From Fictibacillus nanhaiensis (GTDB taxonomy: Bacteria; Bacillota; Bacilli; Bacillales; Fictibacillaceae), in NCBI GenBank assembly GCA_016401345.1, contig JAEACG010000001.1, positions 1,364,001 through 1,428,000 of the forward strand: a stretch of 64,000 bases of DNA, written 5' to 3'. Below, piece by piece: positions 1-64,000 of the stretch. Position numbers and translations under genes: made by a program. Positions within the stretch are counted from its first letter, which is position 1, and the number at the start of each line of letters is the position of its first letter. Below the pieces are notes generated by a model. The model saw only the letters and a list, made by a program, of their open reading frames with translations, had not been told where the DNA came from and made no database searches.

Positions 1-4
1 GAAA

Positions 5-898
5 ATGAAAAAATGGATGTTATCAGTAGGGCTCACAGCGGGACTTATTTCTTTATCCGCTTGTAATAATGCTGGTGGTGCTGATTCAGAAGCCATCGTA
101 GAATCTAAAGCAGGAGATATTACGAAAGAAGAATTCTACAAAAAGATGAAGGAACAATACGGCGACCAAGTCCTAAACCAAATGATCGACGAAATGGTGC
201 TTGAAGATAAATATAAAGTAACAGACAAAGAAATCGAGAAAGAAACAGAAAAGATCAAAGAAGAACTTGGCGGCGAAGATGCTTTCAAACAAGCACTTGA
301 GCAAAACGGCTTATCTGACGAAAAACAGCTAAAAGAACGCATCAAGTCTATGCTTTTAAATGAAAAAGCAGCAACAGAAGGCGTTAAGATTTCTGAAGAT
401 GAAATGAAGAAAACATTTGATGAAAAATACAAAACAGAAGTTAAAGCGAGCCATATTCTTGTAGAGGATGAGAAGACGGCTAAAGAAGTTCAGAAGAAAT
501 TGAACGAAGGTGGAGACTTTGCTAAATTAGCGGAAGAATACTCTAAAGACCCTGGTTCAAAATCTAAAGGTGGAGACCTTGGCTTCTTCGGTAAAGGCGC
601 AATGGTTCCAGAGTTTGATAAAGTTGCGTTTACACTTGAAAAAGGTAAAACAAGTGAACTTGTTAAGTCTGATTACGGTTACCACATCATTAAAGTAACG
701 GACAAGCGTGAAAACAAGTTTGAAGACAAAAAAGAACAGATCGAGCAAGAGCTTAAGCAGCAAAAAGCGAAGCCAATCACTGAGATCTTAGAGAGCTTGA
801 AGAAAAAAGCTGATGTTAAAGTAAAAGATAAAGAATTAAAAGAGAAGATGGAAAAGAAAGCAGAACAACCACAAATGCCACAGATGCCTCAACAATAA
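5..898 (+). CDS. prsA: PrsA peptidyl-prolyl isomerase lipoprotein (secretion foldase)
   Basis: Membrane-anchored foldase that helps exported proteins fold after Sec translocation on the outer face of the membrane. The 297-residue product has a lipoprotein signal peptide with a lipobox ending in Cys20 (LSAC). The parvulin-type rotamase domain spans about residues 145-233, with ASHILV, GGDLGFFGKG and a YGYHIIKV end; the flanking charged helices (about 30-140 and 240-290) form the chaperone part. The tail is rich in Gln, Met and Pro. The ribosome binding site lies off the left edge, but the start is supported by the signal peptide. An intrinsic terminator follows directly. The family assignment is secure. 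Confidence 0.95.
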   Translation: MKKWMLSVGLTAGLISLSACNNAGGADSEAIVESKAGDITKEEFYKKMKEQYGDQVLNQMIDEMVLEDKYKVTDKEIEKETEKIKEELGGEDAFKQALEQNGLSDEKQLKERIKSMLLNEKAATEGVKISEDEMKKTFDEKYKTEVKASHILVEDEKTAKEVQKKLNEGGDFAKLAEEYSKDPGSKSKGGDLGFFGKGAMVPEFDKVAFTLEKGKTSELVKSDYGYHIIKVTDKRENKFEDKKEQIEQELKQQKAKPITEILESLKKKADVKVKDKELKEKMEKKAEQPQMPQMPQQ

Positions 899-912
899 TG
901 GCATGAAATATG

Positions 913-946
913 AAAACCAGACCCTTGATGGGGTCTGGTTTTTGTT
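913..946 (+). terminator. Rho-independent terminator of prsA
   Basis: An AACCAGACCC arm pairs with GGGTCTGGTT across a short loop and is followed by a T-rich run. It begins 15 bases after the prsA stop codon. Confidence 0.9.
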
Positions 947-1015
947 TTGAACGTATGCAGAAGGCTTTTGCACCACAGTAGGCTGCAAAAAGCTTCTAAA
1001 AAAACAGAGGAATTC

Positions 1016-1130
1016 ACAGATCACATAAAAAATGAGCACCATCACATAAAAATATTCATTATCATATAAAAAATACACGTCATCACATAAAAAAGGCGGA
1101 TCATCATATAAAAATATGAGATCAGAAAAA
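1016..1130. repeat. Intergenic array A: five to six 20-21 bp degenerate repeats
   Basis: The core ATCAYATAAAAA recurs at 1020, 1041, 1061, 1082 and 1103, with a decayed copy at 1121, giving spacings of 21, 20, 21, 21 and 18 bp. The 8-9 bases between cores vary. The array lies between the converging terminators of prsA and yhaL. The same unit occurs in reverse orientation at 24482-24600. No reading frame with a start signal covers it. Its function is unknown to me. Confidence 0.85.
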
Positions 1131-1155
1131 ACTTGTCTATCCCAAAAAGACAATC

Positions 1156-1183
1156 AAAAGACCTGCTCTTAGCAGGTCTTTTC
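1156..1183 (-). terminator. Rho-independent terminator of yhaL
   Basis: AAAAGACCTGCT and AGCAGGTCTTTT form a strong hairpin with A/T tracts on both sides, just downstream of the yhaL stop codon on the minus strand. Confidence 0.85.
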
Positions 1184-1196
1184 CTTACTTCCTATT

Positions 1197-1544
1197 CTAC
1201 AGACGATTTGAATCATCATTATAATGATCTTCATCCCCTGCTGCTGCAACTAAATCCTCTGCATCATCATCTTCAGCGGAAGGCCGAGCTGATTCCTGAG
1301 CTTTTGCTCTCTCGATACGCTCCATGTATACTCTACCCTCTTCTTCAATCACTCTTTGCTCGATTTCTTTATCTTCTTGGAACAATGTAACGATCCGATA
1401 ACCGCTATAGATAATGCCACAAAGCACGAAATACATCCACCATGGAGTCATAGTAAAGAAGTTGCCCACTCCAGCTGAATATTCTTTTAACACAAAGGCA
1501 GCTATGAGTATGGCACCGAAGAATAAAGCAGCGTATCCTTTCAT
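1197..1544 (-). CDS. yhaL: YhaL-like sporulation membrane protein
   Basis: A 115-residue product with two hydrophobic segments (about residues 5-21 and 32-52), then a charged helix and a very acidic C-terminus. The segment from TPWWMYF through EGRVYMERI resembles B. subtilis YhaL, an uncharacterised sporulation-associated protein next to prsA, and the position here is the same. An internal Met before TPWW could be a start, but only the first codon is preceded by a strong AGGGGGAG ribosome site, so I keep the longer form. The N-terminal extra segment relative to YhaL is therefore probably real. The biochemical role is unknown. Confidence 0.7.
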   Translation of the reverse strand: MKGYAALFFGAILIAAFVLKEYSAGVGNFFTMTPWWMYFVLCGIIYSGYRIVTLFQEDKEIEQRVIEEEGRVYMERIERAKAQESARPSAEDDDAEDLVAAAGDEDHYNDDSNRL

Positions 1545-1608
1545 CGATTAACTCCCCCTTATTAGACAAGCTTTTAATACAGTCTATGAGGGATGGTAGG
1601 AAGTTATG

Positions 1609-2919
1609 TCATGAAAGTGCAGGTTCAGCTTTAGATTCTTTTTCCGTTTTATTGGACTCCATTTTTTTGTCAAACGCACGGAACATCACGTAATAGAGTC
1701 CGGCACTCATCACCGCTAAGACAAAAAGAAGATAAAACGTATTTTCAAAACCGATCCACATCGTTAATGGAATAGAGATCGGTGCGATCGTACGTCCGAT
1801 TGTAAAACGCAGACCCGCTGCTGCAAAGTACTGCCCTCTCATGTTTTCTGGCGCAAGCTTTGAAATAAAGCTTTCTTGGATTCCAACTACCATCAGCTCA
1901 GCTGTTGTAAAGATGACCATGGCACCAAAAAGAATCCACATCATCGTCGTACTGCCGAACACAAGCATCGATACACCGTATAGAAGTGCAGAAAGGATAA
2001 AGACTCTCCCTTCTTTAAATCGGTTCATCCATTTAGCCATCCAAACCGTACATAACGCAACCATCAATCCGTTAAGGGAGATCAAATAACCAAACACTTT
2101 TTCACCGGTTAATGAAATGTCCCAATTTCCAATTGCAAAGAGCGATTGTTCTGGTACTTTTTCCGTTGTATACACAGCTAAGAGTAGGTCCATCTGCATG
2201 AAGGTTTGAGCTACAAGAATACCCGCTAAGATAAATAGCAAGAATAGCTTATCACTCGCGATCACTCGATAGTCTTTCAACTGTTCACCGATCGCCTGGA
2301 ACCAATTTTTATCAGTCCCAACTTGTTCTAATACTTCTTTCTTTACAGGAACTGTTTCACGAATGTATTTCGCTAGCACGATCGCTAACACAACACTCAC
2401 GAGTAAACACGCCAGTAATAATTCAAAGCGGTAAGAGAAAAAGAAGATACTTCCCAATACAGGACCAAAGACCACCGATATGTTAATCGATGTATAAAAT
2501 ACGGCAAACACTTCACTTCTATGCTTCTCTTCTACAACATCTGCGATCATCGCGTGACTAGCTGGCCAATATAGAGAACCAAATAGCCCTAACGCTGAAA
2601 ACGCAATAAACGTTAAGATCGGTGAATCCATCCACGGCGAGTTAGCAAGACAGAAAAAGATAAACGTTGCTGCCTGACCCCAAGCCGAGATCACCATCAT
2701 CTTCTTTCGTCCATATTTATCCGCACAATAGCCACCTACAAGATTTGTGATCACACCTACAACTTGTGATAGGACTAATAAAATTCCAGCTGTTGTTTTT
2801 CCCATTTCATCCGAAAAATAGATCGCCATAAACGGGAAGAACATCCAAAACAATAGATTTACAAAAAATTCTCCTATTAAACGAACCTTCAGATTCGCAT
2901 CCCAATCTTTCCATCTCAT
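1609..2919 (-). CDS. MFS drug/solute exporter
   Basis: A major facilitator superfamily protein of about 436 residues with twelve predicted membrane segments. The conserved loop GGYCADKYGRKK after the second helix is the family signature (G-x3-D-x-GRR/K type). Such proteins act as proton-driven exporters or sugar/drug transporters of the inner membrane; the substrate cannot be read from sequence. A GTG nine bases upstream (2928) could also start translation, but AAGGAAG lies almost on top of it and is correctly spaced for the ATG at 2919. It is transcribed alone, towards yhaL. Confidence 0.8.
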   Translation of the reverse strand: MRWKDWDANLKVRLIGEFFVNLLFWMFFPFMAIYFSDEMGKTTAGILLVLSQVVGVITNLVGGYCADKYGRKKMMVISAWGQAATFIFFCLANSPWMDSPILTFIAFSALGLFGSLYWPASHAMIADVVEEKHRSEVFAVFYTSINISVVFGPVLGSIFFFSYRFELLLACLLVSVVLAIVLAKYIRETVPVKKEVLEQVGTDKNWFQAIGEQLKDYRVIASDKLFLLFILAGILVAQTFMQMDLLLAVYTTEKVPEQSLFAIGNWDISLTGEKVFGYLISLNGLMVALCTVWMAKWMNRFKEGRVFILSALLYGVSMLVFGSTTMMWILFGAMVIFTTAELMVVGIQESFISKLAPENMRGQYFAAAGLRFTIGRTIAPISIPLTMWIGFENTFYLLFVLAVMSAGLYYVMFRAFDKKMESNKTEKESKAEPALS

Positions 2920-3039
2920 GCTGTTCACTTCTTCCTTTTTGTAATTTCCGACACTGTTGATTTATCTAATCCGACTTTTGAGCAGTCACTTTCATAAGCA
3001 AGCAGTGAATACAGCAATTTTTTCAATGAGAACATAGAA

Positions 3040-3087
3040 AAAAGCCTATGAGTATACACCGTTACATGTGCATACCATAAGCTTTTC
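3040..3087 (-). terminator. Long hairpin terminator upstream of the MFS gene
   Basis: AAAGCCTATGAGTATACAC pairs imperfectly with GTGCATACCATAAGCTTTT around an 8-base loop. On the minus strand a run of six T follows. It lies 90 bases beyond the 14-codon ORF at 3179-3223, so it would end a short transcript there. Confidence 0.7.
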
Positions 3088-3178
3088 GTTAAAAAGGCTC
3101 TTGAATGGCACATGGAAAGATTGCTCAAAAGTAAGTAGATTGCATAGCAAAATAAGCCTTCCCAAATGGGACTAGACG

Positions 3179-3223
3179 TTATTTAGCTTGCTTTCTTACC
3201 TTACCTTGAACAATGCTAACCAT
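3179..3223 (-). CDS. Candidate 14-residue peptide
   Basis: A perfect AGGAGG (3233-3238) sits nine bases before an ATG that opens a 14-codon frame ending in TAA; the product is MVSIVQGKVRKQAK, basic and unlike anything I recognise. A strong intrinsic terminator lies about 90 bases downstream on the same strand. A ribosome site of this quality next to a terminator suggests a short translated transcript, but no homolog can be named and chance is not excluded. Confidence 0.35.
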   Translation of the reverse strand: MVSIVQGKVRKQAK

Positions 3224-3335
3224 GAGTCATTGCCTCCTAAAATTTCGTTTCTTAACTTCCAATTCCAAATTTACCATAACTCCCATTTTTACACAATGGG
3301 TTTTTGTTATTTGGTTGGTTGCTTCGTTGCTTTGA

Positions 3336-3471
3336 AAGTAGTGATTTCCGCTCCAGGTAGCTCGCTTTCCACGGGGCGTGCGGTGAGCCTCCTGACGCTT
3401 TGCGCCATTAGGAGTCTCCACCTGACCGCTCGTCCCGTAGGAGTCTCGCCACCTTACGCTTCAATCAACTT
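3336..3471. repeat. Dispersed palindromic repeat, copy 1
   Basis: GC-rich element of about 135 bp that starts with GTAGTGATTTCCGCTCCAGG and ends with CACCTTACGCTTCAATCAAC. The two ends are imperfect inverted repeats, and internal arms such as GACGCTTTGCGCC and CTCGTCCCGTAGGAG can fold. A longer copy is at 27243-27466 and a decayed left half at 63393-63448. From memory, similar GTTGATTTCCG...CAATCAACT elements are widespread between genes in Bacillaceae. It looks like a non-autonomous MITE-type repeat and contains no gene. Confidence 0.75.
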
Positions 3472-3514
3472 ATCAATGATGTTTTTAAAGTAACAATTCT
3501 TTTAAAATATGGCC

Positions 3515-4474
3515 TTAACTTTTCGCAAATTCCCCTTGGAATAGAGGCTTATATAACGAACGATTTTCCAGAGCGAACTGCTTATCTGTAAATTCTCCAG
3601 GTTGCACCTTTTCGAGTGCACGGTCCATCATGTTCATTCTAGCATCAAAATTATCGATCATATGAAGGATTTCTGCTTCACGAATCAGCGGCGCTTTAGG
3701 GCTTCCCCACTCCGGTTTACTGTGGTGACTTAAAACGAGATGCTGAAGGACGGTTACTTCTTCTCCTTCAATCTCTAACTCATCTGCCGCCTTACCGATC
3801 TCGTTCACCATGATTGTAATATGACCGAGAAGCTTGCCTTCAAGTGTATAAGACGCAGCAACTGGTCCTGACAACTCGATGACTTTTCCAAGATCGTGCA
3901 GAATAATTCCTGAATAGAGAAGGTCTGTATCTAGAGAAGGGTAAAGCTTGCTGAATGCTTTTGCCATGTCCAACATGGATACAACATGAAACGCAAGACC
4001 TGACACAAACTCATGGTGGTTCTTAACCGCTGCAGGATATTCCAGAAACTCAGCTTGATGTTTCTTTAACAAATGCCTTGTGATTCTTTGAATATTTGGA
4101 TTCTTCATCTCAAATATGTATTTGGTGATCGTCTCTACCATCACGTCTTGGGATAATGGAGCTGTTTCTAGGAAATCACTTACTTTAACACCATCAAGTT
4201 CCGTTGCAGGGCGAATGGCTTTAAGCTTTAACTGCATTTTTCCTCTGTAGTTCCCCATCTCACCAGCTAGTTTTACGATAGCTTGAGCTGCGTAGAGCTC
4301 TTCATCTTCTGGTGAACTATCCCATAGTTTTGCCTCCACATCACCTGTTTGATCTTGAAGGATCAACGTTAAGAATGGTTTACCATTACTTGCCGTTCCT
4401 TTAACAGATGATTTGATAAGAAAGAAACCATCTACGATCTCTCCTACCTTATAAAACGCAAGTCCTTTTTTCAT
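3515..4474 (-). CDS. yhaM: 3'-5' exoribonuclease YhaM
   Basis: Exonuclease that trims RNA (and single-stranded DNA) from the 3' end with metal ions. The 319 residues contain an OB-fold nucleic-acid-binding domain at about 12-92 and an HD metal-dependent domain whose ligands include His163 and the H-D pair near residues 193-194 (ILHDLGK), followed by [10 protein letters not shown]. Length and motifs match B. subtilis YhaM (314 residues). The start has a GGCGGGGTG ribosome site. It is separated from the two-component genes upstream by about 100 bases and probably has its own promoter. Confidence 0.93.
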
Positions 4475-4577
4475 CTTTCACCCCGCCTTTCTTTGCTTTA
4501 GTATAGCATATCCGTCTATTTAACTACTTGTCATAACACTAAGTTGGTAAAATTTACGCCTAGTGAATGACTCTCTT

Positions 4578-5942
4578 CTAACCCTTTCTTTTTGGGTTAG
4601 TTATCGGAATCTTAATCTGAAAAGCTACCCCTTCTGCTCTATTCTCGGCGACCACTTTTCCTCCATGCAGTTCCGCAATTCGTTTTACAATAGCAAGCCC
4701 TAGTCCAAACTGACCTTTATTTCCTTTTCTGAACGGCTGGAAGATTTCTTCTCCTGTTACACCCGTGAGACTCTCTCCATCATTAAATACTTCAATAACA
4801 AAGTCAGATCCGTTATTAAACGCTGACAGTCGAATCGTCTCGTGTGCATAACGTAGTGCGTTCTGAACTAAATTATCTAGCAGAATACCCCATTGCTCTT
4901 TATCACCATTCAGATTGTAATGGTTACCTGTAATCTCAAAATCTATGTCTTCACGCTGATACCTAAATCGTTCAACAATATCCTCTGCCAGATCACCAAA
5001 GTTAAAATTCTCTTTTGTAAAAACATCGAGTTTCATAGCGTCGAGCTTTGTATAATACAGCATATTTTGAACACGCTTTTCCATTCTTTCCGTCTCTTTT
5101 AAGATCACGTCCATCATATCTTCTGTTGTATCCTTTGGCATGATGCCATCTTTTACAGATTGAGCGTAACTCTTGATCGTCATGATAGGTGTCTTTAATT
5201 CATGAGACGCATGCTGAATAAACGTTTTTTGTGCATGATCATGTCTTAACAAGTTTTGACGCATCTCTTCAAACTGTTTGGAAAGAATATAAAATTCATC
5301 ATCACCCTTCCAATGAAACGGCTCCTGCCAGTTGCGTTTGGCGATCTGTTCGAACCGCTTTCCTAAGATGGTGAGAGGTGAACGCAAATACCGTGCTAAC
5401 CAAATCGCAGGGATGATAGAGAATATACCTGTAAACAACAAAATCAAAACAAGCCTTAGCCATAATCGGTTAACCATTTGATCGCGATACGTATCCCACA
5501 TATAGGAGATTAAATACACCTTTTCGCCTTTTACGTTGGTCTTTGTTGTAATCGCATAAAATAAGGTCGCATCTTCATACGTTAGCTCGTAACGTCCTTT
5601 ATTCTTCTTTTGTTTGTATGCTTTTTCAGCCATCTCATAAAGAACTTCTTCAGGTACAGGATCACCTTGTGAGTTGGCGTACTTGTCAACAATCACTACA
5701 TGTCCAACATCACGAGCAGCATTCCTTCTTTCAATAAAATCAGTTGGAGATTCCCCTTCTCTAGGAAGCTGATTGTTGGGATCCCATACATTCTGCTGCT
5801 CGTTCTCTATGATTCGATACGTTTCTTCAGTCAGCGTGTCTTTAATGGATAGCGGATAGATGATCGCGGTTAAGAGACCAATCGTAAAAATCAGCAGCCC
5901 GAATGAAAGCCATATACGCTGAGTTAGGTTTAAACGTATCAT
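4578..5942 (-). CDS. cssS: CssS-like sensor histidine kinase (secretion stress)
   Basis: Membrane kinase of 454 residues. Two transmembrane helices (about 10-31 and 159-182) enclose an extracytoplasmic sensor of about 125 residues. A HAMP region follows, then the phospho-acceptor box HASHELKTP with His247, an N-box NLVQNALRYA and G-boxes ending GLGLAIVKRIAELHGG. The stretches TYRIIENEQ, SYMWDTYRDQ and IPAIWLARYL resemble B. subtilis CssS, which senses misfolded exported proteins. It overlaps the regulator gene by four bases (ATGA), so the two are translationally coupled. That it is CssS rather than another family member is an inference supported by these similarities. Confidence 0.75.
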   Translation of the reverse strand: MIRLNLTQRIWLSFGLLIFTIGLLTAIIYPLSIKDTLTEETYRIIENEQQNVWDPNNQLPREGESPTDFIERRNAARDVGHVVIVDKYANSQGDPVPEEVLYEMAEKAYKQKKNKGRYELTYEDATLFYAITTKTNVKGEKVYLISYMWDTYRDQMVNRLWLRLVLILLFTGIFSIIPAIWLARYLRSPLTILGKRFEQIAKRNWQEPFHWKGDDEFYILSKQFEEMRQNLLRHDHAQKTFIQHASHELKTPIMTIKSYAQSVKDGIMPKDTTEDMMDVILKETERMEKRVQNMLYYTKLDAMKLDVFTKENFNFGDLAEDIVERFRYQREDIDFEITGNHYNLNGDKEQWGILLDNLVQNALRYAHETIRLSAFNNGSDFVIEVFNDGESLTGVTGEEIFQPFRKGNKGQFGLGLAIVKRIAELHGGKVVAENRAEGVAFQIKIPITNPKRKG

Positions 5943-6616
5943 GATGGTATAATCCTATAACCAGCTCCGTAAACGGTCTCTAAGTTCAATCGAGGCATCT
6001 TCTTACGCACACGTCTGATCACATCATCCACAGCGCGTTCAGATCCGAAATAATCGTCTCCCCAAACATATTCTAAGATCTCTTCTCGCTTACGAGATTT
6101 CCCTTTGTTCTCGATTAAAAAAAGAAGAACGTCGATCTCTTTTCCTGTAAGATTAATCATCTTTCCATCACGTGTGATCTTTCTTGAGATCGGATCAATC
6201 ATATACCCCGTAATCTCAATGGTTTGAGGCAGGCGGTTACCAGTTTCATATATTCTCGTTAACAGTTTTCTAACTCGAATAACGAGCTCTCTTGGCATGA
6301 AAGGCTTTGCTAAATAATCATCACTGCCCAGCTCAAGTCCAACGATTCGATCCAAGTCTTGGTCTCGAGCAGAAACAAAAATAACAGGGATGTCTGAAGT
6401 CTTTTTGATCTCTTTAATAATTTCATAGCCATCCATACCAGGCAGCATAATATCTAATATCCATAGATGAGGCTTCTTCTCTTCAGCATTCTTCAAAGCA
6501 TCTTCTCCATTGTGAAAAACCGAAACGCTCCAACCTTCTTTTTCCATATAGGCCTTCAGCACTTGAGCAAGATCTTGTTCATCTTCGACTAAGTAAATGG
6601 AATACTCATTTGACAT
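5939..6616 (-). CDS. cssR: CssR-like response regulator (OmpR family)
   Basis: Two-domain transcription factor of 225 residues. The receiver domain (1-120) has acidic residues near 11-12, phospho-acceptor Asp55 in HLWILDIMLPG and Lys104 in the AKPF motif. A winged helix of the OmpR/PhoB type follows, with YVWGDDYFGSERAVDDVIRRVRKK. HLWILDIMLP and LELGSDDYLAKPFMPREL match B. subtilis CssR closely from memory. The AGGAGGGG ribosome site is strong. In B. subtilis CssR activates htrA and htrB proteases; no htr-type gene lies next to it here. Confidence 0.78.
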   Translation of the reverse strand: MSNEYSIYLVEDEQDLAQVLKAYMEKEGWSVSVFHNGEDALKNAEEKKPHLWILDIMLPGMDGYEIIKEIKKTSDIPVIFVSARDQDLDRIVGLELGSDDYLAKPFMPRELVIRVRKLLTRIYETGNRLPQTIEITGYMIDPISRKITRDGKMINLTGKEIDVLLFLIENKGKSRKREEILEYVWGDDYFGSERAVDDVIRRVRKKMPRLNLETVYGAGYRIIPS

Positions 6617-6636
6617 GAGCCATTCCCCTCCTTTGG

Positions 6637-9492
6637 TTACATTTCAGCGATAACGGATTGGTGTGGCCAATGTATGACAGGAACTGATGGAACGGTAGAA
6701 GCGATATGTTTATGACAGGTAAAGAACAGTACCTGCCGATCAAACGCAGCTTCTTGTATCAATTGTAATGTTCGTTTTGTCCTTAAGCCATCAAAGTTAA
6801 CCGCAATATCGTCCATTAAAATCGGAAAGTCTTTCGGTCCTGCATGGTAAGCTACTGCTAATCGGATAGCTAAATACACTTGTTCTGCAGTCCCCCGGCT
6901 TAACTCATGCGGGTAAAAACCTATTCCTTCCCCGTTTACAACCATTAGTTCATTTTTGTCTGTGAACGTAATAGATTGATATTCACTTTCTGTTATTTTA
7001 CTAAAATAAACACTCGAAGTCTCTAAAACCGCTGGTAGCTTTGTTTTTTGATATTCTTCTTTTACTTTTAAAAGAGCATGCTGTGCAAGGCGCACGCTTG
7101 CCCATTTCTTAACGAGCGTGTTCCATTCATCTTTAAGCATCTCAAAACGATGCATATTCTCTGAGTAACTGCCATCTTCAAGCAGTTTCGCTAATTCCCA
7201 GTCCAGTTTCCCTTTTGCTTCAACCTTCTCGGCATATTGTTTTTGTATTTCTTCCTCTTTTCCTTCCAGAAATGATATATGATGAAGCGTTTTTTCAAAG
7301 TGAACCGTTACTTTCTCCGCCATCACAACGACTTCTTCTTCTGAAAACCCTAACGATATCAATTGATTAAATAGCGATTCACGTTCTTCTTTTAGCTTGC
7401 TGAACCGTTCCTTGTTTTTACCTTTTACATAAAAGTCTGCTTCCTTGCTAACTTTGGCATCATTCCACAAAGTATGGATCTGATCATCTAAAAAGGTGAT
7501 TTTTTTCTCAAACTCTTCCCTTCGCTCGATGAGTTCCCTTCTATTTTGCTGTAGGTGCACTGCTCGCGATTGATTTTTAAGCTGCTTCTCCAATTCGGCA
7601 TAACAAGAGTTGATCCAGTATTTCGTATCTTCTTGGGGTTCTTCTCCCAATACAAGTGATAGTGAACTGGCTTTCTTCTCATAATTATTTTGTTTTAGCG
7701 TTATATCTTTTACTTTAATTTCTGCTTCATTTCGCTGTCTTAACAAATCCTTAAGCTGAAGAACTCGCTTCATATAACCTGATACGAAAAGCCGGTCCAA
7801 CTGCCCTTTGTACCCGTTATCTGACGCCCATCGTTGTGCACGATCAAGGACAGTTGCTTCTTCCACTTCTAAATAATCCAGCCGTTTAGCAAGCTGTACA
7901 TAGATGTTGTTTTCGTTAGAAAGCTGTAGAGAGAGCTGCATCCATTGTTTACGATTGACCTCATCTTCTAACAATCGATGATGTATGTGTTTTGGCATTT
8001 CTTCACCTGACTGGTTCTTCCTCAAATACATGAAGCTTAAAACCAGCGACGTAATCAACAGAAGAACTCCCCCAAACATGACTGGTGGATGATTTGAAAT
8101 CCAACCAGACCAAAGAAGTAATACGGAAGAAATTATGGGCAATAGTATTGTATAGGAAGGAATATTTCTTGTTTGTTTATGATTTGAGTGCTGATACTTT
8201 GCATATTCTTCTTCAGATAGTAGGTTCGCTTTTTGTTGTGCTTCTTCCGCTTCTAAACGCTCGAGATTCATTCTAGAGTCCTCGAGCTCGTCTTCTAACC
8301 TACTTTGTTTATCTTTAACCTGCTCATGCTGCTTGATCAAATCTTCTAGAAGATGAAGAGAAGATAAAGACAGTGAAAGTTTCTTAAGCTCTTCTTCAGA
8401 CCACGTTTCTCCGATCTCATCAACGAGCTCTCTTTCTTCATTTTTTAAAGCCTGTATGTGACGTTGAAGCTCTTGTAGCTGGTTGAAGTGATGTTCATAT
8501 TCAGGAAGGTGATTAAACAATCGTTTAATCTCTGTTTCGTATTTTATTATTACTTCATTACTTATCACTGATTTCAGCTCGGTTTCAACATCTTGAATAC
8601 GGCTATCTGTGTACGTTAAGTCACTTTTTAAGCCTGAATACTCTTTTCGCCATTCGTCATATTGTTGAAGTCCGTTTTCTGGAAAATAAAATTGGTCAGA
8701 ATCCAGAGAGCTTATCTCTACATCAAGCTGTCTATATTTTTGCAGTACAGGCTTTAATTCGAGTAGCCTCTTGTTTGAGAGAAGTTCTGTTTGGATCTCC
8801 GTCAACTCTTGTTTAATTCTTTCAAGAACCTTTTGTTGAACTTCTTTTTCGTTCGTTAACGCCTGATAACTCTCGTTTTTTTCTTTTAAGAGTTGAAGTG
8901 ATTTTGCTGATGAAGAAAGCTGTTCTAATTTTTCATTAATGATTGGTTTTTTGCCTGCTTTTTTAAATAAAAGAGCTTGTTTCTTCTCAAATGTTTGTTC
9001 GATGTTTAATAGATCACTGTCACCTGAAATCGCGGTGCTTAATAAAAAATTACCGAGTTCTTCAGATGATAACTTGTCTAATTTTTGTAAGCCATCAAGA
9101 CCAAAGCAAAATGCACCCGTAAACAAGGATTGTTCCATTCCATCTAACAACTGTATCAGAAATGCTTCTTCTTTCTGCTGCCCCGTTTCATCAAAAAGTG
9201 TGACATCACCCATTACAGTAGATCGCGCTATTCTCTCAATCGTCCAAGTGCCGTGTATTTGATGGTGAATGGTGATCTTACCACCCATTCTGTTTCCGTC
9301 TTTAGGTTCATAGCGGCGTTGATTTTGACTTTTTGTAGGAAAACCGTAGAACATACATTTAATAAAGTCCATCAGTGTCGTTTTTCCTGCTTCGTTTTCT
9401 CCGTAAAGAATCTGTAGCCCCTTATTTTCGAAGTTGATTCTACAATCCTTTAAACCACCGAAGTGATAGATATGAAGGGAAACGAGTTTCAT
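6637..9492 (-). CDS. yhaN: YhaN, SMC/Rad50-like ATPase with a membrane hairpin
   Basis: A 951-residue AAA ATPase built like SbcC/Rad50. Walker A is GENEAGKTT at residues 31-39; the far C-terminus carries a signature-like HELSRGTAEQ and Walker B PILMDDIAVNFD, followed by the H-loop region FFTCH. Long coiled coils fill the middle, interrupted by two hydrophobic helices (about 60 residues, IPSYTILLP to LVLSFMYLR) that would place the coiled-coil tip at the membrane. Length agrees with B. subtilis YhaN (about 960). It starts eight bases after yhaO, the nuclease partner, so both form one operon. The exact DNA substrate is not known from sequence. Confidence 0.9.
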   Translation of the reverse strand: MKLVSLHIYHFGGLKDCRINFENKGLQILYGENEAGKTTLMDFIKCMFYGFPTKSQNQRRYEPKDGNRMGGKITIHHQIHGTWTIERIARSTVMGDVTLFDETGQQKEEAFLIQLLDGMEQSLFTGAFCFGLDGLQKLDKLSSEELGNFLLSTAISGDSDLLNIEQTFEKKQALLFKKAGKKPIINEKLEQLSSSAKSLQLLKEKNESYQALTNEKEVQQKVLERIKQELTEIQTELLSNKRLLELKPVLQKYRQLDVEISSLDSDQFYFPENGLQQYDEWRKEYSGLKSDLTYTDSRIQDVETELKSVISNEVIIKYETEIKRLFNHLPEYEHHFNQLQELQRHIQALKNEERELVDEIGETWSEEELKKLSLSLSSLHLLEDLIKQHEQVKDKQSRLEDELEDSRMNLERLEAEEAQQKANLLSEEEYAKYQHSNHKQTRNIPSYTILLPIISSVLLLWSGWISNHPPVMFGGVLLLITSLVLSFMYLRKNQSGEEMPKHIHHRLLEDEVNRKQWMQLSLQLSNENNIYVQLAKRLDYLEVEEATVLDRAQRWASDNGYKGQLDRLFVSGYMKRVLQLKDLLRQRNEAEIKVKDITLKQNNYEKKASSLSLVLGEEPQEDTKYWINSCYAELEKQLKNQSRAVHLQQNRRELIERREEFEKKITFLDDQIHTLWNDAKVSKEADFYVKGKNKERFSKLKEERESLFNQLISLGFSEEEVVVMAEKVTVHFEKTLHHISFLEGKEEEIQKQYAEKVEAKGKLDWELAKLLEDGSYSENMHRFEMLKDEWNTLVKKWASVRLAQHALLKVKEEYQKTKLPAVLETSSVYFSKITESEYQSITFTDKNELMVVNGEGIGFYPHELSRGTAEQVYLAIRLAVAYHAGPKDFPILMDDIAVNFDGLRTKRTLQLIQEAAFDRQVLFFTCHKHIASTVPSVPVIHWPHQSVIAEM

Positions 9493-9500
9493 ATTTTCAC

Positions 9501-10718
9501 CTACCTGCTTTTATGAAGTTCTGATAATAATAAATGTTCAGCTTGTTGTTTGATCTCTTCATAATCTTGTTCATTCAGCTCTATGTATTTTCTGGCTGTT
9601 CGGTGTGTAGACAATTCATAAATCGCTTGTTGCAGTTCTGAATCATCTTCTAGAACACACTGTAAATCTTGAAAAAAGGCAGATTGTTTCATGGATTGTT
9701 CCTCTTTAAGAGAAGGGGTCGTTACATTCTTAATCGAAACAACATGCACAAACGAAGAATCATAATCTTCCTCACGCAAGATTTCTTCTAAATCTTCAAT
9801 GAACGTTCCATCCAAAAGCTCATGATAAAGCTGAGTTTGACCCGTCAACTTTAAGACAAGAAGGACACCTTTATTACCTTGTTGATGCGTGTTGATCTTT
9901 TTTTCACACAAAAGGATCACTTCTTGCAGATTATCAACCTCAGTTAAATCAATACTGCTTTCTTGCCAACTGATTTCAGACGCGGAGTAGAACCGACTTT
10001 CGACTTCATTATGGTTTAAAGTAACGATGTAGCCACCTTTTTCACCTAGTTCTCCACTATGTCTGCCTTGTATATTCCCTGAATAACGAACGGGTGGATC
10101 TATGTTTAAATCTATTCTTTTATGAATGTGTCCGAGCGCCCAATAATCGTAGCCTTTTTTTAGAAGCTCTGATAACAAAAAAGGTGCGTATCTGCTGTGT
10201 CCGCTATAACCATCAGCCTGTCCATGCAAAATGCCAATATGATACAAACCATCTCTTTTGTCAGGATAATGTAACGTTCGATCATCTGTCACCGCTGCAG
10301 TCTCATAGCTAAATCCGTGCAAAGCCGCTACCTGTCTTCCCTTTTTTTCAAAGTAAATAGTCTGAACATGGTTCCCACCAAAAAAGTGCACATTGCTCGG
10401 CCAATCAAGATCTACCCATTGTCCATCTAATGGATCATGATTGCCATGAACAACATATACGTTTATTTCATAACTCTTCAGTTTCATAAAACAGTTTTTC
10501 AAATATGATTGAGCCTTTAAGCTTCGGTTTCCGCTGTCATAAAGATCTCCTGCAATCACTACAAAATCTACTTCTTCTGAAATCGCAAGATCGATCAGAC
10601 GTTTAAACGATACGAACGTGCTATCAGAAAGCCGCTGAAAAAGCCCATTAGGCAACGAGGAAAGTCCTTTGAACGGACTATCTAGATGGAGATCTGCACA
10701 ATGTAAAAACTTTATCAT
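9501..10718 (-). CDS. yhaO: YhaO, SbcD/Mre11-like metallophosphoesterase nuclease
   Basis: Calcineurin-like phosphoesterase of about 405 residues, the likely nuclease partner of YhaN. All metal-binding motifs are present: CADLHLD near the N-terminus, VIAGDLYD, VHGNHDP, ILHGQADG and ALGHIHKR. This is the SbcD/Mre11 arrangement, acting on DNA ends or structures with an SMC-like ATPase. An ATG at 10727 lies directly on the AGAGG ribosome site, whereas the ATG at 10718 is nine bases away, so the shorter form (MIKFLHC...) is preferred. Confidence 0.9.
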   Translation of the reverse strand: MIKFLHCADLHLDSPFKGLSSLPNGLFQRLSDSTFVSFKRLIDLAISEEVDFVVIAGDLYDSGNRSLKAQSYLKNCFMKLKSYEINVYVVHGNHDPLDGQWVDLDWPSNVHFFGGNHVQTIYFEKKGRQVAALHGFSYETAAVTDDRTLHYPDKRDGLYHIGILHGQADGYSGHSRYAPFLLSELLKKGYDYWALGHIHKRIDLNIDPPVRYSGNIQGRHSGELGEKGGYIVTLNHNEVESRFYSASEISWQESSIDLTEVDNLQEVILLCEKKINTHQQGNKGVLLVLKLTGQTQLYHELLDGTFIEDLEEILREEDYDSSFVHVVSIKNVTTPSLKEEQSMKQSAFFQDLQCVLEDDSELQQAIYELSTHRTARKYIELNEQDYEEIKQQAEHLLLSELHKSR

Positions 10719-10797
10719 TTCACTCATCCTCTTTTTCTACCATTCTTCCCTTCATTTTAACATATATACGAAAGCACGTTCGCTTGTGAATGTGTAA

Positions 10798-10826
10798 AAA
10801 AAGAGAGCTCAATGGCTCTCTTTTCA
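10798..10826 (-). terminator. Terminator of the yhaQ-yhaP operon
   Basis: AAAAGAGAGCTC and GCTCTCTTTT pair around a four-base loop directly downstream of the yhaP stop on the minus strand, with a run of T after it. Confidence 0.85.
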
Positions 10827-10831
10827 AAGTA

Positions 10832-12106
10832 TTAAACGTCGGTTGTATTTTTCTTCTCCTGCTTGGATAAAAGAAGGGCTTGCTTAAACAATTTCAAGGA
10901 AGGTGCGTTTCCATACATCAAAACCCCTCCACGATATACACGAGCACCAATTATGGCAAACAAGAAGATGGCTCCGACTAAGACGCTGATTCCAAGTGCT
11001 ACTTCCCAAACCGGTAATGAAAGCATCCCTACACGAAGCAGCATGAGCATCGGTGTGAACAGCGGGAAGTATGATGCCGCTGCAACAAAGCCAGACTCTG
11101 GATTTTCTCTGCCGAACATGGCGATCATAAATGCTGCCACAATTACGATTACTACTGGTGTCATCAGATTATTTACTTCTTCAACTCTGCTGATCAATGA
11201 ACCAAGCATCGCAAATAGAGTAGCGTATAAGAAGAATCCTAAAATGAAAAACACAAGAGCATAGATCATTAGTGACGCTGGAATCTCGTTCAACTTTAGT
11301 TCATTGATGATACTCTCACTTCCACTAAGCTGTCCGTTTAATTTAACAGCTAGAAACCCTCCTGCAATAAACAACGCAAGCTGAGTTAAAGCGACGAGTA
11401 CGATCCCAAAGATCTTCCCAAACATTTGTGTCACTGGCGATACAGAAGAAATCAGTATTTCCATAACACGTGAAGATTTTTCTGTTGCCACTTCTACGGC
11501 GATCATACTTCCATACATCATGACGGCCATATACATGAAAAATAGCACCACATACACTAGGATGTATACTTGAGCTGCCTCTTCCTCACTTTTCGCTAAA
11601 TCTGACAATGACTCCTTAGCAAAAGTAACCGGAGAATAAATAGCAGCGAGCTGTTCTTGGTTCAATCCAATGGACTCGGCGGCAGATTTGTTCTTAATCT
11701 GCTGCAGGGCCAACTCTACATCCGCGATCAGGCTCTGCTGTGTTACATCTTCTGCTTTATAAGTTCCTGTGATGATGCCTGAAGCATCCCTATCCAGAAT
11801 TAAAAGTCCTTCGATTTTACCATCAAGTACTGCTTTTTCTGCTTCACTTTCCGATTTCGTAAACGCTTCAGGTTTCAAATCATCATTTGTTTGCTTAAGT
11901 TGTGCTTGAAGAGCTGGAAGTGTCTCTCCTGTTCTATCGATAACCCCAATTTTAGAAGCCTCATCTTCACCGAACATTTTTGTGATCTCGTTCATATTCG
12001 TTATGACAAATAACAATCCGATTGTAATCAATGTAGTGATCAGGAATGGTTTTGATTTAATTTTAGATCGGTATGTATGCATCATTACAGTCATAAATTT
12101 ACTCAT
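10832..12106 (-). CDS. yhaP: YhaP, NatB-type ABC exporter permease
   Basis: Permease of about 424 residues with one N-terminal membrane helix, an extracytoplasmic domain of about 150 residues (GVIDRTGETL to LSDLAKSEEEA) and five to six C-terminal helices. This is the ABC-2/NatB arrangement. The motif EVATEKSSRVMEILISSVSP is the typical coupling loop. With YhaQ it should export ions or small toxic compounds; the substrate is unknown. The ATG at 12106 follows AGTAGGTG and overlaps the end of yhaQ by eight bases, a sign of translational coupling; a GTG at 12115 is a less likely start. Confidence 0.85.
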   Translation of the reverse strand: MSKFMTVMMHTYRSKIKSKPFLITTLITIGLLFVITNMNEITKMFGEDEASKIGVIDRTGETLPALQAQLKQTNDDLKPEAFTKSESEAEKAVLDGKIEGLLILDRDASGIITGTYKAEDVTQQSLIADVELALQQIKNKSAAESIGLNQEQLAAIYSPVTFAKESLSDLAKSEEEAAQVYILVYVVLFFMYMAVMMYGSMIAVEVATEKSSRVMEILISSVSPVTQMFGKIFGIVLVALTQLALFIAGGFLAVKLNGQLSGSESIINELKLNEIPASLMIYALVFFILGFFLYATLFAMLGSLISRVEEVNNLMTPVVIVIVAAFMIAMFGRENPESGFVAAASYFPLFTPMLMLLRVGMLSLPVWEVALGISVLVGAIFLFAIIGARVYRGGVLMYGNAPSLKLFKQALLLSKQEKKNTTDV

Positions 12107-12995
12107 GAACAACACCTACTTTCTCGATGAAGATATCATTTAATGAAGGTTCTTCAAGTTCAAACTTTCTTACAAATCCTTTTGACTGAATAGCTCGGAA
12201 CAAATCTTGAGCCACTTCTTCTCGTTCAACTTGAAGAATGATTCCGTCTCCTGTTGTACGATGCTTAATAACTCCAGCCGTATCTTTCAGATAAGTTAGA
12301 TTAAAGTCTGCTTTAACAGATACGTTCTTTTTCCCAAAAGATCGTTTGATTTCTTTTAGATTTCCTTGAACAACTGACTTTCCTCTATGCATGATACAAA
12401 GATGCTGACATAGTTCTTCTACATGCTCCATTCTATGAGATGAGAAGACAATCGTCGTTCCTTCTTTTTTCAGCTCATGAACAGCACTCTTCAAAAGTTC
12501 AACATTTACGGGATCTAATCCGCTAAACGGTTCATCTAAGATTAAAAGTTCTGGACGATGAAGAACAGCCGCAATGAACTGTATTTTTTGCTGATTTCCT
12601 TTAGACAATGCTTCTACCTTCTTGTTTAAATACTCCTCAGCACCAAAACGCTGCAACCACTTATTCGTTTGTTCTTGAATTTGTGAACGAGTCATACCGC
12701 GCAACTGTCCTAGATAGATCAACTGCTCTCTTACGGTCAGTTTTGGATATAATCCTCTTTCTTCGGGTAGATATCCTATAAGGTCACTCGTCTCATAAGA
12801 GATCTCTTTGTCGTTCCACGTAATTCTTCCTTGTGATGGTGTTAACAATCCTAAGATCATTCGAAATGTCGTCGTTTTCCCTGCACCGTTTGCACCTAAC
12901 AATCCAAAGATCTCGCCTTTAGGAATCTGTAAGTTAATTCCGTCAACGGCTGTAAAACTACCAAACTGTTTTCTTACCTCGTTAATGGTCAACAT
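12099..12995 (-). CDS. yhaQ: YhaQ, ABC exporter ATPase
   Basis: ATP-binding subunit of 298 residues (the B. subtilis YhaQ length). Walker A is GANGAGKTT, the signature is LSKGNQQK, Walker B is LLILDEPFSGLDP and the switch His lies in FSSHRMEHVEELC. LSKGNQQK in place of LSGGQ is common in NatA-like exporters. The frame is open further upstream, but GGGAGGG lies eight bases before the ATG at 12995, and the protein then begins MLTINEV like its relatives. It forms an operon with yhaP. Confidence 0.9.
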   Translation of the reverse strand: MLTINEVRKQFGSFTAVDGINLQIPKGEIFGLLGANGAGKTTTFRMILGLLTPSQGRITWNDKEISYETSDLIGYLPEERGLYPKLTVREQLIYLGQLRGMTRSQIQEQTNKWLQRFGAEEYLNKKVEALSKGNQQKIQFIAAVLHRPELLILDEPFSGLDPVNVELLKSAVHELKKEGTTIVFSSHRMEHVEELCQHLCIMHRGKSVVQGNLKEIKRSFGKKNVSVKADFNLTYLKDTAGVIKHRTTGDGIILQVEREEVAQDLFRAIQSKGFVRKFELEEPSLNDIFIEKVGVVHE

Positions 12996-13142
12996 GACTA
13001 TATCCCTCCCGCTGTAAAATATACCATATATTCCTAGTACGAAGTGTAATACCTTAAGTTTCATACAAATTCTTAAGTTTATGGCAGGAAAAATTCGTCG
13101 AATGTTGAAATCAAATTTAGATACGAAAGGAGTTCGATCATC

Positions 13143-13328
13143 ATGAATACATACGCACTAACTGCATACGAAAGTAACGGGGAAAAAATATTGGATGAAA
13201 CGATTTCCGCTCCGAACGACTCTGTAGCAAAAGAGCAAGGAGAAGCCCGTTTGGCTGAACTGAACATGCAAGAAAAAGCGCATCGTCTGACTTCACCAAA
13301 GGGACAATTGCTTCTTTTCCATCGCTAA
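13143..13328 (+). CDS. yhzD: YhzD-like small protein
   Basis: A 61-residue protein of unknown function, apparently cytosolic, with no membrane segment. The N-terminal strand (TYALTAYESNGEKILDE) and the end KGQLLLFHR match my recollection of B. subtilis YhzD, which has the same length and lies at the same place beside yhaQ. AAAGGAG precedes the ATG by ten bases. The acetyltransferase gene starts about 30 bases later, so the two are probably co-transcribed. Confidence 0.7.
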   Translation: MNTYALTAYESNGEKILDETISAPNDSVAKEQGEARLAELNMQEKAHRLTSPKGQLLLFHR

Positions 13329-13357
13329 TGAAACTCATGGAAACGAGGGAGAAAACA

Positions 13358-13792
13358 GTGAGTGAAGTAATTCTACGTGAAGCTCGATACGATGACAGTT
13401 ACGAACTTTCTTATTTAATGGGTGAACTCGGTTATCCAACAAAGCCCGAGGAAATGACAGAGCGATTAGAGACACTGCTTCCTAATTCTGCTTATGCTTG
13501 TTTTGTGGCTTGTGTAAACGACCAAGTAATTGGGATGATCGGCCTTGCAAAAGGTATATATTTTGAGAAAAACGGCTGCTATGCACGCATTACTGCTCTC
13601 GTGGTAAGTGAAGAATTCAGAGGAAACGGCATCGGCAAGGAGCTCGTTCATTATGGAGAAGAATGGGCAAAAGAGGAAGGCTGTACGGCAATCTTGCTTA
13701 ATAGTGGAAAACAAAGAACAGACACCCATGAGTTCTATCGAAGTTTAGATTATGACGACACAGGACTGCGATTTATTAAGGTGATGCTTTAA
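13358..13792 (+). CDS. GNAT-family N-acetyltransferase
   Basis: About 144 residues. It has the fold order of GNAT enzymes: N-terminal LREARYDDSYEL, strand 4 with ITALVVSEEFRGNGIGKELVHYGEEWAKEEGC (the R-G-N-G-I-G pyrophosphate loop for acetyl-CoA), and a terminal HEFYRSLDYDDTGLRFIK. It transfers an acetyl group from acetyl-CoA to an unidentified amine. An ATG at 13328 overlaps the yhzD stop, but GAGGGAG is correctly spaced for the GTG at 13358, which also gives a normal family N-terminus. Confidence 0.8.
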   Translation: MSEVILREARYDDSYELSYLMGELGYPTKPEEMTERLETLLPNSAYACFVACVNDQVIGMIGLAKGIYFEKNGCYARITALVVSEEFRGNGIGKELVHYGEEWAKEEGCTAILLNSGKQRTDTHEFYRSLDYDDTGLRFIKVML

Positions 13793-13805
13793 TATTCAGC
13801 TGGGC

Positions 13806-13954
13806 GACGAAGAGATTCGCAGCTTATCAATGTTAAATTGTTCATTCAGAAGCAAGAAGGTCGAGGAAGTGAAGTTTTTGAGGAGCAGAGTGTAGTTCTC
13901 CTACATGAGCACCGAAAAAACAAAACTGACGAAGAGATTCTCCGCTTATCAATG
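13806..13954. repeat. Pair of 27 bp direct repeats flanking about 95 bp
   Basis: GACGAAGAGATTC, three variable bases and GCTTATCAATG occur at 13806-13832 and 13928-13954, identical at 25 of 27 positions. Between them is GAGGAGCAGAGTGTAGTTCTCC, which can fold. No coding frame is visible. It may be a dispersed intergenic repeat; only this pair is in the window. Confidence 0.6.
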
Positions 13955-13961
13955 AACAAAG

Positions 13962-13997
13962 AAAAAACCGGATGCTGGATCTAGCACCCGGTTTTCC
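13962..13997. terminator. Bidirectional terminator between the acetyltransferase and dhaS
   Basis: AAAACCGGATGCT and AGCACCCGGTTTT form a hairpin with A tract on one side and T tract on the other, between converging genes. Confidence 0.8.
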
Positions 13998-14040
13998 CTA
14001 TTTATCCGCTCAATTCTTTGACCCCGTTATATCTCGTTGT

Positions 14041-15525
14041 CTATTTTAGGTTAACCCACACACTCTTAACTTCTGTGTAGTTATTTAATGCATAAGATCC
14101 CATTTCACGTCCGATACCGGATTGCTTGTATCCGCCGAATGGTGAAGCAGCATCAAATGCATTATAGCAGTTCACCCATACCGTACCAGCACGAAGCTTG
14201 TTCGATACATAATGAGCTGTTTTTAAATTCTCTGTCCATAGTCCTGCAGCAAGACCATATTCTGAGTCGTTTGCACGAGCGATTACATCATCCAAGTCAT
14301 CAAACGGCATTGCAGCCACAACTGGCCCAAATATCTCTTCTTTTGCAATCGTCATCTTATCATCAACATCGGCGAAGATTGTCGGCTCGACAAAGTACCC
14401 TCTGTCAAACGGAGTTGTTCCTCCTGTTAACAATTCTGCACCTTCATCTTGTCCTTTTTGGATGTAACCCAAAACGCGGTTATGTTGTTCTTGAGATACG
14501 AGCGGCCCCATCGTTGTATCTGGATCTAACCCAGGACCTTGTTTGATCTTCTTCGCATGAGACACAAGATCTGCCACGACGTTATCAAAAGATTTCTTTT
14601 GAATATATAAACGTGATCCCGCACAGCAAACTTGTCCTTGGTTGAACATGATCCCGCTTAACGCACCAGGAACCGCACGGCTCATGTCAGCATCAGGCAA
14701 GATGATGTTTGGTGATTTACCACCAAGCTCTAGCGTTACTCGCTTCAAAGAGTTAGACGCGTTACGCATGATCAGTTTTCCAACTTCAGTGGAACCTGTA
14801 AATGCAATCTTGTCCACGTTCGGATGATCAACCAGCGCCGCACCTGTTTCACCAGCACCTGTTACAACGTTTAGCACACCTTCAGGGAACCCTGCTTCAT
14901 GAGCTAATTTTGCCAAGTAAAGTGCAGATAGAGGTGTTTGCTCTGCCGGCTTCAATACGACCGTACATCCCGTCGCAAGTGCAGCACCAAGCTTCCAAGC
15001 TGCCATCAATAGTGGGAAGTTCCAAGGAATGATCTGTCCGACTACACCTAGCGCTTCATGACGCGTATAGTTGAAGAAGCTTCCTGCTACAGGAATCGTC
15101 TGCCCCACGATTTTTGTTGACCAACCAGCATAATAGCGGAAATGCTCAATCGCAAGCGGAACATCTGCATTCATCGTTTCGCGAATCGGCTTTCCGTTAT
15201 CCAATGTATCAAGCTGTGCTAATTCTTCTTTATTCTCTTCCATCAATTCTGCTAATTTGTAAATTAAGTAACTTCGCTTTGAAGCAGGCATCTTTGACCA
15301 ATAACCTGTTTCAAAAGCTGCTCTTGCCGCCTTTACCGCCTTGTCGATATCTTCAGTCCCACCTTCAGATACAACGGCTAAAACTTCTCCAGTTGAAGGG
15401 TTTAATGTTTCAAATGTTTTTCCGCTAGCTGAGCTGACCCATTCCCCATTGATAAAATGTTTTTTCGTTCCGTTAAGAAACTCGGCCACCTTTGGTTTTA
15501 ATTGAAGGTCTAAAGTTTTTTCCAT
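14041..15525 (-). CDS. dhaS: NAD-dependent aldehyde dehydrogenase, DhaS type
   Basis: Cytosolic enzyme of 494 residues that oxidises aldehydes to carboxylic acids. It has the family motifs: IIPWNFPLL, the FTGSTEVG NAD(P) loop, catalytic Glu in LELGGKSPN, the catalytic Cys in FNQGQVCCAGSR, and EEIFGPV near the end. Overall resemblance and length fit B. subtilis DhaS (495). GGGAGG precedes the ATG. It is monocistronic, with the 13-unit repeat array B directly upstream. The physiological aldehyde is not determined. Confidence 0.88.
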   Translation of the reverse strand: MEKTLDLQLKPKVAEFLNGTKKHFINGEWVSSASGKTFETLNPSTGEVLAVVSEGGTEDIDKAVKAARAAFETGYWSKMPASKRSYLIYKLAELMEENKEELAQLDTLDNGKPIRETMNADVPLAIEHFRYYAGWSTKIVGQTIPVAGSFFNYTRHEALGVVGQIIPWNFPLLMAAWKLGAALATGCTVVLKPAEQTPLSALYLAKLAHEAGFPEGVLNVVTGAGETGAALVDHPNVDKIAFTGSTEVGKLIMRNASNSLKRVTLELGGKSPNIILPDADMSRAVPGALSGIMFNQGQVCCAGSRLYIQKKSFDNVVADLVSHAKKIKQGPGLDPDTTMGPLVSQEQHNRVLGYIQKGQDEGAELLTGGTTPFDRGYFVEPTIFADVDDKMTIAKEEIFGPVVAAMPFDDLDDVIARANDSEYGLAAGLWTENLKTAHYVSNKLRAGTVWVNCYNAFDAASPFGGYKQSGIGREMGSYALNNYTEVKSVWVNLK

Positions 15526-15700
15526 TTGAATCCTCCCTTTACATTGTGGTTCTTACATAAATATTATTCGTCACGATTCATGTAAACCCTTTCATTTTCT
15601 ACATTTGTAATAAAACTGAAACGTTTTTTACGAAATTCGACGGGAGTTGTCGAAAGAACTCTATTAGTATGTAATCCCAATGGACAGGTCATCAGGATTT

Positions 15701-15960
15701 AGAAATCGCTCATAAATTTCTAGAATCGCTCACAAATCTCAATAACCGCTCATAAATTTCTAGAATCGCTCACAAATCTCAATAACCGCTCATAAATCCC
15801 AAGAATCGATCACAAATCTCAAGAACCGCTCACAAATCTCAAGAATCGCTCACAAACCTCAAGAATCGCTCACAAACCTCAAGAATCGCTCACAAACCTC
15901 AAGAATCGCTCACAAATCCCAAGAATCGCTCACAAATCTCAAGAATCGCTCACAACTGCC
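15701..15960. repeat. Intergenic array B: thirteen 20 bp tandem repeats
   Basis: Thirteen consecutive units of exactly 20 bp with consensus AAGAATCGCTCACAAATCTC. Early units (15701-15790) are more diverged (CATAAATTTC, ACCGC) and later ones nearly identical, as expected for tandem expansion. A period of 20 is not a multiple of three, so it is not coding. There are no unique spacers, so it is not CRISPR. It lies between the yhaX terminator and the upstream region of dhaS. Confidence 0.9.
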
Positions 15961-15986
15961 CACAAATGCACCTTTCCACTTTTACC

Positions 15987-16040
15987 TACACAAAAAAAGA
16001 CTCCTCTCAGACAAAATGTCTAAAAAGAGCCCTCTTAATC
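15987..16040 (-). terminator. Terminator of yhaX
   Basis: On the minus strand AGAGGGCTCT and AGAGGAGTCT enclose an inner AGACATTTTGTCT hairpin and are followed by seven T. Confidence 0.7.
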
Positions 16041-16048
16041 TCAACTGA

Positions 16049-16900
16049 CTATCTTTTCAACGTCTGGAAGCGCATCTGCTTGCGGAACACTTCTTTAATC
16101 ATGTACGGTACGCCTAGCTGGTCGTTTGTACGCGTGATCCACTTCGCTTTTCTCTTCACTTCATCAGGTGCGTTTGCCATCGCCACACCTAGCCCTGCAA
16201 ACTCGATCATATCTAAATCGTTATAAGAATCCCCGATCGCTACCATCTCATTTGGTGCGATGCCAAGTTTCTCACCAAGGAACCTTAACGCATTTCCTTT
16301 TGTTACTTTTTTAGCTGTGATCTCTAACTGACATTTAGCTGAAGAAGAATATTCAAAGTCTGGCATATGTTCTTTTAGATACTTCATAGCAGACTCGCAT
16401 TCTTTTTCATCAAAAAACTGTACATCCATCTTTGGCGGTGCCACTTCTTGCGCGAGAACATAATCTCCTAAATTCTCTGTGAAAGAAACAGGATAGAACA
16501 ACGGATCCCCCGTACTTAGTGTTAACTTGGCGACGAGCTGACTTTTTTGCTTAAGCTGATTTCCGACGGAGAAGCGCTCATGGACTACCCGCATGTGGCA
16601 TTCGTAATTTCCAAGCACTTCTACTATTCTGTAAGTATCCTCGACCGATAACCTTTTTTCTTGAAGAGGTTCATCAAGAGATGAAGCAATGAATCCACCA
16701 TTATGACTGATCAGATAACTGTCGATCTTTAAAGCTTTGGCGATTTTTTGTGTAGATGGAAAACTCCTGCCCGAAGCGAGTGTGACATAGACCCCTTTTT
16801 GCTGCACATAATCAATGGCTTCTTTCGTTTCTTTATCGATACGGAAATTGCTTCGCAGTAGGGTTCCGTCGATGTCAATCGCTAGTAAACGGTATACCAT
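16049..16900 (-). CDS. yhaX: HAD-superfamily Cof-type phosphatase, YhaX-like
   Basis: A 283-residue haloacid dehalogenase phosphatase with a C2B (Cof) cap. Motif I is AIDIDGTLL with nucleophile Asp, motif II VTLASGRS, motif III the Lys in KGNALRFL, and motif IV AIGDSYNDLDMIEFAG. It hydrolyses a small phosphorylated metabolite; members of this subfamily in B. subtilis act on sugar phosphates or the riboflavin intermediate ARPP. The name follows position (next to yheA/yheB) and family, not direct identity. GGGGGGAG precedes the start. Confidence 0.75.
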   Translation of the reverse strand: MVYRLLAIDIDGTLLRSNFRIDKETKEAIDYVQQKGVYVTLASGRSFPSTQKIAKALKIDSYLISHNGGFIASSLDEPLQEKRLSVEDTYRIVEVLGNYECHMRVVHERFSVGNQLKQKSQLVAKLTLSTGDPLFYPVSFTENLGDYVLAQEVAPPKMDVQFFDEKECESAMKYLKEHMPDFEYSSSAKCQLEITAKKVTKGNALRFLGEKLGIAPNEMVAIGDSYNDLDMIEFAGLGVAMANAPDEVKRKAKWITRTNDQLGVPYMIKEVFRKQMRFQTLKR

Positions 16901-17006
16901 GATGCGCTCCCCCCATTTCGCGAAAATATAGTATAAGAACTCGTGTTAAGTTTATGACCTTGAAACATGCTTTAGAACGCGGACAAACCTAAGAAATACA
17001 ATGCAA

Positions 17007-17043
17007 AAAGAAAACCCCCTGCTACAAAAGTAACAGAGGGTTA
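17007..17043 (-). terminator. Terminator of yheA
   Basis: AACCCCCTG and CAGAGGGTT pair with a short inner extension; on the minus strand TTTTCTTTTT follows. Confidence 0.8.
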
Positions 17044-17056
17044 AATCAGTACATTA

Positions 17057-17425
17057 TTATTGCTGTTGTCCGTCTTCTTCAACCATTGGTCCGTAAAGTT
17101 CTTCCAGTGGCTTTGTGATCACTTTATTTAGATCATTGATGATCATGCTCATGCGTTGCTCTGCTGCCATAAGCTTTGAGATTGTTTCGTTCTGCTGTAC
17201 ATCAGCAAAAAGCTTTTGAGCTTCTTCAATCTCTTCAGGAGTCACTTCCTGGCCGTTCATTTGTTTTTGTTGAAGATTTACTTGAATATCACGGAATTTA
17301 CCGAAAAGTTCTTTCGTTTCCGGATTGTTATTTACTTCATCATAGCTTTGTTTTAAAGCTGTAAAGTCCTCACTATTGCGTAGTGCTTTTTCTAAGTCGT
17401 AAGCAACATCGTATACGTTTGACAT
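17057..17425 (-). CDS. yheA: YheA, YlbF/YmcA-family protein
   Basis: A 122-residue, mostly helical cytosolic protein of the YlbF/YmcA (Com_YlbF) family. Two paralogs in B. subtilis, YlbF and YmcA, form an RNA-processing and development complex; YheA itself has no established role. The sequence YDVAYDLEKALRNSEDF and the long helix EEAQKLFADVQQNE are typical. It lacks the Cys residues by which the YlbF/YmcA complex binds iron-sulfur clusters. AGGAGG lies before the ATG. yheB lies about 50 bases upstream, so they may share a transcript. Confidence 0.88.
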   Translation of the reverse strand: MSNVYDVAYDLEKALRNSEDFTALKQSYDEVNNNPETKELFGKFRDIQVNLQQKQMNGQEVTPEEIEEAQKLFADVQQNETISKLMAAEQRMSMIINDLNKVITKPLEELYGPMVEEDGQQQ

Positions 17426-17474
17426 TGGTAAAATACCTCCTATTGATTAACTACGGTACCCACTATAACAGACT

Positions 17475-18611
17475 CTACAAAAATAGTACAAGGATACCTT
17501 GAAAAACACCGATAACTCCGCCTAACAAAGCTCCTAGCCATGTGATCATCTTAAGTTCGCTTTTTGCGATGAAAATGATGATTTCCTCTAGACGCTCTAG
17601 AGAAAAGGTCTCAACTTGTTCTTCCACGATTTTCGCAAGATGCATCTTCTCAAGCAACATTTCTAATCGTGCTACAAATAGATCAAGTCCCGCAGCGACC
17701 GCTTTTGGAGTTAGATCATCTACAATCCACTCTTCAACAGAACTAGCTAACGAAGAAACAGGTGTATTTAGATACTCTTCGATTGGAAGTCTAGCCGTGA
17801 TTTCTTTTGCTAAACCTGTGGTCATTTCAGGCATGTTCAGCAATCCAAGGGCTTCATCCATTCTTTTTTCCATGAAGCTGCGATATTCTTCCTGAAGCAG
17901 ATTCAACACCGTATCACGTGTATTTTCATGTTTCATGAACTTGATCAGTTCCGGCTGTACTTTTTCCGCGATGCTCACATTGCCAAAGAACATAGACACC
18001 ATATTTACGAGCATTCCTTTATCCATTAGAAATGCATCGATACCACTTGCCAGGGATTTTCGGCCGTCTTCGCTCTCTAAATAAAGAACGCCTTTGTTTA
18101 AGAGCCAATCAACGACTTCTGGCAGCTTTTCTTCCCCTCTAGCAACAAACTTTTCTGGTAAAATATCTTTCATTTCCTTGCCGTTTGATTCCTGCAACAT
18201 TTTTTTCATACGCGTGCTCAGCCATGCTTCAGTTGTCGTTTGGATTCTGTTCTGAACATCGTCTACTCCAAAATCCTTTTTAAGCAGTTCACTGATCGTC
18301 ATGTCACTCTTTAAAAAGCGTTTTACTTCAACCTGAACGAGCTCGGTCATTTCTTTGCGAAAATCGGCATCGTTAATTTTTGCCTGCACACCTTCTGCGG
18401 TCAGGAGGTGATTGGTTACAGTCTCACCAAGCTGAACAGCGAGCTGTTTTCTTCGCTTCGGTATAAGTCCCGGTGTAAACGGAACTCTATACTTACCAAT
18501 GTATAATGTATTAAACGGTCGAAATAACATTCGGATTGCAATGGAGTTTGTTAATCCTCCAATAAACGCACCGACGATCGCCATGATTGAAATTGAAATC
18601 CATACGTTCAT
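17475..18611 (-). CDS. yheB: YheB, DUF445 membrane protein
   Basis: A 378-residue protein with one hydrophobic segment at each end (about 5-25 and 355-378) and a long amphipathic helical middle, the hallmark of DUF445 family proteins. The N-terminal GGLTNSIAIRMLFRP and FTPGLIPKRRKQLA are the most conserved DUF445 stretches. Length equals that of B. subtilis YheB (about 377). The function is unknown. GGAGAT precedes the ATG. Confidence 0.88.
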   Translation of the reverse strand: MNVWISISIMAIVGAFIGGLTNSIAIRMLFRPFNTLYIGKYRVPFTPGLIPKRRKQLAVQLGETVTNHLLTAEGVQAKINDADFRKEMTELVQVEVKRFLKSDMTISELLKKDFGVDDVQNRIQTTTEAWLSTRMKKMLQESNGKEMKDILPEKFVARGEEKLPEVVDWLLNKGVLYLESEDGRKSLASGIDAFLMDKGMLVNMVSMFFGNVSIAEKVQPELIKFMKHENTRDTVLNLLQEEYRSFMEKRMDEALGLLNMPEMTTGLAKEITARLPIEEYLNTPVSSLASSVEEWIVDDLTPKAVAAGLDLFVARLEMLLEKMHLAKIVEEQVETFSLERLEEIIIFIAKSELKMITWLGALLGGVIGVFQGILVLFL

Positions 18612-18682
18612 ATTTTTATCTCCATTACTCTAGATTCTATTTTCCTAGTATACGTCATTTTGAATTGTGCTAGCAATTTGGA

Positions 18683-19372
18683 CTACACACTTGGAAGGAT
18701 GTCTACATAATAAAAGCGGTCTTCTTTACTGATCATATCCTTTACGATTCGAGTCTCACCTAACGTATACGTAATAGGATAGGAAAAGTTCGGTCCATCA
18801 AAAACAAATGTGTGAAATTCTCCGTTCTCGCCACAAATGTCATGTTTCTTTGGATAGTCCTTTTTAAACTGCTCGTCTATGACCCGGCCAGTAAAAGAGG
18901 CATCTATTTTTAAAGTATCCGAGCAGCATACCACAGTCTTAAACCCCTTACGTAAGAACTCATCTATAATATGCTCTGTACTCTCGCCCCATATTGGAAA
19001 TACAGGTGTAATCCCTGTACCGTTTAACATTTTTTCGCGGTACTTTTTTACATCTTCTAAAAAAATATCGCCAAACATGATGTACTGTATACCATCAGCT
19101 TTAATATCATCAACGGCTTTTTTCATTCTTTGCTGGTACATATCATTCGGACAATCTTTAGGTATCCAAACAACTCGAAGCGGTAAACCAAGTGATTGTG
19201 CTTGCATTTCTAGGAGTTCATTGCGAACACCATGCATGGTTGTCCGCTCATAGTCCTCTGTCAACGTTGTTAGTAAAGAATCGATCTCCCATTCCTCAGA
19301 CTGCTGCAATCGATACAAAGCTAAAATTGAATCTTTGCCTCCGCTAAATGAAACTACAATTTTTCTCTTCAT
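18683..19372 (-). CDS. Dph6-like ATP pyrophosphatase
   Basis: A 229-residue enzyme of the adenine nucleotide alpha-hydrolase fold. The PP-loop SFSGGKDS (residues 8-15) binds ATP, and the tail DICGENGEFHTFVFDGP is the signature of the diphthine-ammonia ligase family. Bacteria lack diphthamide, so it probably adenylates and amidates another substrate. The ribosome site GGAGGG is good. It is followed by the deacetylase gene about 20 bases upstream on the same strand, probably in one transcript. Confidence 0.8.
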   Translation of the reverse strand: MKRKIVVSFSGGKDSILALYRLQQSEEWEIDSLLTTLTEDYERTTMHGVRNELLEMQAQSLGLPLRVVWIPKDCPNDMYQQRMKKAVDDIKADGIQYIMFGDIFLEDVKKYREKMLNGTGITPVFPIWGESTEHIIDEFLRKGFKTVVCCSDTLKIDASFTGRVIDEQFKKDYPKKHDICGENGEFHTFVFDGPNFSYPITYTLGETRIVKDMISKEDRFYYVDILPSV

Positions 19373-19392
19373 ATAGAACCCTCCATAGTTAA

Positions 19393-20010
19393 CTATTTAG
19401 GAGGCAATACAAACTCATAGCCTTCTAGTTTTAATTCAGAAATCAATTCGTCTAGTATTCTCACGGTTTGCTTTAATTCATGCAACAAGATAACAGAGCC
19501 ATCCTCTGCATGATTCAAGATGTTATGAACAATGTGTATGGGATCATGTTTGTGTTCCCAGTCAAGACCTGCGACTTCCCATAAGAAAGGAACTTTGCAG
19601 AGCTCTTTAAGAACATGCAATGTATCTTCGTTGAACTGTCCGTAAGGCGGACGAAAGTATTTAACTTCTTGACCTGTAAGTACCTCTAGATGCTTTAAAT
19701 TCGTAGAAATATCATGCATCTGATCACGATAAGAAAGTCTCGTTAAAACACGATGGCGCAATGAATGCCCACCGATCATATGGCCTTCCTCTATCACACG
19801 TTTCCACGGACGATTTTTATGCAGCAACTTCGACTGCCAAAAGAACAACGCTTTAACATTATATTTTTTAAGAATATCCAGCAGTTCAACTAAAACAGAA
19901 GATGGCCCATCATCAAAAGTTAGAATTAGAGATTTCGATCCTTTTGTTTTATAGTGCTTGTCCCAATTTTTTATATTTGTCCATATATCTTTATTTTCCC
20001 AGTCGTACAC
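19393..20010 (-). CDS. Polysaccharide deacetylase (NodB domain) with an in-frame stop near its start
   Basis: NodB-type deacetylase, which removes acetyl groups from wall or exopolysaccharide sugars with a metal ion. Motifs are LTFDDGPSS (catalytic Asp and metal Asp), HSLRHR (metal His pair), RPPYGQF and LLHE. The open frame begins at a GTG (20010) with no ribosome site. Twelve codons upstream in the same frame an ATG (20046) follows an excellent AGGAGGAG, but codon 6 of that frame is TGA (20031-20029). The gene looks like an ATG-started frame interrupted by one nonsense codon, or else is started weakly at GTG. No signal peptide is visible. Confidence 0.75.
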   Translation of the reverse strand: MYDWENKDIWTNIKNWDKHYKTKGSKSLILTFDDGPSSVLVELLDILKKYNVKALFFWQSKLLHKNRPWKRVIEEGHMIGGHSLRHRVLTRLSYRDQMHDISTNLKHLEVLTGQEVKYFRPPYGQFNEDTLHVLKELCKVPFLWEVAGLDWEHKHDPIHIVHNILNHAEDGSVILLHELKQTVRILDELISELKLEGYEFVLPPK

Positions 20011-20140
20011 GACCGTTGAAGAAGTTACTCAAGGACACGTTTTCATGGTGTCTCCTCCTCTTGGAAATCTGTTAGTTTAGTTAACCACTTAACATTGCTA
20101 TAATAATAGCAAGCTTTTCGTTGAAAGGATATGAAAATGG

Positions 20141-21037
20141 ATGCTTGATAAGCTAAAGAAGCACTATAAGAATTTATTCACAACAGACCTCTCACAGCAG
20201 TCAGGCTTTTACTGGTTCCTTACTGATGATAGCGAGCCGTTTGGGATTTCTAAATCTGCCGTTTCTGGATCCGAACTTACATTACTTCAATCGATGTTTA
20301 ACATATATGAAAATGATAATCAGGCAAATATTTTTTCTTCACAGCAGTTAAAATGGAAATCGCTCCTTTTTGATGATGAACTATCAACTGAAGAAGGTTT
20401 CTACCGATTTGTCCATTTTTTTAGCAAACAGCCTATTACCGATTATGCTTCCTTTTCTGAAGCGGTAAACGGACTTTTTCCTGAAGATGCTGTTCTCCTT
20501 CTGAACAGGGATCTTAAGAGTGGCGTTATTATTGAAACATCGAAACAGGAATTTAGTGAAACACCTTATGAAGCGTTAAAAGATATGCTTTCAACAGACT
20601 TTTATATGGATATTTCTATTTATATAGGGTGCTATAACAGTCAACTGAATCGCGCAAAAGAAACCTATGACAGAGAACAGCAACAATTTTTAAATGTGAG
20701 GAATCACTTGATGCCGAAATCCGTATATACGGTAGCTGATATCGTGCCGTATATCCTTCTTCAGTCTGCTAGTCCTATGGCCGATCAAACATTAACTGCA
20801 TTAGTAGAAGAATGGCGGGAAGAAGACGAAGAAACTTTAAAAAGCATCAAAGTATTTGTTGAATGCAACCTCAACGTTTCGTTAGCGGCGAAACAATTAT
20901 ATATTCACCGAAACAGCCTTCAATATCGTGTGGAAAAGTTTTACGACAAAACAGGCATAGATGTGAAACAACTGAAAAACGCACTCACCGTGTACTTAGC
21001 GATTCTTCTTATCGAACAAAAAGAGAGAAATATGTAA
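20141..21037 (+). CDS. PucR/CdaR-type transcription regulator
   Basis: A 298-residue regulator. The C-terminal 60 residues form the PucR helix-turn-helix, with VFVECNLNVSLAAKQLYIHRNSLQYRVEKFYDKTG; this is the purine-catabolism/sugar-diacid regulator type. The N-terminal 220 residues have no domain I can name and may sense a ligand. It is divergent from the deacetylase gene and precedes the orphan permease pair, which it might control. A strong terminator separates it from them, so any control would act through their own promoter. Confidence 0.75.
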   Translation: MLDKLKKHYKNLFTTDLSQQSGFYWFLTDDSEPFGISKSAVSGSELTLLQSMFNIYENDNQANIFSSQQLKWKSLLFDDELSTEEGFYRFVHFFSKQPITDYASFSEAVNGLFPEDAVLLLNRDLKSGVIIETSKQEFSETPYEALKDMLSTDFYMDISIYIGCYNSQLNRAKETYDREQQQFLNVRNHLMPKSVYTVADIVPYILLQSASPMADQTLTALVEEWREEDEETLKSIKVFVECNLNVSLAAKQLYIHRNSLQYRVEKFYDKTGIDVKQLKNALTVYLAILLIEQKERNM

Positions 21038-21070
21038 CAGCTGCTTCCATTTTCGGAAGCAGCTTTTTTA
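21038..21070 (+). terminator. Terminator of the PucR-type regulator
   Basis: AGCTGCTTCC and GGAAGCAGCT pair around ATTTTC and are followed by TTTTTT. Confidence 0.92.
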
Positions 21071-21213
21071 TGCCTACAAACGTAGATTCATCACCTATGG
21101 AAAACAAACAGGGATAAGAAAATGTCTATTTACAAATAAAGGAATAAATCACCTTATGTCGAATTATTTCTAAAAAATAGAGATAACGTGAGTAACAGGG
21201 GGATTCAATTCTA

Positions 21214-22233
21214 ATGAAGTATTTTAAACAACCTTCTTTTTTAATCGGATTAACGATTCTAGTCTTACTTCTTAGTGGGAGTTTTGCCTATTCACTTTTG
21301 AAGGAAGAAAGTACTCCTTCAAATATTCTTTATGATGAAAAAGGAAAAATGATTGACCGAGCACCTTTTGAAAGAAGTGCGGAATACCCACTGGGTTCAG
21401 ATCAATTTGGAAACAATTACGTTTACGTCCTGCTTGAAGGAGCAAAATACACGCTCGGTTTTGTAGTGTTGATCACGATAAGCAGAATGATTTTATCGAT
21501 CTTAGTATCATTTATTCTTCTCGTGGTTCCTAGCTTTATAAAGAAACTAATCAATAGAATTTCAGAAATTTTTTATTTTGCACCTCTGTCCATTTTTGCT
21601 TACCTGCTCATCGCACCAGCTTTAATTGCTTTCAGCTGGAGCTATTCTGACTTTACACAATTTATGATCACTACTTGTGTACTCGTCGTGTTGACTGTGC
21701 CCGTCTTATCCGTACAAATTGCGAATGAGATCTCTATCTTATCAAAGGAAGAATTCATTCAGCACGCACCTCTTTTAGGAGGTGGAAGGATTCACGTGTT
21801 CATGAAGCATATCCTACCCTGTCTATCACCTAAGCTTCTGCTCTTAACCGTTCAGCAAGCCGGCCAAACCTTAGCTATACTCGCCCATCTTGCTTTTTTA
21901 AAAATCTTCGTTGGTGGATTCTCAAAGATTACGTACACACTTCCTGGTGTATCAGGCACACCGGTAACGTATGAAAGAACGTTCTCAGATTCTCATGAAT
22001 GGGGTGGTTTGATCGTTCAGAACTGGGACTTTTATTATGGGGCTCCAATACTCGTAATCGCTCCCGTATGTTGTTTTGTTCTATGTTCCATCGCTATAAA
22101 TTTAATGGTCTCCGGCATGACTAAAAGTGAGAATCATTCATCCACAATGCAGAAGAAAAAGATAACGACCTCTGAAGAAACCCTTCCATCAGCTTCATTT
22201 CTGCCAGTGAAGAAAGGGAGGCTGAACGCATGA
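21214..22233 (+). CDS. ABC permease of the peptide/nickel (DppC/OppC) type
   Basis: Inner-membrane permease of 339 residues with about six helices. Near the N-terminus, EYPLGSDQFGNNYVYVLLEGAKYTL is the OppC/DppC entry motif (HPLGTDxxGRD...GARxSL), and LSKEEFIQHAPLLGGGRIHVFMKHILP is the EAA coupling loop. A hydrophilic C-terminal tail of about 45 residues is unusual. It overlaps the next permease by four bases (ATGA). No binding protein or ATPase of the peptide family is adjacent, so the partners must lie elsewhere or the pair is a remnant. Confidence 0.75.
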   Translation: MKYFKQPSFLIGLTILVLLLSGSFAYSLLKEESTPSNILYDEKGKMIDRAPFERSAEYPLGSDQFGNNYVYVLLEGAKYTLGFVVLITISRMILSILVSFILLVVPSFIKKLINRISEIFYFAPLSIFAYLLIAPALIAFSWSYSDFTQFMITTCVLVVLTVPVLSVQIANEISILSKEEFIQHAPLLGGGRIHVFMKHILPCLSPKLLLLTVQQAGQTLAILAHLAFLKIFVGGFSKITYTLPGVSGTPVTYERTFSDSHEWGGLIVQNWDFYYGAPILVIAPVCCFVLCSIAINLMVSGMTKSENHSSTMQKKKITTSEETLPSASFLPVKKGRLNA

Positions 22234-23162
22234 TCAAAACGGCTGGAAAGCTACTTTCATTCTTTTTGTTATCTATTTTAGGGATTCTCCTTTTCACTTC
22301 ACTGCCTGTCCTTATTTATGACTATTCGGTGCTAATGAATAACACTAGATTAATTGATACTGGGCAACTCGATAACAATTCTTTTTTAACAAATAGCATA
22401 CAGTTTGAACTACACGCGTATTTGCAACAATTAAAATTTACAGTTCAGCAGATCATGGACCTTACACAAACCACCTATTACTCTAACGGGAGTGACTATC
22501 AGCTCTTGCCTGCCTTTTTAGAGGTGTATCCCCAATCTTTATCGTTTTTTATGGGAGGGCTTTTAGCCAGTCTCCTAGTTGGGATCAGTTTTGCTGTTAT
22601 ATATATGATCTTTCCATACCACATCAGGTTAATCATCAAAAAAATAATACTTGCGATTGAAACGTTGCCGGATGTCTTCATCATCATCTTAGTACAGCTG
22701 ACAGTGATCTGGTTTTATAAAACGACCGGGTTACTTATGTTTAACATCGTAAATGTATACAAAACAGAGGCATACTTTTTGCCGATATTCACGATTTCCA
22801 TACTTCCTACTCTATATGTAACGAAATACTTAATCTTAAGCATGGAAGACGAATCAAATAAGAGTTATATCGAATTCGCAAGAGGAAAGGGTTTAAAAAG
22901 CATATATCTTATCATTGTTTATATGTTGAAAAATACAGCTCCCTCTCTTTTTGGACAAACGAAGACCATCTTTTGGATCCTTTTATCAAACCTTTTGATC
23001 CTTGAGATTATTTTTAACATCTACGGCATCATGCGTTTTATAGCTGAATATGGTGTAGAAAACCCTCACCTTGCAGCCATTTGCATGATCGCTATCTTTC
23101 TTCCTTTTTTTATTATTTTTGCAACGGGCAGCCTGCTCATTCGAAAATTAGACCCACGTTAA
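22230..23162 (+). CDS. ABC permease of the peptide/nickel (DppB/OppB) type
   Basis: Second permease of the pair, 310 residues. The first helix is followed by an extracytoplasmic loop of about 80 residues, then five helices, as in OppB/DppB. The coupling loop is SYIEFARGKGLKSIYLIIVYMLKN, matching the EAA-like YVRTARAKGLS...HALRN pattern. The usual N-terminal GD-x-G motif of active OppB proteins is not evident, and overall similarity is low. Substrate is unknown. Confidence 0.72.
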   Translation: MIKTAGKLLSFFLLSILGILLFTSLPVLIYDYSVLMNNTRLIDTGQLDNNSFLTNSIQFELHAYLQQLKFTVQQIMDLTQTTYYSNGSDYQLLPAFLEVYPQSLSFFMGGLLASLLVGISFAVIYMIFPYHIRLIIKKIILAIETLPDVFIIILVQLTVIWFYKTTGLLMFNIVNVYKTEAYFLPIFTISILPTLYVTKYLILSMEDESNKSYIEFARGKGLKSIYLIIVYMLKNTAPSLFGQTKTIFWILLSNLLILEIIFNIYGIMRFIAEYGVENPHLAAICMIAIFLPFFIIFATGSLLIRKLDPR

Positions 23163-23164
23163 TC

Positions 23165-23214
23165 TCAAACAGCCTTTTTGTGCACATTGCATAAAGAGGT
23201 TGTTTTATTTTAGG
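23165..23214 (+). terminator. Probable terminator after the permease pair
   Basis: AAACAGCCT and AGGTTGTTT pair with one G-T wobble across a loop and are followed by TATTTT. It separates the permeases from msmX. Confidence 0.6.
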
Positions 23215-23241
23215 CAAGTCGTCCATTTACGATATAGGACA

Positions 23242-23279
23242 TGAAAGCGTAAACTTAAAACATTAAGAAAACGTTTACA
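23242..23279 (+). promoter_or_regulatory. Two cre-like catabolite response elements upstream of msmX
   Basis: TGAAAGCGTAAACT at 23242-23255 matches 12 of 14 positions and AGAAAACGTTTACA at 23266-23279 matches 13 of 14 positions of the CcpA consensus TGWNANCGNTNWCA. The second ends just before the ribosome site. This suggests carbon catabolite control of msmX; binding is not shown. Confidence 0.5.
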
Positions 23280-23299
23280 TCGGAAGGGGATTCATTTAA

Positions 23300-24397
23300 A
23301 TGGCAGAAATTAAGTTAAATAACATCGTTAAACGATATGATAACAAAGTAACAGCTGTACATGATTTCAACCTTGATATCTCGGATAAAGAATTCATCGT
23401 ATTCGTAGGACCATCTGGTTGCGGTAAATCAACAACTCTTCGTATGATCGCTGGTTTAGAAGAAATTTCTGAAGGTGATCTGATCATCGATGAGCGCGTT
23501 GTAAACGACGTAGCTCCAAAAGATCGTGACATCGCGATGGTTTTCCAAAACTATGCCCTGTATCCTCACATGAACGTTTATGACAACATGGCATTCGGAC
23601 TTAAACTAAGAAAGTTCAGTAAAGAAGAAATTGAAAAGCGTGTTAAAGAAGCAGCACGTATTCTTGGTCTTGAGCAATACTTGGATCGTAAACCAAAAGC
23701 ACTTTCAGGTGGACAACGTCAACGTGTTGCACTAGGGCGTGCAATCGTTCGTGATGCAAAAGTATTCTTAATGGATGAGCCTTTATCAAACCTTGATGCG
23801 AAACTTCGTGTTCAGATGCGTGCCGAGATTACAAAGCTTCACCAACGCCTGCAAACGACTACGATCTATGTAACGCATGACCAAACAGAAGCGATGACAA
23901 TGGCAACACGTATCGTTGTTATGAAAGACGGACGTATCCAGCAAGTTGGATCTCCGAAAGAAGTATACGATACACCTGAGAACATCTTCGTTGGCGGATT
24001 TATCGGTAGCCCTGCTATGAACTTCTTGAACGGTACCCTTGAAGACGGATTCTTCAAAGTGGGTGACACTAAGATTGCTGTTCCTGGTGGAAAAATGAAG
24101 ATTCTTCAAGAAAAAGGCTACAACAACAAAGATGTTGTTCTAGGTATTCGTCCTGAAGATATTCATGACGAGCCTGTATTCCTAGAGTCTTCTTCAAACA
24201 CGAAGATTGAAGCGAAGATCGACGTTGCTGAACTTATGGGTGCTGAAACATTCTTATACTCTACAGTTAGCGGTCAAGATTTTATCGCACGTGTAGATTC
24301 TCGTACAGACATTCGCAACGGTCAGAACATCTCCTTAGCGTTTGATATGAACAAATCACATTTCTTTGATAAAGAAACAGAACTACGTATTCGTTAA
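23300..24397 (+). CDS. msmX: MsmX-type multi-sugar ABC transporter ATPase
   Basis: ATPase of 365 residues that energises several carbohydrate ABC importers encoded elsewhere. Walker A is GPSGCGKST, the Q-loop FQNYALYPHM, the signature LSGGQRQR, Walker B VFLMDEPLSNLD and the switch VTHDQTEAMTMA. The C-terminal regulatory (MalK/TOBE-like) domain begins near residue 240 with GIRPEDIHDEP. Length equals that of B. subtilis MsmX. It is a solitary gene with its own terminator, as expected for a shared ATPase, and its codons look highly biased, suggesting good expression. Confidence 0.93.
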   Translation: MAEIKLNNIVKRYDNKVTAVHDFNLDISDKEFIVFVGPSGCGKSTTLRMIAGLEEISEGDLIIDERVVNDVAPKDRDIAMVFQNYALYPHMNVYDNMAFGLKLRKFSKEEIEKRVKEAARILGLEQYLDRKPKALSGGQRQRVALGRAIVRDAKVFLMDEPLSNLDAKLRVQMRAEITKLHQRLQTTTIYVTHDQTEAMTMATRIVVMKDGRIQQVGSPKEVYDTPENIFVGGFIGSPAMNFLNGTLEDGFFKVGDTKIAVPGGKMKILQEKGYNNKDVVLGIRPEDIHDEPVFLESSSNTKIEAKIDVAELMGAETFLYSTVSGQDFIARVDSRTDIRNGQNISLAFDMNKSHFFDKETELRIR

Positions 24398-24410
24398 TTC
24401 ATATGTTTGC

Positions 24411-24443
24411 AAAAAGCTCTGCTTGATTAAGCAGAGCTTTTTG
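24411..24443 (+). terminator. Terminator of msmX
   Basis: AAAAAGCTCTGCTT and AAGCAGAGCTTTTT form a strong hairpin with a T tract. Confidence 0.92.
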
Positions 24444-24481
24444 TTGTCCATTTTTTTGACTACCTAGCATCAAAATATGGA

Positions 24482-24600
24482 ATTTCATGTGATGCAACTA
24501 TACTTTTATATGATAGCACTTAATTTTTATATGATCGTCCACTAAAATTATGTGATCATGCCTTCTTTTTATGTGATCATGCCTCCTTTTTATGTGATAT
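24482..24600. repeat. Intergenic array C: six 21 bp degenerate repeats
   Basis: Cores of the form TTTTTATRTGAT end at 24493, 24514, 24535, 24556, 24577 and 24598, exactly 21 bp apart each time. Read on the other strand the core is ATCAYATAAAAA, the same unit as array A at 1016-1130, 23 kb away and in opposite orientation. Bases between cores vary (GCCTCC, GCCTTC, GTCCAC). It lies between the msmX terminator and the promoter of the amino acid transporter. Confidence 0.88.
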
Positions 24601-24660
24601 TGTGTACTCACAAAAAAATCCGCTGTTATTTTTTTCTTTATCGGGGAAAATGTTAAATGA

Positions 24661-24689
24661 TTGACGAAATCGTCGTTCGTTTATACAAT
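24661..24689 (+). promoter_or_regulatory. SigmaA-type promoter of the amino acid ABC operon
   Basis: TTGACG (24661-24666) and TACAAT (24684-24689) are 17 bases apart, about 45 bases before the start codon. A small GTCGGG-ATTA-CCC hairpin lies in the 5' untranslated region. Confidence 0.75.
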
Positions 24690-24736
24690 AAATTCTATAA
24701 AAATTGTCGGGATTACCCTGACGAGGAGGACTTCAA

Positions 24737-25516
24737 TTGAAAAACACATTTAAATTCCTGTCAGCTCTCGCCCTTTCTGTCATTCTTTTATCAGCATGCG
24801 GAAATTCAGACGAGTCAAAATCAGGTTCAGGTTCAGATAAAAAAGTACTTACCATTGGTACGGAAGCTACATATCCACCTTTCTCATACCGTGATAAAAA
24901 GACAAATGAAATCACAGGCTATGACGTTGAAGTAGCTAAGGAAGTAGCTAAACGCCTTGAGATGGAGCCAAAGTTTGTAGCAACAGAATGGAAGAACATG
25001 TTTACTTCGCTAGACTCCAAACGATTTGATCTTGTAGCGAACCAAGTAACAATTACAGATGAAAGAAAAGCTAAATATGATTTCTCTACTCCTTATACCG
25101 TTTCTGGTGGACAAGTTATCGTCAACAAAGACAACAAAGACATTAAAGGGATTGAAGATCTAAAGGGCAAAGTAGTAGGGACGACTCAAGGGAGTAACTA
25201 TGCTGCTGAAGCTGAAAAAGCTGGCGCAAAAACAAAGTTCTATAAAGGTGCTGCTCAAGTATTAACAGATCTTGATGTTAATCGTGTAGATGCTGCGATG
25301 AATGATCAGCTTTTTATCCTGACAGAATTAAAGAAAACAGATTATAACGTTAAAGCTGTTGGTGAGCCTTTTAACGAAAACGAAATGGCATTTGCATTTC
25401 GAAAAGATGACAAAGATTTAATTAAAGACGTAGACAAAGCGCTTGAAGAAATGAAGAATGACGGTACACTGAAAAAGCTCTCCGAAAAATATTTTGGAGA
25501 AAACGTAAGTGAATAA
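24737..25516 (+). CDS. Amino acid (cystine-type) ABC substrate-binding lipoprotein
   Basis: Extracellular solute-binding protein family 3, 259 residues, tethered through Cys21 in the lipobox LLSAC. The sequence from LTIGTEATYPPFSYRDKKT, through YDVEVAKEVAKRLEM and VANQVTITDERKAKYDFSTPY to VVGTTQGSNYAAEAEK, is typical of polar amino acid and cystine binders (TcyA/TcyJ type). A TTG start is set by GAGGAGGA at the right distance and gives a normal signal peptide. The permease follows with an eight-base overlap; no ATPase gene follows. Confidence 0.85.
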   Translation: MKNTFKFLSALALSVILLSACGNSDESKSGSGSDKKVLTIGTEATYPPFSYRDKKTNEITGYDVEVAKEVAKRLEMEPKFVATEWKNMFTSLDSKRFDLVANQVTITDERKAKYDFSTPYTVSGGQVIVNKDNKDIKGIEDLKGKVVGTTQGSNYAAEAEKAGAKTKFYKGAAQVLTDLDVNRVDAAMNDQLFILTELKKTDYNVKAVGEPFNENEMAFAFRKDDKDLIKDVDKALEEMKNDGTLKKLSEKYFGENVSE

Positions 25517-26162
25517 CTTACCTGATATTCTGATCAACTCCCTCCCCTATTTACTGGAGGGAGCTGTTTTTACTATCGTCATAAGTCTTGTTTCGATTTT
25601 CGGAGCGCTCATTTTCGGATTAGTCGTTGCTTTATGCAGGATGTCATCGAATAAATTCTTGTCAGGGATTGCTAAGGGGTATATTTCTTTCTTCAGAGGA
25701 ACGCCATTATTAATTCAATTATTAATTCTTTATAACGGTTTCACGTTTATTTATGTACCCGAAGGATGGCAGGCAGCGCTCGCTGGACTCATACTTCATT
25801 TTAGTGCCTATATTGCAGAATCCTATCGTGGGGCTATTCAGTCGATCGAAAAAGGGCAATGGGAAGCCGCTTTTTCACTTGGAATGAACAAATACCTTAC
25901 GTATAAAGAAGTCATTCTCCCACAAGCATGGAGAATTTCTATTCCATCCGTTTGGAATTCATTGATTGATATTGTTAAAGCCTCTTCGTTAGCCTCTGTA
26001 ATTACCGTACCAGAGCTAACCTTGATGGCAGATCAGATCAGTGCGTCACAACTAATCGTACTGCCCGTTCTACTTGAAGCTGCAGTCATCTATTGGATTT
26101 TAACTTCCCTTCTGGACGGCCTTCGAGTATTGCTTGAAAGAAGAATTAAAATTAGCCAATAA
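25509..26162 (+). CDS. Amino acid (cystine-type) ABC permease
   Basis: Permease of 217 residues with about five helices, His/Glu/Gln transporter family. It contains SFFRGTPLLIQLLILYNG after the second helix and the coupling loop EAAFSLGMNKYLTYKEVILPQAWRISIP. A GTG start is preceded by GGAG within the end of the binding-protein gene. Resembles TcyB. An ATPase such as TcyC is not adjacent: the operon ends in a terminator, so the ATPase must be supplied from elsewhere. Confidence 0.85.
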   Translation: MNNLPDILINSLPYLLEGAVFTIVISLVSIFGALIFGLVVALCRMSSNKFLSGIAKGYISFFRGTPLLIQLLILYNGFTFIYVPEGWQAALAGLILHFSAYIAESYRGAIQSIEKGQWEAAFSLGMNKYLTYKEVILPQAWRISIPSVWNSLIDIVKASSLASVITVPELTLMADQISASQLIVLPVLLEAAVIYWILTSLLDGLRVLLERRIKISQ

Positions 26163-26163
26163 T

Positions 26164-26197
26164 CCTTCATGTCTTAGTAAGATATGAAGGTTTTTTC
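26164..26197. terminator. Terminator between converging transporter and zinc-ribbon genes
   Basis: CCTTCAT, an inner TCTTA/TAAGA and ATGAAGG pair, followed by TTTTTT on the plus strand. Confidence 0.85.
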
Positions 26198-26445
26198 TAT
26201 TCCCACTCACCAATAAAAAAAAGAACTTCTTGATGACAAGCATCACAGTAGAACACGTGTGGGCATTGGCTCTCTTTGAAATTATTCGGATAACCATCTT
26301 CAAGCTTCAGTTCATCTACTTCCATATAGGGACTGTAATCATCGAAATAGTCACTCACTCTTCCCTGATCTTGAACCGCTCTTCCGCATTCTGGACAGCG
26401 AACGTTTATGGTGTGAAAGTTATTGCATATTGGACACATCGCCAT
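26197..26445 (-). CDS. Small zinc-ribbon protein of unknown function
   Basis: About 82 residues. Two Cys pairs at the N-terminus (CPIC ... CPEC, ten residues between) form a zinc ribbon; a second set near the C-terminus (CPHVFYCDACH) could bind another metal. The middle is acidic and aromatic (DYFDDYSPYMEVDE). I do not recognise the family. A TTG at 26454 touches the AGGAG ribosome site; the ATG at 26445 is nine bases from it and preferred. It lies downstream of a spore protein gene but after a terminator. Confidence 0.6.
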   Translation of the reverse strand: MAMCPICNNFHTINVRCPECGRAVQDQGRVSDYFDDYSPYMEVDELKLEDGYPNNFKESQCPHVFYCDACHQEVLFFIGEWE

Positions 26446-26465
26446 CACTATCAACTCCTGTATGA

Positions 26466-26504
26466 TTTAAAAAAGGGAGTGGATTCCTCCACCCCCCTTT
26501 GTAT
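26466..26504 (-). terminator. Terminator of the SASP gene
   Basis: On the minus strand AAAGGGGGGTGGA and TCCACTCCCTTTTTT form a stable hairpin with a T tract. Confidence 0.85.
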
Positions 26505-26519
26505 CAACTACGAGCTAAG

Positions 26520-26714
26520 TTAGCGATTACCGCTACTTAACTGTTGCTGACCCATTGCGACTAAACGTTTTGTCATTTCCCCACCAACCGAGCCATTCGC
26601 ACGAGCAGTTGTGTCTGGGCCAAGTGTAACACCGAACTCAGATGCGATCTCATATTTCATTTGATCAATTGCTTGCTGTGCTCCTGGGACAACTAATTTG
26701 TTTCTTCTTGCCAT
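26520..26714 (-). CDS. Alpha/beta-type small acid-soluble spore protein
   Basis: A 64-residue DNA-binding protein that coats and protects the spore chromosome and is degraded on germination. The two family signatures are complete: [10 protein letters not shown], which contains the GPR protease site (E-I/F-A-S-E), and the C-terminal [21 protein letters not shown]. The frame is open 22 codons upstream, but AAGGGGGTG precedes the ATG at 26714 and the family length fits. Expected under the forespore factor sigmaG. Confidence 0.95.
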
Positions 26715-26900
26715 GTGTTTCACCCCCTTGCACTTATTGTGTATCTCACCGAGTTCTATATTCGCTCTAGTCATTGGCAATTTATAGCGTTGTTCCCACT
26801 ACAAATCGGTAAGATATTCAAAAAGGTTGTCTAGTTGGTTTATACTGAATTATAGTAAGATGAAATCATGTGATGATTATGAAAAAGTTGGTGAAATAAT

Positions 26901-27209
26901 ATGTCAAATGAATATGCAGTAGAGATGTTCAGAAAAACAATTCCTTTGTTTCAAGCATTAGGTGATCCTGTTAGACAAGACCTTGTACTGCTTTTAGCGG
27001 AAACAGATAAAATGAATGTAACGGATATTGCCAGTCAATCTCCTATGTCACGACCAACCGTCTCCCATCACTTAAAAATATTACGAGAAGCTGGAATTGT
27101 GGGGACTGAGAAAAAAGGGAAAGAGATTTTTTATTTCTTAACTCTTGATCAGACCGTAGTTCAGCTCAAACAGCTCATTCACATTATTGAAGAGGAATGT
27201 ATTCTGTGA
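26901..27209 (+). CDS. ArsR-family winged-helix repressor
   Basis: A 102-residue winged helix protein: PLFQALGDPVRQDLVLLLAE (first helices), VTDIASQSPMSRPTVSHHLKILREAGIV (recognition helix and wing) and KGKEIFYFL. The metal-binding ELCVCDL motif of ArsR/SmtB metal sensors is absent, and the only Cys is at the C-terminal end. It probably responds to something other than arsenic. No target gene is adjacent: a dispersed repeat and a terminator follow. The ribosome site is weak (GGTG). Confidence 0.8.
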   Translation: MSNEYAVEMFRKTIPLFQALGDPVRQDLVLLLAETDKMNVTDIASQSPMSRPTVSHHLKILREAGIVGTEKKGKEIFYFLTLDQTVVQLKQLIHIIEEECIL

Positions 27210-27242
27210 TTTTTTGTATTCGCATGCGATGTAGCTATTGTA

Positions 27243-27466
27243 AGTAGTTGATTTCCGTTCCAGGTGCTCGCTTTCCATGGGGCGAACGGTGTTCGATGAA
27301 GTATGTGTGCTCCTGCGTCTACAAGAAAAGCCTATCGAAGGGAGCTTCCTCGTCGCATGCCTTACGAGAAGAATTTGCAGAGTGGCTGGCACGCTACGCG
27401 CCTTAAGGGTCACACCTGCCCGCTCGCGTCCCATAGGAGTCTCGCACCTTACACTCCAATCAACTT
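27243..27466. repeat. Dispersed palindromic repeat, copy 2 (with internal insertion)
   Basis: Starts AGTTGATTTCCGTTCCAGG and ends CGCACCTTACACTCCAATCAAC, so its ends are those of the element at 3336-3471. It is about 224 bp instead of 135: roughly 85-90 extra bases lie between the CGAACGGTG of the left half and the GCACGCTACGCGCC of the right. The rightmost part (CCCATAGGAGTCTCGCACC) is closest to copy 1. Two short overlapping frames cross it, neither with a ribosome site. Confidence 0.72.
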
Positions 27467-27534
27467 GCATAGAAGTGAGAAAAAACATTAAAAATAACTA
27501 AACTTTAGAAAACAGCCTAATGTGAAAGGCTAAT

Positions 27535-27580
27535 AAAAAAGCGATTCAGCATGGTTGTTATTGCTGAATCGCTTTTTGTT
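27535..27580. terminator. Terminator between the ArsR gene and the aldehyde dehydrogenase
   Basis: AAAAAGCGATTCAGC and GCTGAATCGCTTTTT form a perfect 15 bp stem with T tract; works on both strands. Confidence 0.88.
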
Positions 27581-27671
27581 TTGAATAAACTGTTAAAGAA
27601 AAGATGGAAAGCGAGCAACTGTAACGTAAATCAACTACTTCAAAAACAACTCTGCAAAGCTAAAACAGCTC

Positions 27672-29189
27672 TTATTTTTTCCGAAGTTGTTTAATGCCTG
27701 AACGTATAAGTTCCGCTCTCCCTTTACTGTTCGAAAAATAGGCTTTGATCAATGTTCTTATTTTTGAGTACTTCTTTTCATACGGGTACCAATTTATCTC
27801 TCGTTTTTTGATTCCCGCATCTTTCATCACTGACATCTGACGGGTAAAAGTAAACAAGCCTTCGTCTCCATGATACCTGCCTATCCCGCTGCTTTTTACT
27901 CCACCAAATGGAAGATGCGGATTTGCTACTGAAACGAGTACATCATTAATCACCGCACTGCCTGTTACAAGCTTTGATGTCACACGGTTCGCTTTTTTAG
28001 CATCCTTTGTCCATACACTTGCGTTTAAACCAAACTCAGTGCTGTTCGCTTTTTCGATCGCTTCTTCCTCTGTTGAGAAGGATATCACAGGCAGTACTGG
28101 TCCAAACGTTTCTTCTTTAACGATTTTCATATCTTCCGTAACATTCGTTAAAATCATTGGTTCCAAATACATGCTTTCTCCCCACTGATCTGGGTCTTTG
28201 CCAGTAAGCAGAAGAGCTCCTTTCTCTAATGCATCCTTCACATGATTTTTTATGATCTCTTTTTGATGAGGAAAAGTTAAAGAGCCAATATCTTCACCAA
28301 GCTTCAGTTTCTTCGTTTCTTCTACAAGCCGGTCGATAAATTCTCCATGAATGGCATGCTGCACATACACTCTTTCAATCGACATGCAAACTTGTCCTGC
28401 ATTCGTAAATGCACCCCAAACTGCACCGTTCACTGCTCTTATCATGTGAGCATCTTCAAATACAATCATTGGATCTTTTCCGCCAAGCTCAAGGGTATAA
28501 GGAATAAATCTCTTGCTTGCTTCAATACCAATATTCCGTCCTGTCTCAACAGATCCTGTGAAGAAAATGCCATCTGGCGTTCCAGAAACCAAAGCTTGGC
28601 CAAATTCTTTTCCGCCATGCGCAACTTGAAGAACATTTTTCGGCAGATTCACTTCTCTCGCAATTTTTTCAATCAACAACCCGATTGTAGGTGTGACCTC
28701 AGAAGGTTTTACAATAACAGAATTCCCTGCGATCAGTGCCGAGATTACAGGTGTCATCGATAGTTGAAAAGGATAGTTCCATGGTGAGATGACTAGTACT
28801 GTTCCAAGAGGAAAATAATCTACATATGAAGATTTACCTAAAAAAAGAATCGGTGTGGAAACCTTATTCCTCTTTAAAATTTTTGGTGCGCGCTTTTCAT
28901 AATGCGCGATGATATCAATTACTGGCATAAGATCTGCAGTTAAAGCTTCTGTCTTCACTTTTCCAGTCGCAGCACAAATTTCATCTACGATCTCATCCAT
29001 GTTATCTAATAGATGCTGTTTTATCTTTTTTATAAACGTTAATCGAGTTTCTAACGAACGGGTGGACCAATATTGGAAAGCAGCAGAAGCTTTCTCATAC
29101 ATTTCAGGAATGTGATTTTCTCCCGTTTCTAACCACTGATCAATGGTTTCGCCTGTTGCAGGATGTTTTGCAATCATTACATTTTTCAT
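27672..29189 (-). CDS. Aldehyde dehydrogenase with C-terminal extension
   Basis: A 505-residue NAD(P)-dependent aldehyde dehydrogenase. Motifs: SPWNYPFQL, FTGSVETGRN, catalytic Glu in LELGGKDPM, catalytic Cys in TNAGQVCMSIERVYV and EETFGPVLPV. After the canonical end (SSGIGRYHGDEGLFTF) the chain continues about 75 residues, basic and partly amphipathic, as in membrane-associated fatty or aromatic aldehyde dehydrogenases. It is divergent from an SDR gene, which could make or use the matching alcohol or ketone. The ribosome site AAAGGAGGTG is ideal. Confidence 0.85.
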   Translation of the reverse strand: MKNVMIAKHPATGETIDQWLETGENHIPEMYEKASAAFQYWSTRSLETRLTFIKKIKQHLLDNMDEIVDEICAATGKVKTEALTADLMPVIDIIAHYEKRAPKILKRNKVSTPILFLGKSSYVDYFPLGTVLVISPWNYPFQLSMTPVISALIAGNSVIVKPSEVTPTIGLLIEKIAREVNLPKNVLQVAHGGKEFGQALVSGTPDGIFFTGSVETGRNIGIEASKRFIPYTLELGGKDPMIVFEDAHMIRAVNGAVWGAFTNAGQVCMSIERVYVQHAIHGEFIDRLVEETKKLKLGEDIGSLTFPHQKEIIKNHVKDALEKGALLLTGKDPDQWGESMYLEPMILTNVTEDMKIVKEETFGPVLPVISFSTEEEAIEKANSTEFGLNASVWTKDAKKANRVTSKLVTGSAVINDVLVSVANPHLPFGGVKSSGIGRYHGDEGLFTFTRQMSVMKDAGIKKREINWYPYEKKYSKIRTLIKAYFSNSKGRAELIRSGIKQLRKK

Positions 29190-29332
29190 TCAAGCGCACC
29201 TCCTTTGTCGAAATTTTCATATTTCTTTCATCATACCTTTTTTGATACGTTCATGTTTATTTATTTTAAAAGATATGTTATCATGTTGATATTCTTAAAC
29301 ATATAAACGCGATATAAGAAAGGATGTTTCTT

Positions 29333-30115
29333 ATGATAAATAATAAAATTGCACTCATTACAGGAGCCTCAAGCGGAATTGGTCTTGAATTTGCCGATCT
29401 CTTTGCGAAGGACGGCTATCATTTAGTGCTTACAGCTAGAAATGAGTCAAAGCTTAATGAGATTGCTGAACAGATGTCTAAAAAACACGGTATTTCAGTA
29501 ACGGTAATTGCAAAAGATTTAAGCCAATCAGACGCTGCAGAAGAACTGACAGCAGAGATCATTGCAAAAGGTATTGAGATTGATGTTCTCATCAACAATG
29601 CAGGATTTGCTGCTTACGGACCATTTAACGAGACATCATGGAAAGATGAAAAAGATATGATACAAGTAAACATAACGGCTCTTACAACACTGACAAAACA
29701 GCTTCTTCCCGGAATGATTAAACGTAATCGAGGTAAAATCTTAAACGTTGCCTCAACTGCAGCTTTTCAGCCTGGTCCATTAATGGCTGTCTATTACGCA
29801 ACAAAGGCTTATGTACTTTCCTTCTCAGAAGCCATCAACTATGAATTACGTCATACCGATGTTAGCGTTACAGCTCTTTGTCCTGGTGCTACAGCTACAA
29901 ACTTTGAAAAACGTGCAAGCCTTGAATCATCTCGCTTGTTTCAATCTGGTGCGATGAATGCGAGCGACGTTGCGCGGTCAGGCTACAAAGCATTGATGTC
30001 TAAAGATTCATTGTCGATTCCAGGATTTAAAAACAAGGCATTAGCTACCATCGTACGATTCTTACCTCGCAAAACGATTTTAAAAATTGTCCATTATGTA
30101 CAAGACAAAAAATAA
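29333..30115 (+). CDS. Short-chain dehydrogenase/reductase
   Basis: Classical SDR of about 260 residues. The Rossmann motif is TGASSGIG, followed by INNAGFA, the catalytic Ser in LNVASTAAF and the YxxxK pair in YYATKAYVLS. It uses NAD(P)H to reduce or oxidise a carbonyl; the substrate is unknown. The ATG at 29324 lies too close to AAAGGA; the one at 29333 is well placed and gives MINNKIALITG. Divergent from the aldehyde dehydrogenase with about 140 bases between. Confidence 0.85.
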   Translation: MINNKIALITGASSGIGLEFADLFAKDGYHLVLTARNESKLNEIAEQMSKKHGISVTVIAKDLSQSDAAEELTAEIIAKGIEIDVLINNAGFAAYGPFNETSWKDEKDMIQVNITALTTLTKQLLPGMIKRNRGKILNVASTAAFQPGPLMAVYYATKAYVLSFSEAINYELRHTDVSVTALCPGATATNFEKRASLESSRLFQSGAMNASDVARSGYKALMSKDSLSIPGFKNKALATIVRFLPRKTILKIVHYVQDKK

Positions 30116-30130
30116 ATGTAATAATTTTGT

Positions 30131-30160
30131 GAACAGCAGGGATTGCTGTTCTCTTTTTGT
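30131..30160 (+). terminator. Terminator of the SDR gene
   Basis: GAACAGCA and TTGCTGTTC pair around GGGA and are followed by TCTTTTTGTTT. Confidence 0.85.
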
Positions 30161-30209
30161 TTACGGTTATCTAAACATAAGAATTCGTATGCTCTTTTCA
30201 ATTTATTGC

Positions 30210-30243
30210 TTGATAACATCATTTTCGTTGTGTAATATTACAC
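30210..30243 (+). promoter_or_regulatory. Promoter with a perfect 14 bp palindrome over the -10 box
   Basis: TTGATA (30210-30215) and TAATAT (30233-30238) are 17 bases apart, a good sigmaA promoter for the DUF2157 operon. The palindrome GTGTAATATTACAC (30230-30243) is centred on the -10, the usual place for a repressor to act. The protein that would bind is unknown. Confidence 0.6.
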
Positions 30244-30314
30244 TAAAAGAGAATATTGGTGTTTCGTCCTGTTTTAAAAGGACTCTACATATACATGAAT
30301 TGAGGTGGTATAAC

Positions 30315-31553
30315 ATGAACAAACAATGGATAAGAAAAGAAGGTCAAAAATGGATCGCTGACAACATCATCACTGAAGATCAGTTGGATTTAATCACTGC
30401 AAGATACCCTGATTCCGAAGACAAGCGAAAAGTTACTGGTATATTACCCATTTTAGCCAGTATATTAATCGGCATCGGAATCTTATCTTTCATCGCTTCA
30501 AATTGGGGAGAAATCTCACCAATTGCGAGACTAACCTTACTTATCGTGTTTATGCTCGGTTTTTATCTTTCTGGTGAACGGTATTTAATAGCTGGCCATC
30601 ATTCATTAGGTACTTCTCTTAATCTTCTTGGGATCATTACATTTGGAGCAAGCATCATTCTTTTAGGTCAGACTTTTCACTTGAATGCTGTCGATGCTCG
30701 ATTATTCGTTTTTTGGAGCCTGCCTGTTGTTTTTTATTTATTCAGGGATCGTAACAAGCTCTATTTCTTCCTTCTTGGACTATTAACAGTCGGGGGACAA
30801 CTTTACAGTATAAATGAGTTCCAAAGCTTTAGTTATCTTTTATTTATTCTTTTTACATTAGCTGTTGGAGGCTTTGTTTTCTTATATCCAACCATTCAAA
30901 AGTCTTGGATACTTACGATTGGATTCAGTATTCAAGTCCTGATGTTTATTATGGTTAAAGATATTAATCTACTCTGGTTTTTCTTGTTTGGATTCGCCTT
31001 ATTCACAAGCGGGCTATGGGTTGATAAGGACGTATTTAAACAACCGTTTAATCGCCTAGGAACACTCATTGGCTTTGGTTTTGCTTACGGATTATATTTC
31101 TTGCTTACAAATGAATTTTCTTCTGATTTCGAGCTGCCCCATTCTTATGTGTACATTCCTGTATTGATCATCATATTCGCTTTATCAATCATTGGAAAAC
31201 GTCAGGAGAATTTATATTTGCATGCTTGGGAACTATTGATTTTCCTACCGTTCTTTTACTTGGTCAAAGTGACGGATCCATTAATAGTTGGCATCCTTTA
31301 TTTGATCATCATGTTCGTATTTTCAGGATTCAAGCTTGCTGAAGGCTATCGTAACGAAAATCGTTCGCAAATCAATTTTGGAATCGTACTATTTTTACTC
31401 GTTTGCTTAATGGGATACTTCAACCTGGCGTGGTCCTTTATGCCAAAGTCGATATTCTTCTTATTTGGCGGAGTTCTTTTGTTCATACTAAATGCGTTTC
31501 TTCAACGTAAGAAAAAGCAGATCTTAAAGAACGGAGGTCCGCATCATGATTAA
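30315..31553 (+). CDS. DUF2157-type multispanning membrane protein
   Basis: About 412 residues. A soluble N-terminus (WIRKEGQKWIADNIITEDQLDLITARYP) of the DUF2157 type precedes some twelve hydrophobic helices beginning at ILPILASILIGIGILSFIASNWG. Function is not known; DUF2157 proteins usually occur with a GDYXXLXY partner, as here. The frame is open about 75 codons further upstream, but the TGAGGTGG ribosome site and the domain start both select the ATG at 30315. Overlaps the next gene by eight bases. Confidence 0.78.
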   Translation: MNKQWIRKEGQKWIADNIITEDQLDLITARYPDSEDKRKVTGILPILASILIGIGILSFIASNWGEISPIARLTLLIVFMLGFYLSGERYLIAGHHSLGTSLNLLGIITFGASIILLGQTFHLNAVDARLFVFWSLPVVFYLFRDRNKLYFFLLGLLTVGGQLYSINEFQSFSYLLFILFTLAVGGFVFLYPTIQKSWILTIGFSIQVLMFIMVKDINLLWFFLFGFALFTSGLWVDKDVFKQPFNRLGTLIGFGFAYGLYFLLTNEFSSDFELPHSYVYIPVLIIIFALSIIGKRQENLYLHAWELLIFLPFFYLVKVTDPLIVGILYLIIMFVFSGFKLAEGYRNENRSQINFGIVLFLLVCLMGYFNLAWSFMPKSIFFLFGGVLLFILNAFLQRKKKQILKNGGPHHD

Positions 31554-32067
31554 AAAAAGAGGATGGATGATCGCTGCCCTTCTGCAAGTTTTATTTTTAA
31601 TCTTTATCGCAGGAAGCTATTACAGCATCGATTATTTTGGAAAAGATATCAAGATTAAGACTGTTCCCGTCGATCCCAGAGATCTTTTGTATGGTGACTA
31701 TGTGACACTTCGTTATGATATCAGTACAGCTCCCCTCAAAAGCTATAGGGGAGATGCAGCAAAACTCGATCGGGGTGAGCAAAAAGCTTATGTAGTTCTA
31801 CAGCCAAACAAAGATGGTTATTATGTGGTTAAGAATGTTTATTCAGAAAAGCCAGATGTAACGGGTGATCAGGTGGTGTTAACTGCAAAAGCTGAAAAAG
31901 TCTGGGGTGCTGGTCCAATTGATAATATTCAGCTTACCTACGGATTCGAACGCTATTATTTGCAGGAGAACACGGGAAAAGAACTTGAACAACAAGCAAA
32001 AGACATGGATGTAATTATAAGTGTTGCACCTTGGGGAGCTCATAAGATCGTTGAGCTGAAACCTTAA
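31546..32067 (+). CDS. GDYXXLXY-domain protein
   Basis: A 173-residue protein with one N-terminal membrane anchor (about 6-26) and an outward domain carrying the diagnostic motif DLLYGDYVTLRYDIS. The domain is named for this motif and is normally encoded beside a DUF2157/DUF4401 membrane protein, here the upstream gene, with which it overlaps. The pair probably forms an envelope complex of unknown role. The ribosome site ACGGAGG is strong. A terminator follows. Confidence 0.82.
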   Translation: MIKKRGWMIAALLQVLFLIFIAGSYYSIDYFGKDIKIKTVPVDPRDLLYGDYVTLRYDISTAPLKSYRGDAAKLDRGEQKAYVVLQPNKDGYYVVKNVYSEKPDVTGDQVVLTAKAEKVWGAGPIDNIQLTYGFERYYLQENTGKELEQQAKDMDVIISVAPWGAHKIVELKP

Positions 32068-32077
32068 ATGCTGAATG

Positions 32078-32118
32078 ACTCATAAAAAGCTGAAAAAGCT
32101 TTTTATGAGTTTTTTTCG
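32078..32118 (+). terminator. Terminator of the DUF2157-GDYXXLXY operon
   Basis: ACTCATAAAAAGCT and AGCTTTTTATGAGT form a perfect stem followed by seven T. Confidence 0.9.
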
Positions 32119-32159
32119 TTTAATGCTGGAAGGTGTTTGTCGAATATCGGATAAATAAT

Positions 32160-32236
32160 TTTATCTACGGAATTATCTAGGATTACCTCGTATAAAAATC
32201 GGTTTACCACGTAATTAAAAGAGATTACCTCGTAAT
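32160..32236. repeat. Intergenic array E: three to four 21 bp degenerate repeats
   Basis: ATTACCTCGTA at 32182, TTTACCACGTA at 32203 and ATTACCTCGTA at 32224 are exactly 21 bp apart. A weaker copy (TTATCTACGG) lies at about 32161. The spacers are A-rich (TAAAAATCGG, ATTAAAAGAG). The array lies downstream of a terminator and upstream of the next gene, like the other arrays in this window. Confidence 0.75.
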
Positions 32237-32422
32237 GAGTGCCACTGTCCTCCTCTTATGGACATTTCATTCCACAATGTCCTGCAGATACACACTACAG
32301 CATTCCTACTACAGCGTTCGTCAGCTAACAATTCTCTTTCATAATTTTTTATATCTTATTACTCATTATTCTTCGGTTTAAGTTTGTGGATTACGGGAAA
32401 ATTGAATAATGAGGTGAAAACA

Positions 32423-32755
32423 ATGTCAGATACTAAAATTATCGAACTAAAAGATGTACTAAATGGGTGGGCTGGTAACCAGATTTCTATACGTAAAGAA
32501 GAAGCAGGAGATCTAGATCAAATCAGAATCTCACTAGATAAAGTAACCTTTGAACAAAGAGACGCACATGACGACTATTTAGGTGACCACATATTGTTTT
32601 TACACGGTACAGCTTATGCAGCTGAGGAAGGTTCACAAGTAGAGCTGCCGACCATTACGTATGAAATACCGATCGATGGAATTAATGACATTCGAACCGA
32701 CGATAACATCGTTTCATTCGAAACCAATAGAGGACAATATGTTATCAATAAATAA
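32423..32755 (+). CDS. Hypothetical protein of 110 residues
   Basis: Soluble, acidic protein with alternating strand-like segments (NQISIRKEEAGDLDQIRISLDKVTF, ITYEIPIDGINDIRTDDNIVSFET). I do not recognise the family. GAGGTG lies ten bases before the ATG at 32423; the frame is open 13 codons upstream without a ribosome site. Monocistronic, with a terminator shared with the converging hemAT gene and array E upstream. Confidence 0.7.
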   Translation: MSDTKIIELKDVLNGWAGNQISIRKEEAGDLDQIRISLDKVTFEQRDAHDDYLGDHILFLHGTAYAAEEGSQVELPTITYEIPIDGINDIRTDDNIVSFETNRGQYVINK

Positions 32756-32786
32756 AGAAGGGATCCCTCGGGATCCCTTCTTTATT
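32756..32786. terminator. Terminator shared by the hypothetical gene and hemAT
   Basis: AAAGAAGGGATCCC and GGGATCCCTTCTTT make a near-perfect palindrome with A and T tracts, between converging genes; it overlaps the hemAT stop codon region. Confidence 0.88.
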
Positions 32787-34104
32787 CTTGTTGCATACTT
32801 TTTGTAACGTCTGTTAACGAATCTGCTGAAACCGCGATCTGACCAACAGCATGACTAAGTTCTTCTATAACTTCAGCCATCACTTCTACTTCTTTTTCTA
32901 GCTTTCCGCTTCGATCTGTACTCTCACCCATCTTGGAGAGAATCGCTACAAAGAAATCTGATATTTCCGTAGCTTCACTTACACTATCGTTTATATATTG
33001 GTGAATACTTTCAACGGATGTAGTTACAGCTTCTATGCGTTTATGTGTATTTTTCACAAGTTCTGAAACACCTGAAACAGAAGTCTTTGTTTGGTCTGCT
33101 AACTTTCTAACTTCATGAGCGACGACAGAGAATCCTTTTCCAGCTTCCCCCGCTCTAGCTGCTTCTATCGCTGCGTTAAGGGATAGAAGGTTCGTCTGTT
33201 CCGCAATCGCTGTTACGATATCGACAACATCGTTAATTTTTACTGTTGCTTGCTCCAAATTAATCAATTCAGCTGTAATCTGCTCTGATTGGTCTTTTAC
33301 TTTCAGAATCATTTGCTGATGATCGTCTAATTTATTCTTACCTGCTAACGAATTTTTGGATACCTCTACAGCTGATTCTGCTGTGTTCTTTGCAAAAACA
33401 ACCACTTCATCCGCTTTCGATGTTAACTCTTCTAGGGCTGCACTCGTCTCTTCTGAGATACTCGCTAGTTCTTCTACAGAATCCCCAACTGAAACCGCAA
33501 TCTGCCTTTTTTGCTCTTCATGATGTTCTCTTTGTTTTACTTGCTCTAGTTCAAATGCTTCTAAGACAATCTGTTGCTCAAAATTCAAAATCTTCGTTAC
33601 TGCTTTAACGGCAAGCTGATACTCATTTTTATCTTGAATATGTATGTCCAAAATAGACAAAAAGGAAAGCAGCATGTCCTGAAAAGAACAGATATACCAT
33701 TTCGGCTGCAAACCGATTTTAAAATGGATGCGAGCAATCACTTTTCTTTGCTCTATGTATGCTGTATCAATAACCCCATTAAACATTTCTTGTATATGTT
33801 TGATCAACGTCACTTGTAGCTTATTAACTGAACTGTGTTTTTGAATAATTTCCATCAAGCCAGGAACATGTTCAATGTTTTTATAAAATTGGTTCACGAT
33901 CTCTTCTATATTCTCAGAGAGCAACGGTTTGATCGAGCGAATAATCCTTAAATCTTCAACTGTTAATGAAATCATATTCAATTGCTTTTGCCACTCACTG
34001 TTAGGAGATACTAAAATCTTCACGTCTTCTTTAAAATTCTCAGCTGGATCATGCACTTCTGCTGTACTTTTCTTTTTTGTTAAGATACTTAAAATAGATG
34101 CCAT
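32782..34104 (-). CDS. hemAT: HemAT globin-coupled oxygen chemoreceptor
   Basis: Soluble aerotaxis transducer of 440 residues. The N-terminal globin domain (about 1-185) carries the proximal His in [13 protein letters not shown], matching the heme ligand of B. subtilis HemAT (432 residues). The C-terminal methyl-accepting signalling domain has the hairpin tip [29 protein letters not shown], which contacts CheA and CheW. There is no membrane segment, as expected. It binds oxygen through heme and feeds the chemotaxis pathway. AAGAAGGA precedes the ATG. Confidence 0.92.
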
Positions 34105-34269
34105 TTCGATTTCCTTCTTTCTTGATCATCAGTTACATTTCATCCATTATGATGCAATTACATGCGACTATACGCTCATTTTATTGATTCATATGTTTTA
34201 TCGACTTCTTTACGGGAATCTTTTACTAAACAAAAATATTTTAAAAAAATGAAAAGAGGAGTGATTCAC

Positions 34270-34422
34270 ATGTGGAAAAAGAAATGGGCAGCCGGAACAT
34301 TGGCAGCAATGTTAACGTTAGGTGGATTAACTGCTTGTGGTGACGGCGTTGACCAAGACAACGGTGTAGACGACGGCGAACAAAACGATGAGATGGATGA
34401 AAAAAATAAAGAAGAAGGATGA
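34270..34422 (+). CDS. Small acidic lipoprotein
   Basis: A 50-residue protein with a signal peptide MWKKKWAAGTLAAMLTLGGL and lipobox GLTAC (Cys23). After cleavage only about 27 residues remain, almost all Asp, Glu, Asn, Gly and Lys. A GAGGAG ribosome site lies ten bases before the ATG. Such short acidic lipoproteins are common in spore formers and mostly uncharacterised. It lies between hemAT and the yheH terminator, facing the latter. Confidence 0.75.
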   Translation: MWKKKWAAGTLAAMLTLGGLTACGDGVDQDNGVDDGEQNDEMDEKNKEEG

Positions 34423-34446
34423 TAAGTAGCCTTCTTAAAAATATCA

Positions 34447-34478
34447 AAAAAAAAGGAGCCCATTAGGCTCCTTTTAGC
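34447..34478. terminator. Terminator between the lipoprotein and yheH
   Basis: AAAAGGAGCC and GGCTCCTTTT pair around CATTA; A and T tracts make it usable from both sides. Confidence 0.88.
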
Positions 34479-34480
34479 GT

Positions 34481-36505
34481 TTAACTTACTGCTCTTGTTT
34501 CCGTTTTTCCTTGTTGAAGCTGGTACATCTGGAAGTATCGTCCCTTTTCTTTCATCAGGTCTTCATGACTGCCACGTTCTACGATCACACCACGGTCGAG
34601 AACGAGAATTTGATCCGCACTCTTAATCGTAGAAAGTCTATGAGCAATAATGAAAGTGGTCCTTCCTCTCTTCAGGACATCTAGTGCCTCTTGAATCACA
34701 GCTTCTGTTTCTGTATCAATACTTGCCGTTGCTTCATCAAGTATTAAGATAGCTGGATTGTAAGCTAGCGCTCTTGCAAAAGAAATTAATTGTCTCTGAC
34801 CGGATGAAAGGGTACTTCCTTTTTCAATAACCGGCTCATCTAATCCTTTAGGCAAGTTGTTGATAAATGGCATTGCGCCTACATCGGTGAGTGCCTTTTC
34901 AACTTGTTCCCGCGTAATCTCAGGATTATCCAAGCTCACGTTGGATGCAATCGTTCCTGTGAACAAGAAAGGATCTTGCAAGACGATACCCATATGCTGT
35001 CGAAGCTCCTGTTTAGATAGCTTCATAATGTCTTGGCCATCGATCAAGATTTTTCCCTGTTTGATGTCATAGAATCGGAATAATAGATTCATGATAGAGC
35101 TTTTACCAGAACCAGTGTGACCGACAAGTGCCACCGTCTCACCTTGGTTTGCTTCAAAAGCTATATTTTTAAGGACTGGTTCCCCTTCTACATAACTGAA
35201 CGTAACATCTTGAAACTCAACATTTCCTTTGTAACGTTCAATCTCTGTCTCCGTCACTTTCTGTCCTGGCTCATCCATCAGAACGAATACTCGCTCTGCA
35301 GATACTAGTGCCTGCTCAAGCTGTGCAAGCTGATTAACCATACCTGTTACCGGATGGAACATACGGTTCAAATAATCAACAAAGGCGTATAGCACACCGA
35401 TCGAAATAACAGAACCTACACCGAGTGCCTGACCTGCAAAATGCCAGATGAATGCCATAAACGCAAGGTTCTTTAATAACAACACAAGGTTATGTCCCGT
35501 CATCGCGTTAAGACTTAACAGCTTGTTTTGAAAGGTGAAGTATTCTTTATTCATCTTTTCAAATTCTTCAGAAGTCTCTTTTTGACGCTTAAATGCTTGA
35601 ATGATTGTCATACCGTTGATCGATTCGTTTATCATTCCGTTAATATCACTAAGCGTAGAACGAATTCTATGATTGTATTTAGACGCGAATTTTCTGTAAA
35701 CGATGATCCAAACGACGAGGATCGGTACAAGAATCAAACAGATCGTTGCAAGCTTAGGATCAAGCAAGAACAACGCGATGAAAATTCCCGTCAGATAGAT
35801 GATTCCTGTAAAAAAGTTAGCTAGTACGTTAATGAATAATTCCTTGATCGCTTCCGTATCATTCGTAATACGAGAAACGATTTTCCCAGCAGGCTGATTA
35901 TCAAAATATGTGATCGCTACACGCTGAACATGGGCAAACACATCTTGACGAATCTTCTTGATAACCAGATTAGATGAGCGCTGCAGCATATAGCGTTGAC
36001 CATATTGAAAGAATGCTGCAAAAACGAGAAGGCTTAAGTAGATCATGGTTAGTTTCATGATCCCCGCGATTTCAGGCTTATAAAAAGCAAATGTTTCACT
36101 CGTACTTAATTTATCTGCCTGATAGGTTTCTGATTTTCCTTTAAAAGAAATCGTCACCTCACTGTTATTCACTTTTCGTTCACCATCAAAAGATATTTTA
36201 TTAGGTACAACAAAATAGTCTCGTTTCACTTGTATAACTCGTATTTCTTTTCCTTTATCTTCTCCTGGATCAAAATGATCATTTCGTTTATACCAGTTTC
36301 CATCGTATTTCACTGCTGCTTTTTCTTCATTATCTACTTGATGCCACGGCCTTTCGATCCCAAGAATATGGTCATCGATCATCGTCTTTGCGATAAACGG
36401 TCCGGTCAGCTCCGCCCCAATGGCAACGGTCAGCATCAGAAGCCCGAGAATAAAGTTCTTTTTATAGTGAAGTGCGTATTGAAACAGGCGTTTTCCAACG
36501 TTCAT
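34481..36505 (-). CDS. yheH: YheH/BmrD, multidrug ABC exporter half with canonical ATP site residues
   Basis: Fused membrane-ATPase subunit of 674 residues, the length of B. subtilis YheH (BmrD, 673). Between the first two helices is a hydrophilic extracytoplasmic domain of about 100 residues (LGIERPWHQVDNEE to LSTSETFAF), the special feature of this subunit. The ATPase domain has Walker A GHTGSGKSS, signature LSSGQRQL and Walker B LILDEATASID with the catalytic Glu. It pairs with YheI as a heterodimer that exports drugs. Its ribosome site AAGGCGGTG lies within the end of yheI and the genes are two bases apart. Confidence 0.92.
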   Translation of the reverse strand: MNVGKRLFQYALHYKKNFILGLLMLTVAIGAELTGPFIAKTMIDDHILGIERPWHQVDNEEKAAVKYDGNWYKRNDHFDPGEDKGKEIRVIQVKRDYFVVPNKISFDGERKVNNSEVTISFKGKSETYQADKLSTSETFAFYKPEIAGIMKLTMIYLSLLVFAAFFQYGQRYMLQRSSNLVIKKIRQDVFAHVQRVAITYFDNQPAGKIVSRITNDTEAIKELFINVLANFFTGIIYLTGIFIALFLLDPKLATICLILVPILVVWIIVYRKFASKYNHRIRSTLSDINGMINESINGMTIIQAFKRQKETSEEFEKMNKEYFTFQNKLLSLNAMTGHNLVLLLKNLAFMAFIWHFAGQALGVGSVISIGVLYAFVDYLNRMFHPVTGMVNQLAQLEQALVSAERVFVLMDEPGQKVTETEIERYKGNVEFQDVTFSYVEGEPVLKNIAFEANQGETVALVGHTGSGKSSIMNLLFRFYDIKQGKILIDGQDIMKLSKQELRQHMGIVLQDPFLFTGTIASNVSLDNPEITREQVEKALTDVGAMPFINNLPKGLDEPVIEKGSTLSSGQRQLISFARALAYNPAILILDEATASIDTETEAVIQEALDVLKRGRTTFIIAHRLSTIKSADQILVLDRGVIVERGSHEDLMKEKGRYFQMYQLQQGKTETRAVS

Positions 36506-36507
36506 GG

Positions 36508-38265
36508 CTACACCGCCTTATTATCATTTAAGTTTTGTTCGATCTGCTGACGTTCGTGCTGTTCTTTATACCAGCCATCTCTAGCTATTAAATCCTCATG
36601 TCTGCCTTCATCAACGATCGCTCCGTCATCAATAACGATGATCCAGTCTGCGTGTTCAACTGCAGACAGTCGGTGTGTTGTTATAAAAGTTGTTTTCCCA
36701 GCGCGTTCTTTACGGATGTTACCGATGATTGCAGTCTCCGTCTTCGCATCAACAGCAGAAAGCGCATCATCTAATATCAAAATTTCTGGATCCACACATA
36801 ATGCTCGTGCAATAGACACACGCTGCTTCTGTCCTCCTGATAACGCCACACCTTTTTCACCGACGAGCGTGTTCAATCCTTCAGGAAGGTGCTGAACATC
36901 TTTTCTAAAGGACGCCATCTCCATAACATGATTCAATTTATCAACACCTGCCGTGCTATTCCCAAACAGGATATTTTCCTCCACCGTTTTGGAGAAAAGA
37001 ATAGCATCCTGCGGTACGTATCCGATCCATCCTTGGAGATCTTCTAAAGCGATATCTTCAATACCCACACCAGAGAACGAAATACTCCCTTTTCCAACTG
37101 GATACTCTCTTAAAAGCTGTTTAAGAAGTGTCGTTTTTCCACTTCCTGTTCGGCCAACGATCCCAAGCGTTGCTCCCTTTTCCACCTTAACGTTGATGTT
37201 TTTTAAGTTATCTGTTTCAGAAGAAGGATAACGGAATGTCACATCTTCAAATGCTATTGTTCCTGGATCTTTTAATGGGACAAGGTCTTCTGCGTTTTTT
37301 ACATCAGGTTCATAGCTAAGCGTTTCATTAACACGATCAAGTGATGCACTTCCACGTTCCATGATATTAATGAGCTCACCGATCGCGATCATCGGCCAGA
37401 TCAGCATGCCTAAGTACACGTTGAACGTAACAAGCTCACCAAGTGTGATCGTCTTATGAAATACCATGTATGCTCCATATCCTAAACCGATCAAATAACT
37501 CATTCCTACTAATACTTTTATCGTAGGCTCGAACAAGGCGTCAATTCTTGATACAGCCAAGTTCTTTTCAAATACATCTTCTGTTACTTTATTGAAGCGT
37601 GCTACATCTTCTTCTTCCTGAACATAAGCACGAATAACACGTACTCCTTGGATGCTTTCAAGAACTGAATCGTTCATTTCTCCGAAGGCATCTTGGGCAA
37701 CGGTAAAACGCTGATGTACTTTTTTTCCGTATTTTTTAATAATAAACGCGATGATCGGCAGTGGAATAAGCGCTGCAAACGTCAATTTCCAACTGATCAT
37801 GAATCCCATCACGAACAGGATCGTTAACATGAACAAACTCGAATCTACAAGTGTTAAAATTCCGAATCCTGCAGTCATAGAGATTGCTTTTAAATCGTTT
37901 GTAGCACGTGCCATCAGATCTCCTGTTCGATTTTTCTCAAAAAACGTAGGAGTCATCTTTAATAAGTGACGCATAAAACTTGATCGCATCGAACGCTCGA
38001 TAATAAAAGCGCCTCCAAAAAGCTGATACATCCAGATGTACATCGTAATGTACATCGAAATTAGGACAGCTACAAAGATTCCAAGAGTCCGCATCATGTC
38101 TTCTTTTGTGATCGTGCCCATATGAATGGAGTCAATAATATTACCGATGAGTTTCGGTGGGATGATCTCAATGATCCCAACACCAGTCAGCAGCACTACC
38201 GCAACCGTGTAACGTATCCAATGTTTCTTAAAAAACCAAGCTAATTTTCCTAAAACTGAAAACAT
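36508..38265 (-). CDS. yheI: YheI/BmrC, multidrug ABC exporter half with degenerate ATP site
   Basis: Fused subunit of 585 residues, identical in length to B. subtilis YheI (BmrC). Six membrane helices are followed by an ATPase domain with Walker A GRTGSGKTT, signature LSGGQKQR and Walker B LILDDALSAVD. The usual catalytic Glu after Walker B is Asp, so one of the two ATP sites of the YheI/YheH heterodimer is degenerate, as established for this family. GAGAGGAG lies before the ATG. In B. subtilis the operon is induced by ribosome-targeting antibiotics through a leader peptide; the upstream leader described here fits. Confidence 0.93.
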   Translation of the reverse strand: MFSVLGKLAWFFKKHWIRYTVAVVLLTGVGIIEIIPPKLIGNIIDSIHMGTITKEDMMRTLGIFVAVLISMYITMYIWMYQLFGGAFIIERSMRSSFMRHLLKMTPTFFEKNRTGDLMARATNDLKAISMTAGFGILTLVDSSLFMLTILFVMGFMISWKLTFAALIPLPIIAFIIKKYGKKVHQRFTVAQDAFGEMNDSVLESIQGVRVIRAYVQEEEDVARFNKVTEDVFEKNLAVSRIDALFEPTIKVLVGMSYLIGLGYGAYMVFHKTITLGELVTFNVYLGMLIWPMIAIGELINIMERGSASLDRVNETLSYEPDVKNAEDLVPLKDPGTIAFEDVTFRYPSSETDNLKNINVKVEKGATLGIVGRTGSGKTTLLKQLLREYPVGKGSISFSGVGIEDIALEDLQGWIGYVPQDAILFSKTVEENILFGNSTAGVDKLNHVMEMASFRKDVQHLPEGLNTLVGEKGVALSGGQKQRVSIARALCVDPEILILDDALSAVDAKTETAIIGNIRKERAGKTTFITTHRLSAVEHADWIIVIDDGAIVDEGRHEDLIARDGWYKEQHERQQIEQNLNDNKAV

Positions 38266-38315
38266 AATGTCTCTCCTCTCGATCTACCATCCTCTTAAAC
38301 AGTTGTTTAACGAAG

Positions 38316-38375
38316 CTACCCAAAAAGTGTATGATCCTTGCGTTCTAGCCACACATTAAATGATTTTCTTTTCAT
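38316..38375 (-). CDS. Candidate 19-residue upstream ORF in the bmr leader
   Basis: GGAGGAG lies five to seven bases before an ATG that opens a 19-codon frame (MKRKSFNVWLERKDHTLFG, stop TAG). It ends about 50 bases before yheI and after the attenuator-like terminator. The ribosome site is among the strongest in the window. It may be a second regulatory peptide or a relic; I know of no counterpart. Confidence 0.45.
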   Translation of the reverse strand: MKRKSFNVWLERKDHTLFG

Positions 38376-38404
38376 TTTTTCTCCTCCTATTGTTTCGTAA
38401 ATCT

Positions 38405-38436
38405 ATTGCAAAAAGAAGATTGACTCTTCTGTGCAA
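38405..38436 (-). promoter_or_regulatory. Second hairpin in the bmr leader
   Basis: TTGCA-AAA-AGAAGA and TCTTCT-G-TGCAA form an inverted repeat around TTGAC, between the terminator at 38443-38480 and the 19-codon ORF. On the minus strand TTTTTG follows the inner stem, so it could act as a weak second terminator. Confidence 0.4.
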
Positions 38437-38442
38437 ACGAAA

Positions 38443-38480
38443 ATAAAAAAGCATACCATTCGAACTCGGTATGCTTAAAA
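38443..38480 (-). terminator. Attenuator-like terminator inside the bmr leader
   Basis: On the minus strand AAGCATACC and GGTATGCTT pair and are followed by TTTTATTTT. It lies about 85 bases after the stop codon of the 32-codon leader ORF and about 180 bases before yheI, so transcription must read through it to reach the exporter genes. Confidence 0.8.
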
Positions 38481-38562
38481 TCACAAAAAAACACACGTCA
38501 CGACTGGGGTGACCTGCGTACAAACATGTATGTAGAAAAGGCAGATATATAGATTGATAATC

Positions 38563-38661
38563 CTAATACATCTCTTCCGGCAGGCCATGGTATGAAATTG
38601 TAGAGTCATCGTTGATTACAACAGTGACCGCAATTTGAGTAACAATCATTTCTTTCACCAT
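38563..38661 (-). CDS. bmrB: BmrB-like leader peptide (32 residues)
   Basis: A 32-codon ORF starting MVKEMIVTQIAVTVVIN and ending YHGLPEEMY, preceded by AAAGGATGG eight bases before the ATG. In B. subtilis a short ORF, bmrB, lies upstream of bmrC-bmrD and its translation governs read-through of a terminator when ribosomes are slowed by antibiotics. Position, promoter, peptide and downstream terminator agree with that. I infer the equivalence from context; I cannot verify peptide identity. It is shorter than I recall for BmrB. Confidence 0.6.
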   Translation of the reverse strand: MVKEMIVTQIAVTVVINDDSTISYHGLPEEMY

Positions 38662-38706
38662 GACACAACCATCCTTTCCATAATTTTGTAGTTTGTAACT
38701 TTGGTA

Positions 38707-38736
38707 ATCTTAACACTATTCTAATAACTATGTCAA
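38707..38736 (-). promoter_or_regulatory. SigmaA-type promoter of the bmrB-yheI-yheH operon
   Basis: On the minus strand a perfect TTGACA (38736-38731) and TAAGAT (38712-38707) are 18 bases apart, about 45 bases before the leader ORF. The 5' leader from here to yheI is therefore some 430 bases. Confidence 0.75.
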
Positions 38737-38861
38737 TTGCTTTTAGATATGCTTAAAATTATTTAAAACGCTGTTAATTTTTGCTTTAGAAGAGTGCTTG
38801 AAGTGAGGTTGCCGCTTCAATCTACAGCGTTTTCGTATGTACCTATCATTATTTACTTTCA

Positions 38862-38966
38862 AACCAGAAGTTTTCACTTTCAATCCACGAGTTTTTGCTC
38901 TCAATCCACGAGTTTTCACACTTAATCCACGAGTTCATGCTCTCAATCCAAAAGTTATCCACGAGT
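38862..38966. repeat. Intergenic array D: five to six 21 bp degenerate repeats
   Basis: ATCCACGAG-type cores at 38862, 38883, 38904, 38925 and 38946 are exactly 21 bp apart, with a further ATCCACGAG at 38957. The consensus is CAATCCACGAGTTTTCRCTYT. Because 21 is seven codons, one frame reads through with a repeating N-P-R-V motif, but there is no ribosome site and I take it as non-coding. It lies between the ribH terminator and the bmr promoter. Confidence 0.85.
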
Positions 38967-39010
38967 CGACACCCCTCGACAAACTCGTACACCATCTGTT
39001 TCTAAAACAA

Positions 39011-39041
39011 ACAAAAACCCGTCACTAAAAAAGTGACGGGC
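39011..39041 (-). terminator. Terminator of the riboflavin operon
   Basis: CCCGTCACT and AGTGACGGG pair around AAAAA; on the minus strand TTTTTGTTTG follows. Confidence 0.9.
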
Positions 39042-39058
39042 TATCACACACATGCATT

Positions 39059-39526
39059 CTATCCTAACTGACGCGTTAAGTTGGCCATTTCAATAGCTGA
39101 CACAGCAGCTTCCCAACCTTTGTTTCCTGCTTTCGTCCCTGCACGCTCGATCGCTTGTTCAATTGAATCCACTGTCAAGACGCCAAAGATTACAGGAACA
39201 CCGCTCGTCATGGATGCTTGAGCGACTCCTTTCGCTGCCTCATTACATACGTAATCAAAGTGTGGCGTCGATCCGCGGATTACTGCTCCTAAAGTGATCA
39301 CTGCATCATAGTTACCGCTATCTGCCATCTTTTTAGCGATCAGCGGTATCTCAAACGCTCCAGGAACCCAAGCGATGTCTACATCATCTTCAGAAATACC
39401 GTGTCTCTTGAATGCATCTTGTGCACCTGAAACTAATTTATCTGAAATAAAGTCATTAAAACGTCCTGCTACGATACCTACTTTTAATCCTGTACCAACT
39501 AAATGTCCTTCAAATAATTTTGCCAT
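39059..39526 (-). CDS. ribH: Lumazine synthase (6,7-dimethyl-8-ribityllumazine synthase)
   Basis: Beta subunit of riboflavin synthase, 155 residues. It joins ArP (5-amino-6-ribitylaminouracil) and dihydroxybutanone phosphate to form the lumazine precursor of riboflavin. Typical segments are [51 protein letters not shown] with the catalytic His region, and [17 protein letters not shown]. It forms 60-mer capsids in relatives. Last gene of the FMN-controlled operon; strong AGGAGG. Confidence 0.96.
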
Positions 39527-39542
39527 GACTATTCCTCCTGAT

Positions 39543-40736
39543 TTAAAAATGAAGCATATGCCCCAATTTGCTCTTTTTTGTTTTTAGATAATCTTCGTTG
39601 TTCTTGTTATGAGGCATCTGAAGCGCCACACGATCGGTCACTTCTAAGTCATAACCTTTTAATCCAGCAATCTTTCTTGGATTGTTCGTCAGCAGTTTCA
39701 TCTTACTGATACCAAGGTCCTTTAAAATTTGAGCTCCTATGCCATAATCACGCAGATCTGGCGCGAACCCAAGCTGCTCATTTGCCTCAACCGTATCAAG
39801 ACCCTCTTCTTGAAGTTTATAAGCTTTCATCTTATTGATTAGTCCGATGCCGCGTCCTTCTTGTCTCATGTACAGCAAAACGCCACGGCCTTCTTTTTCT
39901 ATCTGTGAAAGAGCTGCGTGAAGCTGTGAACCACAATCACAACGAGCTGAACCAAATACATCACCTGTTAAGCACTCAGAATGAACGCGGACTAAAACTG
40001 GTTCTCCGGTTGCAACCTCACCTTTAACGAGTGCAACATGTTCTTTCTCATCTAATACATTCGAAAAACCGATCGCTTTAAAATCACCAAACTCTGTAGG
40101 CAGATTAATCTCTACTTCACGCTTTACCATCTGCTCAGTTTTGTTTCGGTACGTAATGAGGTCTTTAATCGTGATCAGCTTCATATTATGTTGTTTCGCA
40201 AGCTCGACTAGTTCAGGAACACGAGCCATCGTTCCGTCTTCTTTCATGATTTCACAGATAACACCAGCCGATTTGCTGCCTGCCATTTGTGCAAGATCGA
40301 TGGCTGCTTCCGTATGGCCTGCTCTTCGCAACACACCACCGTTTTTTCCAATCAACGGAAAAATATGACCAGGTCGTTTGAAATCAGAAGGCAGGGAATC
40401 TGCATTCACAAGCTCACGTACTGTAGACGCTCTCTCTTGAGCCGAAATACCTGTTGTTGTTGAAATATGATCGACGCTTATCGTAAAAGCCGTGCCATGC
40501 GAATCTGTGTTGGCTACTACCATCGGTGAAAGATCAAGCTTTAACGCAATTTCTTCTGAGATCGGTGTACACACTAAACCTCTGCCATGTGTCACCATAA
40601 AATTAATGGTTTCAGGAGTTATACCTTCTGCGAGTGCTACAAAGTCACCCTCGTTTTCACGATCTTCGTCATCTACTACGATCACAATTTTTCCTTCTTT
40701 AAGATCTGCCACTGCTTCTTCTATGGAGTGAAACAT
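39543..40736 (-). CDS. ribBA: Bifunctional DHBP synthase / GTP cyclohydrolase II
   Basis: Two-domain riboflavin enzyme of 397 residues. The N-terminal domain (about 1-200) makes 3,4-dihydroxy-2-butanone 4-phosphate from ribulose 5-phosphate; its acidic loop is [10 protein letters not shown]. The C-terminal domain (about 205-397) opens GTP: zinc ligands are in [18 protein letters not shown], and the active-site segment is [21 protein letters not shown] with the conserved Tyr, followed by DLRDYG. AGGAGGAG precedes the ATG. Second gene of the ribE-ribBA-ribH operon. Confidence 0.96.
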
Positions 40737-40747
40737 GAACTCTCCTC

Positions 40748-41395
40748 CTAAAATCCGTGCTCTTGTAAGAAATCAAGAGACAGCTTCGACTTTTGTGTAG
40801 TTTCTTCTTTCGGCGACAACATATTGTGTACATACTTTGCCAGCATGTCGCATTCGATATTCACGATGTCACCCGTTCCTTTCGACCCTAAGATCGTGTG
40901 TTCTGCTGTATGAGGAATCAATGAAACAGTAATTGTACTTTCGGTCACTTCAAATATAGTGAGACTCGTCCCATCTACACATACAGAGCCTTTCAACATA
41001 AAATAACGCATCAGATGGTCAGGTAACACAATCGTATAATAAATGGCATTTCTCTCTGGACGCTTTTCAATGATTGTTCCTGTCCCATCCACATGCCCGG
41101 AAACAAAATGTCCACCGAACCGGCCACCAGCAGCCATCGCTCGTTCAAGATTGACCAAATCACGGTTGTTTAATAATCTCAATGTGGATGAACGAAACGT
41201 CTCTGGCATAACATCTACCGTGAACTCTCTTTTACTAAAAGAAGTTACGGTTAGACAAACACCGTTAACTGCGATACTGTCTCCAAGGTTTACATCTTTT
41301 AATACTTCTTGGGCTGTAACAGTAAGAACAATCGTTTCGTTGCCTTTAGAAATTGATTTTATCGTACCTTTTTCTTCGATAATGCCTGTAAACAA
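40748..41395 (-). CDS. ribE: Riboflavin synthase, alpha subunit
   Basis: Catalyses the dismutation of two lumazine molecules to riboflavin and ArP. The product starting at a TTG (41395) has 215 residues, exactly the usual length, and begins with the canonical [17 protein letters not shown] lies eight bases before the TTG. The frame is open further upstream, but those residues are not part of the family. Two lumazine-binding repeats are visible ([13 protein letters not shown] and [12 protein letters not shown]). In B. subtilis the gene before ribE is ribD; it is absent here and lies at 57.9 kb. Confidence 0.95.
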
Positions 41396-41474
41396 AAAGC
41401 TTTCCCTCCCCTCGTATGACGTAAGTATCATCGTAAATATGCATAAGCAGGAGTCCTTTTTTCTTAATACAAAT

Positions 41475-41505
41475 AACCCCGGAAACAGATTGCTTCCGGG
41501 GTTTT
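41475..41505 (-). terminator. Expression-platform terminator of the FMN riboswitch
   Basis: On the minus strand CCCCGGAA and TTCCGGGG pair and are followed by TTATTTGTATT. It lies between the aptamer and ribE, so FMN binding would favour termination. Confidence 0.75.
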
Positions 41506-41577
41506 AAATGTTAAGAATATAACGAAATAAACCTTTAAATATACCTATTTCAAACACAGGTATTCTAAAAGTGTTCA

Positions 41578-41724
41578 CGTTCCTTCTCCCATCCAGACTA
41601 TACTGTCGGCTTCGGAATTGCACCGAATCCACCGTTTCTGCTACATGCAAAACCGGGTCACGGACTGAGAGGCTGAAGCCTCATCACCGCCGGTTGGGAA
41701 TTTCACCCGACCCCGAAGGACTTA
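41578..41724 (-). promoter_or_regulatory. FMN riboswitch (RFN element)
   Basis: The conserved RFN core is present on the minus strand: TTCGGGGTCGGGTGAAATTC, then ACCGGCGGTGATGAG, the AGCCTCTCAGTCCGTGACCC segment, GGTGGATTCGGTGCAATTCC and the closing GTATAGTCTGGATGGGAGAAG. It precedes ribE-ribBA-ribH and should turn the operon off when flavin mononucleotide is plentiful. Confidence 0.97.
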
Positions 41725-41737
41725 TTTACTTATGTTC

Positions 41738-41766
41738 ATTATAAGTAAACAGCAGCGTTAATTCAA
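41738..41766 (-). promoter_or_regulatory. SigmaA-type promoter of the riboflavin operon
   Basis: On the minus strand TTGAAT (41766-41761) and a perfect TATAAT (41743-41738) are 17 bases apart, about 15 bases before the aptamer. Confidence 0.8.
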
Positions 41767-41778
41767 ACGTGATCACTA

Positions 41779-43146
41779 TTACTGGCCAATAATTAATTTT
41801 TCTTTCGGGTAATGAATGTGCTCTGTAACCACTTTTCCTCGGATAATGAACAAGAATGAAAGTACGCCAATTCTTCCAATAAACATCAGAAGCATTAAGA
41901 TCACTTTACCTGTTGAGCTCAACTGACCTGTAATTCCAGTGGAAAGCCCTGTAGTTCCGAAAGCTGAACATACCTCAAAGAATAAGTACTCGATCGGCAT
42001 AGGGTCAGTAATCGCTAAGATAATAGTGGATGTCGTACAGAGCACCATCGCAACAATAATAACAATAAACGACTTGTGTATATCTTCAGGGTATATCTCA
42101 CGCTTAAAGATTTTTATCGTGTTTCTACCCTTCGCATAAAAGAGGATTGCTAATAATGCTACAGCAAAAGTCGTCGTCCGAATCCCCCCTCCTACTGAGC
42201 TTGGAGAAGCACCAATAAACATCATGACTCCTAAGAAGAGAAGGGTTGGTACCGTGAATTCAGAGACGTCCATCGTGGATAGGCCTCCACTTCGCGTGGT
42301 AACAGACTGAAACAACGAATAAAAGATTGTTTCATGCCAAGACTTACCTTCGAAGAATGCATTCATCTCTAGTACATAAATCCCTATGGCTCCTGTAATA
42401 ACTAATAACGCAAATGTAGTTGTTGTAACTTTCGTAAAAAGAGTGAACGTATAACGCTCTAAATACTTACGCTCTTTAATAAAGTTATTGATCTCTACTA
42501 ATACAGGAAATCCGATAGCACCGGATGTAATCAAAAACATCGTAACGATCTGAACGAGATAATCATGTCGAAACGGGATCAATGAACTTCCCGTTATATC
42601 AAAACCTGCATTCGTCGTTGCTGTAACTGCTGCGAAGAATGCGTGATAGAGCACTTCTATTTCTGTATCATAATAAGGCTGAAACAAGATAAAGAACAAT
42701 ACTGTTCCTACGATTTCAATTCCAATAATGAGTGTTAGTATTTGCTTCATCAACTGAACAAGCCCAGCGAGTGTAGATTGATTCTGGTCTGTCATAATCA
42801 ATTGACGCTCTCTCATCCCAATACGTTTACCGATTAAAAGCCAAATGGCTGTACCGAGCGTCATAACGCCGATCCCACCAATCTGCACGATGATGGCAAG
42901 AAGGACGACTCCAACTTGATTAAACGTTTCTGAGATATTAACAGAAGTTAGACCTGTTACACTAACTGCACTCACGGCGGTAAACAGGGCATCGATAAAT
43001 TTCAACTCTACTCCTTCGTTATGACCGACCGGCAAGCTTAAAAGAATGGTCGCTACTAAAACGGACAATAAATAAAAGATGACGATTAGCTGAACGGAAG
43101 TAAGAAATGATTTTTTTTGTTGTGAAGTTGCTGTATTTTTAAACAT
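41779..43146 (-). CDS. KtrB/KtrD-type potassium channel subunit
   Basis: Ion-conducting membrane subunit of a Ktr potassium uptake system, 455 residues, TrkH/Ktr/HKT superfamily. Four pore repeats with single selectivity Gly residues are visible (SAVSVTGLTSVN, TATTNAGFDITG, SVTTRSGGLSTMD, SAFGTTGLSTG). It works with a cytosolic RCK subunit (KtrA or KtrC), which is not next to it, as for KtrD in B. subtilis. AGGTG precedes the ATG. Monocistronic. Confidence 0.9.
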   Translation of the reverse strand: MFKNTATSQQKKSFLTSVQLIVIFYLLSVLVATILLSLPVGHNEGVELKFIDALFTAVSAVSVTGLTSVNISETFNQVGVVLLAIIVQIGGIGVMTLGTAIWLLIGKRIGMRERQLIMTDQNQSTLAGLVQLMKQILTLIIGIEIVGTVLFFILFQPYYDTEIEVLYHAFFAAVTATTNAGFDITGSSLIPFRHDYLVQIVTMFLITSGAIGFPVLVEINNFIKERKYLERYTFTLFTKVTTTTFALLVITGAIGIYVLEMNAFFEGKSWHETIFYSLFQSVTTRSGGLSTMDVSEFTVPTLLFLGVMMFIGASPSSVGGGIRTTTFAVALLAILFYAKGRNTIKIFKREIYPEDIHKSFIVIIVAMVLCTTSTIILAITDPMPIEYLFFEVCSAFGTTGLSTGITGQLSSTGKVILMLLMFIGRIGVLSFLFIIRGKVVTEHIHYPKEKLIIGQ

Positions 43147-43249
43147 ATATTTTCACCTGTCGAAAGGATTTTTCTGTAACCTTCTGAAATCTTAACAATA
43201 GCATTTCCATTTAACAAGGTGAAATTGAACATTTGCTAAAAAAAGACTG

Positions 43250-44326
43250 TTAATCTTCTAAGTTACATTCTTCATCAGCCATTCTCTTTTCAATAAGCCT
43301 CATTAATTCAGCGCTGTTATCTACTTTAATAACTACCCTTGTCACGTTCTTCTTAAATCCATATATGATATCTGACCTTATAGGTTTTTTCAACAGCAAC
43401 TCAATATTCGGTTTTTCCGGAATAAAATCACTTACTCGGGCTTCAAAGGTATACTTCATTTCTGCTGCACTCAACTCATCTGGTCCTTCATACGTTTTCC
43501 ATTCTTGGATGTATTTAAACGGCAGATCAAGGCTTTTAATAAATCCTATATTCAATATCAACGATTGATTCGTAACGATTAAAGGGACTTTTTTTACAGC
43601 TTGCATCTGACCGATGAGAAAAAGAATAGAGTAGATGTTTATAAATAATAAAATCAAAGAGACTGTATGGTTCCATTGACTGAAGAAATAATGAAGACCG
43701 ACCGATTCGATGATAAGCGCGTGGATCAACATGAGCTGGAGAGCTACATAACTTGTATTCTTATGGAGAGTAAATGTTTGTCCATTCATCATAGGTGCTT
43801 TTCGCCAGGAAAAGAAAGCATAATAGAACATCGTAACTTCACTGACGAGAGAATCGATCAAGCGACTTTGTGTAAAATGAAGATTTACAGCGTGTTTGAT
43901 TTTCAATAAAAACGGTAGATCAACAGCTAAGTCACGGTAAGACTTCTTTACTTTAGGTAACTTTCTGCACACGATAAATAGTAAATAAAGCTCAATAGAG
44001 ATAAAACCCGCTTCTAAAAGAAGTAGAGCTTTCGGAATAAATGATACAGATTTCAACAGATCATCTGGAATGATAAATGAAGCGAAAGCATAACTCACTA
44101 ATGCGACAAGAAGTGTCAGCTTCCATGAGTATCTTTTACGAATAATAAAGTAATAGGTAAGTAGAGGAATAACGAGAAGAAAATCAAACATAGAGCCAAT
44201 GAGCACAGAAGTAGGTATGGGTTGGAAATAAGTTGTCTGATAAAGAATTACATTGCTGCCAATGACCAATAAGCTAAGAAATAGATAAGGTATCCACCTG
44301 ATCGGCCTGTTCATGGTTTCAATCAT
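43250..44326 (-). CDS. Membrane protein of unknown function
   Basis: About 358 residues. The N-terminal 140 residues contain five hydrophobic helices (WIPYLFLSLLVIGSNVILY onwards), then a cytosolic stretch, two more helices (LHYFFSQWNHTV to LFINIYSILFLIGQM) and a C-terminal soluble domain of about 100 residues with PH-like alternating strands (VTNQSLILNIGFIKSLDLPFK). I cannot name the family. GAGGAGGG sets the start at 44326. Monocistronic by spacing. Confidence 0.65.
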   Translation of the reverse strand: MIETMNRPIRWIPYLFLSLLVIGSNVILYQTTYFQPIPTSVLIGSMFDFLLVIPLLTYYFIIRKRYSWKLTLLVALVSYAFASFIIPDDLLKSVSFIPKALLLLEAGFISIELYLLFIVCRKLPKVKKSYRDLAVDLPFLLKIKHAVNLHFTQSRLIDSLVSEVTMFYYAFFSWRKAPMMNGQTFTLHKNTSYVALQLMLIHALIIESVGLHYFFSQWNHTVSLILLFINIYSILFLIGQMQAVKKVPLIVTNQSLILNIGFIKSLDLPFKYIQEWKTYEGPDELSAAEMKYTFEARVSDFIPEKPNIELLLKKPIRSDIIYGFKKNVTRVVIKVDNSAELMRLIEKRMADEECNLED

Positions 44327-44414
44327 AAAATCCCTCCTCACATCCATTATACAATAAATACCATCACTTTCTTCCTTTGCATGATTTTGTCACAAAAGGT
44401 ACAAAAAAAGGACC

Positions 44415-45104
44415 CTACACCTCAAACGGTGGATGGCCCTCATTCGTGTGATTTAGCTTTTCTTTAACCGGAATAAAAACAAGCAGACATAAACATAAAG
44501 CGACTAGTTCTAGTGAAAGGATATACCACGGATACGGTCCTAAGTAATCTAGAAGCGAAGCATTCGTTGGTTTCTCTAGCAAGAACATATAGTTTGCATC
44601 AATAGTCACATCTACAACATACACACCTATAGCATAAATGTTCAGCCATAAGAATGACTGAAAAAGAAGATGCCAGCTAATGGTATAAGACCTTACAATC
44701 GCATAGTATAGAGCTGTCCAAACAATAAAAGCATGAGCCATAAAATATTGGATGAATCGAAAATGCCAAGGCTCTTGAAATAACTCTGGTGTAAGTAATC
44801 CTTGTATGGCACCTGTTAAACCAAAAAGGTAGACAAAAGCAAAAAGTCTCCGATTATCCGTTAAGAGTAACAACACGGACAACAGAATGTTAAAACTACA
44901 TAGCTGCAAAGGAAGGAAAATATGAAGGTCCCATAAGTCATTATGAACGGCCCATATGTGATATGAACTTTCTGAGACTACAAGCCCTGTGATCAAGACT
45001 TTCTTCCATAATTGCATCTTCCTCATACGTATCCGATAGCGGTACATACCAATACTCACAAAAAGGATTAACATTAATAAAAGCACATGCTCCCATTGGA
45101 ACAC
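44415..45104 (-). CDS. TIGR02206/YwaF-family membrane protein
   Basis: A 229-residue protein with seven predicted helices. LPLQLCSFNILLSVLLLLT, YLFGLTGAIQGLLTPELFQ and YFMAHAFIVWTALYY are the conserved segments of the TIGR02206 (YwaF) family, whose function is not established. The start is a GTG with only a weak AGG before it, so the N-terminus is uncertain. The downstream end contains GHPPFEV. Confidence 0.75.
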   Translation of the reverse strand: MFQWEHVLLLMLILFVSIGMYRYRIRMRKMQLWKKVLITGLVVSESSYHIWAVHNDLWDLHIFLPLQLCSFNILLSVLLLLTDNRRLFAFVYLFGLTGAIQGLLTPELFQEPWHFRFIQYFMAHAFIVWTALYYAIVRSYTISWHLLFQSFLWLNIYAIGVYVVDVTIDANYMFLLEKPTNASLLDYLGPYPWYILSLELVALCLCLLVFIPVKEKLNHTNEGHPPFEV

Positions 45105-45216
45105 CCTAAAACCAGAAGCTCCTGCACCAAATCAATTTTCCATTGAACCCCTCCACCTTCTACCTACTATTATTCAAAAATCTTCGTGCACTTTCCTTTG
45201 TATACTTTTAAATTTA

Positions 45217-45246
45217 TTGCACAGCGTAACAGTGTTATGTTACATT
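45217..45246 (+). promoter_or_regulatory. yhbD promoter with an inverted repeat in the spacer
   Basis: TTGCAC (45217-45222) and TACATT (45241-45246) are 18 bases apart, longer than optimal, and the perfect inverted repeat GTAACA-N6-TGTTAC (45226-45243) occupies the spacer and part of the -10. This is the geometry of MerR-type activator sites; the gene just downstream encodes a protein with a MerR-like N-terminus. Confidence 0.5.
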
Positions 45247-45265
45247 ACTAATAAGGAGGTTAATC

Positions 45266-45886
45266 ATGGAAAATCTAATCTCAAAGAAAGATCTATTAGA
45301 AGAAGCAAATATCTCTTACGGCCAGCTATACAGATGGAAAAGAAAGAACTTGATTCCTGAAAACTGGTTCATTCGAAAATCTACCTTTACAGGCCAAGAA
45401 ACATTCTTTCCTAAAGATGATATATTGCTGCGCATTGAAAAAATTAAAACTTTAAAAGATGATTTATCACTCGATGAACTTGCTGATATGTTCTCTCCTT
45501 CCCCGACACTCACTTCATTAGCAGCAGAAGAGCTCACCAAACGTAACATTGTTTCTCATACAGCAGTAGAGATGTATAACAACTTTCATGGTCCTACTCA
45601 TTCGTTTTCATTTAATCAGTTATTAACTTTATATGTATTGAATTCATTGCTGCAAACGGGCGATGTAAATCGAACAGAAGGCGTGGACCTGTTGAAGCTT
45701 TTTGATGAACATGCACAGAGCACAAAGAACAGCGAAAGTGAATTAATCTTTATTAGAAAAATGGGCGTTTCATTTTTTATCCTCACACCAGAACCGGCCA
45801 ACCTTCTATTAGAGCCTCAAGCAAAGAAAATCGCTCACTATAAACTAAGTCAGTGCATGGAAGAACTAAAACTTAAGCTTTCTTAA
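45266..45886 (+). CDS. yhbD: YhbD-like regulator (DUF4004) with MerR-type DNA-binding start
   Basis: A 206-residue protein. The first 75 residues read like a MerR winged helix (LISKKDLLEEANISYGQLYRWKRKNLIPENWF, then ETFFPKDDILLRIEKIKTLKDD). The remainder is a helical DUF4004-type domain. B. subtilis YhbD has the same arrangement and is followed by the bactofilin genes yhbE and yhbF; here a bactofilin follows within 20 bases. It probably regulates its own operon. AAGGAGG is ideally placed. Confidence 0.8.
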   Translation: MENLISKKDLLEEANISYGQLYRWKRKNLIPENWFIRKSTFTGQETFFPKDDILLRIEKIKTLKDDLSLDELADMFSPSPTLTSLAAEELTKRNIVSHTAVEMYNNFHGPTHSFSFNQLLTLYVLNSLLQTGDVNRTEGVDLLKLFDEHAQSTKNSESELIFIRKMGVSFFILTPEPANLLLEPQAKKIAHYKLSQCMEELKLKLS

Positions 45887-45906
45887 TAATTGGAGGAGGA
45901 ATAGCA

Positions 45907-46692
45907 ATGGAACGAACTCAGTTAAAGAATATTAGTATTTCCGGATCAGGAACTTCTTCTGGTGGCGAGTTTAATCAAGTAAAGGTTAACGGAAGTGCAC
46001 ATATATATGGCGATCTCATATGTGAAGAGTTTAAATGCAACGGAAGTGCACATTTAGAGGGAAACATTACTACTGATACGGCCAAAATCAATGGATCAAC
46101 CCATTTCGAAGGCGATGTAGAAGTGAAGGAAATGACGATTAACGGTAGCACAGACATCGATGGTCACCTTCTTTGCGACGAGTTAAAGGTTCAAGGCTCC
46201 TCTTCTATTAAGGGGGATGTAAAAGGAAAAGAAATCATCGTTCGCGGCTCTGCCTCTGTACAAGGAAATGTATCAAGCGACGAAGTAGACGTAAAAGGAC
46301 AAATTAAAATAAAGGGAGATTGTGAAGCTGAATCTTTTGAAGCCCGCGGCAATTTTAAAATAGATGGTCTCTTAAATGCAGGGACGATCGACGTAGAACT
46401 GCTACGTCATTGTGAAGCTAAAGAAATAGGCGGCGAGAACATCACAGTTAAAAAGACCCGGGATGCATCTGGCTTTAAAAAGCTGATTAAATTTTTTATG
46501 AGCAACCACACGGATCAACTAACGGCAGAAGTGATCGAAGGCGACTACTTATATCTTGAACACACACACGCTGAAGTAGTTCGCGGAAACACGATAGAAA
46601 TCGGTCCCGGCTGTGATATAAAAAGAATTGAATATAAAACAAGTTTAGAGATAGATCAAAATGCCAAAGTGGGAACTCAGGAAAAGATTTAA
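45907..46692 (+). CDS. Bactofilin-type polymer-forming protein (YhbE/YhbF-like)
   Basis: A 261-residue protein built of short beta-helix rungs in the N-terminal 175 residues: a 17-18 residue pattern with a hydrophobic core (VNGSAHIYGDL, CNGSAHLEGNI, INGSTHFEGDV, INGSTDIDGHL, VQGSSSIKGDV, VRGSASVQGNV). This is the bactofilin fold, which polymerises into cytoskeletal filaments; in B. subtilis the homologous BacE/BacF affect flagella. The last 60 residues add more beta structure. Follows yhbD by about 20 bases in one operon; GGAGGAGG before the ATG. Confidence 0.85.
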   Translation: MERTQLKNISISGSGTSSGGEFNQVKVNGSAHIYGDLICEEFKCNGSAHLEGNITTDTAKINGSTHFEGDVEVKEMTINGSTDIDGHLLCDELKVQGSSSIKGDVKGKEIIVRGSASVQGNVSSDEVDVKGQIKIKGDCEAESFEARGNFKIDGLLNAGTIDVELLRHCEAKEIGGENITVKKTRDASGFKKLIKFFMSNHTDQLTAEVIEGDYLYLEHTHAEVVRGNTIEIGPGCDIKRIEYKTSLEIDQNAKVGTQEKI

Positions 46693-46716
46693 TCGTGACT
46701 CTCTCGGTCAATTTGT

Positions 46717-46752
46717 AAAAGCTACCTTATTTATCTGGTAGCTTTTTTATTT
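46717..46752 (+). terminator. Terminator of the yhbD-bactofilin operon
   Basis: AAAAGCTACC and GGTAGCTTTT pair around TTATTTATCT and are followed by T-rich sequence. Confidence 0.88.
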
Positions 46753-46889
46753 CGCACATTTCTAATAATCTTCCCTCACCTGAACGGAAATCTACAGCTT
46801 TCATACACCCTTCATGACTTCCATGGTAAATAATGTATAGATTCTTATCCTTCATCAAACATTATAGGATAAGGCAGGTGTTAGCAATC

Positions 46890-48371
46890 ATGGATACAAC
46901 CAAAGTAGAGGTTCCTATTAACAAAGATCTTCAAGCAAATGATGAATATATGCGTAATCTCTATAAGAACTGTGATGATATTAAGATCAGGCACTTTCAA
47001 TTTGGAGCAGATTACAAACAAGAAGCTCTTGTTGTACATTGTGATTCTCTCGTCCAAGAAGAAAAGTCCAACCTGCTTCACCAGGTACTTAAGGATATGC
47101 CCGATTTTGAGGCAGCCCTTTCACTTGATATTTCGGTTAAACAGATAAAGGTCTTTTTTGAGAACAAGGGCGTCTCATCAAGACCGGTTATGTTACTAAA
47201 AAACTACAATGAATTAAATGCCAATATCGTCAATGGCCATATTGTTTTGATTTTTGACAAATGGGATTTAGCTCTAAGCTTTGATGCTTCTTCTGTAGAA
47301 AAAAGAAGTGTTGCAGAACCACAGAACGAGGTAGTCGTTGTTGGCCCTCGAGAAGGTACGATCGAAAACCTGCAAAAAAACCTTGGTTTGATTCGCTCTC
47401 GAGTAAAGACACCCAATCTTAAATTTATTTTTAAACAAACGGATGGCAAGTCTAATACGAAATTTGTTTATGGCTATTTAGATGGTACTGTTAAAAAGGA
47501 AATGCTTGAAGTGTTTGAATTAAGAATCAACAAAATTAAAAACGAAGAAATTCTAGAAACATCCTATATCGCTGAATTAATTGAGGAATCGTCCGTTACT
47601 CCCTTCCCTCAATATCGATTTACCGAAAGACCAGATGTTGCTTCAGCCTCGTTATTAGAAGGCAAGATTATAATTCTAATGGAAGGAACAGGAACGATCG
47701 TTATCTGTCCTGGATTGTTTAATGAATTTTTCCAATCTGCTTCGGATTATTATCAACGATCTGTTTTTTCATCCATCATCAGGTTGGTACGATTTATTGG
47801 CTTTATTTTGAGCCTGGCTTTACCTAGTATTTATATCGCTTTGACTACTTTTCATTCTGAATTAATACCGACCGTTCTATTGATCGCTCTCTTAGATACA
47901 CGAGAAGGGATACCCTTTCCTGCAATCATAGAAGCTTTAATCATGCTGTTTTTTTTCGAACTCTTACAAGAAGCAGGGGTCCGGCTACCTAAGCCTATTG
48001 GATCAACTGTAAGTATCGTTGGAGCACTAATTATCGGAGAAGCTTCCATTAACGCAGGACTCGCCTCACCGATCATGATTGTTGTTATTGGATTGACGGG
48101 AATCGCATCCTTTTCTATCCCTTATTATGATTTTGGCTTTGCTGCACGTTTGTTGCGAATACCATTAATGTTTCTAGCAGCTATTATGGGAGGCTTCGGT
48201 CTGTTTCTTGGATTTATTCTTATCTTCCTGCACCTGTCTAAATTACACGTTCTAAAGGAACCTTATCTTGGTACGTTCACTCTTAACAGTACGTCACTAC
48301 TAAAAGACGGATTCTTTCGTTTGTCATTGAAAAAATTATTAAAGCACCGAAGTACTGGAAAAGGTTTATAA
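46890..48371 (+). CDS. GerA-type germinant receptor A subunit (YfkQ-like)
   Basis: Spore inner-membrane receptor subunit of about 493 residues. The N-terminal 260 residues are soluble (VVVGPREGTIENLQKNLGLIRSRV is the family's conserved block); about five helices follow, beginning near SVFSSIIRLVRFIGFILSL, with PFPAIIEALIMLFFFELLQEAGVRLP and GSTVSIVGALIIGEA. It binds germinants with the B and C subunits. The ATG at 46890 follows AGGCAGGTG. A CATTATA upstream (46860) resembles a sigmaG -10, but no -35 is well spaced. First gene of an A-C-D-B operon, the order of B. subtilis yfkQRST. Confidence 0.88.
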   Translation: MDTTKVEVPINKDLQANDEYMRNLYKNCDDIKIRHFQFGADYKQEALVVHCDSLVQEEKSNLLHQVLKDMPDFEAALSLDISVKQIKVFFENKGVSSRPVMLLKNYNELNANIVNGHIVLIFDKWDLALSFDASSVEKRSVAEPQNEVVVVGPREGTIENLQKNLGLIRSRVKTPNLKFIFKQTDGKSNTKFVYGYLDGTVKKEMLEVFELRINKIKNEEILETSYIAELIEESSVTPFPQYRFTERPDVASASLLEGKIIILMEGTGTIVICPGLFNEFFQSASDYYQRSVFSSIIRLVRFIGFILSLALPSIYIALTTFHSELIPTVLLIALLDTREGIPFPAIIEALIMLFFFELLQEAGVRLPKPIGSTVSIVGALIIGEASINAGLASPIMIVVIGLTGIASFSIPYYDFGFAARLLRIPLMFLAAIMGGFGLFLGFILIFLHLSKLHVLKEPYLGTFTLNSTSLLKDGFFRLSLKKLLKHRSTGKGL

Positions 48372-48401
48372 CGCCAATATCTTATAAAGGGAGGGGTTAC
48401 T

Positions 48402-49544
48402 ATGCAAAAGCTAATTAAATACATCGTTGCCTCCTCCCTTCTTTTTTTATCTGGTTGCTGGGATCATGCCGAGCTTACCGAGTATGTTTTCGTTCAATCG
48501 CTAGCTGTCGACCAAAAGAAAGATGGAACCATTAAACTCACCACACAATTTTATAAGCCTGCTCCTAAGATCGCTTCTGCTGGTGGTGGTGGTGAATCAT
48601 ACTTTAATCTTGAAACGGAAGCAAAATCCGTTTTTGATGCTATAAGAGATGTGACCATTCATTTGGGAAGAAAAGCAAACTGGGGGCATGTTCGTTTTAT
48701 TGTGATTAGTGAAAAAGTAGCCAAAAAATATTATCTTGGTTCTGTTTTAGATTTCTTTTACCGTGATCATGAACCGAGACTCTTAACAGGTGTTGCAGTA
48801 ACTGAAGGAGTTGCGGCAGACTATTTAAAAGAAAAACCTCATGTTGAAAATACGGTGAGTGAACAATTAAACGAAGTCACTAAAACTGGGAGCAAATTTA
48901 GTGCGAAAACCTATCCCGCTAATTTATTTACAATTGGAAAACAGCTACATAGCGAGGTGGATACGGTGTATGTTCCCTATCTAAGAAAGGAAAAAGAAAA
49001 AGAGAACAGTATCTTTGTAGATGGGCTTTCTATCTTTCTAGGTGGGAAGCTGAAGACGACTATTACAAACAAAGAAACAAAATCGCTCATGCTCGCTCTT
49101 AATAATTTTCAGTATGGAATCATTGGTATTCCATGTAAAGGTAGTAAGCTCCAGGAGTCATTTGAAATCACAGAATCACATACAAACACATCTTTTGCGA
49201 TCAAAAATGATGTTATACATTACTCACTTAGACCAAAGCTTCAAGCTAGCATAGGTGAATTAGAATGTACAAACATTGAAACAAAACAACAACTAGGAGT
49301 TCTTCATACAAAGTTAGAAAAACAAGTGAACAGTAACTTAATGACATTATTAAAACACTCTCAAAAAAAGGATATAGATATTATCGGATTAGGAAACCAT
49401 ATCTATCGCAGTAATCCGAAAGAATGGAAAAGAATAAAAAAAGAAAAGATACCTTATTACAAAGACGCCGTATTTCATGTTAAATCCGAAGTTAACATCC
49501 TAAACACAGGAACTGATATAAGCAAACCTTTTCATAAAAAATAA
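48402..49544 (+). CDS. GerC-type germinant receptor lipoprotein (YfkR-like)
   Basis: C subunit, 380 residues, anchored by Cys19 in LFLSGCWD, with the conserved CWDHAELTEY start. GerC family signatures include VQSLAVDQKKDG, HVRFIVISEKVAKK and a C-terminal domain of about 160 residues (IKNDVIHYSLRPKLQASIGELE onward). It works on the outer face of the spore inner membrane with the A and B subunits. GGGAGGGG before the ATG; thirty bases after the A gene. Confidence 0.88.
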   Translation: MQKLIKYIVASSLLFLSGCWDHAELTEYVFVQSLAVDQKKDGTIKLTTQFYKPAPKIASAGGGGESYFNLETEAKSVFDAIRDVTIHLGRKANWGHVRFIVISEKVAKKYYLGSVLDFFYRDHEPRLLTGVAVTEGVAADYLKEKPHVENTVSEQLNEVTKTGSKFSAKTYPANLFTIGKQLHSEVDTVYVPYLRKEKEKENSIFVDGLSIFLGGKLKTTITNKETKSLMLALNNFQYGIIGIPCKGSKLQESFEITESHTNTSFAIKNDVIHYSLRPKLQASIGELECTNIETKQQLGVLHTKLEKQVNSNLMTLLKHSQKKDIDIIGLGNHIYRSNPKEWKRIKKEKIPYYKDAVFHVKSEVNILNTGTDISKPFHKK

Positions 49545-49564
49545 TAGGATGATGAGGAATCACT

Positions 49565-49798
49565 ATGATTGAAAAACTCATTTTAGGAAGCTTAGTCGTA
49601 TTATTATACTTCGACTATCAAACGTTGAAACAAGATAAAAAGTCAAAAAAAATCTATTTAATGATGTCTATTCCGGCAGGGTACATGCTCTACTCTTATC
49701 TTTCCGGGCGAAACCTTCCTAACTTAGATGAAGGATTTCAGTTAATAATTGGTCCTATTGCTGAAGTTATCACTTCATGGCTGCAAGTAAAATCATAA
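49565..49798 (+). CDS. Small D-type subunit of the germination operon (YfkS-like)
   Basis: A 77-residue protein with a hydrophobic N-terminal helix (IEKLILGSLVVLLYFDYQ) and a second (YLMMSIPAGYMLYSYLS), then a short amphipathic tail. Small two-helix proteins of this kind occur between C and B genes in many GerA-type operons and modulate receptor activity; yfkS holds the same place in B. subtilis. GAGGAATCACT precedes the ATG. The B gene's ribosome site overlaps its stop. Confidence 0.75.
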   Translation: MIEKLILGSLVVLLYFDYQTLKQDKKSKKIYLMMSIPAGYMLYSYLSGRNLPNLDEGFQLIIGPIAEVITSWLQVKS

Positions 49799-49809
49799 GG
49801 AGTCCCTTT

Positions 49810-50901
49810 ATGCACACAGGAAAAATTAGTTATTGGCAGATGGCAGTGTTATTTCAAGTGTATATGACGGGTTCAGCCCTTATCAATATCCAAGGGCCGA
49901 TGCTGGCTGCTGCTCAAAACAGTGCTTGGATCGCCATGCTACTTGCTAACTTAGTTGGTTTTGTCATCTTATATCTCGTATTAACTCTTCACAACGAATA
50001 TCCTGATCAATGTTATGTGAACCAAGTTCGCCTAACACTCGGAAACGTGATGACCTATCTAATCATCATCCCTCTGTTCTTAGTCATGTTGTATATCACA
50101 GCAAACATTGTATATGGAATGGGACAATATTTTACAACCTCGATGATGAGAGAAACGCCGCTCTTCATCTTTCATCTACTCATCTTAATCACTTCCAGTC
50201 TAACTGCAAAAGCTGGAATTGAAGTAATGGGTCGCATGTTTCACCTATTGATGTATATTCTGTTTTTCATCTTTATCATCATGTTAATCCTTCCCTACAA
50301 CACGTATGAGATCAATAATCTGCTTCCTTTAGCTCCACAAGGATTTAAGCCGATATTGCATGGTGTTTATGTCGGTTTTGGATTTCCTTACATGGATGTA
50401 TTATTCTTCGCTATGATTATATACTTGGTAAAGCAAAAGCCTGGGCAGTCCATTAATAAATGGCTTTATTTAGGTTTGTTCATAAATGGAATCGTACTCA
50501 CATTAACAATTCTCTGTTCATTAATGGGGCTCGGACCTTTAGTATTTCTTAAGAAATTCCCTCTTCATGTTCTGGCTCAGCTGATTAGCATTGGAGAGAT
50601 TGTTGAGCGTGTAGAAGCGATCTTTGGCATCGCACTAATTCTAGGAACATACATGAAGATCTCTTTATTGTTGTTCATACTTGATCAAGCTCTCTCCACT
50701 CTATTTAAAGTAAAAGCTACACATTTTATTTTTATAATCTCAGCGGTTGTGCTCTTACTCTCTCTTACGATGTACAAAAACGAAATTGAACTAGGAGAAT
50801 CTGGATCCTTCTTGCAGACCACTGTAACATTTTTCTTTGGGTTCTTGCCCCTTTTACTTGTAGTCATAATAGCTAAAGTGAAAAATAAAAAAACAGCTTA
50901 A
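49810..50901 (+). CDS. GerB-type germinant receptor B subunit (YfkT-like)
   Basis: Ten-helix membrane protein of about 363 residues from the amino acid/polyamine/organocation superfamily (spore germination branch). Starts KISYWQMAVLFQVYMTGSALI, and contains the conserved PLAPQGFKPILHGVYVGFGFPYMDVLFF segment. It forms the germinant-binding B subunit. A TTG at 49777 is possible, but AAGGAG is placed for the ATG at 49810. Last gene of the operon. Confidence 0.88.
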   Translation: MHTGKISYWQMAVLFQVYMTGSALINIQGPMLAAAQNSAWIAMLLANLVGFVILYLVLTLHNEYPDQCYVNQVRLTLGNVMTYLIIIPLFLVMLYITANIVYGMGQYFTTSMMRETPLFIFHLLILITSSLTAKAGIEVMGRMFHLLMYILFFIFIIMLILPYNTYEINNLLPLAPQGFKPILHGVYVGFGFPYMDVLFFAMIIYLVKQKPGQSINKWLYLGLFINGIVLTLTILCSLMGLGPLVFLKKFPLHVLAQLISIGEIVERVEAIFGIALILGTYMKISLLLFILDQALSTLFKVKATHFIFIISAVVLLLSLTMYKNEIELGESGSFLQTTVTFFFGFLPLLLVVIIAKVKNKKTA

Positions 50902-50902
50902 A

Positions 50903-50937
50903 AAAAGAAGGCAACCAAAGTGGCTGCCTTCTTTTTC
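50903..50937. terminator. Terminator between the germination operon and the MFS gene
   Basis: AAAAAGAAGGCAACC and GGCTGCCTTCTTTTT pair with one mismatch around AAAGT; A and T tracts serve both converging genes. Confidence 0.88.
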
Positions 50938-50941
50938 ACCC

Positions 50942-52150
50942 TTAAATTGTTCTTTTTTCAAGTGACGCGCTCCATGCCGTTAAGAGAACTGCACCAAACA
51001 CCATTACTCCGCCGATCCAAGGTGTATGAATGATGCCGATCGAATCGACAATGAGCCCTCCAACAAATGCACCAATAGCGATACCTAAATTAAATGCGGC
51101 GATATTAATAGCTGACGCAACATTTACTGCAGAAGGTACATATCTTTCAGCAAGTTTCACAACATAAACCTGTAGACCCGGAACATTCATAAACGCTAAA
51201 AGTCCTAATAAGAAGATAGTAATCGTTCCAGCTACTTTAAAAGGTGCTGTAAATGTTAAGATCACTAAAATAACAGCTTGAATAACGAACATCCAAAACA
51301 AAGCTTTGATCGGATTTTTATCTGCCGCTTTGCCTCCTACTGTATTCCCAATCGCAACAGCAATACCGTAGCCTAACAAAATCCAGGTGACCGCTTTAGG
51401 AGCGTAGCCTGTTACATCTTCTAAGATCGGTGCTAAATACGTAAATGCTACAAACGTTCCACCGTAACCAAGAGCTGTGATCGCAAATGCTAATAATAAT
51501 CGACCGTTTTTAATAATCTTGAGTTGATCTTTTAAACTTGATGGTGGTGCTTCTTTCAAATTCTTCGGAACTAAGATGGCACTAGCGATGATGGCAACAA
51601 CACCTAGGAGTGCAACTGCCCAAAACGTAGCTCTCCATCCGAAGGTTTGTCCGATAAATGTTCCAAGTGGAACCCCTGTTACGGTTGCAACAGTAAGCCC
51701 CGTAAACATGAATGCGATCGCACTTGCACGTTTATGTTCGGGAACTAGATCCGCAGCGATTGTTGCACCTATAGAAAAGAATACACCGTGAGAAAATGCT
51801 GTGATGAATCGCGCGATCAATAGCAGCGTAAAACTTGTTGAAACTGCTGCAACCATGTTACCTGCGATAAAAACGACCATTAACAGAAGTAACAAAGACT
51901 TTCTGTTCATTTTATTCGTTAACGCTGTAAGGACCGGTGCTCCAAATGCAACACCCATCGCATATCCTGATATGAGTAAACCTGCTAATGTGATCGATAT
52001 GTTTAGATCAGATGCTAATGAAGATAAAAGTCCTACAGGTACAAACTCAGTTGTACCAATACCAAATGCGGAAATGGCTAATGCTAATAATGCCGGAAAA
52101 CCACCTTTTGACTTCGACCCGCTTTCCGTTTGAACGGCTGTTGAATTCAT
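50942..52150 (-). CDS. MFS exporter of the AraJ/YtbD type
   Basis: Twelve-helix major facilitator of 402 residues. FGIGTTEFVPVGLLSSLASDLNIS at the first helix is characteristic of the DHA1 arabinose/purine/chloramphenicol exporter branch (E/Q-F-x-P-x-G-L-L). It probably exports a small toxic solute. It is divergent from an HxlR-type regulator about 150 bases away, an arrangement like ytbD/ytcD. GGAGGG before the ATG. Confidence 0.82.
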   Translation of the reverse strand: MNSTAVQTESGSKSKGGFPALLALAISAFGIGTTEFVPVGLLSSLASDLNISITLAGLLISGYAMGVAFGAPVLTALTNKMNRKSLLLLLMVVFIAGNMVAAVSTSFTLLLIARFITAFSHGVFFSIGATIAADLVPEHKRASAIAFMFTGLTVATVTGVPLGTFIGQTFGWRATFWAVALLGVVAIIASAILVPKNLKEAPPSSLKDQLKIIKNGRLLLAFAITALGYGGTFVAFTYLAPILEDVTGYAPKAVTWILLGYGIAVAIGNTVGGKAADKNPIKALFWMFVIQAVILVILTFTAPFKVAGTITIFLLGLLAFMNVPGLQVYVVKLAERYVPSAVNVASAINIAAFNLGIAIGAFVGGLIVDSIGIIHTPWIGGVMVFGAVLLTAWSASLEKRTI

Positions 52151-52234
52151 CTATAAATCCCTCCATTGATTTTAGTTGGTGAATGAACTAGTCATTCGGT
52201 TGACTTGATGTTATTATGAAATATACGCAAACTA

Positions 52235-52271
52235 AAAGTAAGTACGCACTTTAAAGTAATGTAGGCACTTA
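52235..52271. promoter_or_regulatory. Tandem repeat, candidate HxlR operator
   Basis: AAAGTAAGTACGCACTTT (52235-52252) and AAAGTAATGTAGGCACTTA (52253-52271) are two adjacent, near-identical units; each half carries AGT...ACTT dyad symmetry. They lie midway between the divergent MFS and HxlR genes, where the regulator would be expected to bind. Confidence 0.55.
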
Positions 52272-52305
52272 AAAGTAACAATTACGATATAGAGGTGATT
52301 TTGGG

Positions 52306-52662
52306 ATGAAAAAATACAATATACCTGTAGAAGCTGCACTTGAAGTGATCGGTGGAAAGTGGAAAGTCGTCATCCTCTGCCATCTTATTAAAGATAAAAG
52401 AAGAACCGGTGAGTTGAAGCGGTTAATGCCAGGAATTACACAAAAGATGCTCACACAACAGCTTAGAGAACTTGAAGATGATGGAGTTATCCTCCGAGAA
52501 GTATACAATCAGGTTCCTCCACGAGTTGAATATTCTCTTACTGACTACGGTTGGTCGTTAAAAGGAATATTAGATTCACTATGCGCTTGGGGTGAGCAGC
52601 ATATTGAGAAGACTTATCCGAATAAAGAGGATGTTTTAGTTCAGACAGAAGAACTAGTATAA
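52306..52662 (+). CDS. HxlR-family winged-helix regulator (YtcD-like)
   Basis: A 118-residue MarR-like winged helix of the HxlR family: EAALEVIGGKWKVVILCHLIKDKRRTGELKRLMPGITQKMLTQQLRELEDDGVI is the diagnostic stretch, with the wing REVYNQVPPRVEYSLTDYG. It probably controls the divergent MFS exporter in response to a ligand or oxidant; a single Cys in LCHL and another in SLCAWG could sense redox. GAGGTGATTTTGGG precedes the ATG. Confidence 0.88.
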   Translation: MKKYNIPVEAALEVIGGKWKVVILCHLIKDKRRTGELKRLMPGITQKMLTQQLRELEDDGVILREVYNQVPPRVEYSLTDYGWSLKGILDSLCAWGEQHIEKTYPNKEDVLVQTEELV

Positions 52663-52670
52663 ATTTAGAG

Positions 52671-52702
52671 AAATGGCAGCCATCATTGGCTGTCTTTTTT
52701 AG
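52671..52702 (+). terminator. Terminator of the HxlR gene
   Basis: GGCAGCCA and TGGCTGTC pair around TCAT, followed by TTTTTT. Confidence 0.85.
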
Positions 52703-52782
52703 TTTTAATTACAAAATAATATTCTTTAATAATTTTTAATACATTGTTAAAAGGAATGAACGTTCATTTAGGGGGATTTGTG

Positions 52783-54240
52783 ATGAATTCAAGCCGTTTA
52801 ACAGTTGAGGGAATGCTGGATATTATACAGAACGGTTTACCCATGACAAGCTCTCCAAAGAGGATGATTGTCGTCGGTGCAGGAATGGCTGGACTTGTTG
52901 CAGCCACACTTTTAAAGAACGCTGGACACGAGATCATCCTTCTAGAATCTACCCACAGAGTTGGCGGGCGTATTTACACAGTCAGATCACCTTTTACCCA
53001 CGGTAACTATTTTGAAGCAGGTGCTATGCGTATCCCTGAGATGCATAAGCTTGTTTTGGCATACATCAAGAAATACAACCTTGCCATTAATGATTTTGTT
53101 AACAGCAATCCTCATGACCTTCTTTTGGTCAATGGCATTCGAACCACTTATGATGCTTATGAGAAAAATCCTGATATTTTAGGTTTTCCTGTCTTAGAAA
53201 ATGAAAAAGGAAAAACTGCTGAAGAGCTTATCGCTTATGCTGTACAGCCGATAGCAGATTTTATTGATCGTGATCCTGATAAAAACTGGCCGATCATCAT
53301 TCAAAATTTTCAATCATACTCACTTGATAATTACTTGCGCAACAACCCTTACGGAAGATCATTATCTGCTGGAGCTATTGATATGATTAAAGTGCTTCTA
53401 TCACTAGAAGGTCTTCCCGAGCTCTCACTTTTAGAGATGCTTCGAGATATCTTAATCATTTTCAAAAAACCTCCTCTTAAATACTTTGAAGTTACAGGTG
53501 GTTACGACCAGCTACCTCGTGCTTTTCTTAGAAATTTACGGCACCACATCTATTTTGGTCAAAAGTTAACAAGACTAGTGCAGACAGAATCATCCGTTAA
53601 ACTGTATACAGAAAGTCCGCAAACCTTACATCGTTTTTCTTTTGAAGCTGACAAGGTATTACTTACACTTCCGTTCTCGGTACTTAATTTTGTTGAATTC
53701 GAACCATATAATTCCCTCTCCTATCTTAAAAGGAAAGCTATTCGGGAGCTTCATTATGTGCCCTCGATTAAGATCGGAATTGAATTCAAACATCGTTTCT
53801 GGGAAAAGAACGGTCTATCTGGAGGGAAAACCGTCACGGACCTCGCATCGCGCTTCACTCATTATCCGAGCCGTATCAGAGAAGATATCCCTTCAGGTGT
53901 CGTGATCGGAAGTTATACGTGGGAAGATGATACGTTTCCTTGGAGAAGCTCATCCAACGAAATGAAGATTAAAGAAACATTAAAATATATCGCGCAGTTT
54001 CATGGTGACTACATCTATCAGCATTTTGTTACAGGATTTAGCCACGATTGGTCCACAGATCCAAATGCAGGTGGATGCTTTACAATGTTTAAGCCATACC
54101 AGGAATTAGAATTGTTTGAAGCGATTAAAGCTCCGGAGGGAAGACTGCACTTTGCCGGCGAACATACTACACTCAAGCACGGCTGGGTTGAAGGAGCTGT
54201 GGAGTCAGGCATCAGAGCCGCGATTGAGATGAATGAGTAA
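52783..54240 (+). CDS. Flavin amine oxidase (L-amino acid oxidase-like)
   Basis: FAD enzyme of about 485 residues. The dinucleotide motif VVGAGMAGLVAATLL lies near residue 30, followed by ESTHRVGGRIYTV and EAGAMRIPEMH, and the C-terminal FAD segment is GRLHFAGEHTTLKHGWVEGAVESGIRAA. Probable reaction: oxidative deamination of an amino acid or amine with peroxide production; B. subtilis YobN is a likely relative. No export signal. The frame opens earlier (52744), but GGGGGAT is spaced for the ATG at 52783. Confidence 0.82.
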   Translation: MNSSRLTVEGMLDIIQNGLPMTSSPKRMIVVGAGMAGLVAATLLKNAGHEIILLESTHRVGGRIYTVRSPFTHGNYFEAGAMRIPEMHKLVLAYIKKYNLAINDFVNSNPHDLLLVNGIRTTYDAYEKNPDILGFPVLENEKGKTAEELIAYAVQPIADFIDRDPDKNWPIIIQNFQSYSLDNYLRNNPYGRSLSAGAIDMIKVLLSLEGLPELSLLEMLRDILIIFKKPPLKYFEVTGGYDQLPRAFLRNLRHHIYFGQKLTRLVQTESSVKLYTESPQTLHRFSFEADKVLLTLPFSVLNFVEFEPYNSLSYLKRKAIRELHYVPSIKIGIEFKHRFWEKNGLSGGKTVTDLASRFTHYPSRIREDIPSGVVIGSYTWEDDTFPWRSSSNEMKIKETLKYIAQFHGDYIYQHFVTGFSHDWSTDPNAGGCFTMFKPYQELELFEAIKAPEGRLHFAGEHTTLKHGWVEGAVESGIRAAIEMNE

Positions 54241-54250
54241 TTCTATTCAC

Positions 54251-54291
54251 AGAAGAGAGTCGATATCAGGATGACATCGACTCTCTTTTAA
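54251..54291. terminator. Terminator between the amine oxidase and the DinB-like gene
   Basis: AAGAGAGTCGAT and ATCGACTCTCTT pair around a 10-base loop, followed by TTT. Shared by converging genes. Confidence 0.88.
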
Positions 54292-54299
54292 ACATGTGT

Positions 54300-54821
54300 T
54301 TAATTTTTGGTTAAGTATCGCTCTACAATAATATGACGATGGTGTATCTCATGACCGGCTATGATCATCATTAGAGCACGAGTTGTAACAGGATGCCCAT
54401 TTGCCGTTCCTTTCCTTTCTACAGCCTTCTTGTTCAAACTTTTAATAAGTTGTATAGTAGCCAAACGTACTGCAACAAAATTTTCTAGCAAATCTCTCAC
54501 CTGGATTTCATCGAAGCCGGCTTCCTGTACATAAGCATTTTCATCATATCCAGGAAGTGAGCTTGTTTCTCCTCGTGCGATGGATAGTAAACGATAACTC
54601 ATGATTCTCTCCGTATCTGTAATATGGCCGATCACTTCTTTAATGCTCCACTTCCCTGTTGCATAGCGGTAGGAAAGCTGTTCATCATTTAACATGCTTA
54701 CGATTCCAACTGTTTCTTGCATTTGATTCGTTAGTACTTGAACGATATCCCCTTCAGGTACTAAGCTTACATACGCCTTATAGTAATCCGCGTACTCATA
54801 TCCTTCTGTTATCTTTTCCAA
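54300..54821 (-). CDS. DinB-superfamily metalloprotein
   Basis: About 173 residues of the DinB/YfiT four-helix fold. Metal ligands are the His of EVIGHITDTER and the pair in IAGHEIHHRHI. These proteins act as thiol transferases (bacillithiol-dependent) or are of unknown function; bacillithiol is plausible in this group of bacteria. A TTG at 54821, nine bases after AAGGGGAAGGG, is the likely start; an ATG ten codons upstream has no ribosome site. Confidence 0.82.
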   Translation of the reverse strand: MEKITEGYEYADYYKAYVSLVPEGDIVQVLTNQMQETVGIVSMLNDEQLSYRYATGKWSIKEVIGHITDTERIMSYRLLSIARGETSSLPGYDENAYVQEAGFDEIQVRDLLENFVAVRLATIQLIKSLNKKAVERKGTANGHPVTTRALMMIIAGHEIHHRHIIVERYLTKN

Positions 54822-55054
54822 ATCCTCATCCCTTCCCCTTATGCAAATCATATAATTGTATTTTTCTACTAATGCTCCAAAAAAACAAGAAATTCAATAA
54901 AAATGAAAGAAAAAAACTTATTTATACGCTTACATTCTGTTACTTCATTTTTACTATCCATGTTATAATCAAACGCGTTGACATCGGCCCCGACTTTCAT
55001 GAGAGTTGAAAGTCAAAAAACAGTTTTCATCATAAAGAAAGAGGTGTGTTTCTG

Positions 55055-56521
55055 TTGGATCTAAATAAAATAAAACAGGAGTGGTTTGGGAACATTCGCG
55101 GAGATGTTCTTGCCGGCCTTGTAGTCGGATTGGCTCTTATTCCAGAGGCGATCGCTTTCTCCATCATTGCAGGTGTAGACCCTATGGTAGGTTTATACGC
55201 CTCATTTTGTATTGCCATTGTAATTGCCTTTCTAGGCGGAAGACCTGGAATGATTTCAGCCGCCACCGGAGCTATGGCTCTTGTCATGGTCACCCTTGTT
55301 GCAGAACACGGACTGCAATACCTTTTAGCAGCAACCGTGCTGACAGGTGTAATCCAAATACTGATCGGAGTATTAAAGCTCGGGAAATATATGAAGTTCA
55401 TCCCTCGTTCAGTGATGGTCGGATTTGTTAATGCACTCGCCATTCTAATATTTAGTGCCCAGCTTCCTCATTTTGTTGGAGAGTCATGGGTAATGTACGC
55501 GATGGTTGCAGGAGCTTTAGCTATTATTTATCTTTTCCCGAGAGTCACAAAAGCTGTGCCTTCTCCTCTGATCGCCATTATCGTGATCACCATCATAGCT
55601 GTTATGTCAGGTTCAACGGTACGAACGGTAGGCGATATGGGTGAATTAACTCAAGCTCTTCCAATGTTTTTAATACCTAATATCCCATTAACATTTCAAA
55701 CATTACAGATCATTTTTCCATACTCATTTGCTTTAGCTCTGGTTGGACTTTTAGAGTCTCTACTTACTGCTCAGATCGTAGATGATATGACAGATACGGA
55801 TAGCGATAAAAATAGAGAAGCAAAAGGACAAGGAATCGCGAATATTGTTACAGGATTCTTTGGAGGGATGGCCGGCTGTGCAATGATTGGTCAATCGGTT
55901 ATCAACGTTAAATCTGGTGGCAGAGGAAGACTTTCTACATTTGTTGCTGGAGCATTCTTAATGATACTAATCATCCTGCTCAACGACCTGCTATCGATGA
56001 TTCCAATGGCCGCGCTAGTTGGAGTTATGATCATGGTATCCATCGGCACTTTTGATTGGTCTTCTTTAACAAAGCTTCATAAAATGCCTAGAACTGATGC
56101 TGCTGTTATGATTGTGACCGTCGTTACAGTGGTGCTTACTCATGATCTTTCAAAAGGAGTTCTAGCCGGTGTTATCTTAAGTGCACTGTTCTTTGCCGCT
56201 AAAATTTCAAAAGTTGAGATTTCCTCTAAGGTTGATAACAATAATAAATTATATATCGTAAAAGGACAGTTATTCTTTGCATCTGTAACAGATTTTCTTT
56301 CACAGTTTGACTTTTCAGAAGATGTAGAGCTTGTTACAATCGACTTGTCGCAATCTCATGTTTGGGATGATTCTGCAGTAGGTGCTATCGATAAAGTTAT
56401 CTTAAAATATCGCCAGAATGGAACAGAAGTTCAAATCACTGGACTCAATGCATCTAGTCAATCACTGATAAAGAAACTTGCCATACATGATAAAACAGAG
56501 GTAAAAATGACAGCACATTAA
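55055..56521 (+). CDS. SulP-family anion transporter with STAS domain
   Basis: Membrane transporter of about 488 residues, ten to twelve helices, followed by a cytosolic STAS domain from about residue 395 ([44 protein letters not shown]). The N-terminal [24 protein letters not shown] is the SulP signature. It may carry sulfate, bicarbonate or another anion. A TTG (55055) is spaced from AAAGAGGTG; the GTG at 55046 overlaps it. A GACTTTCA/TGAAAGTC hairpin lies about 40-65 bases upstream. Confidence 0.85.
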
Positions 56522-56559
56522 AAAACATGTTCTTAATAAATATAAACAAAAATCTTCAA

Positions 56560-56590
56560 GAAGGTACACTGCATGGTGTACCTTTATGCC
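56560..56590 (+). terminator. Probable terminator of the SulP gene
   Basis: AAGGTACAC and GTGTACCTT make a perfect stem with a short loop; the T tract is short (TTTAT). Confidence 0.6.
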
Positions 56591-56611
56591 GTCATAAATA
56601 GTTTGAATATT

Positions 56612-56640
56612 TTGAATAATTATTGATGAAGGGGTATACT
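56612..56640 (+). promoter_or_regulatory. SigmaA-type promoter of the 48-residue ORF
   Basis: TTGAAT (56612-56617) and TATACT (56635-56640) are 17 bases apart, about 45 bases before the small ORF. Confidence 0.65.
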
Positions 56641-56687
56641 TTTAGGTAGAACTGCCATTAATACGTTGAAAGGACGCTGAGCACTTG

Positions 56688-56834
56688 ATGATTAACGAAA
56701 CAAAATATCGTCATAAAGCCTTTGATCAGCTCTTCCATTCCGAAGTGGAGAAAAACGATAATAATCATTTGATCTTCAATTATGGCATTGCCCTTTTAGG
56801 AGTACTCACTATCATTCTTACTAAATATTTCTAG
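56688..56834 (+). CDS. Small membrane protein of 48 residues
   Basis: A short frame with a charged N-terminal half (NETKYRHKAFDQLFHSEVEKND) and a hydrophobic C-terminal helix (LIFNYGIALLGVLTIILTKYF). AAAGGA precedes it; a TTG three bases upstream (56685) could be the start by spacing. A good promoter lies upstream. I do not recognise the family. It looks like a single-pass, C-tail-anchored small protein. Confidence 0.5.
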   Translation: MINETKYRHKAFDQLFHSEVEKNDNNHLIFNYGIALLGVLTIILTKYF

Positions 56835-57155
56835 AGAATCTTGAGTTTTCTGTTCGCTTAATCGCTCTGACTTTTAAATAAATACCAAAATTTTCAAGAA
56901 GAATAGTCTAACATACACGCTATCATGGGATTATTCCATATAATATAAGAAGAAATCTATGTCTGTCATATAGAGGTCGGCATTTTCTCTTAACCCTACT
57001 TAAACATAAGGATTGAACCATCTTCTGATGAGTTCGATGCTTTTTTTTTCCATTGAGAGCAAAAGACTACTTTCAATTGATTTATCTGGTATAAAATAAA
57101 CATATTCACCTAAGTAACCGACAAAATACGTATGAACTATAAAAGGGGTATAAGT
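56835..57155. other. Intergenic region before the second riboflavin operon
   Basis: About 320 bases, AT-rich. It contains a short GAACCATC-TTCT-GATGAGTTC hairpin followed by nine T (about 57016-57050), which could be a terminator. I looked specifically for an FMN aptamer and found none of its conserved segments. No further ORF with a ribosome site. Confidence 0.5.
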
Positions 57156-57911
57156 ATGTTACAAAGTAAAAACTTAAAAGAAAAAGTTCTCTCTATCCTT
57201 GAAGATAAAATACAACTCATAAAAAAAGACGAAGGTGCTATCTATTTGGTAGGACCTATCAAACTTCCTGTTAACCTATATGGAGAAACCGTTGTTTTCA
57301 ATTGGTACTGCTGGTTAGAAGGCTGTGAGCAGACTGAAAACTTTGAAGAAGTGATCGATAAGCTTTCCTCTGCCAACTTAGCAGAATATCAGCAGTCCAG
57401 CGTTTTGGTTTATGGTGACTTTGCATACAATGAGGAAGCTCTTATTCGTATGCACTCGATTTGCCATACTGGTGATATATTCGGCAGCAAGCGATGTGAC
57501 TGCGGTTATCAGCTCAAGCAGTCGATGAAAATGATCGTAGAACATGGTACAGGTGCACTCTTTTATTTAGCAAACCATGAAGGCCGTGGTATCGGTCTAT
57601 TTAGTAAAGCAATGGCTTACCTACTTCAGGAAAATGGACAAGATACAGTTGAGGCTAATGAAAGCCTTGGATTTGTAGATGATTCTAGGAATTATGAAGA
57701 TGCTATAGAAGTACTGAAAGCACTTCGTTCAAAGCCTGTTACACTTATTACAAACAACCCGAAAAAATTAGAAGCACTCCATCAGGCGGGGCTTTCTGTT
57801 ACAGCACGAGCACCCATCTGGGGTGATGTATCTGAATACAACGAGAAGTATTTGCAAACCAAGATCAATCGATCTGGGCATCTAGATGAAGGAGTATTTA
57901 CGAATGAGTAG
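57156..57911 (+). CDS. Second GTP cyclohydrolase II (RibA-like)
   Basis: A single-domain GTP cyclohydrolase II paralog of 251 residues. Zinc ligands Cys103, Cys114 and Cys116 lie in HSICHTGDIFGSKRCDCG. EGRGIGL (142-148), a Tyr at 155 matching the catalytic Tyr105 of E. coli RibA, and Arg178 matching Arg128 are present, so it is probably active. The preceding YLRGHEGR-type loop is YLANHEGR, lacking its Arg. An N-terminal part of about 85 residues differs from normal RibA. AAAAGGGG sets the ATG at 57156. It overlaps ribD by eight bases and duplicates the GCH II domain of ribBA. Confidence 0.8.
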   Translation: MLQSKNLKEKVLSILEDKIQLIKKDEGAIYLVGPIKLPVNLYGETVVFNWYCWLEGCEQTENFEEVIDKLSSANLAEYQQSSVLVYGDFAYNEEALIRMHSICHTGDIFGSKRCDCGYQLKQSMKMIVEHGTGALFYLANHEGRGIGLFSKAMAYLLQENGQDTVEANESLGFVDDSRNYEDAIEVLKALRSKPVTLITNNPKKLEALHQAGLSVTARAPIWGDVSEYNEKYLQTKINRSGHLDEGVFTNE

Positions 57912-58992
57912 TCATGAATTCTACATGCAGCTCGCCTTAAATAATGCTAAAGCAATGAAAGGACAAACAGACCCTAATCCGTTAGTAGGGTCTGTGATCG
58001 TAAACCACAATGAAATCGTGGGAGTAGGTACACATCTTAAGGCAGGAGAACCACATGCAGAAATCCATGCCATTCGTATGGCTGGAGATAAGGCGAAAGG
58101 TGGTACGATTTATGTTACACTAGAACCCTGCTCTCACCATGGGAGAACGGGACCATGTGCTATAGCGATTGTAGAAGCAGGAATTAAAAAAGTGATTATT
58201 GCCGCATTAGACCCTAACCATCTTGTCTCTGGAAAAGGCGTGCAGATTTTAAAAGAAGCTGGAATTGAAGTAGAGACTGGAGTGCTTCAAGAAGAATCAG
58301 AAAGAATGAATGAAGTGTTCAACAAGTTCATCGTTCAGAAGGTTCCTTTTGTAACTTTAAAGTCAGGCATCACGCTTGATGGAAAGATTGCAAGCCATGC
58401 GAACAACAGCAAATGGATCACATCACCAGAATCGCGTGAAGATGTGCATAAAATGAGGAATGAAAATCGAGCAATACTTGTTGGTGTTAATACGGTCATT
58501 CATGATGACCCTGAACTAACGACTAGAATTCCGAATGGTCGAAATCCGCTACGAGTGATTATGGACTCAACACTTAAGATTCCGTTACAATCAAAAGTGG
58601 TGACAGACAAGCTAGCTGAAACCTGGGTATTTACAACAGAAAATCACAACAAGCAAAAAAAGAAGCAACTCGAAGCTCACGGTGTTAAAGTGTTCATTGC
58701 TGGTGAAACACGCGTTGATCCACATGAAGTATTAAAAACGTTAGGCAGTAATTTGATCTCTTCCCTTTTAATCGAAGGTGGAGGTACGATTAACGCAGCT
58801 TTTCTAGAAAACAAGCTTGTTGATAAAGCGGTTTTCTACATCGCACCTAAGCTGATCGGCGGACAGGATTCACCTTCATTTTTTGGTGGGACTGGAATTC
58901 AAAAGATGTCTGATGCCATCCAGTTGCAAGATCTTACGGTTACGCCAATTGGACCTGACTATAAATTTACAAGTTATCCTAAATACGAATAA
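57904..58992 (+). CDS. ribD: RibD bifunctional deaminase/reductase
   Basis: Converts the GTP-derived pyrimidine to 5-amino-6-ribitylaminouracil 5'-phosphate. The deaminase domain (about 1-145) has the zinc site HAEIHAIRMAG and EPCSHHGRTGPC; the reductase domain (about 146-362) begins at TLKSGITLDGKIA and includes LLIEGGGTINAAFLE. Length (362) agrees with B. subtilis RibG/RibD (361). It is the only ribD seen here and lies outside the FMN-controlled operon, coupled to the second GTP cyclohydrolase. Confidence 0.94.
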   Translation: MSSHEFYMQLALNNAKAMKGQTDPNPLVGSVIVNHNEIVGVGTHLKAGEPHAEIHAIRMAGDKAKGGTIYVTLEPCSHHGRTGPCAIAIVEAGIKKVIIAALDPNHLVSGKGVQILKEAGIEVETGVLQEESERMNEVFNKFIVQKVPFVTLKSGITLDGKIASHANNSKWITSPESREDVHKMRNENRAILVGVNTVIHDDPELTTRIPNGRNPLRVIMDSTLKIPLQSKVVTDKLAETWVFTTENHNKQKKKQLEAHGVKVFIAGETRVDPHEVLKTLGSNLISSLLIEGGGTINAAFLENKLVDKAVFYIAPKLIGGQDSPSFFGGTGIQKMSDAIQLQDLTVTPIGPDYKFTSYPKYE

Positions 58993-59004
58993 GAGGTATA
59001 TATA

Positions 59005-59583
59005 ATGAGATTTGGTTTTGACATTGATGATACACTGATTAACCTTCGACAACATGCTTTTCATATCTACAATAGAAAATTAAAGAAAGATGTTCCAATC
59101 GATGTTTTTGAAACGATTGAAACTCTGGAGATTCACGAACCGTTTGGTCTTTCCAAAAAGGAGGGCAATCAGATGTGGATTGATTCTATGGAAGAGATTT
59201 ATTTTACAGATTGTCCTGCTTATCCTGATGCCATTGAAGTGTTGCAAGAACTACATAAAGAGGGCCATGAAATCTTCTACATTACAGCGAGACCTGCCAA
59301 CCATTGCGAAGAAACTAAGAAATGGGTCGAGAATGCTGGATTTCCTGTGCAAGAAGGACGCTTTTTCTGTGGAATGAAAGATGAGGAGAAAATCCATACG
59401 ATCAAAGATTTGAAGCTGGACTTTTACTTTGATGATAAGCCTAATGTCTTAAATACGCTAACAGATGAACCTGTTCAGCTTTATGTTAGACATCAGAATT
59501 ACAACAAAGATTTAGACATGCCTCGTTTGACGAATTGGTCTGAATTAAAAGAGATCATTAAAAAACATAGCAGCAAAAAATAG
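59005..59583 (+). CDS. HAD-family phosphatase (5'(3')-deoxyribonucleotidase/NT5C type)
   Basis: A 192-residue HAD phosphatase. Motif I is FDIDDTLIN, motif II YITARPANH, motif III the Lys of MKDEEKIHTIKD and motif IV FYFDDKPN. This resembles the NT5C-type nucleotidases. It begins 12 bases after ribD with AAGAGGT, so it is probably the third gene of that operon. The riboflavin pathway needs a phosphatase acting on exactly the product of RibD; this gene is a positional candidate (inference). It could instead be an ordinary nucleotidase. Confidence 0.78.
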   Translation: MRFGFDIDDTLINLRQHAFHIYNRKLKKDVPIDVFETIETLEIHEPFGLSKKEGNQMWIDSMEEIYFTDCPAYPDAIEVLQELHKEGHEIFYITARPANHCEETKKWVENAGFPVQEGRFFCGMKDEEKIHTIKDLKLDFYFDDKPNVLNTLTDEPVQLYVRHQNYNKDLDMPRLTNWSELKEIIKKHSSKK

Positions 59584-59612
59584 GACGCAGTCTTTTGTTT
59601 GATGCTTCTTAA

Positions 59613-59645
59613 GGCAGCACGTTAAAAAACGTGCTGTTTTTTTAT
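59613..59645 (+). terminator. Terminator of the second riboflavin operon
   Basis: CAGCACGTT and AACGTGCTG pair around AAAA and are followed by seven T. Confidence 0.92.
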
Positions 59646-59690
59646 ACGCTCGTTTTGGTGTATGGTAATAAGACTGGAGGTTAAAATGAT

Positions 59691-59975
59691 ATGCTGCTAT
59701 TCTTATTGCTTTGTTTACTTACTGCAGGTTTTTTTATAGAAATCTTTCAAAAGCATATTTTAAGGGTGAAAGACCCTGATATTCAAGTATTATGGGCAGA
59801 ATTAGAAAGCGAAGAATGGTTCCAAGAATTAAACGATATCCCTGAGACCAAGAAGTGGATTGAACTAGATAAACAGAACGGCCTATTGAAAGATCCCTAT
59901 TATGTACGAAAAATAATTGATCAAAACGGACATCGTGAAGGTTATATACGCTACATCTTAGATAAAACGAAGTAA
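59691..59975 (+). CDS. Hypothetical membrane-anchored protein of 94 residues
   Basis: One hydrophobic N-terminal helix (LLFLLLCLLTAGFFIEIF) followed by an acidic soluble part containing WAELESEEWFQELNDIP and a terminal GYIRYILDKTK. I do not recognise the family. GGAGG lies about 12 bases before the ATG, slightly far. Monocistronic with terminators on both sides. Confidence 0.65.
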   Translation: MLLFLLLCLLTAGFFIEIFQKHILRVKDPDIQVLWAELESEEWFQELNDIPETKKWIELDKQNGLLKDPYYVRKIIDQNGHREGYIRYILDKTK

Positions 59976-59977
59976 TG

Positions 59978-60017
59978 GCTCAAACAAAAGGTTAATCTTT
60001 TGTTTGAGTTTTTCCGT
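59978..60017 (+). terminator. Terminator of the 94-residue gene
   Basis: CTCAAACAAAAG and CTTTTGTTTGAG form a perfect stem followed by TTTTT. Confidence 0.92.
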
Positions 60018-60082
60018 TTGCCTAAAGTAAGCTGTGTGTTATGGATTGAGGTAATCAACAGGGCGTAACTGGTCCATTAACA

Positions 60083-60137
60083 ACTCGCGGAATTAAGTTA
60101 AAAATTTGCGAAATTCCATCCAAAACTCACGAAAAAA
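60083..60137. repeat. Intergenic array F: three 21 bp degenerate repeats
   Basis: ACTCGCGGAATT at 60083, ATTTGCGAAATT at 60104 and ACTCACGAAAAA at 60125 are exactly 21 bp apart. The intervening bases are A-rich. It lies after a terminator and before the promoter of the second germination locus. Confidence 0.65.
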
Positions 60138-60169
60138 TGTGATTAGCTTAAGAATTGTATTTACCGATA

Positions 60170-60199
60170 GAATAATGCCTTCAAATTAAAACAATACTA
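60170..60199 (+). promoter_or_regulatory. SigmaG-like promoter of the second germination locus
   Basis: GAATA (60170-60174) and AATACTA (60193-60199) are 18 bases apart. They match the forespore sigmaG consensus GHATR-N18-CATWHTA at every position but one. The B gene starts 29 bases later. Confidence 0.6.
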
Positions 60200-60227
60200 A
60201 TTCATATTCAATTAACCGGAGGAACGT

Positions 60228-61292
60228 ATGAGAATTCAACCTGGTGTAGCTCCCATTCATATTTATGTTCTTTTAATTCTTTCATCCGGCCTCGTAAATC
60301 ATGTTCTAATTATACCCGTCATCTTATCAGCTTCAGGAAGAGATGCTTGGGTAAGTATTCTTCTTTCAATTATTCCTTACATCCTATTTATTTTACTTAT
60401 TGGTTCTGCTTTAAAAAAATTAGGAAATCAAGATTTTATACATTTTATAAAAGAACGACTTGGTACAGTCCCTGTTTATCTACTCAGCAGTGTATTTATC
60501 CTTTACTTTTTCTTAAATGCAACGATTACTTTCCGGGATACCATTACATGGACAAAAACAAATTATTTAATGGATAGCCCTCCGCTTGCTCTTTGTATTT
60601 TGTTAGGATTGCTCTGCTTTTTCGGGACTTATAAAGGACTTCAAGAATTAAGCATGGTAGCTTTGATTGCGTTACCGTTAGTTGTAACATTCGGCTTTTT
60701 TATTGCGATTGGAAATATTCCGCATAAAGACTATTCTATGCTACTGCCCATTGCAGAAAATGGCTGGTCTCCTGTGTTTAAAGGTGGCGTGTATGTTTTA
60801 TCCGGGTTAACAGAGTTAAGTACGCTTTTATTCCTTGTCCATCACACACATAAAACGCTTAAGTGGAAACACATCATTTTTGTGAGTTTGGTTTTAGTAG
60901 GACTTATGTTAGGACCAACAATGGCAGCCATTGCAGAGTTTGGCCCTTATGAAGCTAATAAATTAAGATACCCTGCTTTTGAACAATGGAAGCTTCTAAC
61001 CATTAGCAAAGTGATCACAAGGATGGACTTCCTTTCCATCTTCCAATGGATTTCTGGTGCTTTTATTAGAGTGAGTTTATTGATGTTCTTGGTTACAAAA
61101 TTGATTAATGTAAAAAAACACAGGATATGGCTAGTTGCTTCCCTATATATTCTTGCGATTGCTTATACCCTTGCTCCTATATCAAACATTTCTGTTTTTA
61201 ACTTTTTGTATCAATACTTCTTTCCGATACAGATGTATGTGATGCTGCCCATTATATCAATTGTCTGTCTTTATGTTCTAGTTAAGAAATGA
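60228..61292 (+). CDS. GerB-type germinant receptor B subunit, second locus
   Basis: Ten-helix spore germination permease-like protein of 354 residues, full length. PGVAPIHIYVLLILSSGLVNHVLI begins it; LLPIAENGWSPVFKGGVYVLSGLTELSTLLFL is the conserved middle. GGAGGAACGT precedes the ATG, and a sigmaG-like promoter lies upstream. The A and C genes that follow are only fragments, so this B subunit has no intact local partners; it might work with subunits of another receptor. Confidence 0.85.
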   Translation: MRIQPGVAPIHIYVLLILSSGLVNHVLIIPVILSASGRDAWVSILLSIIPYILFILLIGSALKKLGNQDFIHFIKERLGTVPVYLLSSVFILYFFLNATITFRDTITWTKTNYLMDSPPLALCILLGLLCFFGTYKGLQELSMVALIALPLVVTFGFFIAIGNIPHKDYSMLLPIAENGWSPVFKGGVYVLSGLTELSTLLFLVHHTHKTLKWKHIIFVSLVLVGLMLGPTMAAIAEFGPYEANKLRYPAFEQWKLLTISKVITRMDFLSIFQWISGAFIRVSLLMFLVTKLINVKKHRIWLVASLYILAIAYTLAPISNISVFNFLYQYFFPIQMYVMLPIISIVCLYVLVKK

Positions 61293-61302
61293 GGAATCTG
61301 TG

Positions 61303-61770
61303 ATGAAGAATATAAACCGTAAAGAAAATACTAAAATTCACGAACTTCTTAGCTGGTTTAGGCATTCTACAGACGTAGTGGTAAAAAACGATTTATTTGC
61401 AGAAAAAACAAATTCTTCATATACCTTAATGTTCTGTAAAGGGCTCGTTGATACCCAATTACTAGAAGAAAGCTTGCTTCCGTACTTGAATGACATCGTT
61501 GAGCAGGATGATGTTGCAATGTTTAACTCTTTAAAAAATCGGTTTGTGGTTCATGAAATCAATATTGATTCTACAAACAAAAGAAAGATTGAGCATAGCT
61601 TATTTTCAGGACAAGTACTCTTAACCGGTTCAAAGAACCATTCTCTATATGCCATTAATCTTGCAAATATGCCAAAGCGAACACCGGAAGAATCGAATAC
61701 GGAGATCTCTATACGTGGTGCACGAGACGGTTTTATTGAAGATTTGGAAATCAATTTCGCGTTAATTTGA
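61303..61770 (+). pseudogene. Truncated GerA-type A subunit (N-terminal fragment)
   Basis: A 155-residue fragment carrying only the N-terminal soluble part of a GerA-type A subunit (normally about 490 residues). The conserved block SIRGARDGFIEDLEINFALI is intact and then stops at TGA where the family continues R-x-R-I and the membrane helices. GAGGAATCTGTG supports translation from the ATG at 61303. The sequence after the stop is the C-terminal part of a GerC protein, so the intervening part of both genes appears deleted. Confidence 0.75.
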
Positions 61771-62390
61771 TAAGAAACCACTCTGTTAATGCATTATCCA
61801 TGCAGGTGCTGTTACGAAATGGCAACGAACCATTTGGCTCAACCATAATCCCAAATGTAAAGTTAGTCAAAGGAAAGTGGCTTGAAGATAATGATAAGCC
61901 TGTACTACCTACTTTAAATGGTGGGTATGTGCTTAAGGATATGAAGTTTAAAGGCAAGTTAGATTATGAACAGCTTCGTGGACAAGAATGGTTAACTAAA
62001 GAAGAAAAAAAGAACAAGCTTGAAGTACCATTAGGGGATACTGTTGTACAACTGGAAGTAAATGGGTATAAAATACATCTAAAAGAGCCTGTTCGAAGAG
62101 AGCTCAAATACACAATAGAAGTTAAAGCAAAAGCAACAATTGATGAAAATTTAGATATTGTTCCTCGTAAAGAACTTGAAAAGAAAATCATCCAAAAAAT
62201 GAAGAAGGATATTAAGCAGACTTATTTAAATGGACTTTCCATAGACAGTGACATTTATAATTTAACCCGTTCTACTTATCGAAAGTCACCGTCTTTAGTT
62301 AAAAAGTATGCTTTGCAGAACGACTCTTTGGATTCAGTCAAAGTGAAAGTTCAAATCGTTCATGCAGGAAGTCAGAAGTATAAAGACTAA
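61767..62390 (+). pseudogene. Truncated GerC-type C subunit (C-terminal fragment)
   Basis: The C-terminal 200 residues or so of a GerC family protein: TIIPNVKLVKGKWLEDNDKPVLPTLNGGYVLKDMKFKGKLDYEQLRGQEWL, then the strand-rich ELKYTIEVKAKATIDENLDI and VKVKVQIVHAGS. The lipoprotein signal and N-terminal half are missing. The nominal TTG start overlaps the gerA fragment's stop and has no ribosome site. Length and content show a deletion that joined gerA's 5' part to gerC's 3' part out of frame. Confidence 0.75.
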
Positions 62391-62398
62391 CGAAAAAA

Positions 62399-62424
62399 CT
62401 AGCACGCATGCTAGTTTTTTTGTT
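62399..62424. terminator. Terminator between the germination remnant and the RsbR-like gene
   Basis: ACTAGC and GCTAGT pair around ACGCAT, followed by seven T on the plus strand; A tract on the other side serves the minus strand gene. Confidence 0.75.
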
Positions 62425-63235
62425 TGTTACTTTCTATCGCTTGTTTTACATTCGCAAATGTTTTTATGGATGAAAAATCAATACCTTCAGAAACCGCACT
62501 AATCGCTAGCTCAGGACGCAAACCAGTCACCATTACGTTAATACCAAGTAATGCCAAAACACGGTATACATTAAAAATATGAGACGCCACTTCAGTATCA
62601 ATGTCGACGATTCCTGAAAAATCCATGATCAACCGTTCAACTTGAAGTTCAGGGATTTTAGGCAGCACATGATTCATAAGATGCTCTGTTCGATCAGCGT
62701 CGATGGTGCCAATCAATGGCAAAACAGCCAGTCCATTCTCTATAGGCACGACAGGTGTAGAAAGCTCACGAAGCTCTCTCTTTGTTTTCTCTAAAATCTC
62801 CTCTGACTTTCGTTCAAAGGCAAGAACCGTTTCATTAATGCTTACGTCCAGCATATGATGAACACGCTTAATGATTAATACGACATCTTCCGTAGAAAGT
62901 CCGAAATCAATGCTTATATTTAAAATAAAATCCGCAAACACCATTCGAGTGTCAGGATAACGGATTAATATATCAGAGATTCGATGATGCTTTGCTGCTG
63001 TTTTCTCTCCATTTTCTCGACTCCACTCCAACAGTTCTTCAGGGACAGAACCTTCTTCACAATCGATAGATTCACTTAAAAAAGATAGGAATTCGGAATA
63101 AACTTTTCTGGCCTGACTAATGTCAGTATCGCTTACTTGGAAACCAAACTGCCCAATAATATCATCAACGATTTTATTAGCTAGAAGCTCTGCATTTTCT
63201 TTTAGATAATGGGCAACCGTTAATGTTGACTTCAT
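62411..63235 (-). CDS. RsbR-family stressosome co-antagonist
   Basis: A 274-residue paralog of RsbRA. The N-terminal helical, globin-like half (about 1-135) is variable; the C-terminal STAS domain begins STPVVPIENGLAVLPLIGTIDADRTEHLM and includes DFSGIVDIDTEVASHIFNVYR. The two Thr residues phosphorylated by RsbT in RsbRA (in the STPV and IDT contexts) are present. Such proteins sit in the stressosome upstream of sigmaB. The ATG at 63235, eight bases after GGAG, is preferred to the GTG at 63244. Confidence 0.85.
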   Translation of the reverse strand: MKSTLTVAHYLKENAELLANKIVDDIIGQFGFQVSDTDISQARKVYSEFLSFLSESIDCEEGSVPEELLEWSRENGEKTAAKHHRISDILIRYPDTRMVFADFILNISIDFGLSTEDVVLIIKRVHHMLDVSINETVLAFERKSEEILEKTKRELRELSTPVVPIENGLAVLPLIGTIDADRTEHLMNHVLPKIPELQVERLIMDFSGIVDIDTEVASHIFNVYRVLALLGINVMVTGLRPELAISAVSEGIDFSSIKTFANVKQAIESNKQKN

Positions 63236-63392
63236 CTTCTTCACTCCATATCAAGAAAAATAGTTTTATTATCATACCTTCTATGATTTTATCACTAAAA
63301 AACCAGTAAATGGCTAAACTATGAAAATAATAACAGAGACAAGTGTTGAAAGATTTTGAAGAATTTTTTCGCATTGATGGTTGTTCTTAGGG

Positions 63393-63448
63393 GTAGTTAT
63401 TTTCTGTTTCAGGATGTTCGCTTTTCGCGTTGCGTGCGGTGTGCACCA
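63393..63448. repeat. Dispersed palindromic repeat, copy 3 (left half only)
   Basis: GTAGTTATTTTCTGTTTCAGG followed by TGTTCGCTTTTCGCGTTGCGTGCGGTG is clearly the left half of the elements at 3336 and 27243, with many substitutions. The right half is absent. The rest of the 63236-63730 interval holds no gene I can support. Confidence 0.5.
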
Positions 63449-63730
63449 TGAATGATAGACATTCAAGAGATTTTACTTACTCCTAAATATACAAGGCAAT
63501 ACTTCATATGTGAGCTTTCTCATCGATCATTGGCGAGATACTTATCAGTTGGTATCCATGACTTCCTCTCCAATTAAATCTTCTTCTACATCGAAAAAAA
63601 ATAAGGTAAATATAAAGAGTATGTAAACCTTATAGTGATTAGGTTGAAAAGAAAAGGAACTCATGTTATTTTTATTTCGAAAACCGATATAGATAATCGA
63701 TATTGAGATGCGAATATAGGCGGTGATTAT

Positions 63731-64000
63731 ATGGAAGAGAAAACTTTACGAAAACTTTTTCTTGGTTTCATACAAATACACATTCTGCATCATGCGCTTG
63801 AACACCCAATTTATGGCGTATGGATGCTAGAAGAACTCAGAGAACACGGCTATAACATTAGCACAGGTACACTATATCCGATTCTTCACTCCATGGAAGC
63901 AGACGGACTTTTGACAAAGGAAAACAAGAACGTTGAAGGAAAAATTAGAAAGTACTACACCGCAACTGAAAAAGGACAGATCGTCTTATCTGAAGCAAGA
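63731..64000 (+). CDS. PadR-family transcription regulator (runs off the window)
   Basis: The first 90 residues of a PadR-type winged helix protein: LFLGFIQIHILHHALEHPIYGVWMLEELREHGYNISTGTLYPILHSMEADGLL is the family signature, ending in the wing (KIRKYYTATEKGQ). PadR proteins repress transporter or detoxification genes, often downstream of themselves; the target is beyond the edge. GGCGGTGATTAT precedes the ATG. A CGATAT repeat pair (63685 and 63698) lies just upstream and might be its site. Confidence 0.85.
   Translation, partial: MEEKTLRKLFLGFIQIHILHHALEHPIYGVWMLEELREHGYNISTGTLYPILHSMEADGLLTKENKNVEGKIRKYYTATEKGQIVLSEAR

Follow-up and report, generated by a model that had tools for sequence, protein, structure and literature searches.

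The chromosomes of Fictibacillus carry many short arrays, mostly near gene ends, built on a conserved word of 12 letters that returns after every second helical turn; they resemble candidate docking strips for DNA-binding proteins. The core, its period and its location can be read directly from the genomes, the core changes slowly, some arrays have gained or lost whole units, and different families of core are found at one and the same site. Our preferred explanation, which we hold tentatively and judge to have somewhat less than an even chance of being right, is that the arrays may be strips of asymmetric protein-binding sites, located after terminators and serving there as boundaries or roadblocks. 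A literature search found no described family with matching properties, in agreement with the initial annotation of this DNA, which had made the same claim.

Arrays of a shared core

The window, a stretch of 64,000 nucleotides from Fictibacillus nanhaiensis, contains two arrays (A and C) with the core ATCAYATAAAAA, which are listed here with their surroundings.

5-898, + strand: PrsA-type peptidylprolyl isomerase gene upstream of array A (NCBIfam matches below cut-offs)
836-1153, - strand: short ORF over array A (105 aa, TTG start)
914..945, + strand: terminator-like hairpin and T run of the PrsA-type gene (by eye; refound in the locus scan, L010, left side)
1020..1114, + strand: array A, five exact ATCAYATAAAAA cores (sequence read and pattern search)
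1150..1180, - strand: terminator-like hairpin of the convergent gene (by eye; refound in the locus scan, L010, right side)
1197-1544, - strand: gene convergent on array A, without NCBIfam match
23300-24397: UgpC-type ABC ATPase gene upstream of array C (NCBIfam)
24411..24444, + strand: terminator-like hairpin of the UgpC-type gene (by eye; refound in the locus scan, L014)
24482..24598, - strand: array C, six units, 21-bp period (sequence read and pattern search)
24661..24689, + strand: sigma-A-like promoter TTGACG-17-TACAAT, outside array C (by eye)
24737-25516: amino-acid-type ABC substrate-binding gene downstream of that promoter (matches below cut-off)

The initial annotation described one core shared by both arrays at 20-21 bp spacing and on opposite strands, and this holds, with A on the plus and C on the minus strand. 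The cores of array A lie at 1020-1031, 1041-1052, 1061-1072, 1082-1093 and 1103-1114, at intervals of 21, 20, 21 and 21 bp, while the units of array C start on the minus strand at 24482, 24503, 24524, 24545, 24566 and 24587, so that all five intervals are exactly 21 bp, as first read. Three of the six cores in C are exact and the remaining units have 2, 1 and 3 mismatches; together A and C have 11 units, 8 of them with an exact core. Array C has likely undergone a recent unit duplication, since two adjacent spacers are nearly identical. Both arrays were said to lie beyond an intrinsic terminator and outside operons. The hairpins listed above bear out the former, and both arrays sit between the main genes, since the sole ORF over array A (836-1153) runs into the PrsA gene as well and is for that reason probably spurious. 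The promoter stretch beside array C looks alike in most of the orthologous loci inspected.

In the 4.28-Mb genome of the same strain the exact core occurs 39 times as opposed to 4 for the reversed pattern, and core-N8-10-core 21 times as opposed to none, which rules out a chance origin. Cores at random spacing as often as at 21 bp, or arrays without conservation in sister strains, had been named beforehand as observations that would speak against a genuine repeat unit. Instead, 33 of the 39 cores fall within nine arrays, with six singletons, and core pairs are present in 15 of 18 Fictibacillus genomes and in none of 131 other genomes of the order; the three Fictibacillus genomes in which no A-type pair was detectable are G007, G012 and G017. 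The spread of the arrays over the whole chromosome was judged by eye from their positions in one genome (G005). At 34 independent loci, with units selected by their match to the core and chaining that admitted 20-22 bp only, there are 113 intervals, 108 of them of 21 bp, four of 20 bp and one of 22 bp. The 147 units of these loci, again selected by core match, have 1.2-2.1 bits in each core column and 0.02-0.33 bits in the spacer columns. A further degenerate unit lies in phase past the last chained core in 14 of the 34 representatives, and array copy numbers are therefore lower bounds; the variant ACATAATT is present in the 3' flanks of 8 of the 34.

Position and evolution of the arrays

Whether the copies keep to gaps between transcription units had been posed as a check, and with genes called by an ORF heuristic they do: the 34 loci comprise 13 convergent and 21 tandem gaps and no divergent one. 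The background in 464 kb of the same strain's genome is 58 divergent gaps among 187 of at least 120 bp, for a probability of about 3e-6, or 27 among 111 of at least 200 bp, for about 8e-5, both figures being our own arithmetic. The missing divergent gaps may reflect promoter avoidance rather than function. A terminator precedes the array at 34 of 47 facing gene ends, given here as a raw share, and was undetectable at the other 13. In a set of 78 arrays, 10 overlap a called ORF. Strand orientation relative to the upstream gene looks like a strong rule if every tandem array is counted (35 of 45), yet it fails as a rule by independent locus (14 versus 7) and is a weak trend.

Aligned orthologous arrays were compared in the four larger A-type groups, with the mismatches tallied as follows.

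Group 1: core 14/357, spacer 50/216, flank 113/585
Group 2: core 20/324, spacer 51/189, flank 170/673
Group 3: core 10/120, spacer 61/98, flank 89/248
Group 4: core 18/504, spacer 109/286, flank 248/1051

Change in the cores is thus several times slower than in the spacers, whose rate is about that of the flanks or higher, so the core appears to be under selection. By locus, the mismatch rate is lower in core than in spacer at 17 of 18 and higher in spacer than in flank at 16 of 18, the latter in gappy alignments. The suggestion that core and period are kept while the bases between them drift is upheld by these mismatches and by the narrow distribution of intervals. Whole blocks of 21 or 42 bp have been gained or lost within orthologous arrays; gap events of unit size number 16 of 221 within arrays and 11 of 773 in flanks, most events being of 1-4 bp, in gappy alignments whose counts we do not rely on. 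The prsA locus carries a type A array in 8 of 18 genomes, type F in three, a TTCGCTCA/TTCGCGCA type (by eye) in two and none in five. The genomes bearing type F are G005, G006 and G014. At each of two loci examined the array is absent from 5 of 18 genomes, and therefore no single array is essential. Among the flanks of the 34 representatives there are six pairwise matches, of which one pair alone (L019/L025) matches on both sides, and a mobile element with conserved flanks was rejected. Viral carriage was likewise rejected: one core pair occurs on one viral contig (L298) and is by eye a degenerate repeat, not an array of the Fictibacillus type.

Other core families and helical phase

The ATCAYATAAAAA unit is one among several core families in the genus, beyond arrays A and C. 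Two arrays of other families lie in the same window and are absent from the initial annotation.

15704..15955, + strand: array B, 12.6 copies of a 20-bp unit, core CGCTCAYAAA (repeat and pattern search)
16049-16900, - strand: HAD hydrolase gene; array B lies 3' of its end
38855..38950, + strand: array D, about four 21-bp units, core AATCCAMRAGTTT (repeat and pattern search)
39059-39526, - strand: lumazine synthase gene; array D lies 3' of its end

When 864 kb of Fictibacillus DNA were scanned, 21 intergenic arrays carrying several different cores emerged, with periods solely of 20, 21 or multiples of 20; the sampled stretches outside the window account for 17 arrays in 800 kb. Among the other-family arrays there are four divergent calls (L216, two in L224, and L146), with a Pfam match for both neighbours at L216 only.

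The initial annotation had reasoned that a 21-bp period places every core on the same side of the DNA, as expected for cooperative protein binding or architectural DNA. The period is borne out in the ATCAYATAAAAA arrays, with 108 of 113 intervals at 21 bp, but family B has a period of 20, and on a helix of 10.5 bp per turn its units would shift round the axis rather than strictly occupy one face. Cooperative binding of a protein on one face is what we infer from this phasing. Architectural, intrinsically bent DNA fares worse: the core of family D has runs of four A, but neither the family B core nor that of the G014 array has an A run longer than three despite a similar period, so A-tract bending is weakened as a general cause of the arrays and was set aside. 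A protein-coding heptad repeat is unlikely, given the period of 20 in family B and the one 20-bp step in array A.

Candidate functions and known repeat systems

According to the boundary model, each array would offer three to six asymmetric sites to a sequence-specific DNA-binding protein. With sites two helical turns apart, protomers would be lined up along one side of the DNA and their binding would be cooperative, a lone site being insufficient. The strips stand just past the ends of transcription units, mostly beyond an intrinsic terminator; there the complex of DNA and protein would form a boundary that blocks read-through or antisense RNA polymerase, and/or restricts the spread of supercoils between adjacent units. 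Several core families coexist per genome, each presumably with its own protein, and can take one another's place at a site. The proteins, their cooperativity and the boundary function are putative, and this sequence analysis found no binding protein for the array cores. More doubtful still is the broader proposal that Fictibacillus, and other bacteria more sparsely, might possess a genome-wide class of such post-terminator boundary elements, in which strips of asymmetric sites exactly two turns apart are read by a family of co-evolving DNA-binding proteins, the preferred core changing from lineage to lineage and the place of the element staying fixed. If the boundary reading is right, the arrays would be bacterial insulator-like or roadblock elements that are detectable by their two-turn period in sequence alone, and there would be a direct handle on how adjacent transcription units are kept apart in a compact chromosome. 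That sister species have arrays of differing core family at the same site would be a natural experiment in the co-evolution of protein and site.

It is unlikely, though worth serious consideration, that the arrays are dispersed repeats resembling REP/BIME elements or minisatellites, tolerated between units, with the core kept by a copying or recombination factor acting in trans. REP/BIME elements are extragenic, lie near gene ends and avoid divergent gaps, and the arrays are likewise extragenic with none of 34 loci in a divergent gap; multiple families in one genome, species without an array at the orthologous site, the duplication of units and the long family B arrays of near-identical units all fit this reading. 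Against it, the retention of cores in place amid spacer drift among orthologs points to selection at each site, and there is no copying of spacers across loci save for the duplicated pair L019/L025. REPs are moreover palindromes of 20-40 bp, whereas the ATCAYATAAAAA core is asymmetric and without dyad, the constant feature being the 20-21 bp period. Even for tolerated repeats it would have to be explained why a 12-bp core changes slowly next to a spacer that varies freely. REP/BIME elements are described as high-copy repeats outside genes, for which roles in supercoiling and in termination have been proposed (PMC3733652, PMC2817692). Operator arrays, with each core family defining a regulon and binding tuning the adjacent promoters, would account for the single core common to 34 loci, for the end of array C some 60 bp upstream of promoter-like sequence, and for the divergent array at L216 with both neighbours supported. 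We consider them improbable: 13 of the 34 loci are convergent and none divergent, and the neighbouring genes (PrsA-type, PheT and RNase HIII, GcvH octanoyl/lipoyl transfer and phosphotransacetylase, ABC transporters) have no obvious shared pathway.

An RNA element is a still weaker candidate; here the array would be a repeat that binds protein or RNA and works within transcripts, either read-through products or 3' UTRs. The 3' position and the orientation trend (14 of 21 tandem loci) would suit it, and against shuffled sequences the U-rich strand has a slight advantage in folding (mean z -1.05, with 5 of 34 below -2) by comparison with the A-rich strand (mean z -0.39, 3 of 34 below -2). A conserved fold was nevertheless rejected on this weak signal in the 34 representatives; the arrays lie mostly beyond the terminator, spacer drift would leave conserved pairing no room, a strict period of 20-21 nt is unexplained by RNA, and the sole Rfam match above gathering score in the window is an FMN riboswitch (41577-41724), with none at the arrays. 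A guide-type array akin to TIGR or CRISPR, with cores as repeats and the 9-nt intervals as guides, has next to no likelihood. Repeats of about 12 nt with 9-nt spacers recall the short repeats and 9-nt spacers of TIGR arrays (TIGR-Tas), as described in PMC12045711. TIGR arrays, however, alternate two repeats (edge and loop) beside a Tas gene with a Nop domain, while A-type arrays have a single core type; the PF01798 (Nop) profile, a model that may miss divergent Tas proteins, had no match in the strain's own genome. Spacers drift by point mutation between orthologs, and the arrays are many, small and dispersed. Nor does CRISPR match in size, since its repeats of about 25-36 nt and spacers of similar size (PMC12045711) exceed an entire Fictibacillus unit of 20-22 bp. 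The TAACTGA heptamers of Beggiatoaceae, cyanobacteria and Bacteroidetes form many dispersed sets of direct repeats, mostly of 2-6 copies (PMC4679880); these are contiguous 7-mers without variable spacer, unlike the spaced cores of Fictibacillus, and in the main species they tend to lie directly before start codons.

REP/BIME elements, iterons and TIGR arrays each have a defining feature that was looked for here and is missing. Arrays of sites of about 20 bp are also found in the ParR/parC centromere, which is linked to a partition locus, and dispersed, asymmetric, transcription-blocking sites in the mycobacteriophage stoperators, which are linked to a prophage repressor; ParM/ParR names are absent among the named neighbours of the nine own-genome arrays, several neighbours being without match. 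Plasmid iterons are tandem direct repeats with a period of about 17-22 bp, and the Rep3-type iterons share with our arrays direct asymmetric repeats and a period near 21 bp. They lie at an origin beside the initiator gene, whereas in Fictibacillus the arrays lie scattered along the chromosome, in the gaps from one transcription unit to the next. No replication initiator appears among the NCBIfam names of neighbours of the nine arrays (several lack a match, and the right-hand L021 gene was left out), and Rep3, the initiator family searched, was found in one of 18 genus genomes and not in the strain's own. Arrays with a 21-bp period do occur near Rep3 genes in L239 and L299, which suggests that this period is possible for protein-bound direct repeats.

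Phased arrays of a 12-bp core

Arrays A and C lie at the prsA site (locus A) and the ABC transporter site (locus C), respectively, and belong to a family, here called A-type, with a unit of a 12-bp core and a spacer of about 9 bp. The initial annotation had read them as sharing one core on opposite strands, in steps of 20-21 bp and with all array C intervals at 21 bp, and this description stands:

Array A, core ATCAYATAAAAA: 1020-1114, + strand, five exact cores, intervals 21, 20, 21 and 21 bp
Array C, core ATCAYATAAAAA: 24482-24598, - strand, six units, every interval 21 bp

Three of the six array C units are exact and the others carry one, two and three mismatches to ATCAYATAAAAA. The own genome (G000; 4.28 Mb, 26 contigs) contains 39 exact cores as opposed to four matches of the reversed control. 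Randomly spaced cores are not as frequent as phased ones, since 33 of the 39 fall into nine arrays and six are singletons; the feature is the array rather than the lone core.

Once duplicate rows had been discarded, the A-type set comprised 78 arrays, excluding four non-Fictibacillus loci, 20 additional stretches and further places from a 149-genome search; similarity of flanking genes sorted the 78 into 34 groups. Arrays have two (n=4), three (n=18), four (n=30), five (n=25) or six (n=1) copies, and group representatives three to six; these are lower bounds, because a degenerate in-phase unit follows the last chained core on the 3' side in 14 of the 34 representatives. ACATAATT occurs in the 3' flanks of eight representatives, and together with the 3' degenerate unit it possibly gives the array a polarity. 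The 147 units of the representatives are separated by 21 bp (108 intervals), 20 bp (4) or 22 bp (1), chaining being permitted only for steps of 20-22 bp. Core columns hold 1.2-2.1 bits, inflated by the choice of units through core match (at most three mismatches), and spacer columns 0.02-0.33 bits, with weak T and C preferences immediately 5' of the core. Two array loci of the own genome (L019 and L025, at C12:438684 and C20:268795) are alike in both flanks, likely a segmental duplication.

Core pairs eight to ten nucleotides apart are found in 15 of 149 genomes, namely 15 of 18 in the genus (all but G007, G012 and G017) and none of 131 others of the order, while the reversed control gives none in any of the 149. 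A core-pair search of a named collection of 84,980 species matched 69 stretches, 65 of them from Fictibacillus; the others are two from one Dysgonamonadaceae MAG and one each from a Flavobacteriaceae and a Bacilli MAG, the latter two being, by eye, isolated pairs within AT-rich sequence. The Dysgonamonadaceae contigs carry 21-bp arrays, and such arrays are therefore not restricted to Bacillales. On Bacteroidota MAG contigs, the 21-bp arrays L064 2202-2379 and L108 2402-3013 have the word TTTTTATGTGAT in common, the former placed by eye after a hairpin-like stretch.

Turnover at orthologous sites

Conservation in sister strains is evident at both loci. The gene downstream of locus C was found in all 18 genus genomes, 11 of which have an A-type array there and five no array; G012 retains a remnant of two units, and G014 has a 21-bp array with a different core, ATTACCGTGNATAAA. 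The terminator also differs in G003, G004 and G008. At locus A, located via the convergent gene, eight genomes are type A, three (G005, G006, G014) type F with core ACCGWACAAAAA, and five have none; G009 and G012 show, by eye, TTCGCTCA or TTCGCGCA units in 20-21 bp steps. Different core families at one site suggest that the element matters there, not any single core. In or adjoining the gap at locus A of G004, G008, G017 and G005 (L245, L247, L257, L251), GC-rich sequence was seen by eye, apparently dispersed and with GGTGAG-type motifs.

A first set of alignments, the better of two, covered all 11 A-type arrays at locus C, seven of the eight at locus A (without G001) and the three F rows; alignable rows are array carriers only, a mild bias toward kept cores. 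Mismatch in the four larger A-type groups is 0.04-0.08 in cores, 0.23-0.62 in spacers and 0.19-0.36 in flanks, with 0/24, 1/9 and 21/99 for the G011/G016 pair and 2/108, 16/54 and 64/287 for the F group. Across 94 pairs from 18 loci, found via an exact core pair and gappily aligned, mismatches are 251/4623 in cores, 904/2504 in spacers and 2656/15483 in flanks; cores fall below spacers at 17 of 18 loci, in keeping with the earlier view that the core is kept while spacers drift, and spacers below flanks at two. Gap events in this set number 221 in arrays (16 unit-size) versus 773 in flanks (11 unit-size). In the better alignments G009, G013, G005 and G014 lack whole 21- or 42-bp blocks relative to their own group, array C of the own genome has one additional unit whose spacer nearly copies its neighbour, and the 20-bp step in array A is a 1-bp change.

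Gene context and a candidate role

Among the 75 arrays flanked by called genes, 30 lie in convergent, 45 in tandem and none in divergent gaps; by independent group the split is 13 convergent, 21 tandem and 0 divergent. The baseline, drawn from 464 kb of the own genome only, is 58 divergent among 187 gaps of at least 120 bp and 27 among 111 of at least 200 bp. Gene calls rest on an ORF heuristic rather than annotation, and 10 of the 78 arrays are overlapped by a called ORF. By eye, arrays A and C both lie beyond a terminator-like hairpin, as the initial annotation had claimed. Across the 34 representatives 47 gene ends face an array; such a hairpin precedes the array at 34 of them, a baseline-free count, and none was detected at the other 13. 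Where the gap is tandem, TTTTTATGTGAT reads along the sense strand in 35 of 45 arrays, yet in only 14 of 21 groups, where a sign test is not significant.

The asymmetric, slowly changing core, free spacer, strict two-turn period and several copies would fit a candidate protein that binds cooperatively along one face of the DNA. Likewise, the position mostly past terminators and the absence from divergent gaps would fit a boundary or roadblock.

A wider class and its likeness to known systems

Runs of four consecutive units sharing at least eight identical columns (at least ten for periods above 30; periods 10-60) were sought in 864 kb of Fictibacillus, made up of the window, 400 kb of G000 and 200 kb from both G005 and G007. 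The scan returned 21 intergenic arrays, of period 21 (17), 20 (2), 40 (1) and 60 (1), where the periods 40 and 60 reflect family B detected at multiples of its 20-bp period; 17 remain in 800 kb once the window is excluded. A further 14 matches lie within ORFs (periods 21, 30, 36, 42, 45, 51 and 60), and no arrays emerged when the G000, other-genus and window samples were block-shuffled. Outside family A four arrays were called divergent, one in L216 (G000), a pair in L224 and one in L146, with Pfam support at both neighbours for L216 only. Two further families are represented in the window:

Array B, core CGCTCAYAAA: 15704-15955, 20-bp period, 12.6 copies
Array D, core AATCCAMRAGTTT: 38855-38950, 21-bp period

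Within the genus 12 of 18 genomes match the family B pair pattern, as do 3 of the 131 others, against two single matches to the control; some family B arrays span 400-540 bp with near-identical units (L141, L145). Exact pairs of family F were found in 3 of 60 genomes and of family D in 14 of 60, all within the genus (14/18) and often at many loci. An FMN riboswitch (41577-41724, - strand) precedes - strand genes ending with the lumazine synthase gene that adjoins array D.

Our literature search, thin on subscription papers, also met no description of such phased arrays, as the initial annotation had supposed. REP/BIME elements are palindromic, whereas the Fictibacillus core is asymmetric. TIGR arrays share 9-nt spacers but differ in two alternating repeats and a Nop-domain partner (PMC12045711); PF01798 (Nop) has no match in the own genome. 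TAACTGA repeats are contiguous heptamers chiefly near start codons (PMC4679880). Iterons are alike in period and direct repeats but mark plasmid origins, unlike the Fictibacillus arrays.

Other genera gave few arrays in 343 kb: two each in G019 and G022, genomes that share the own genome's taxonomic family, one in G063 amid transposase-like ORFs and one in G079 adjoining a Rep3 gene. A further 400 kb added one each in G019, G057 and G069, the last overlapping an ORF. The 21-bp arrays L239 19890-19993 and L299 1059-1164 lie close to Rep3 initiator genes and are likely plasmid iterons.
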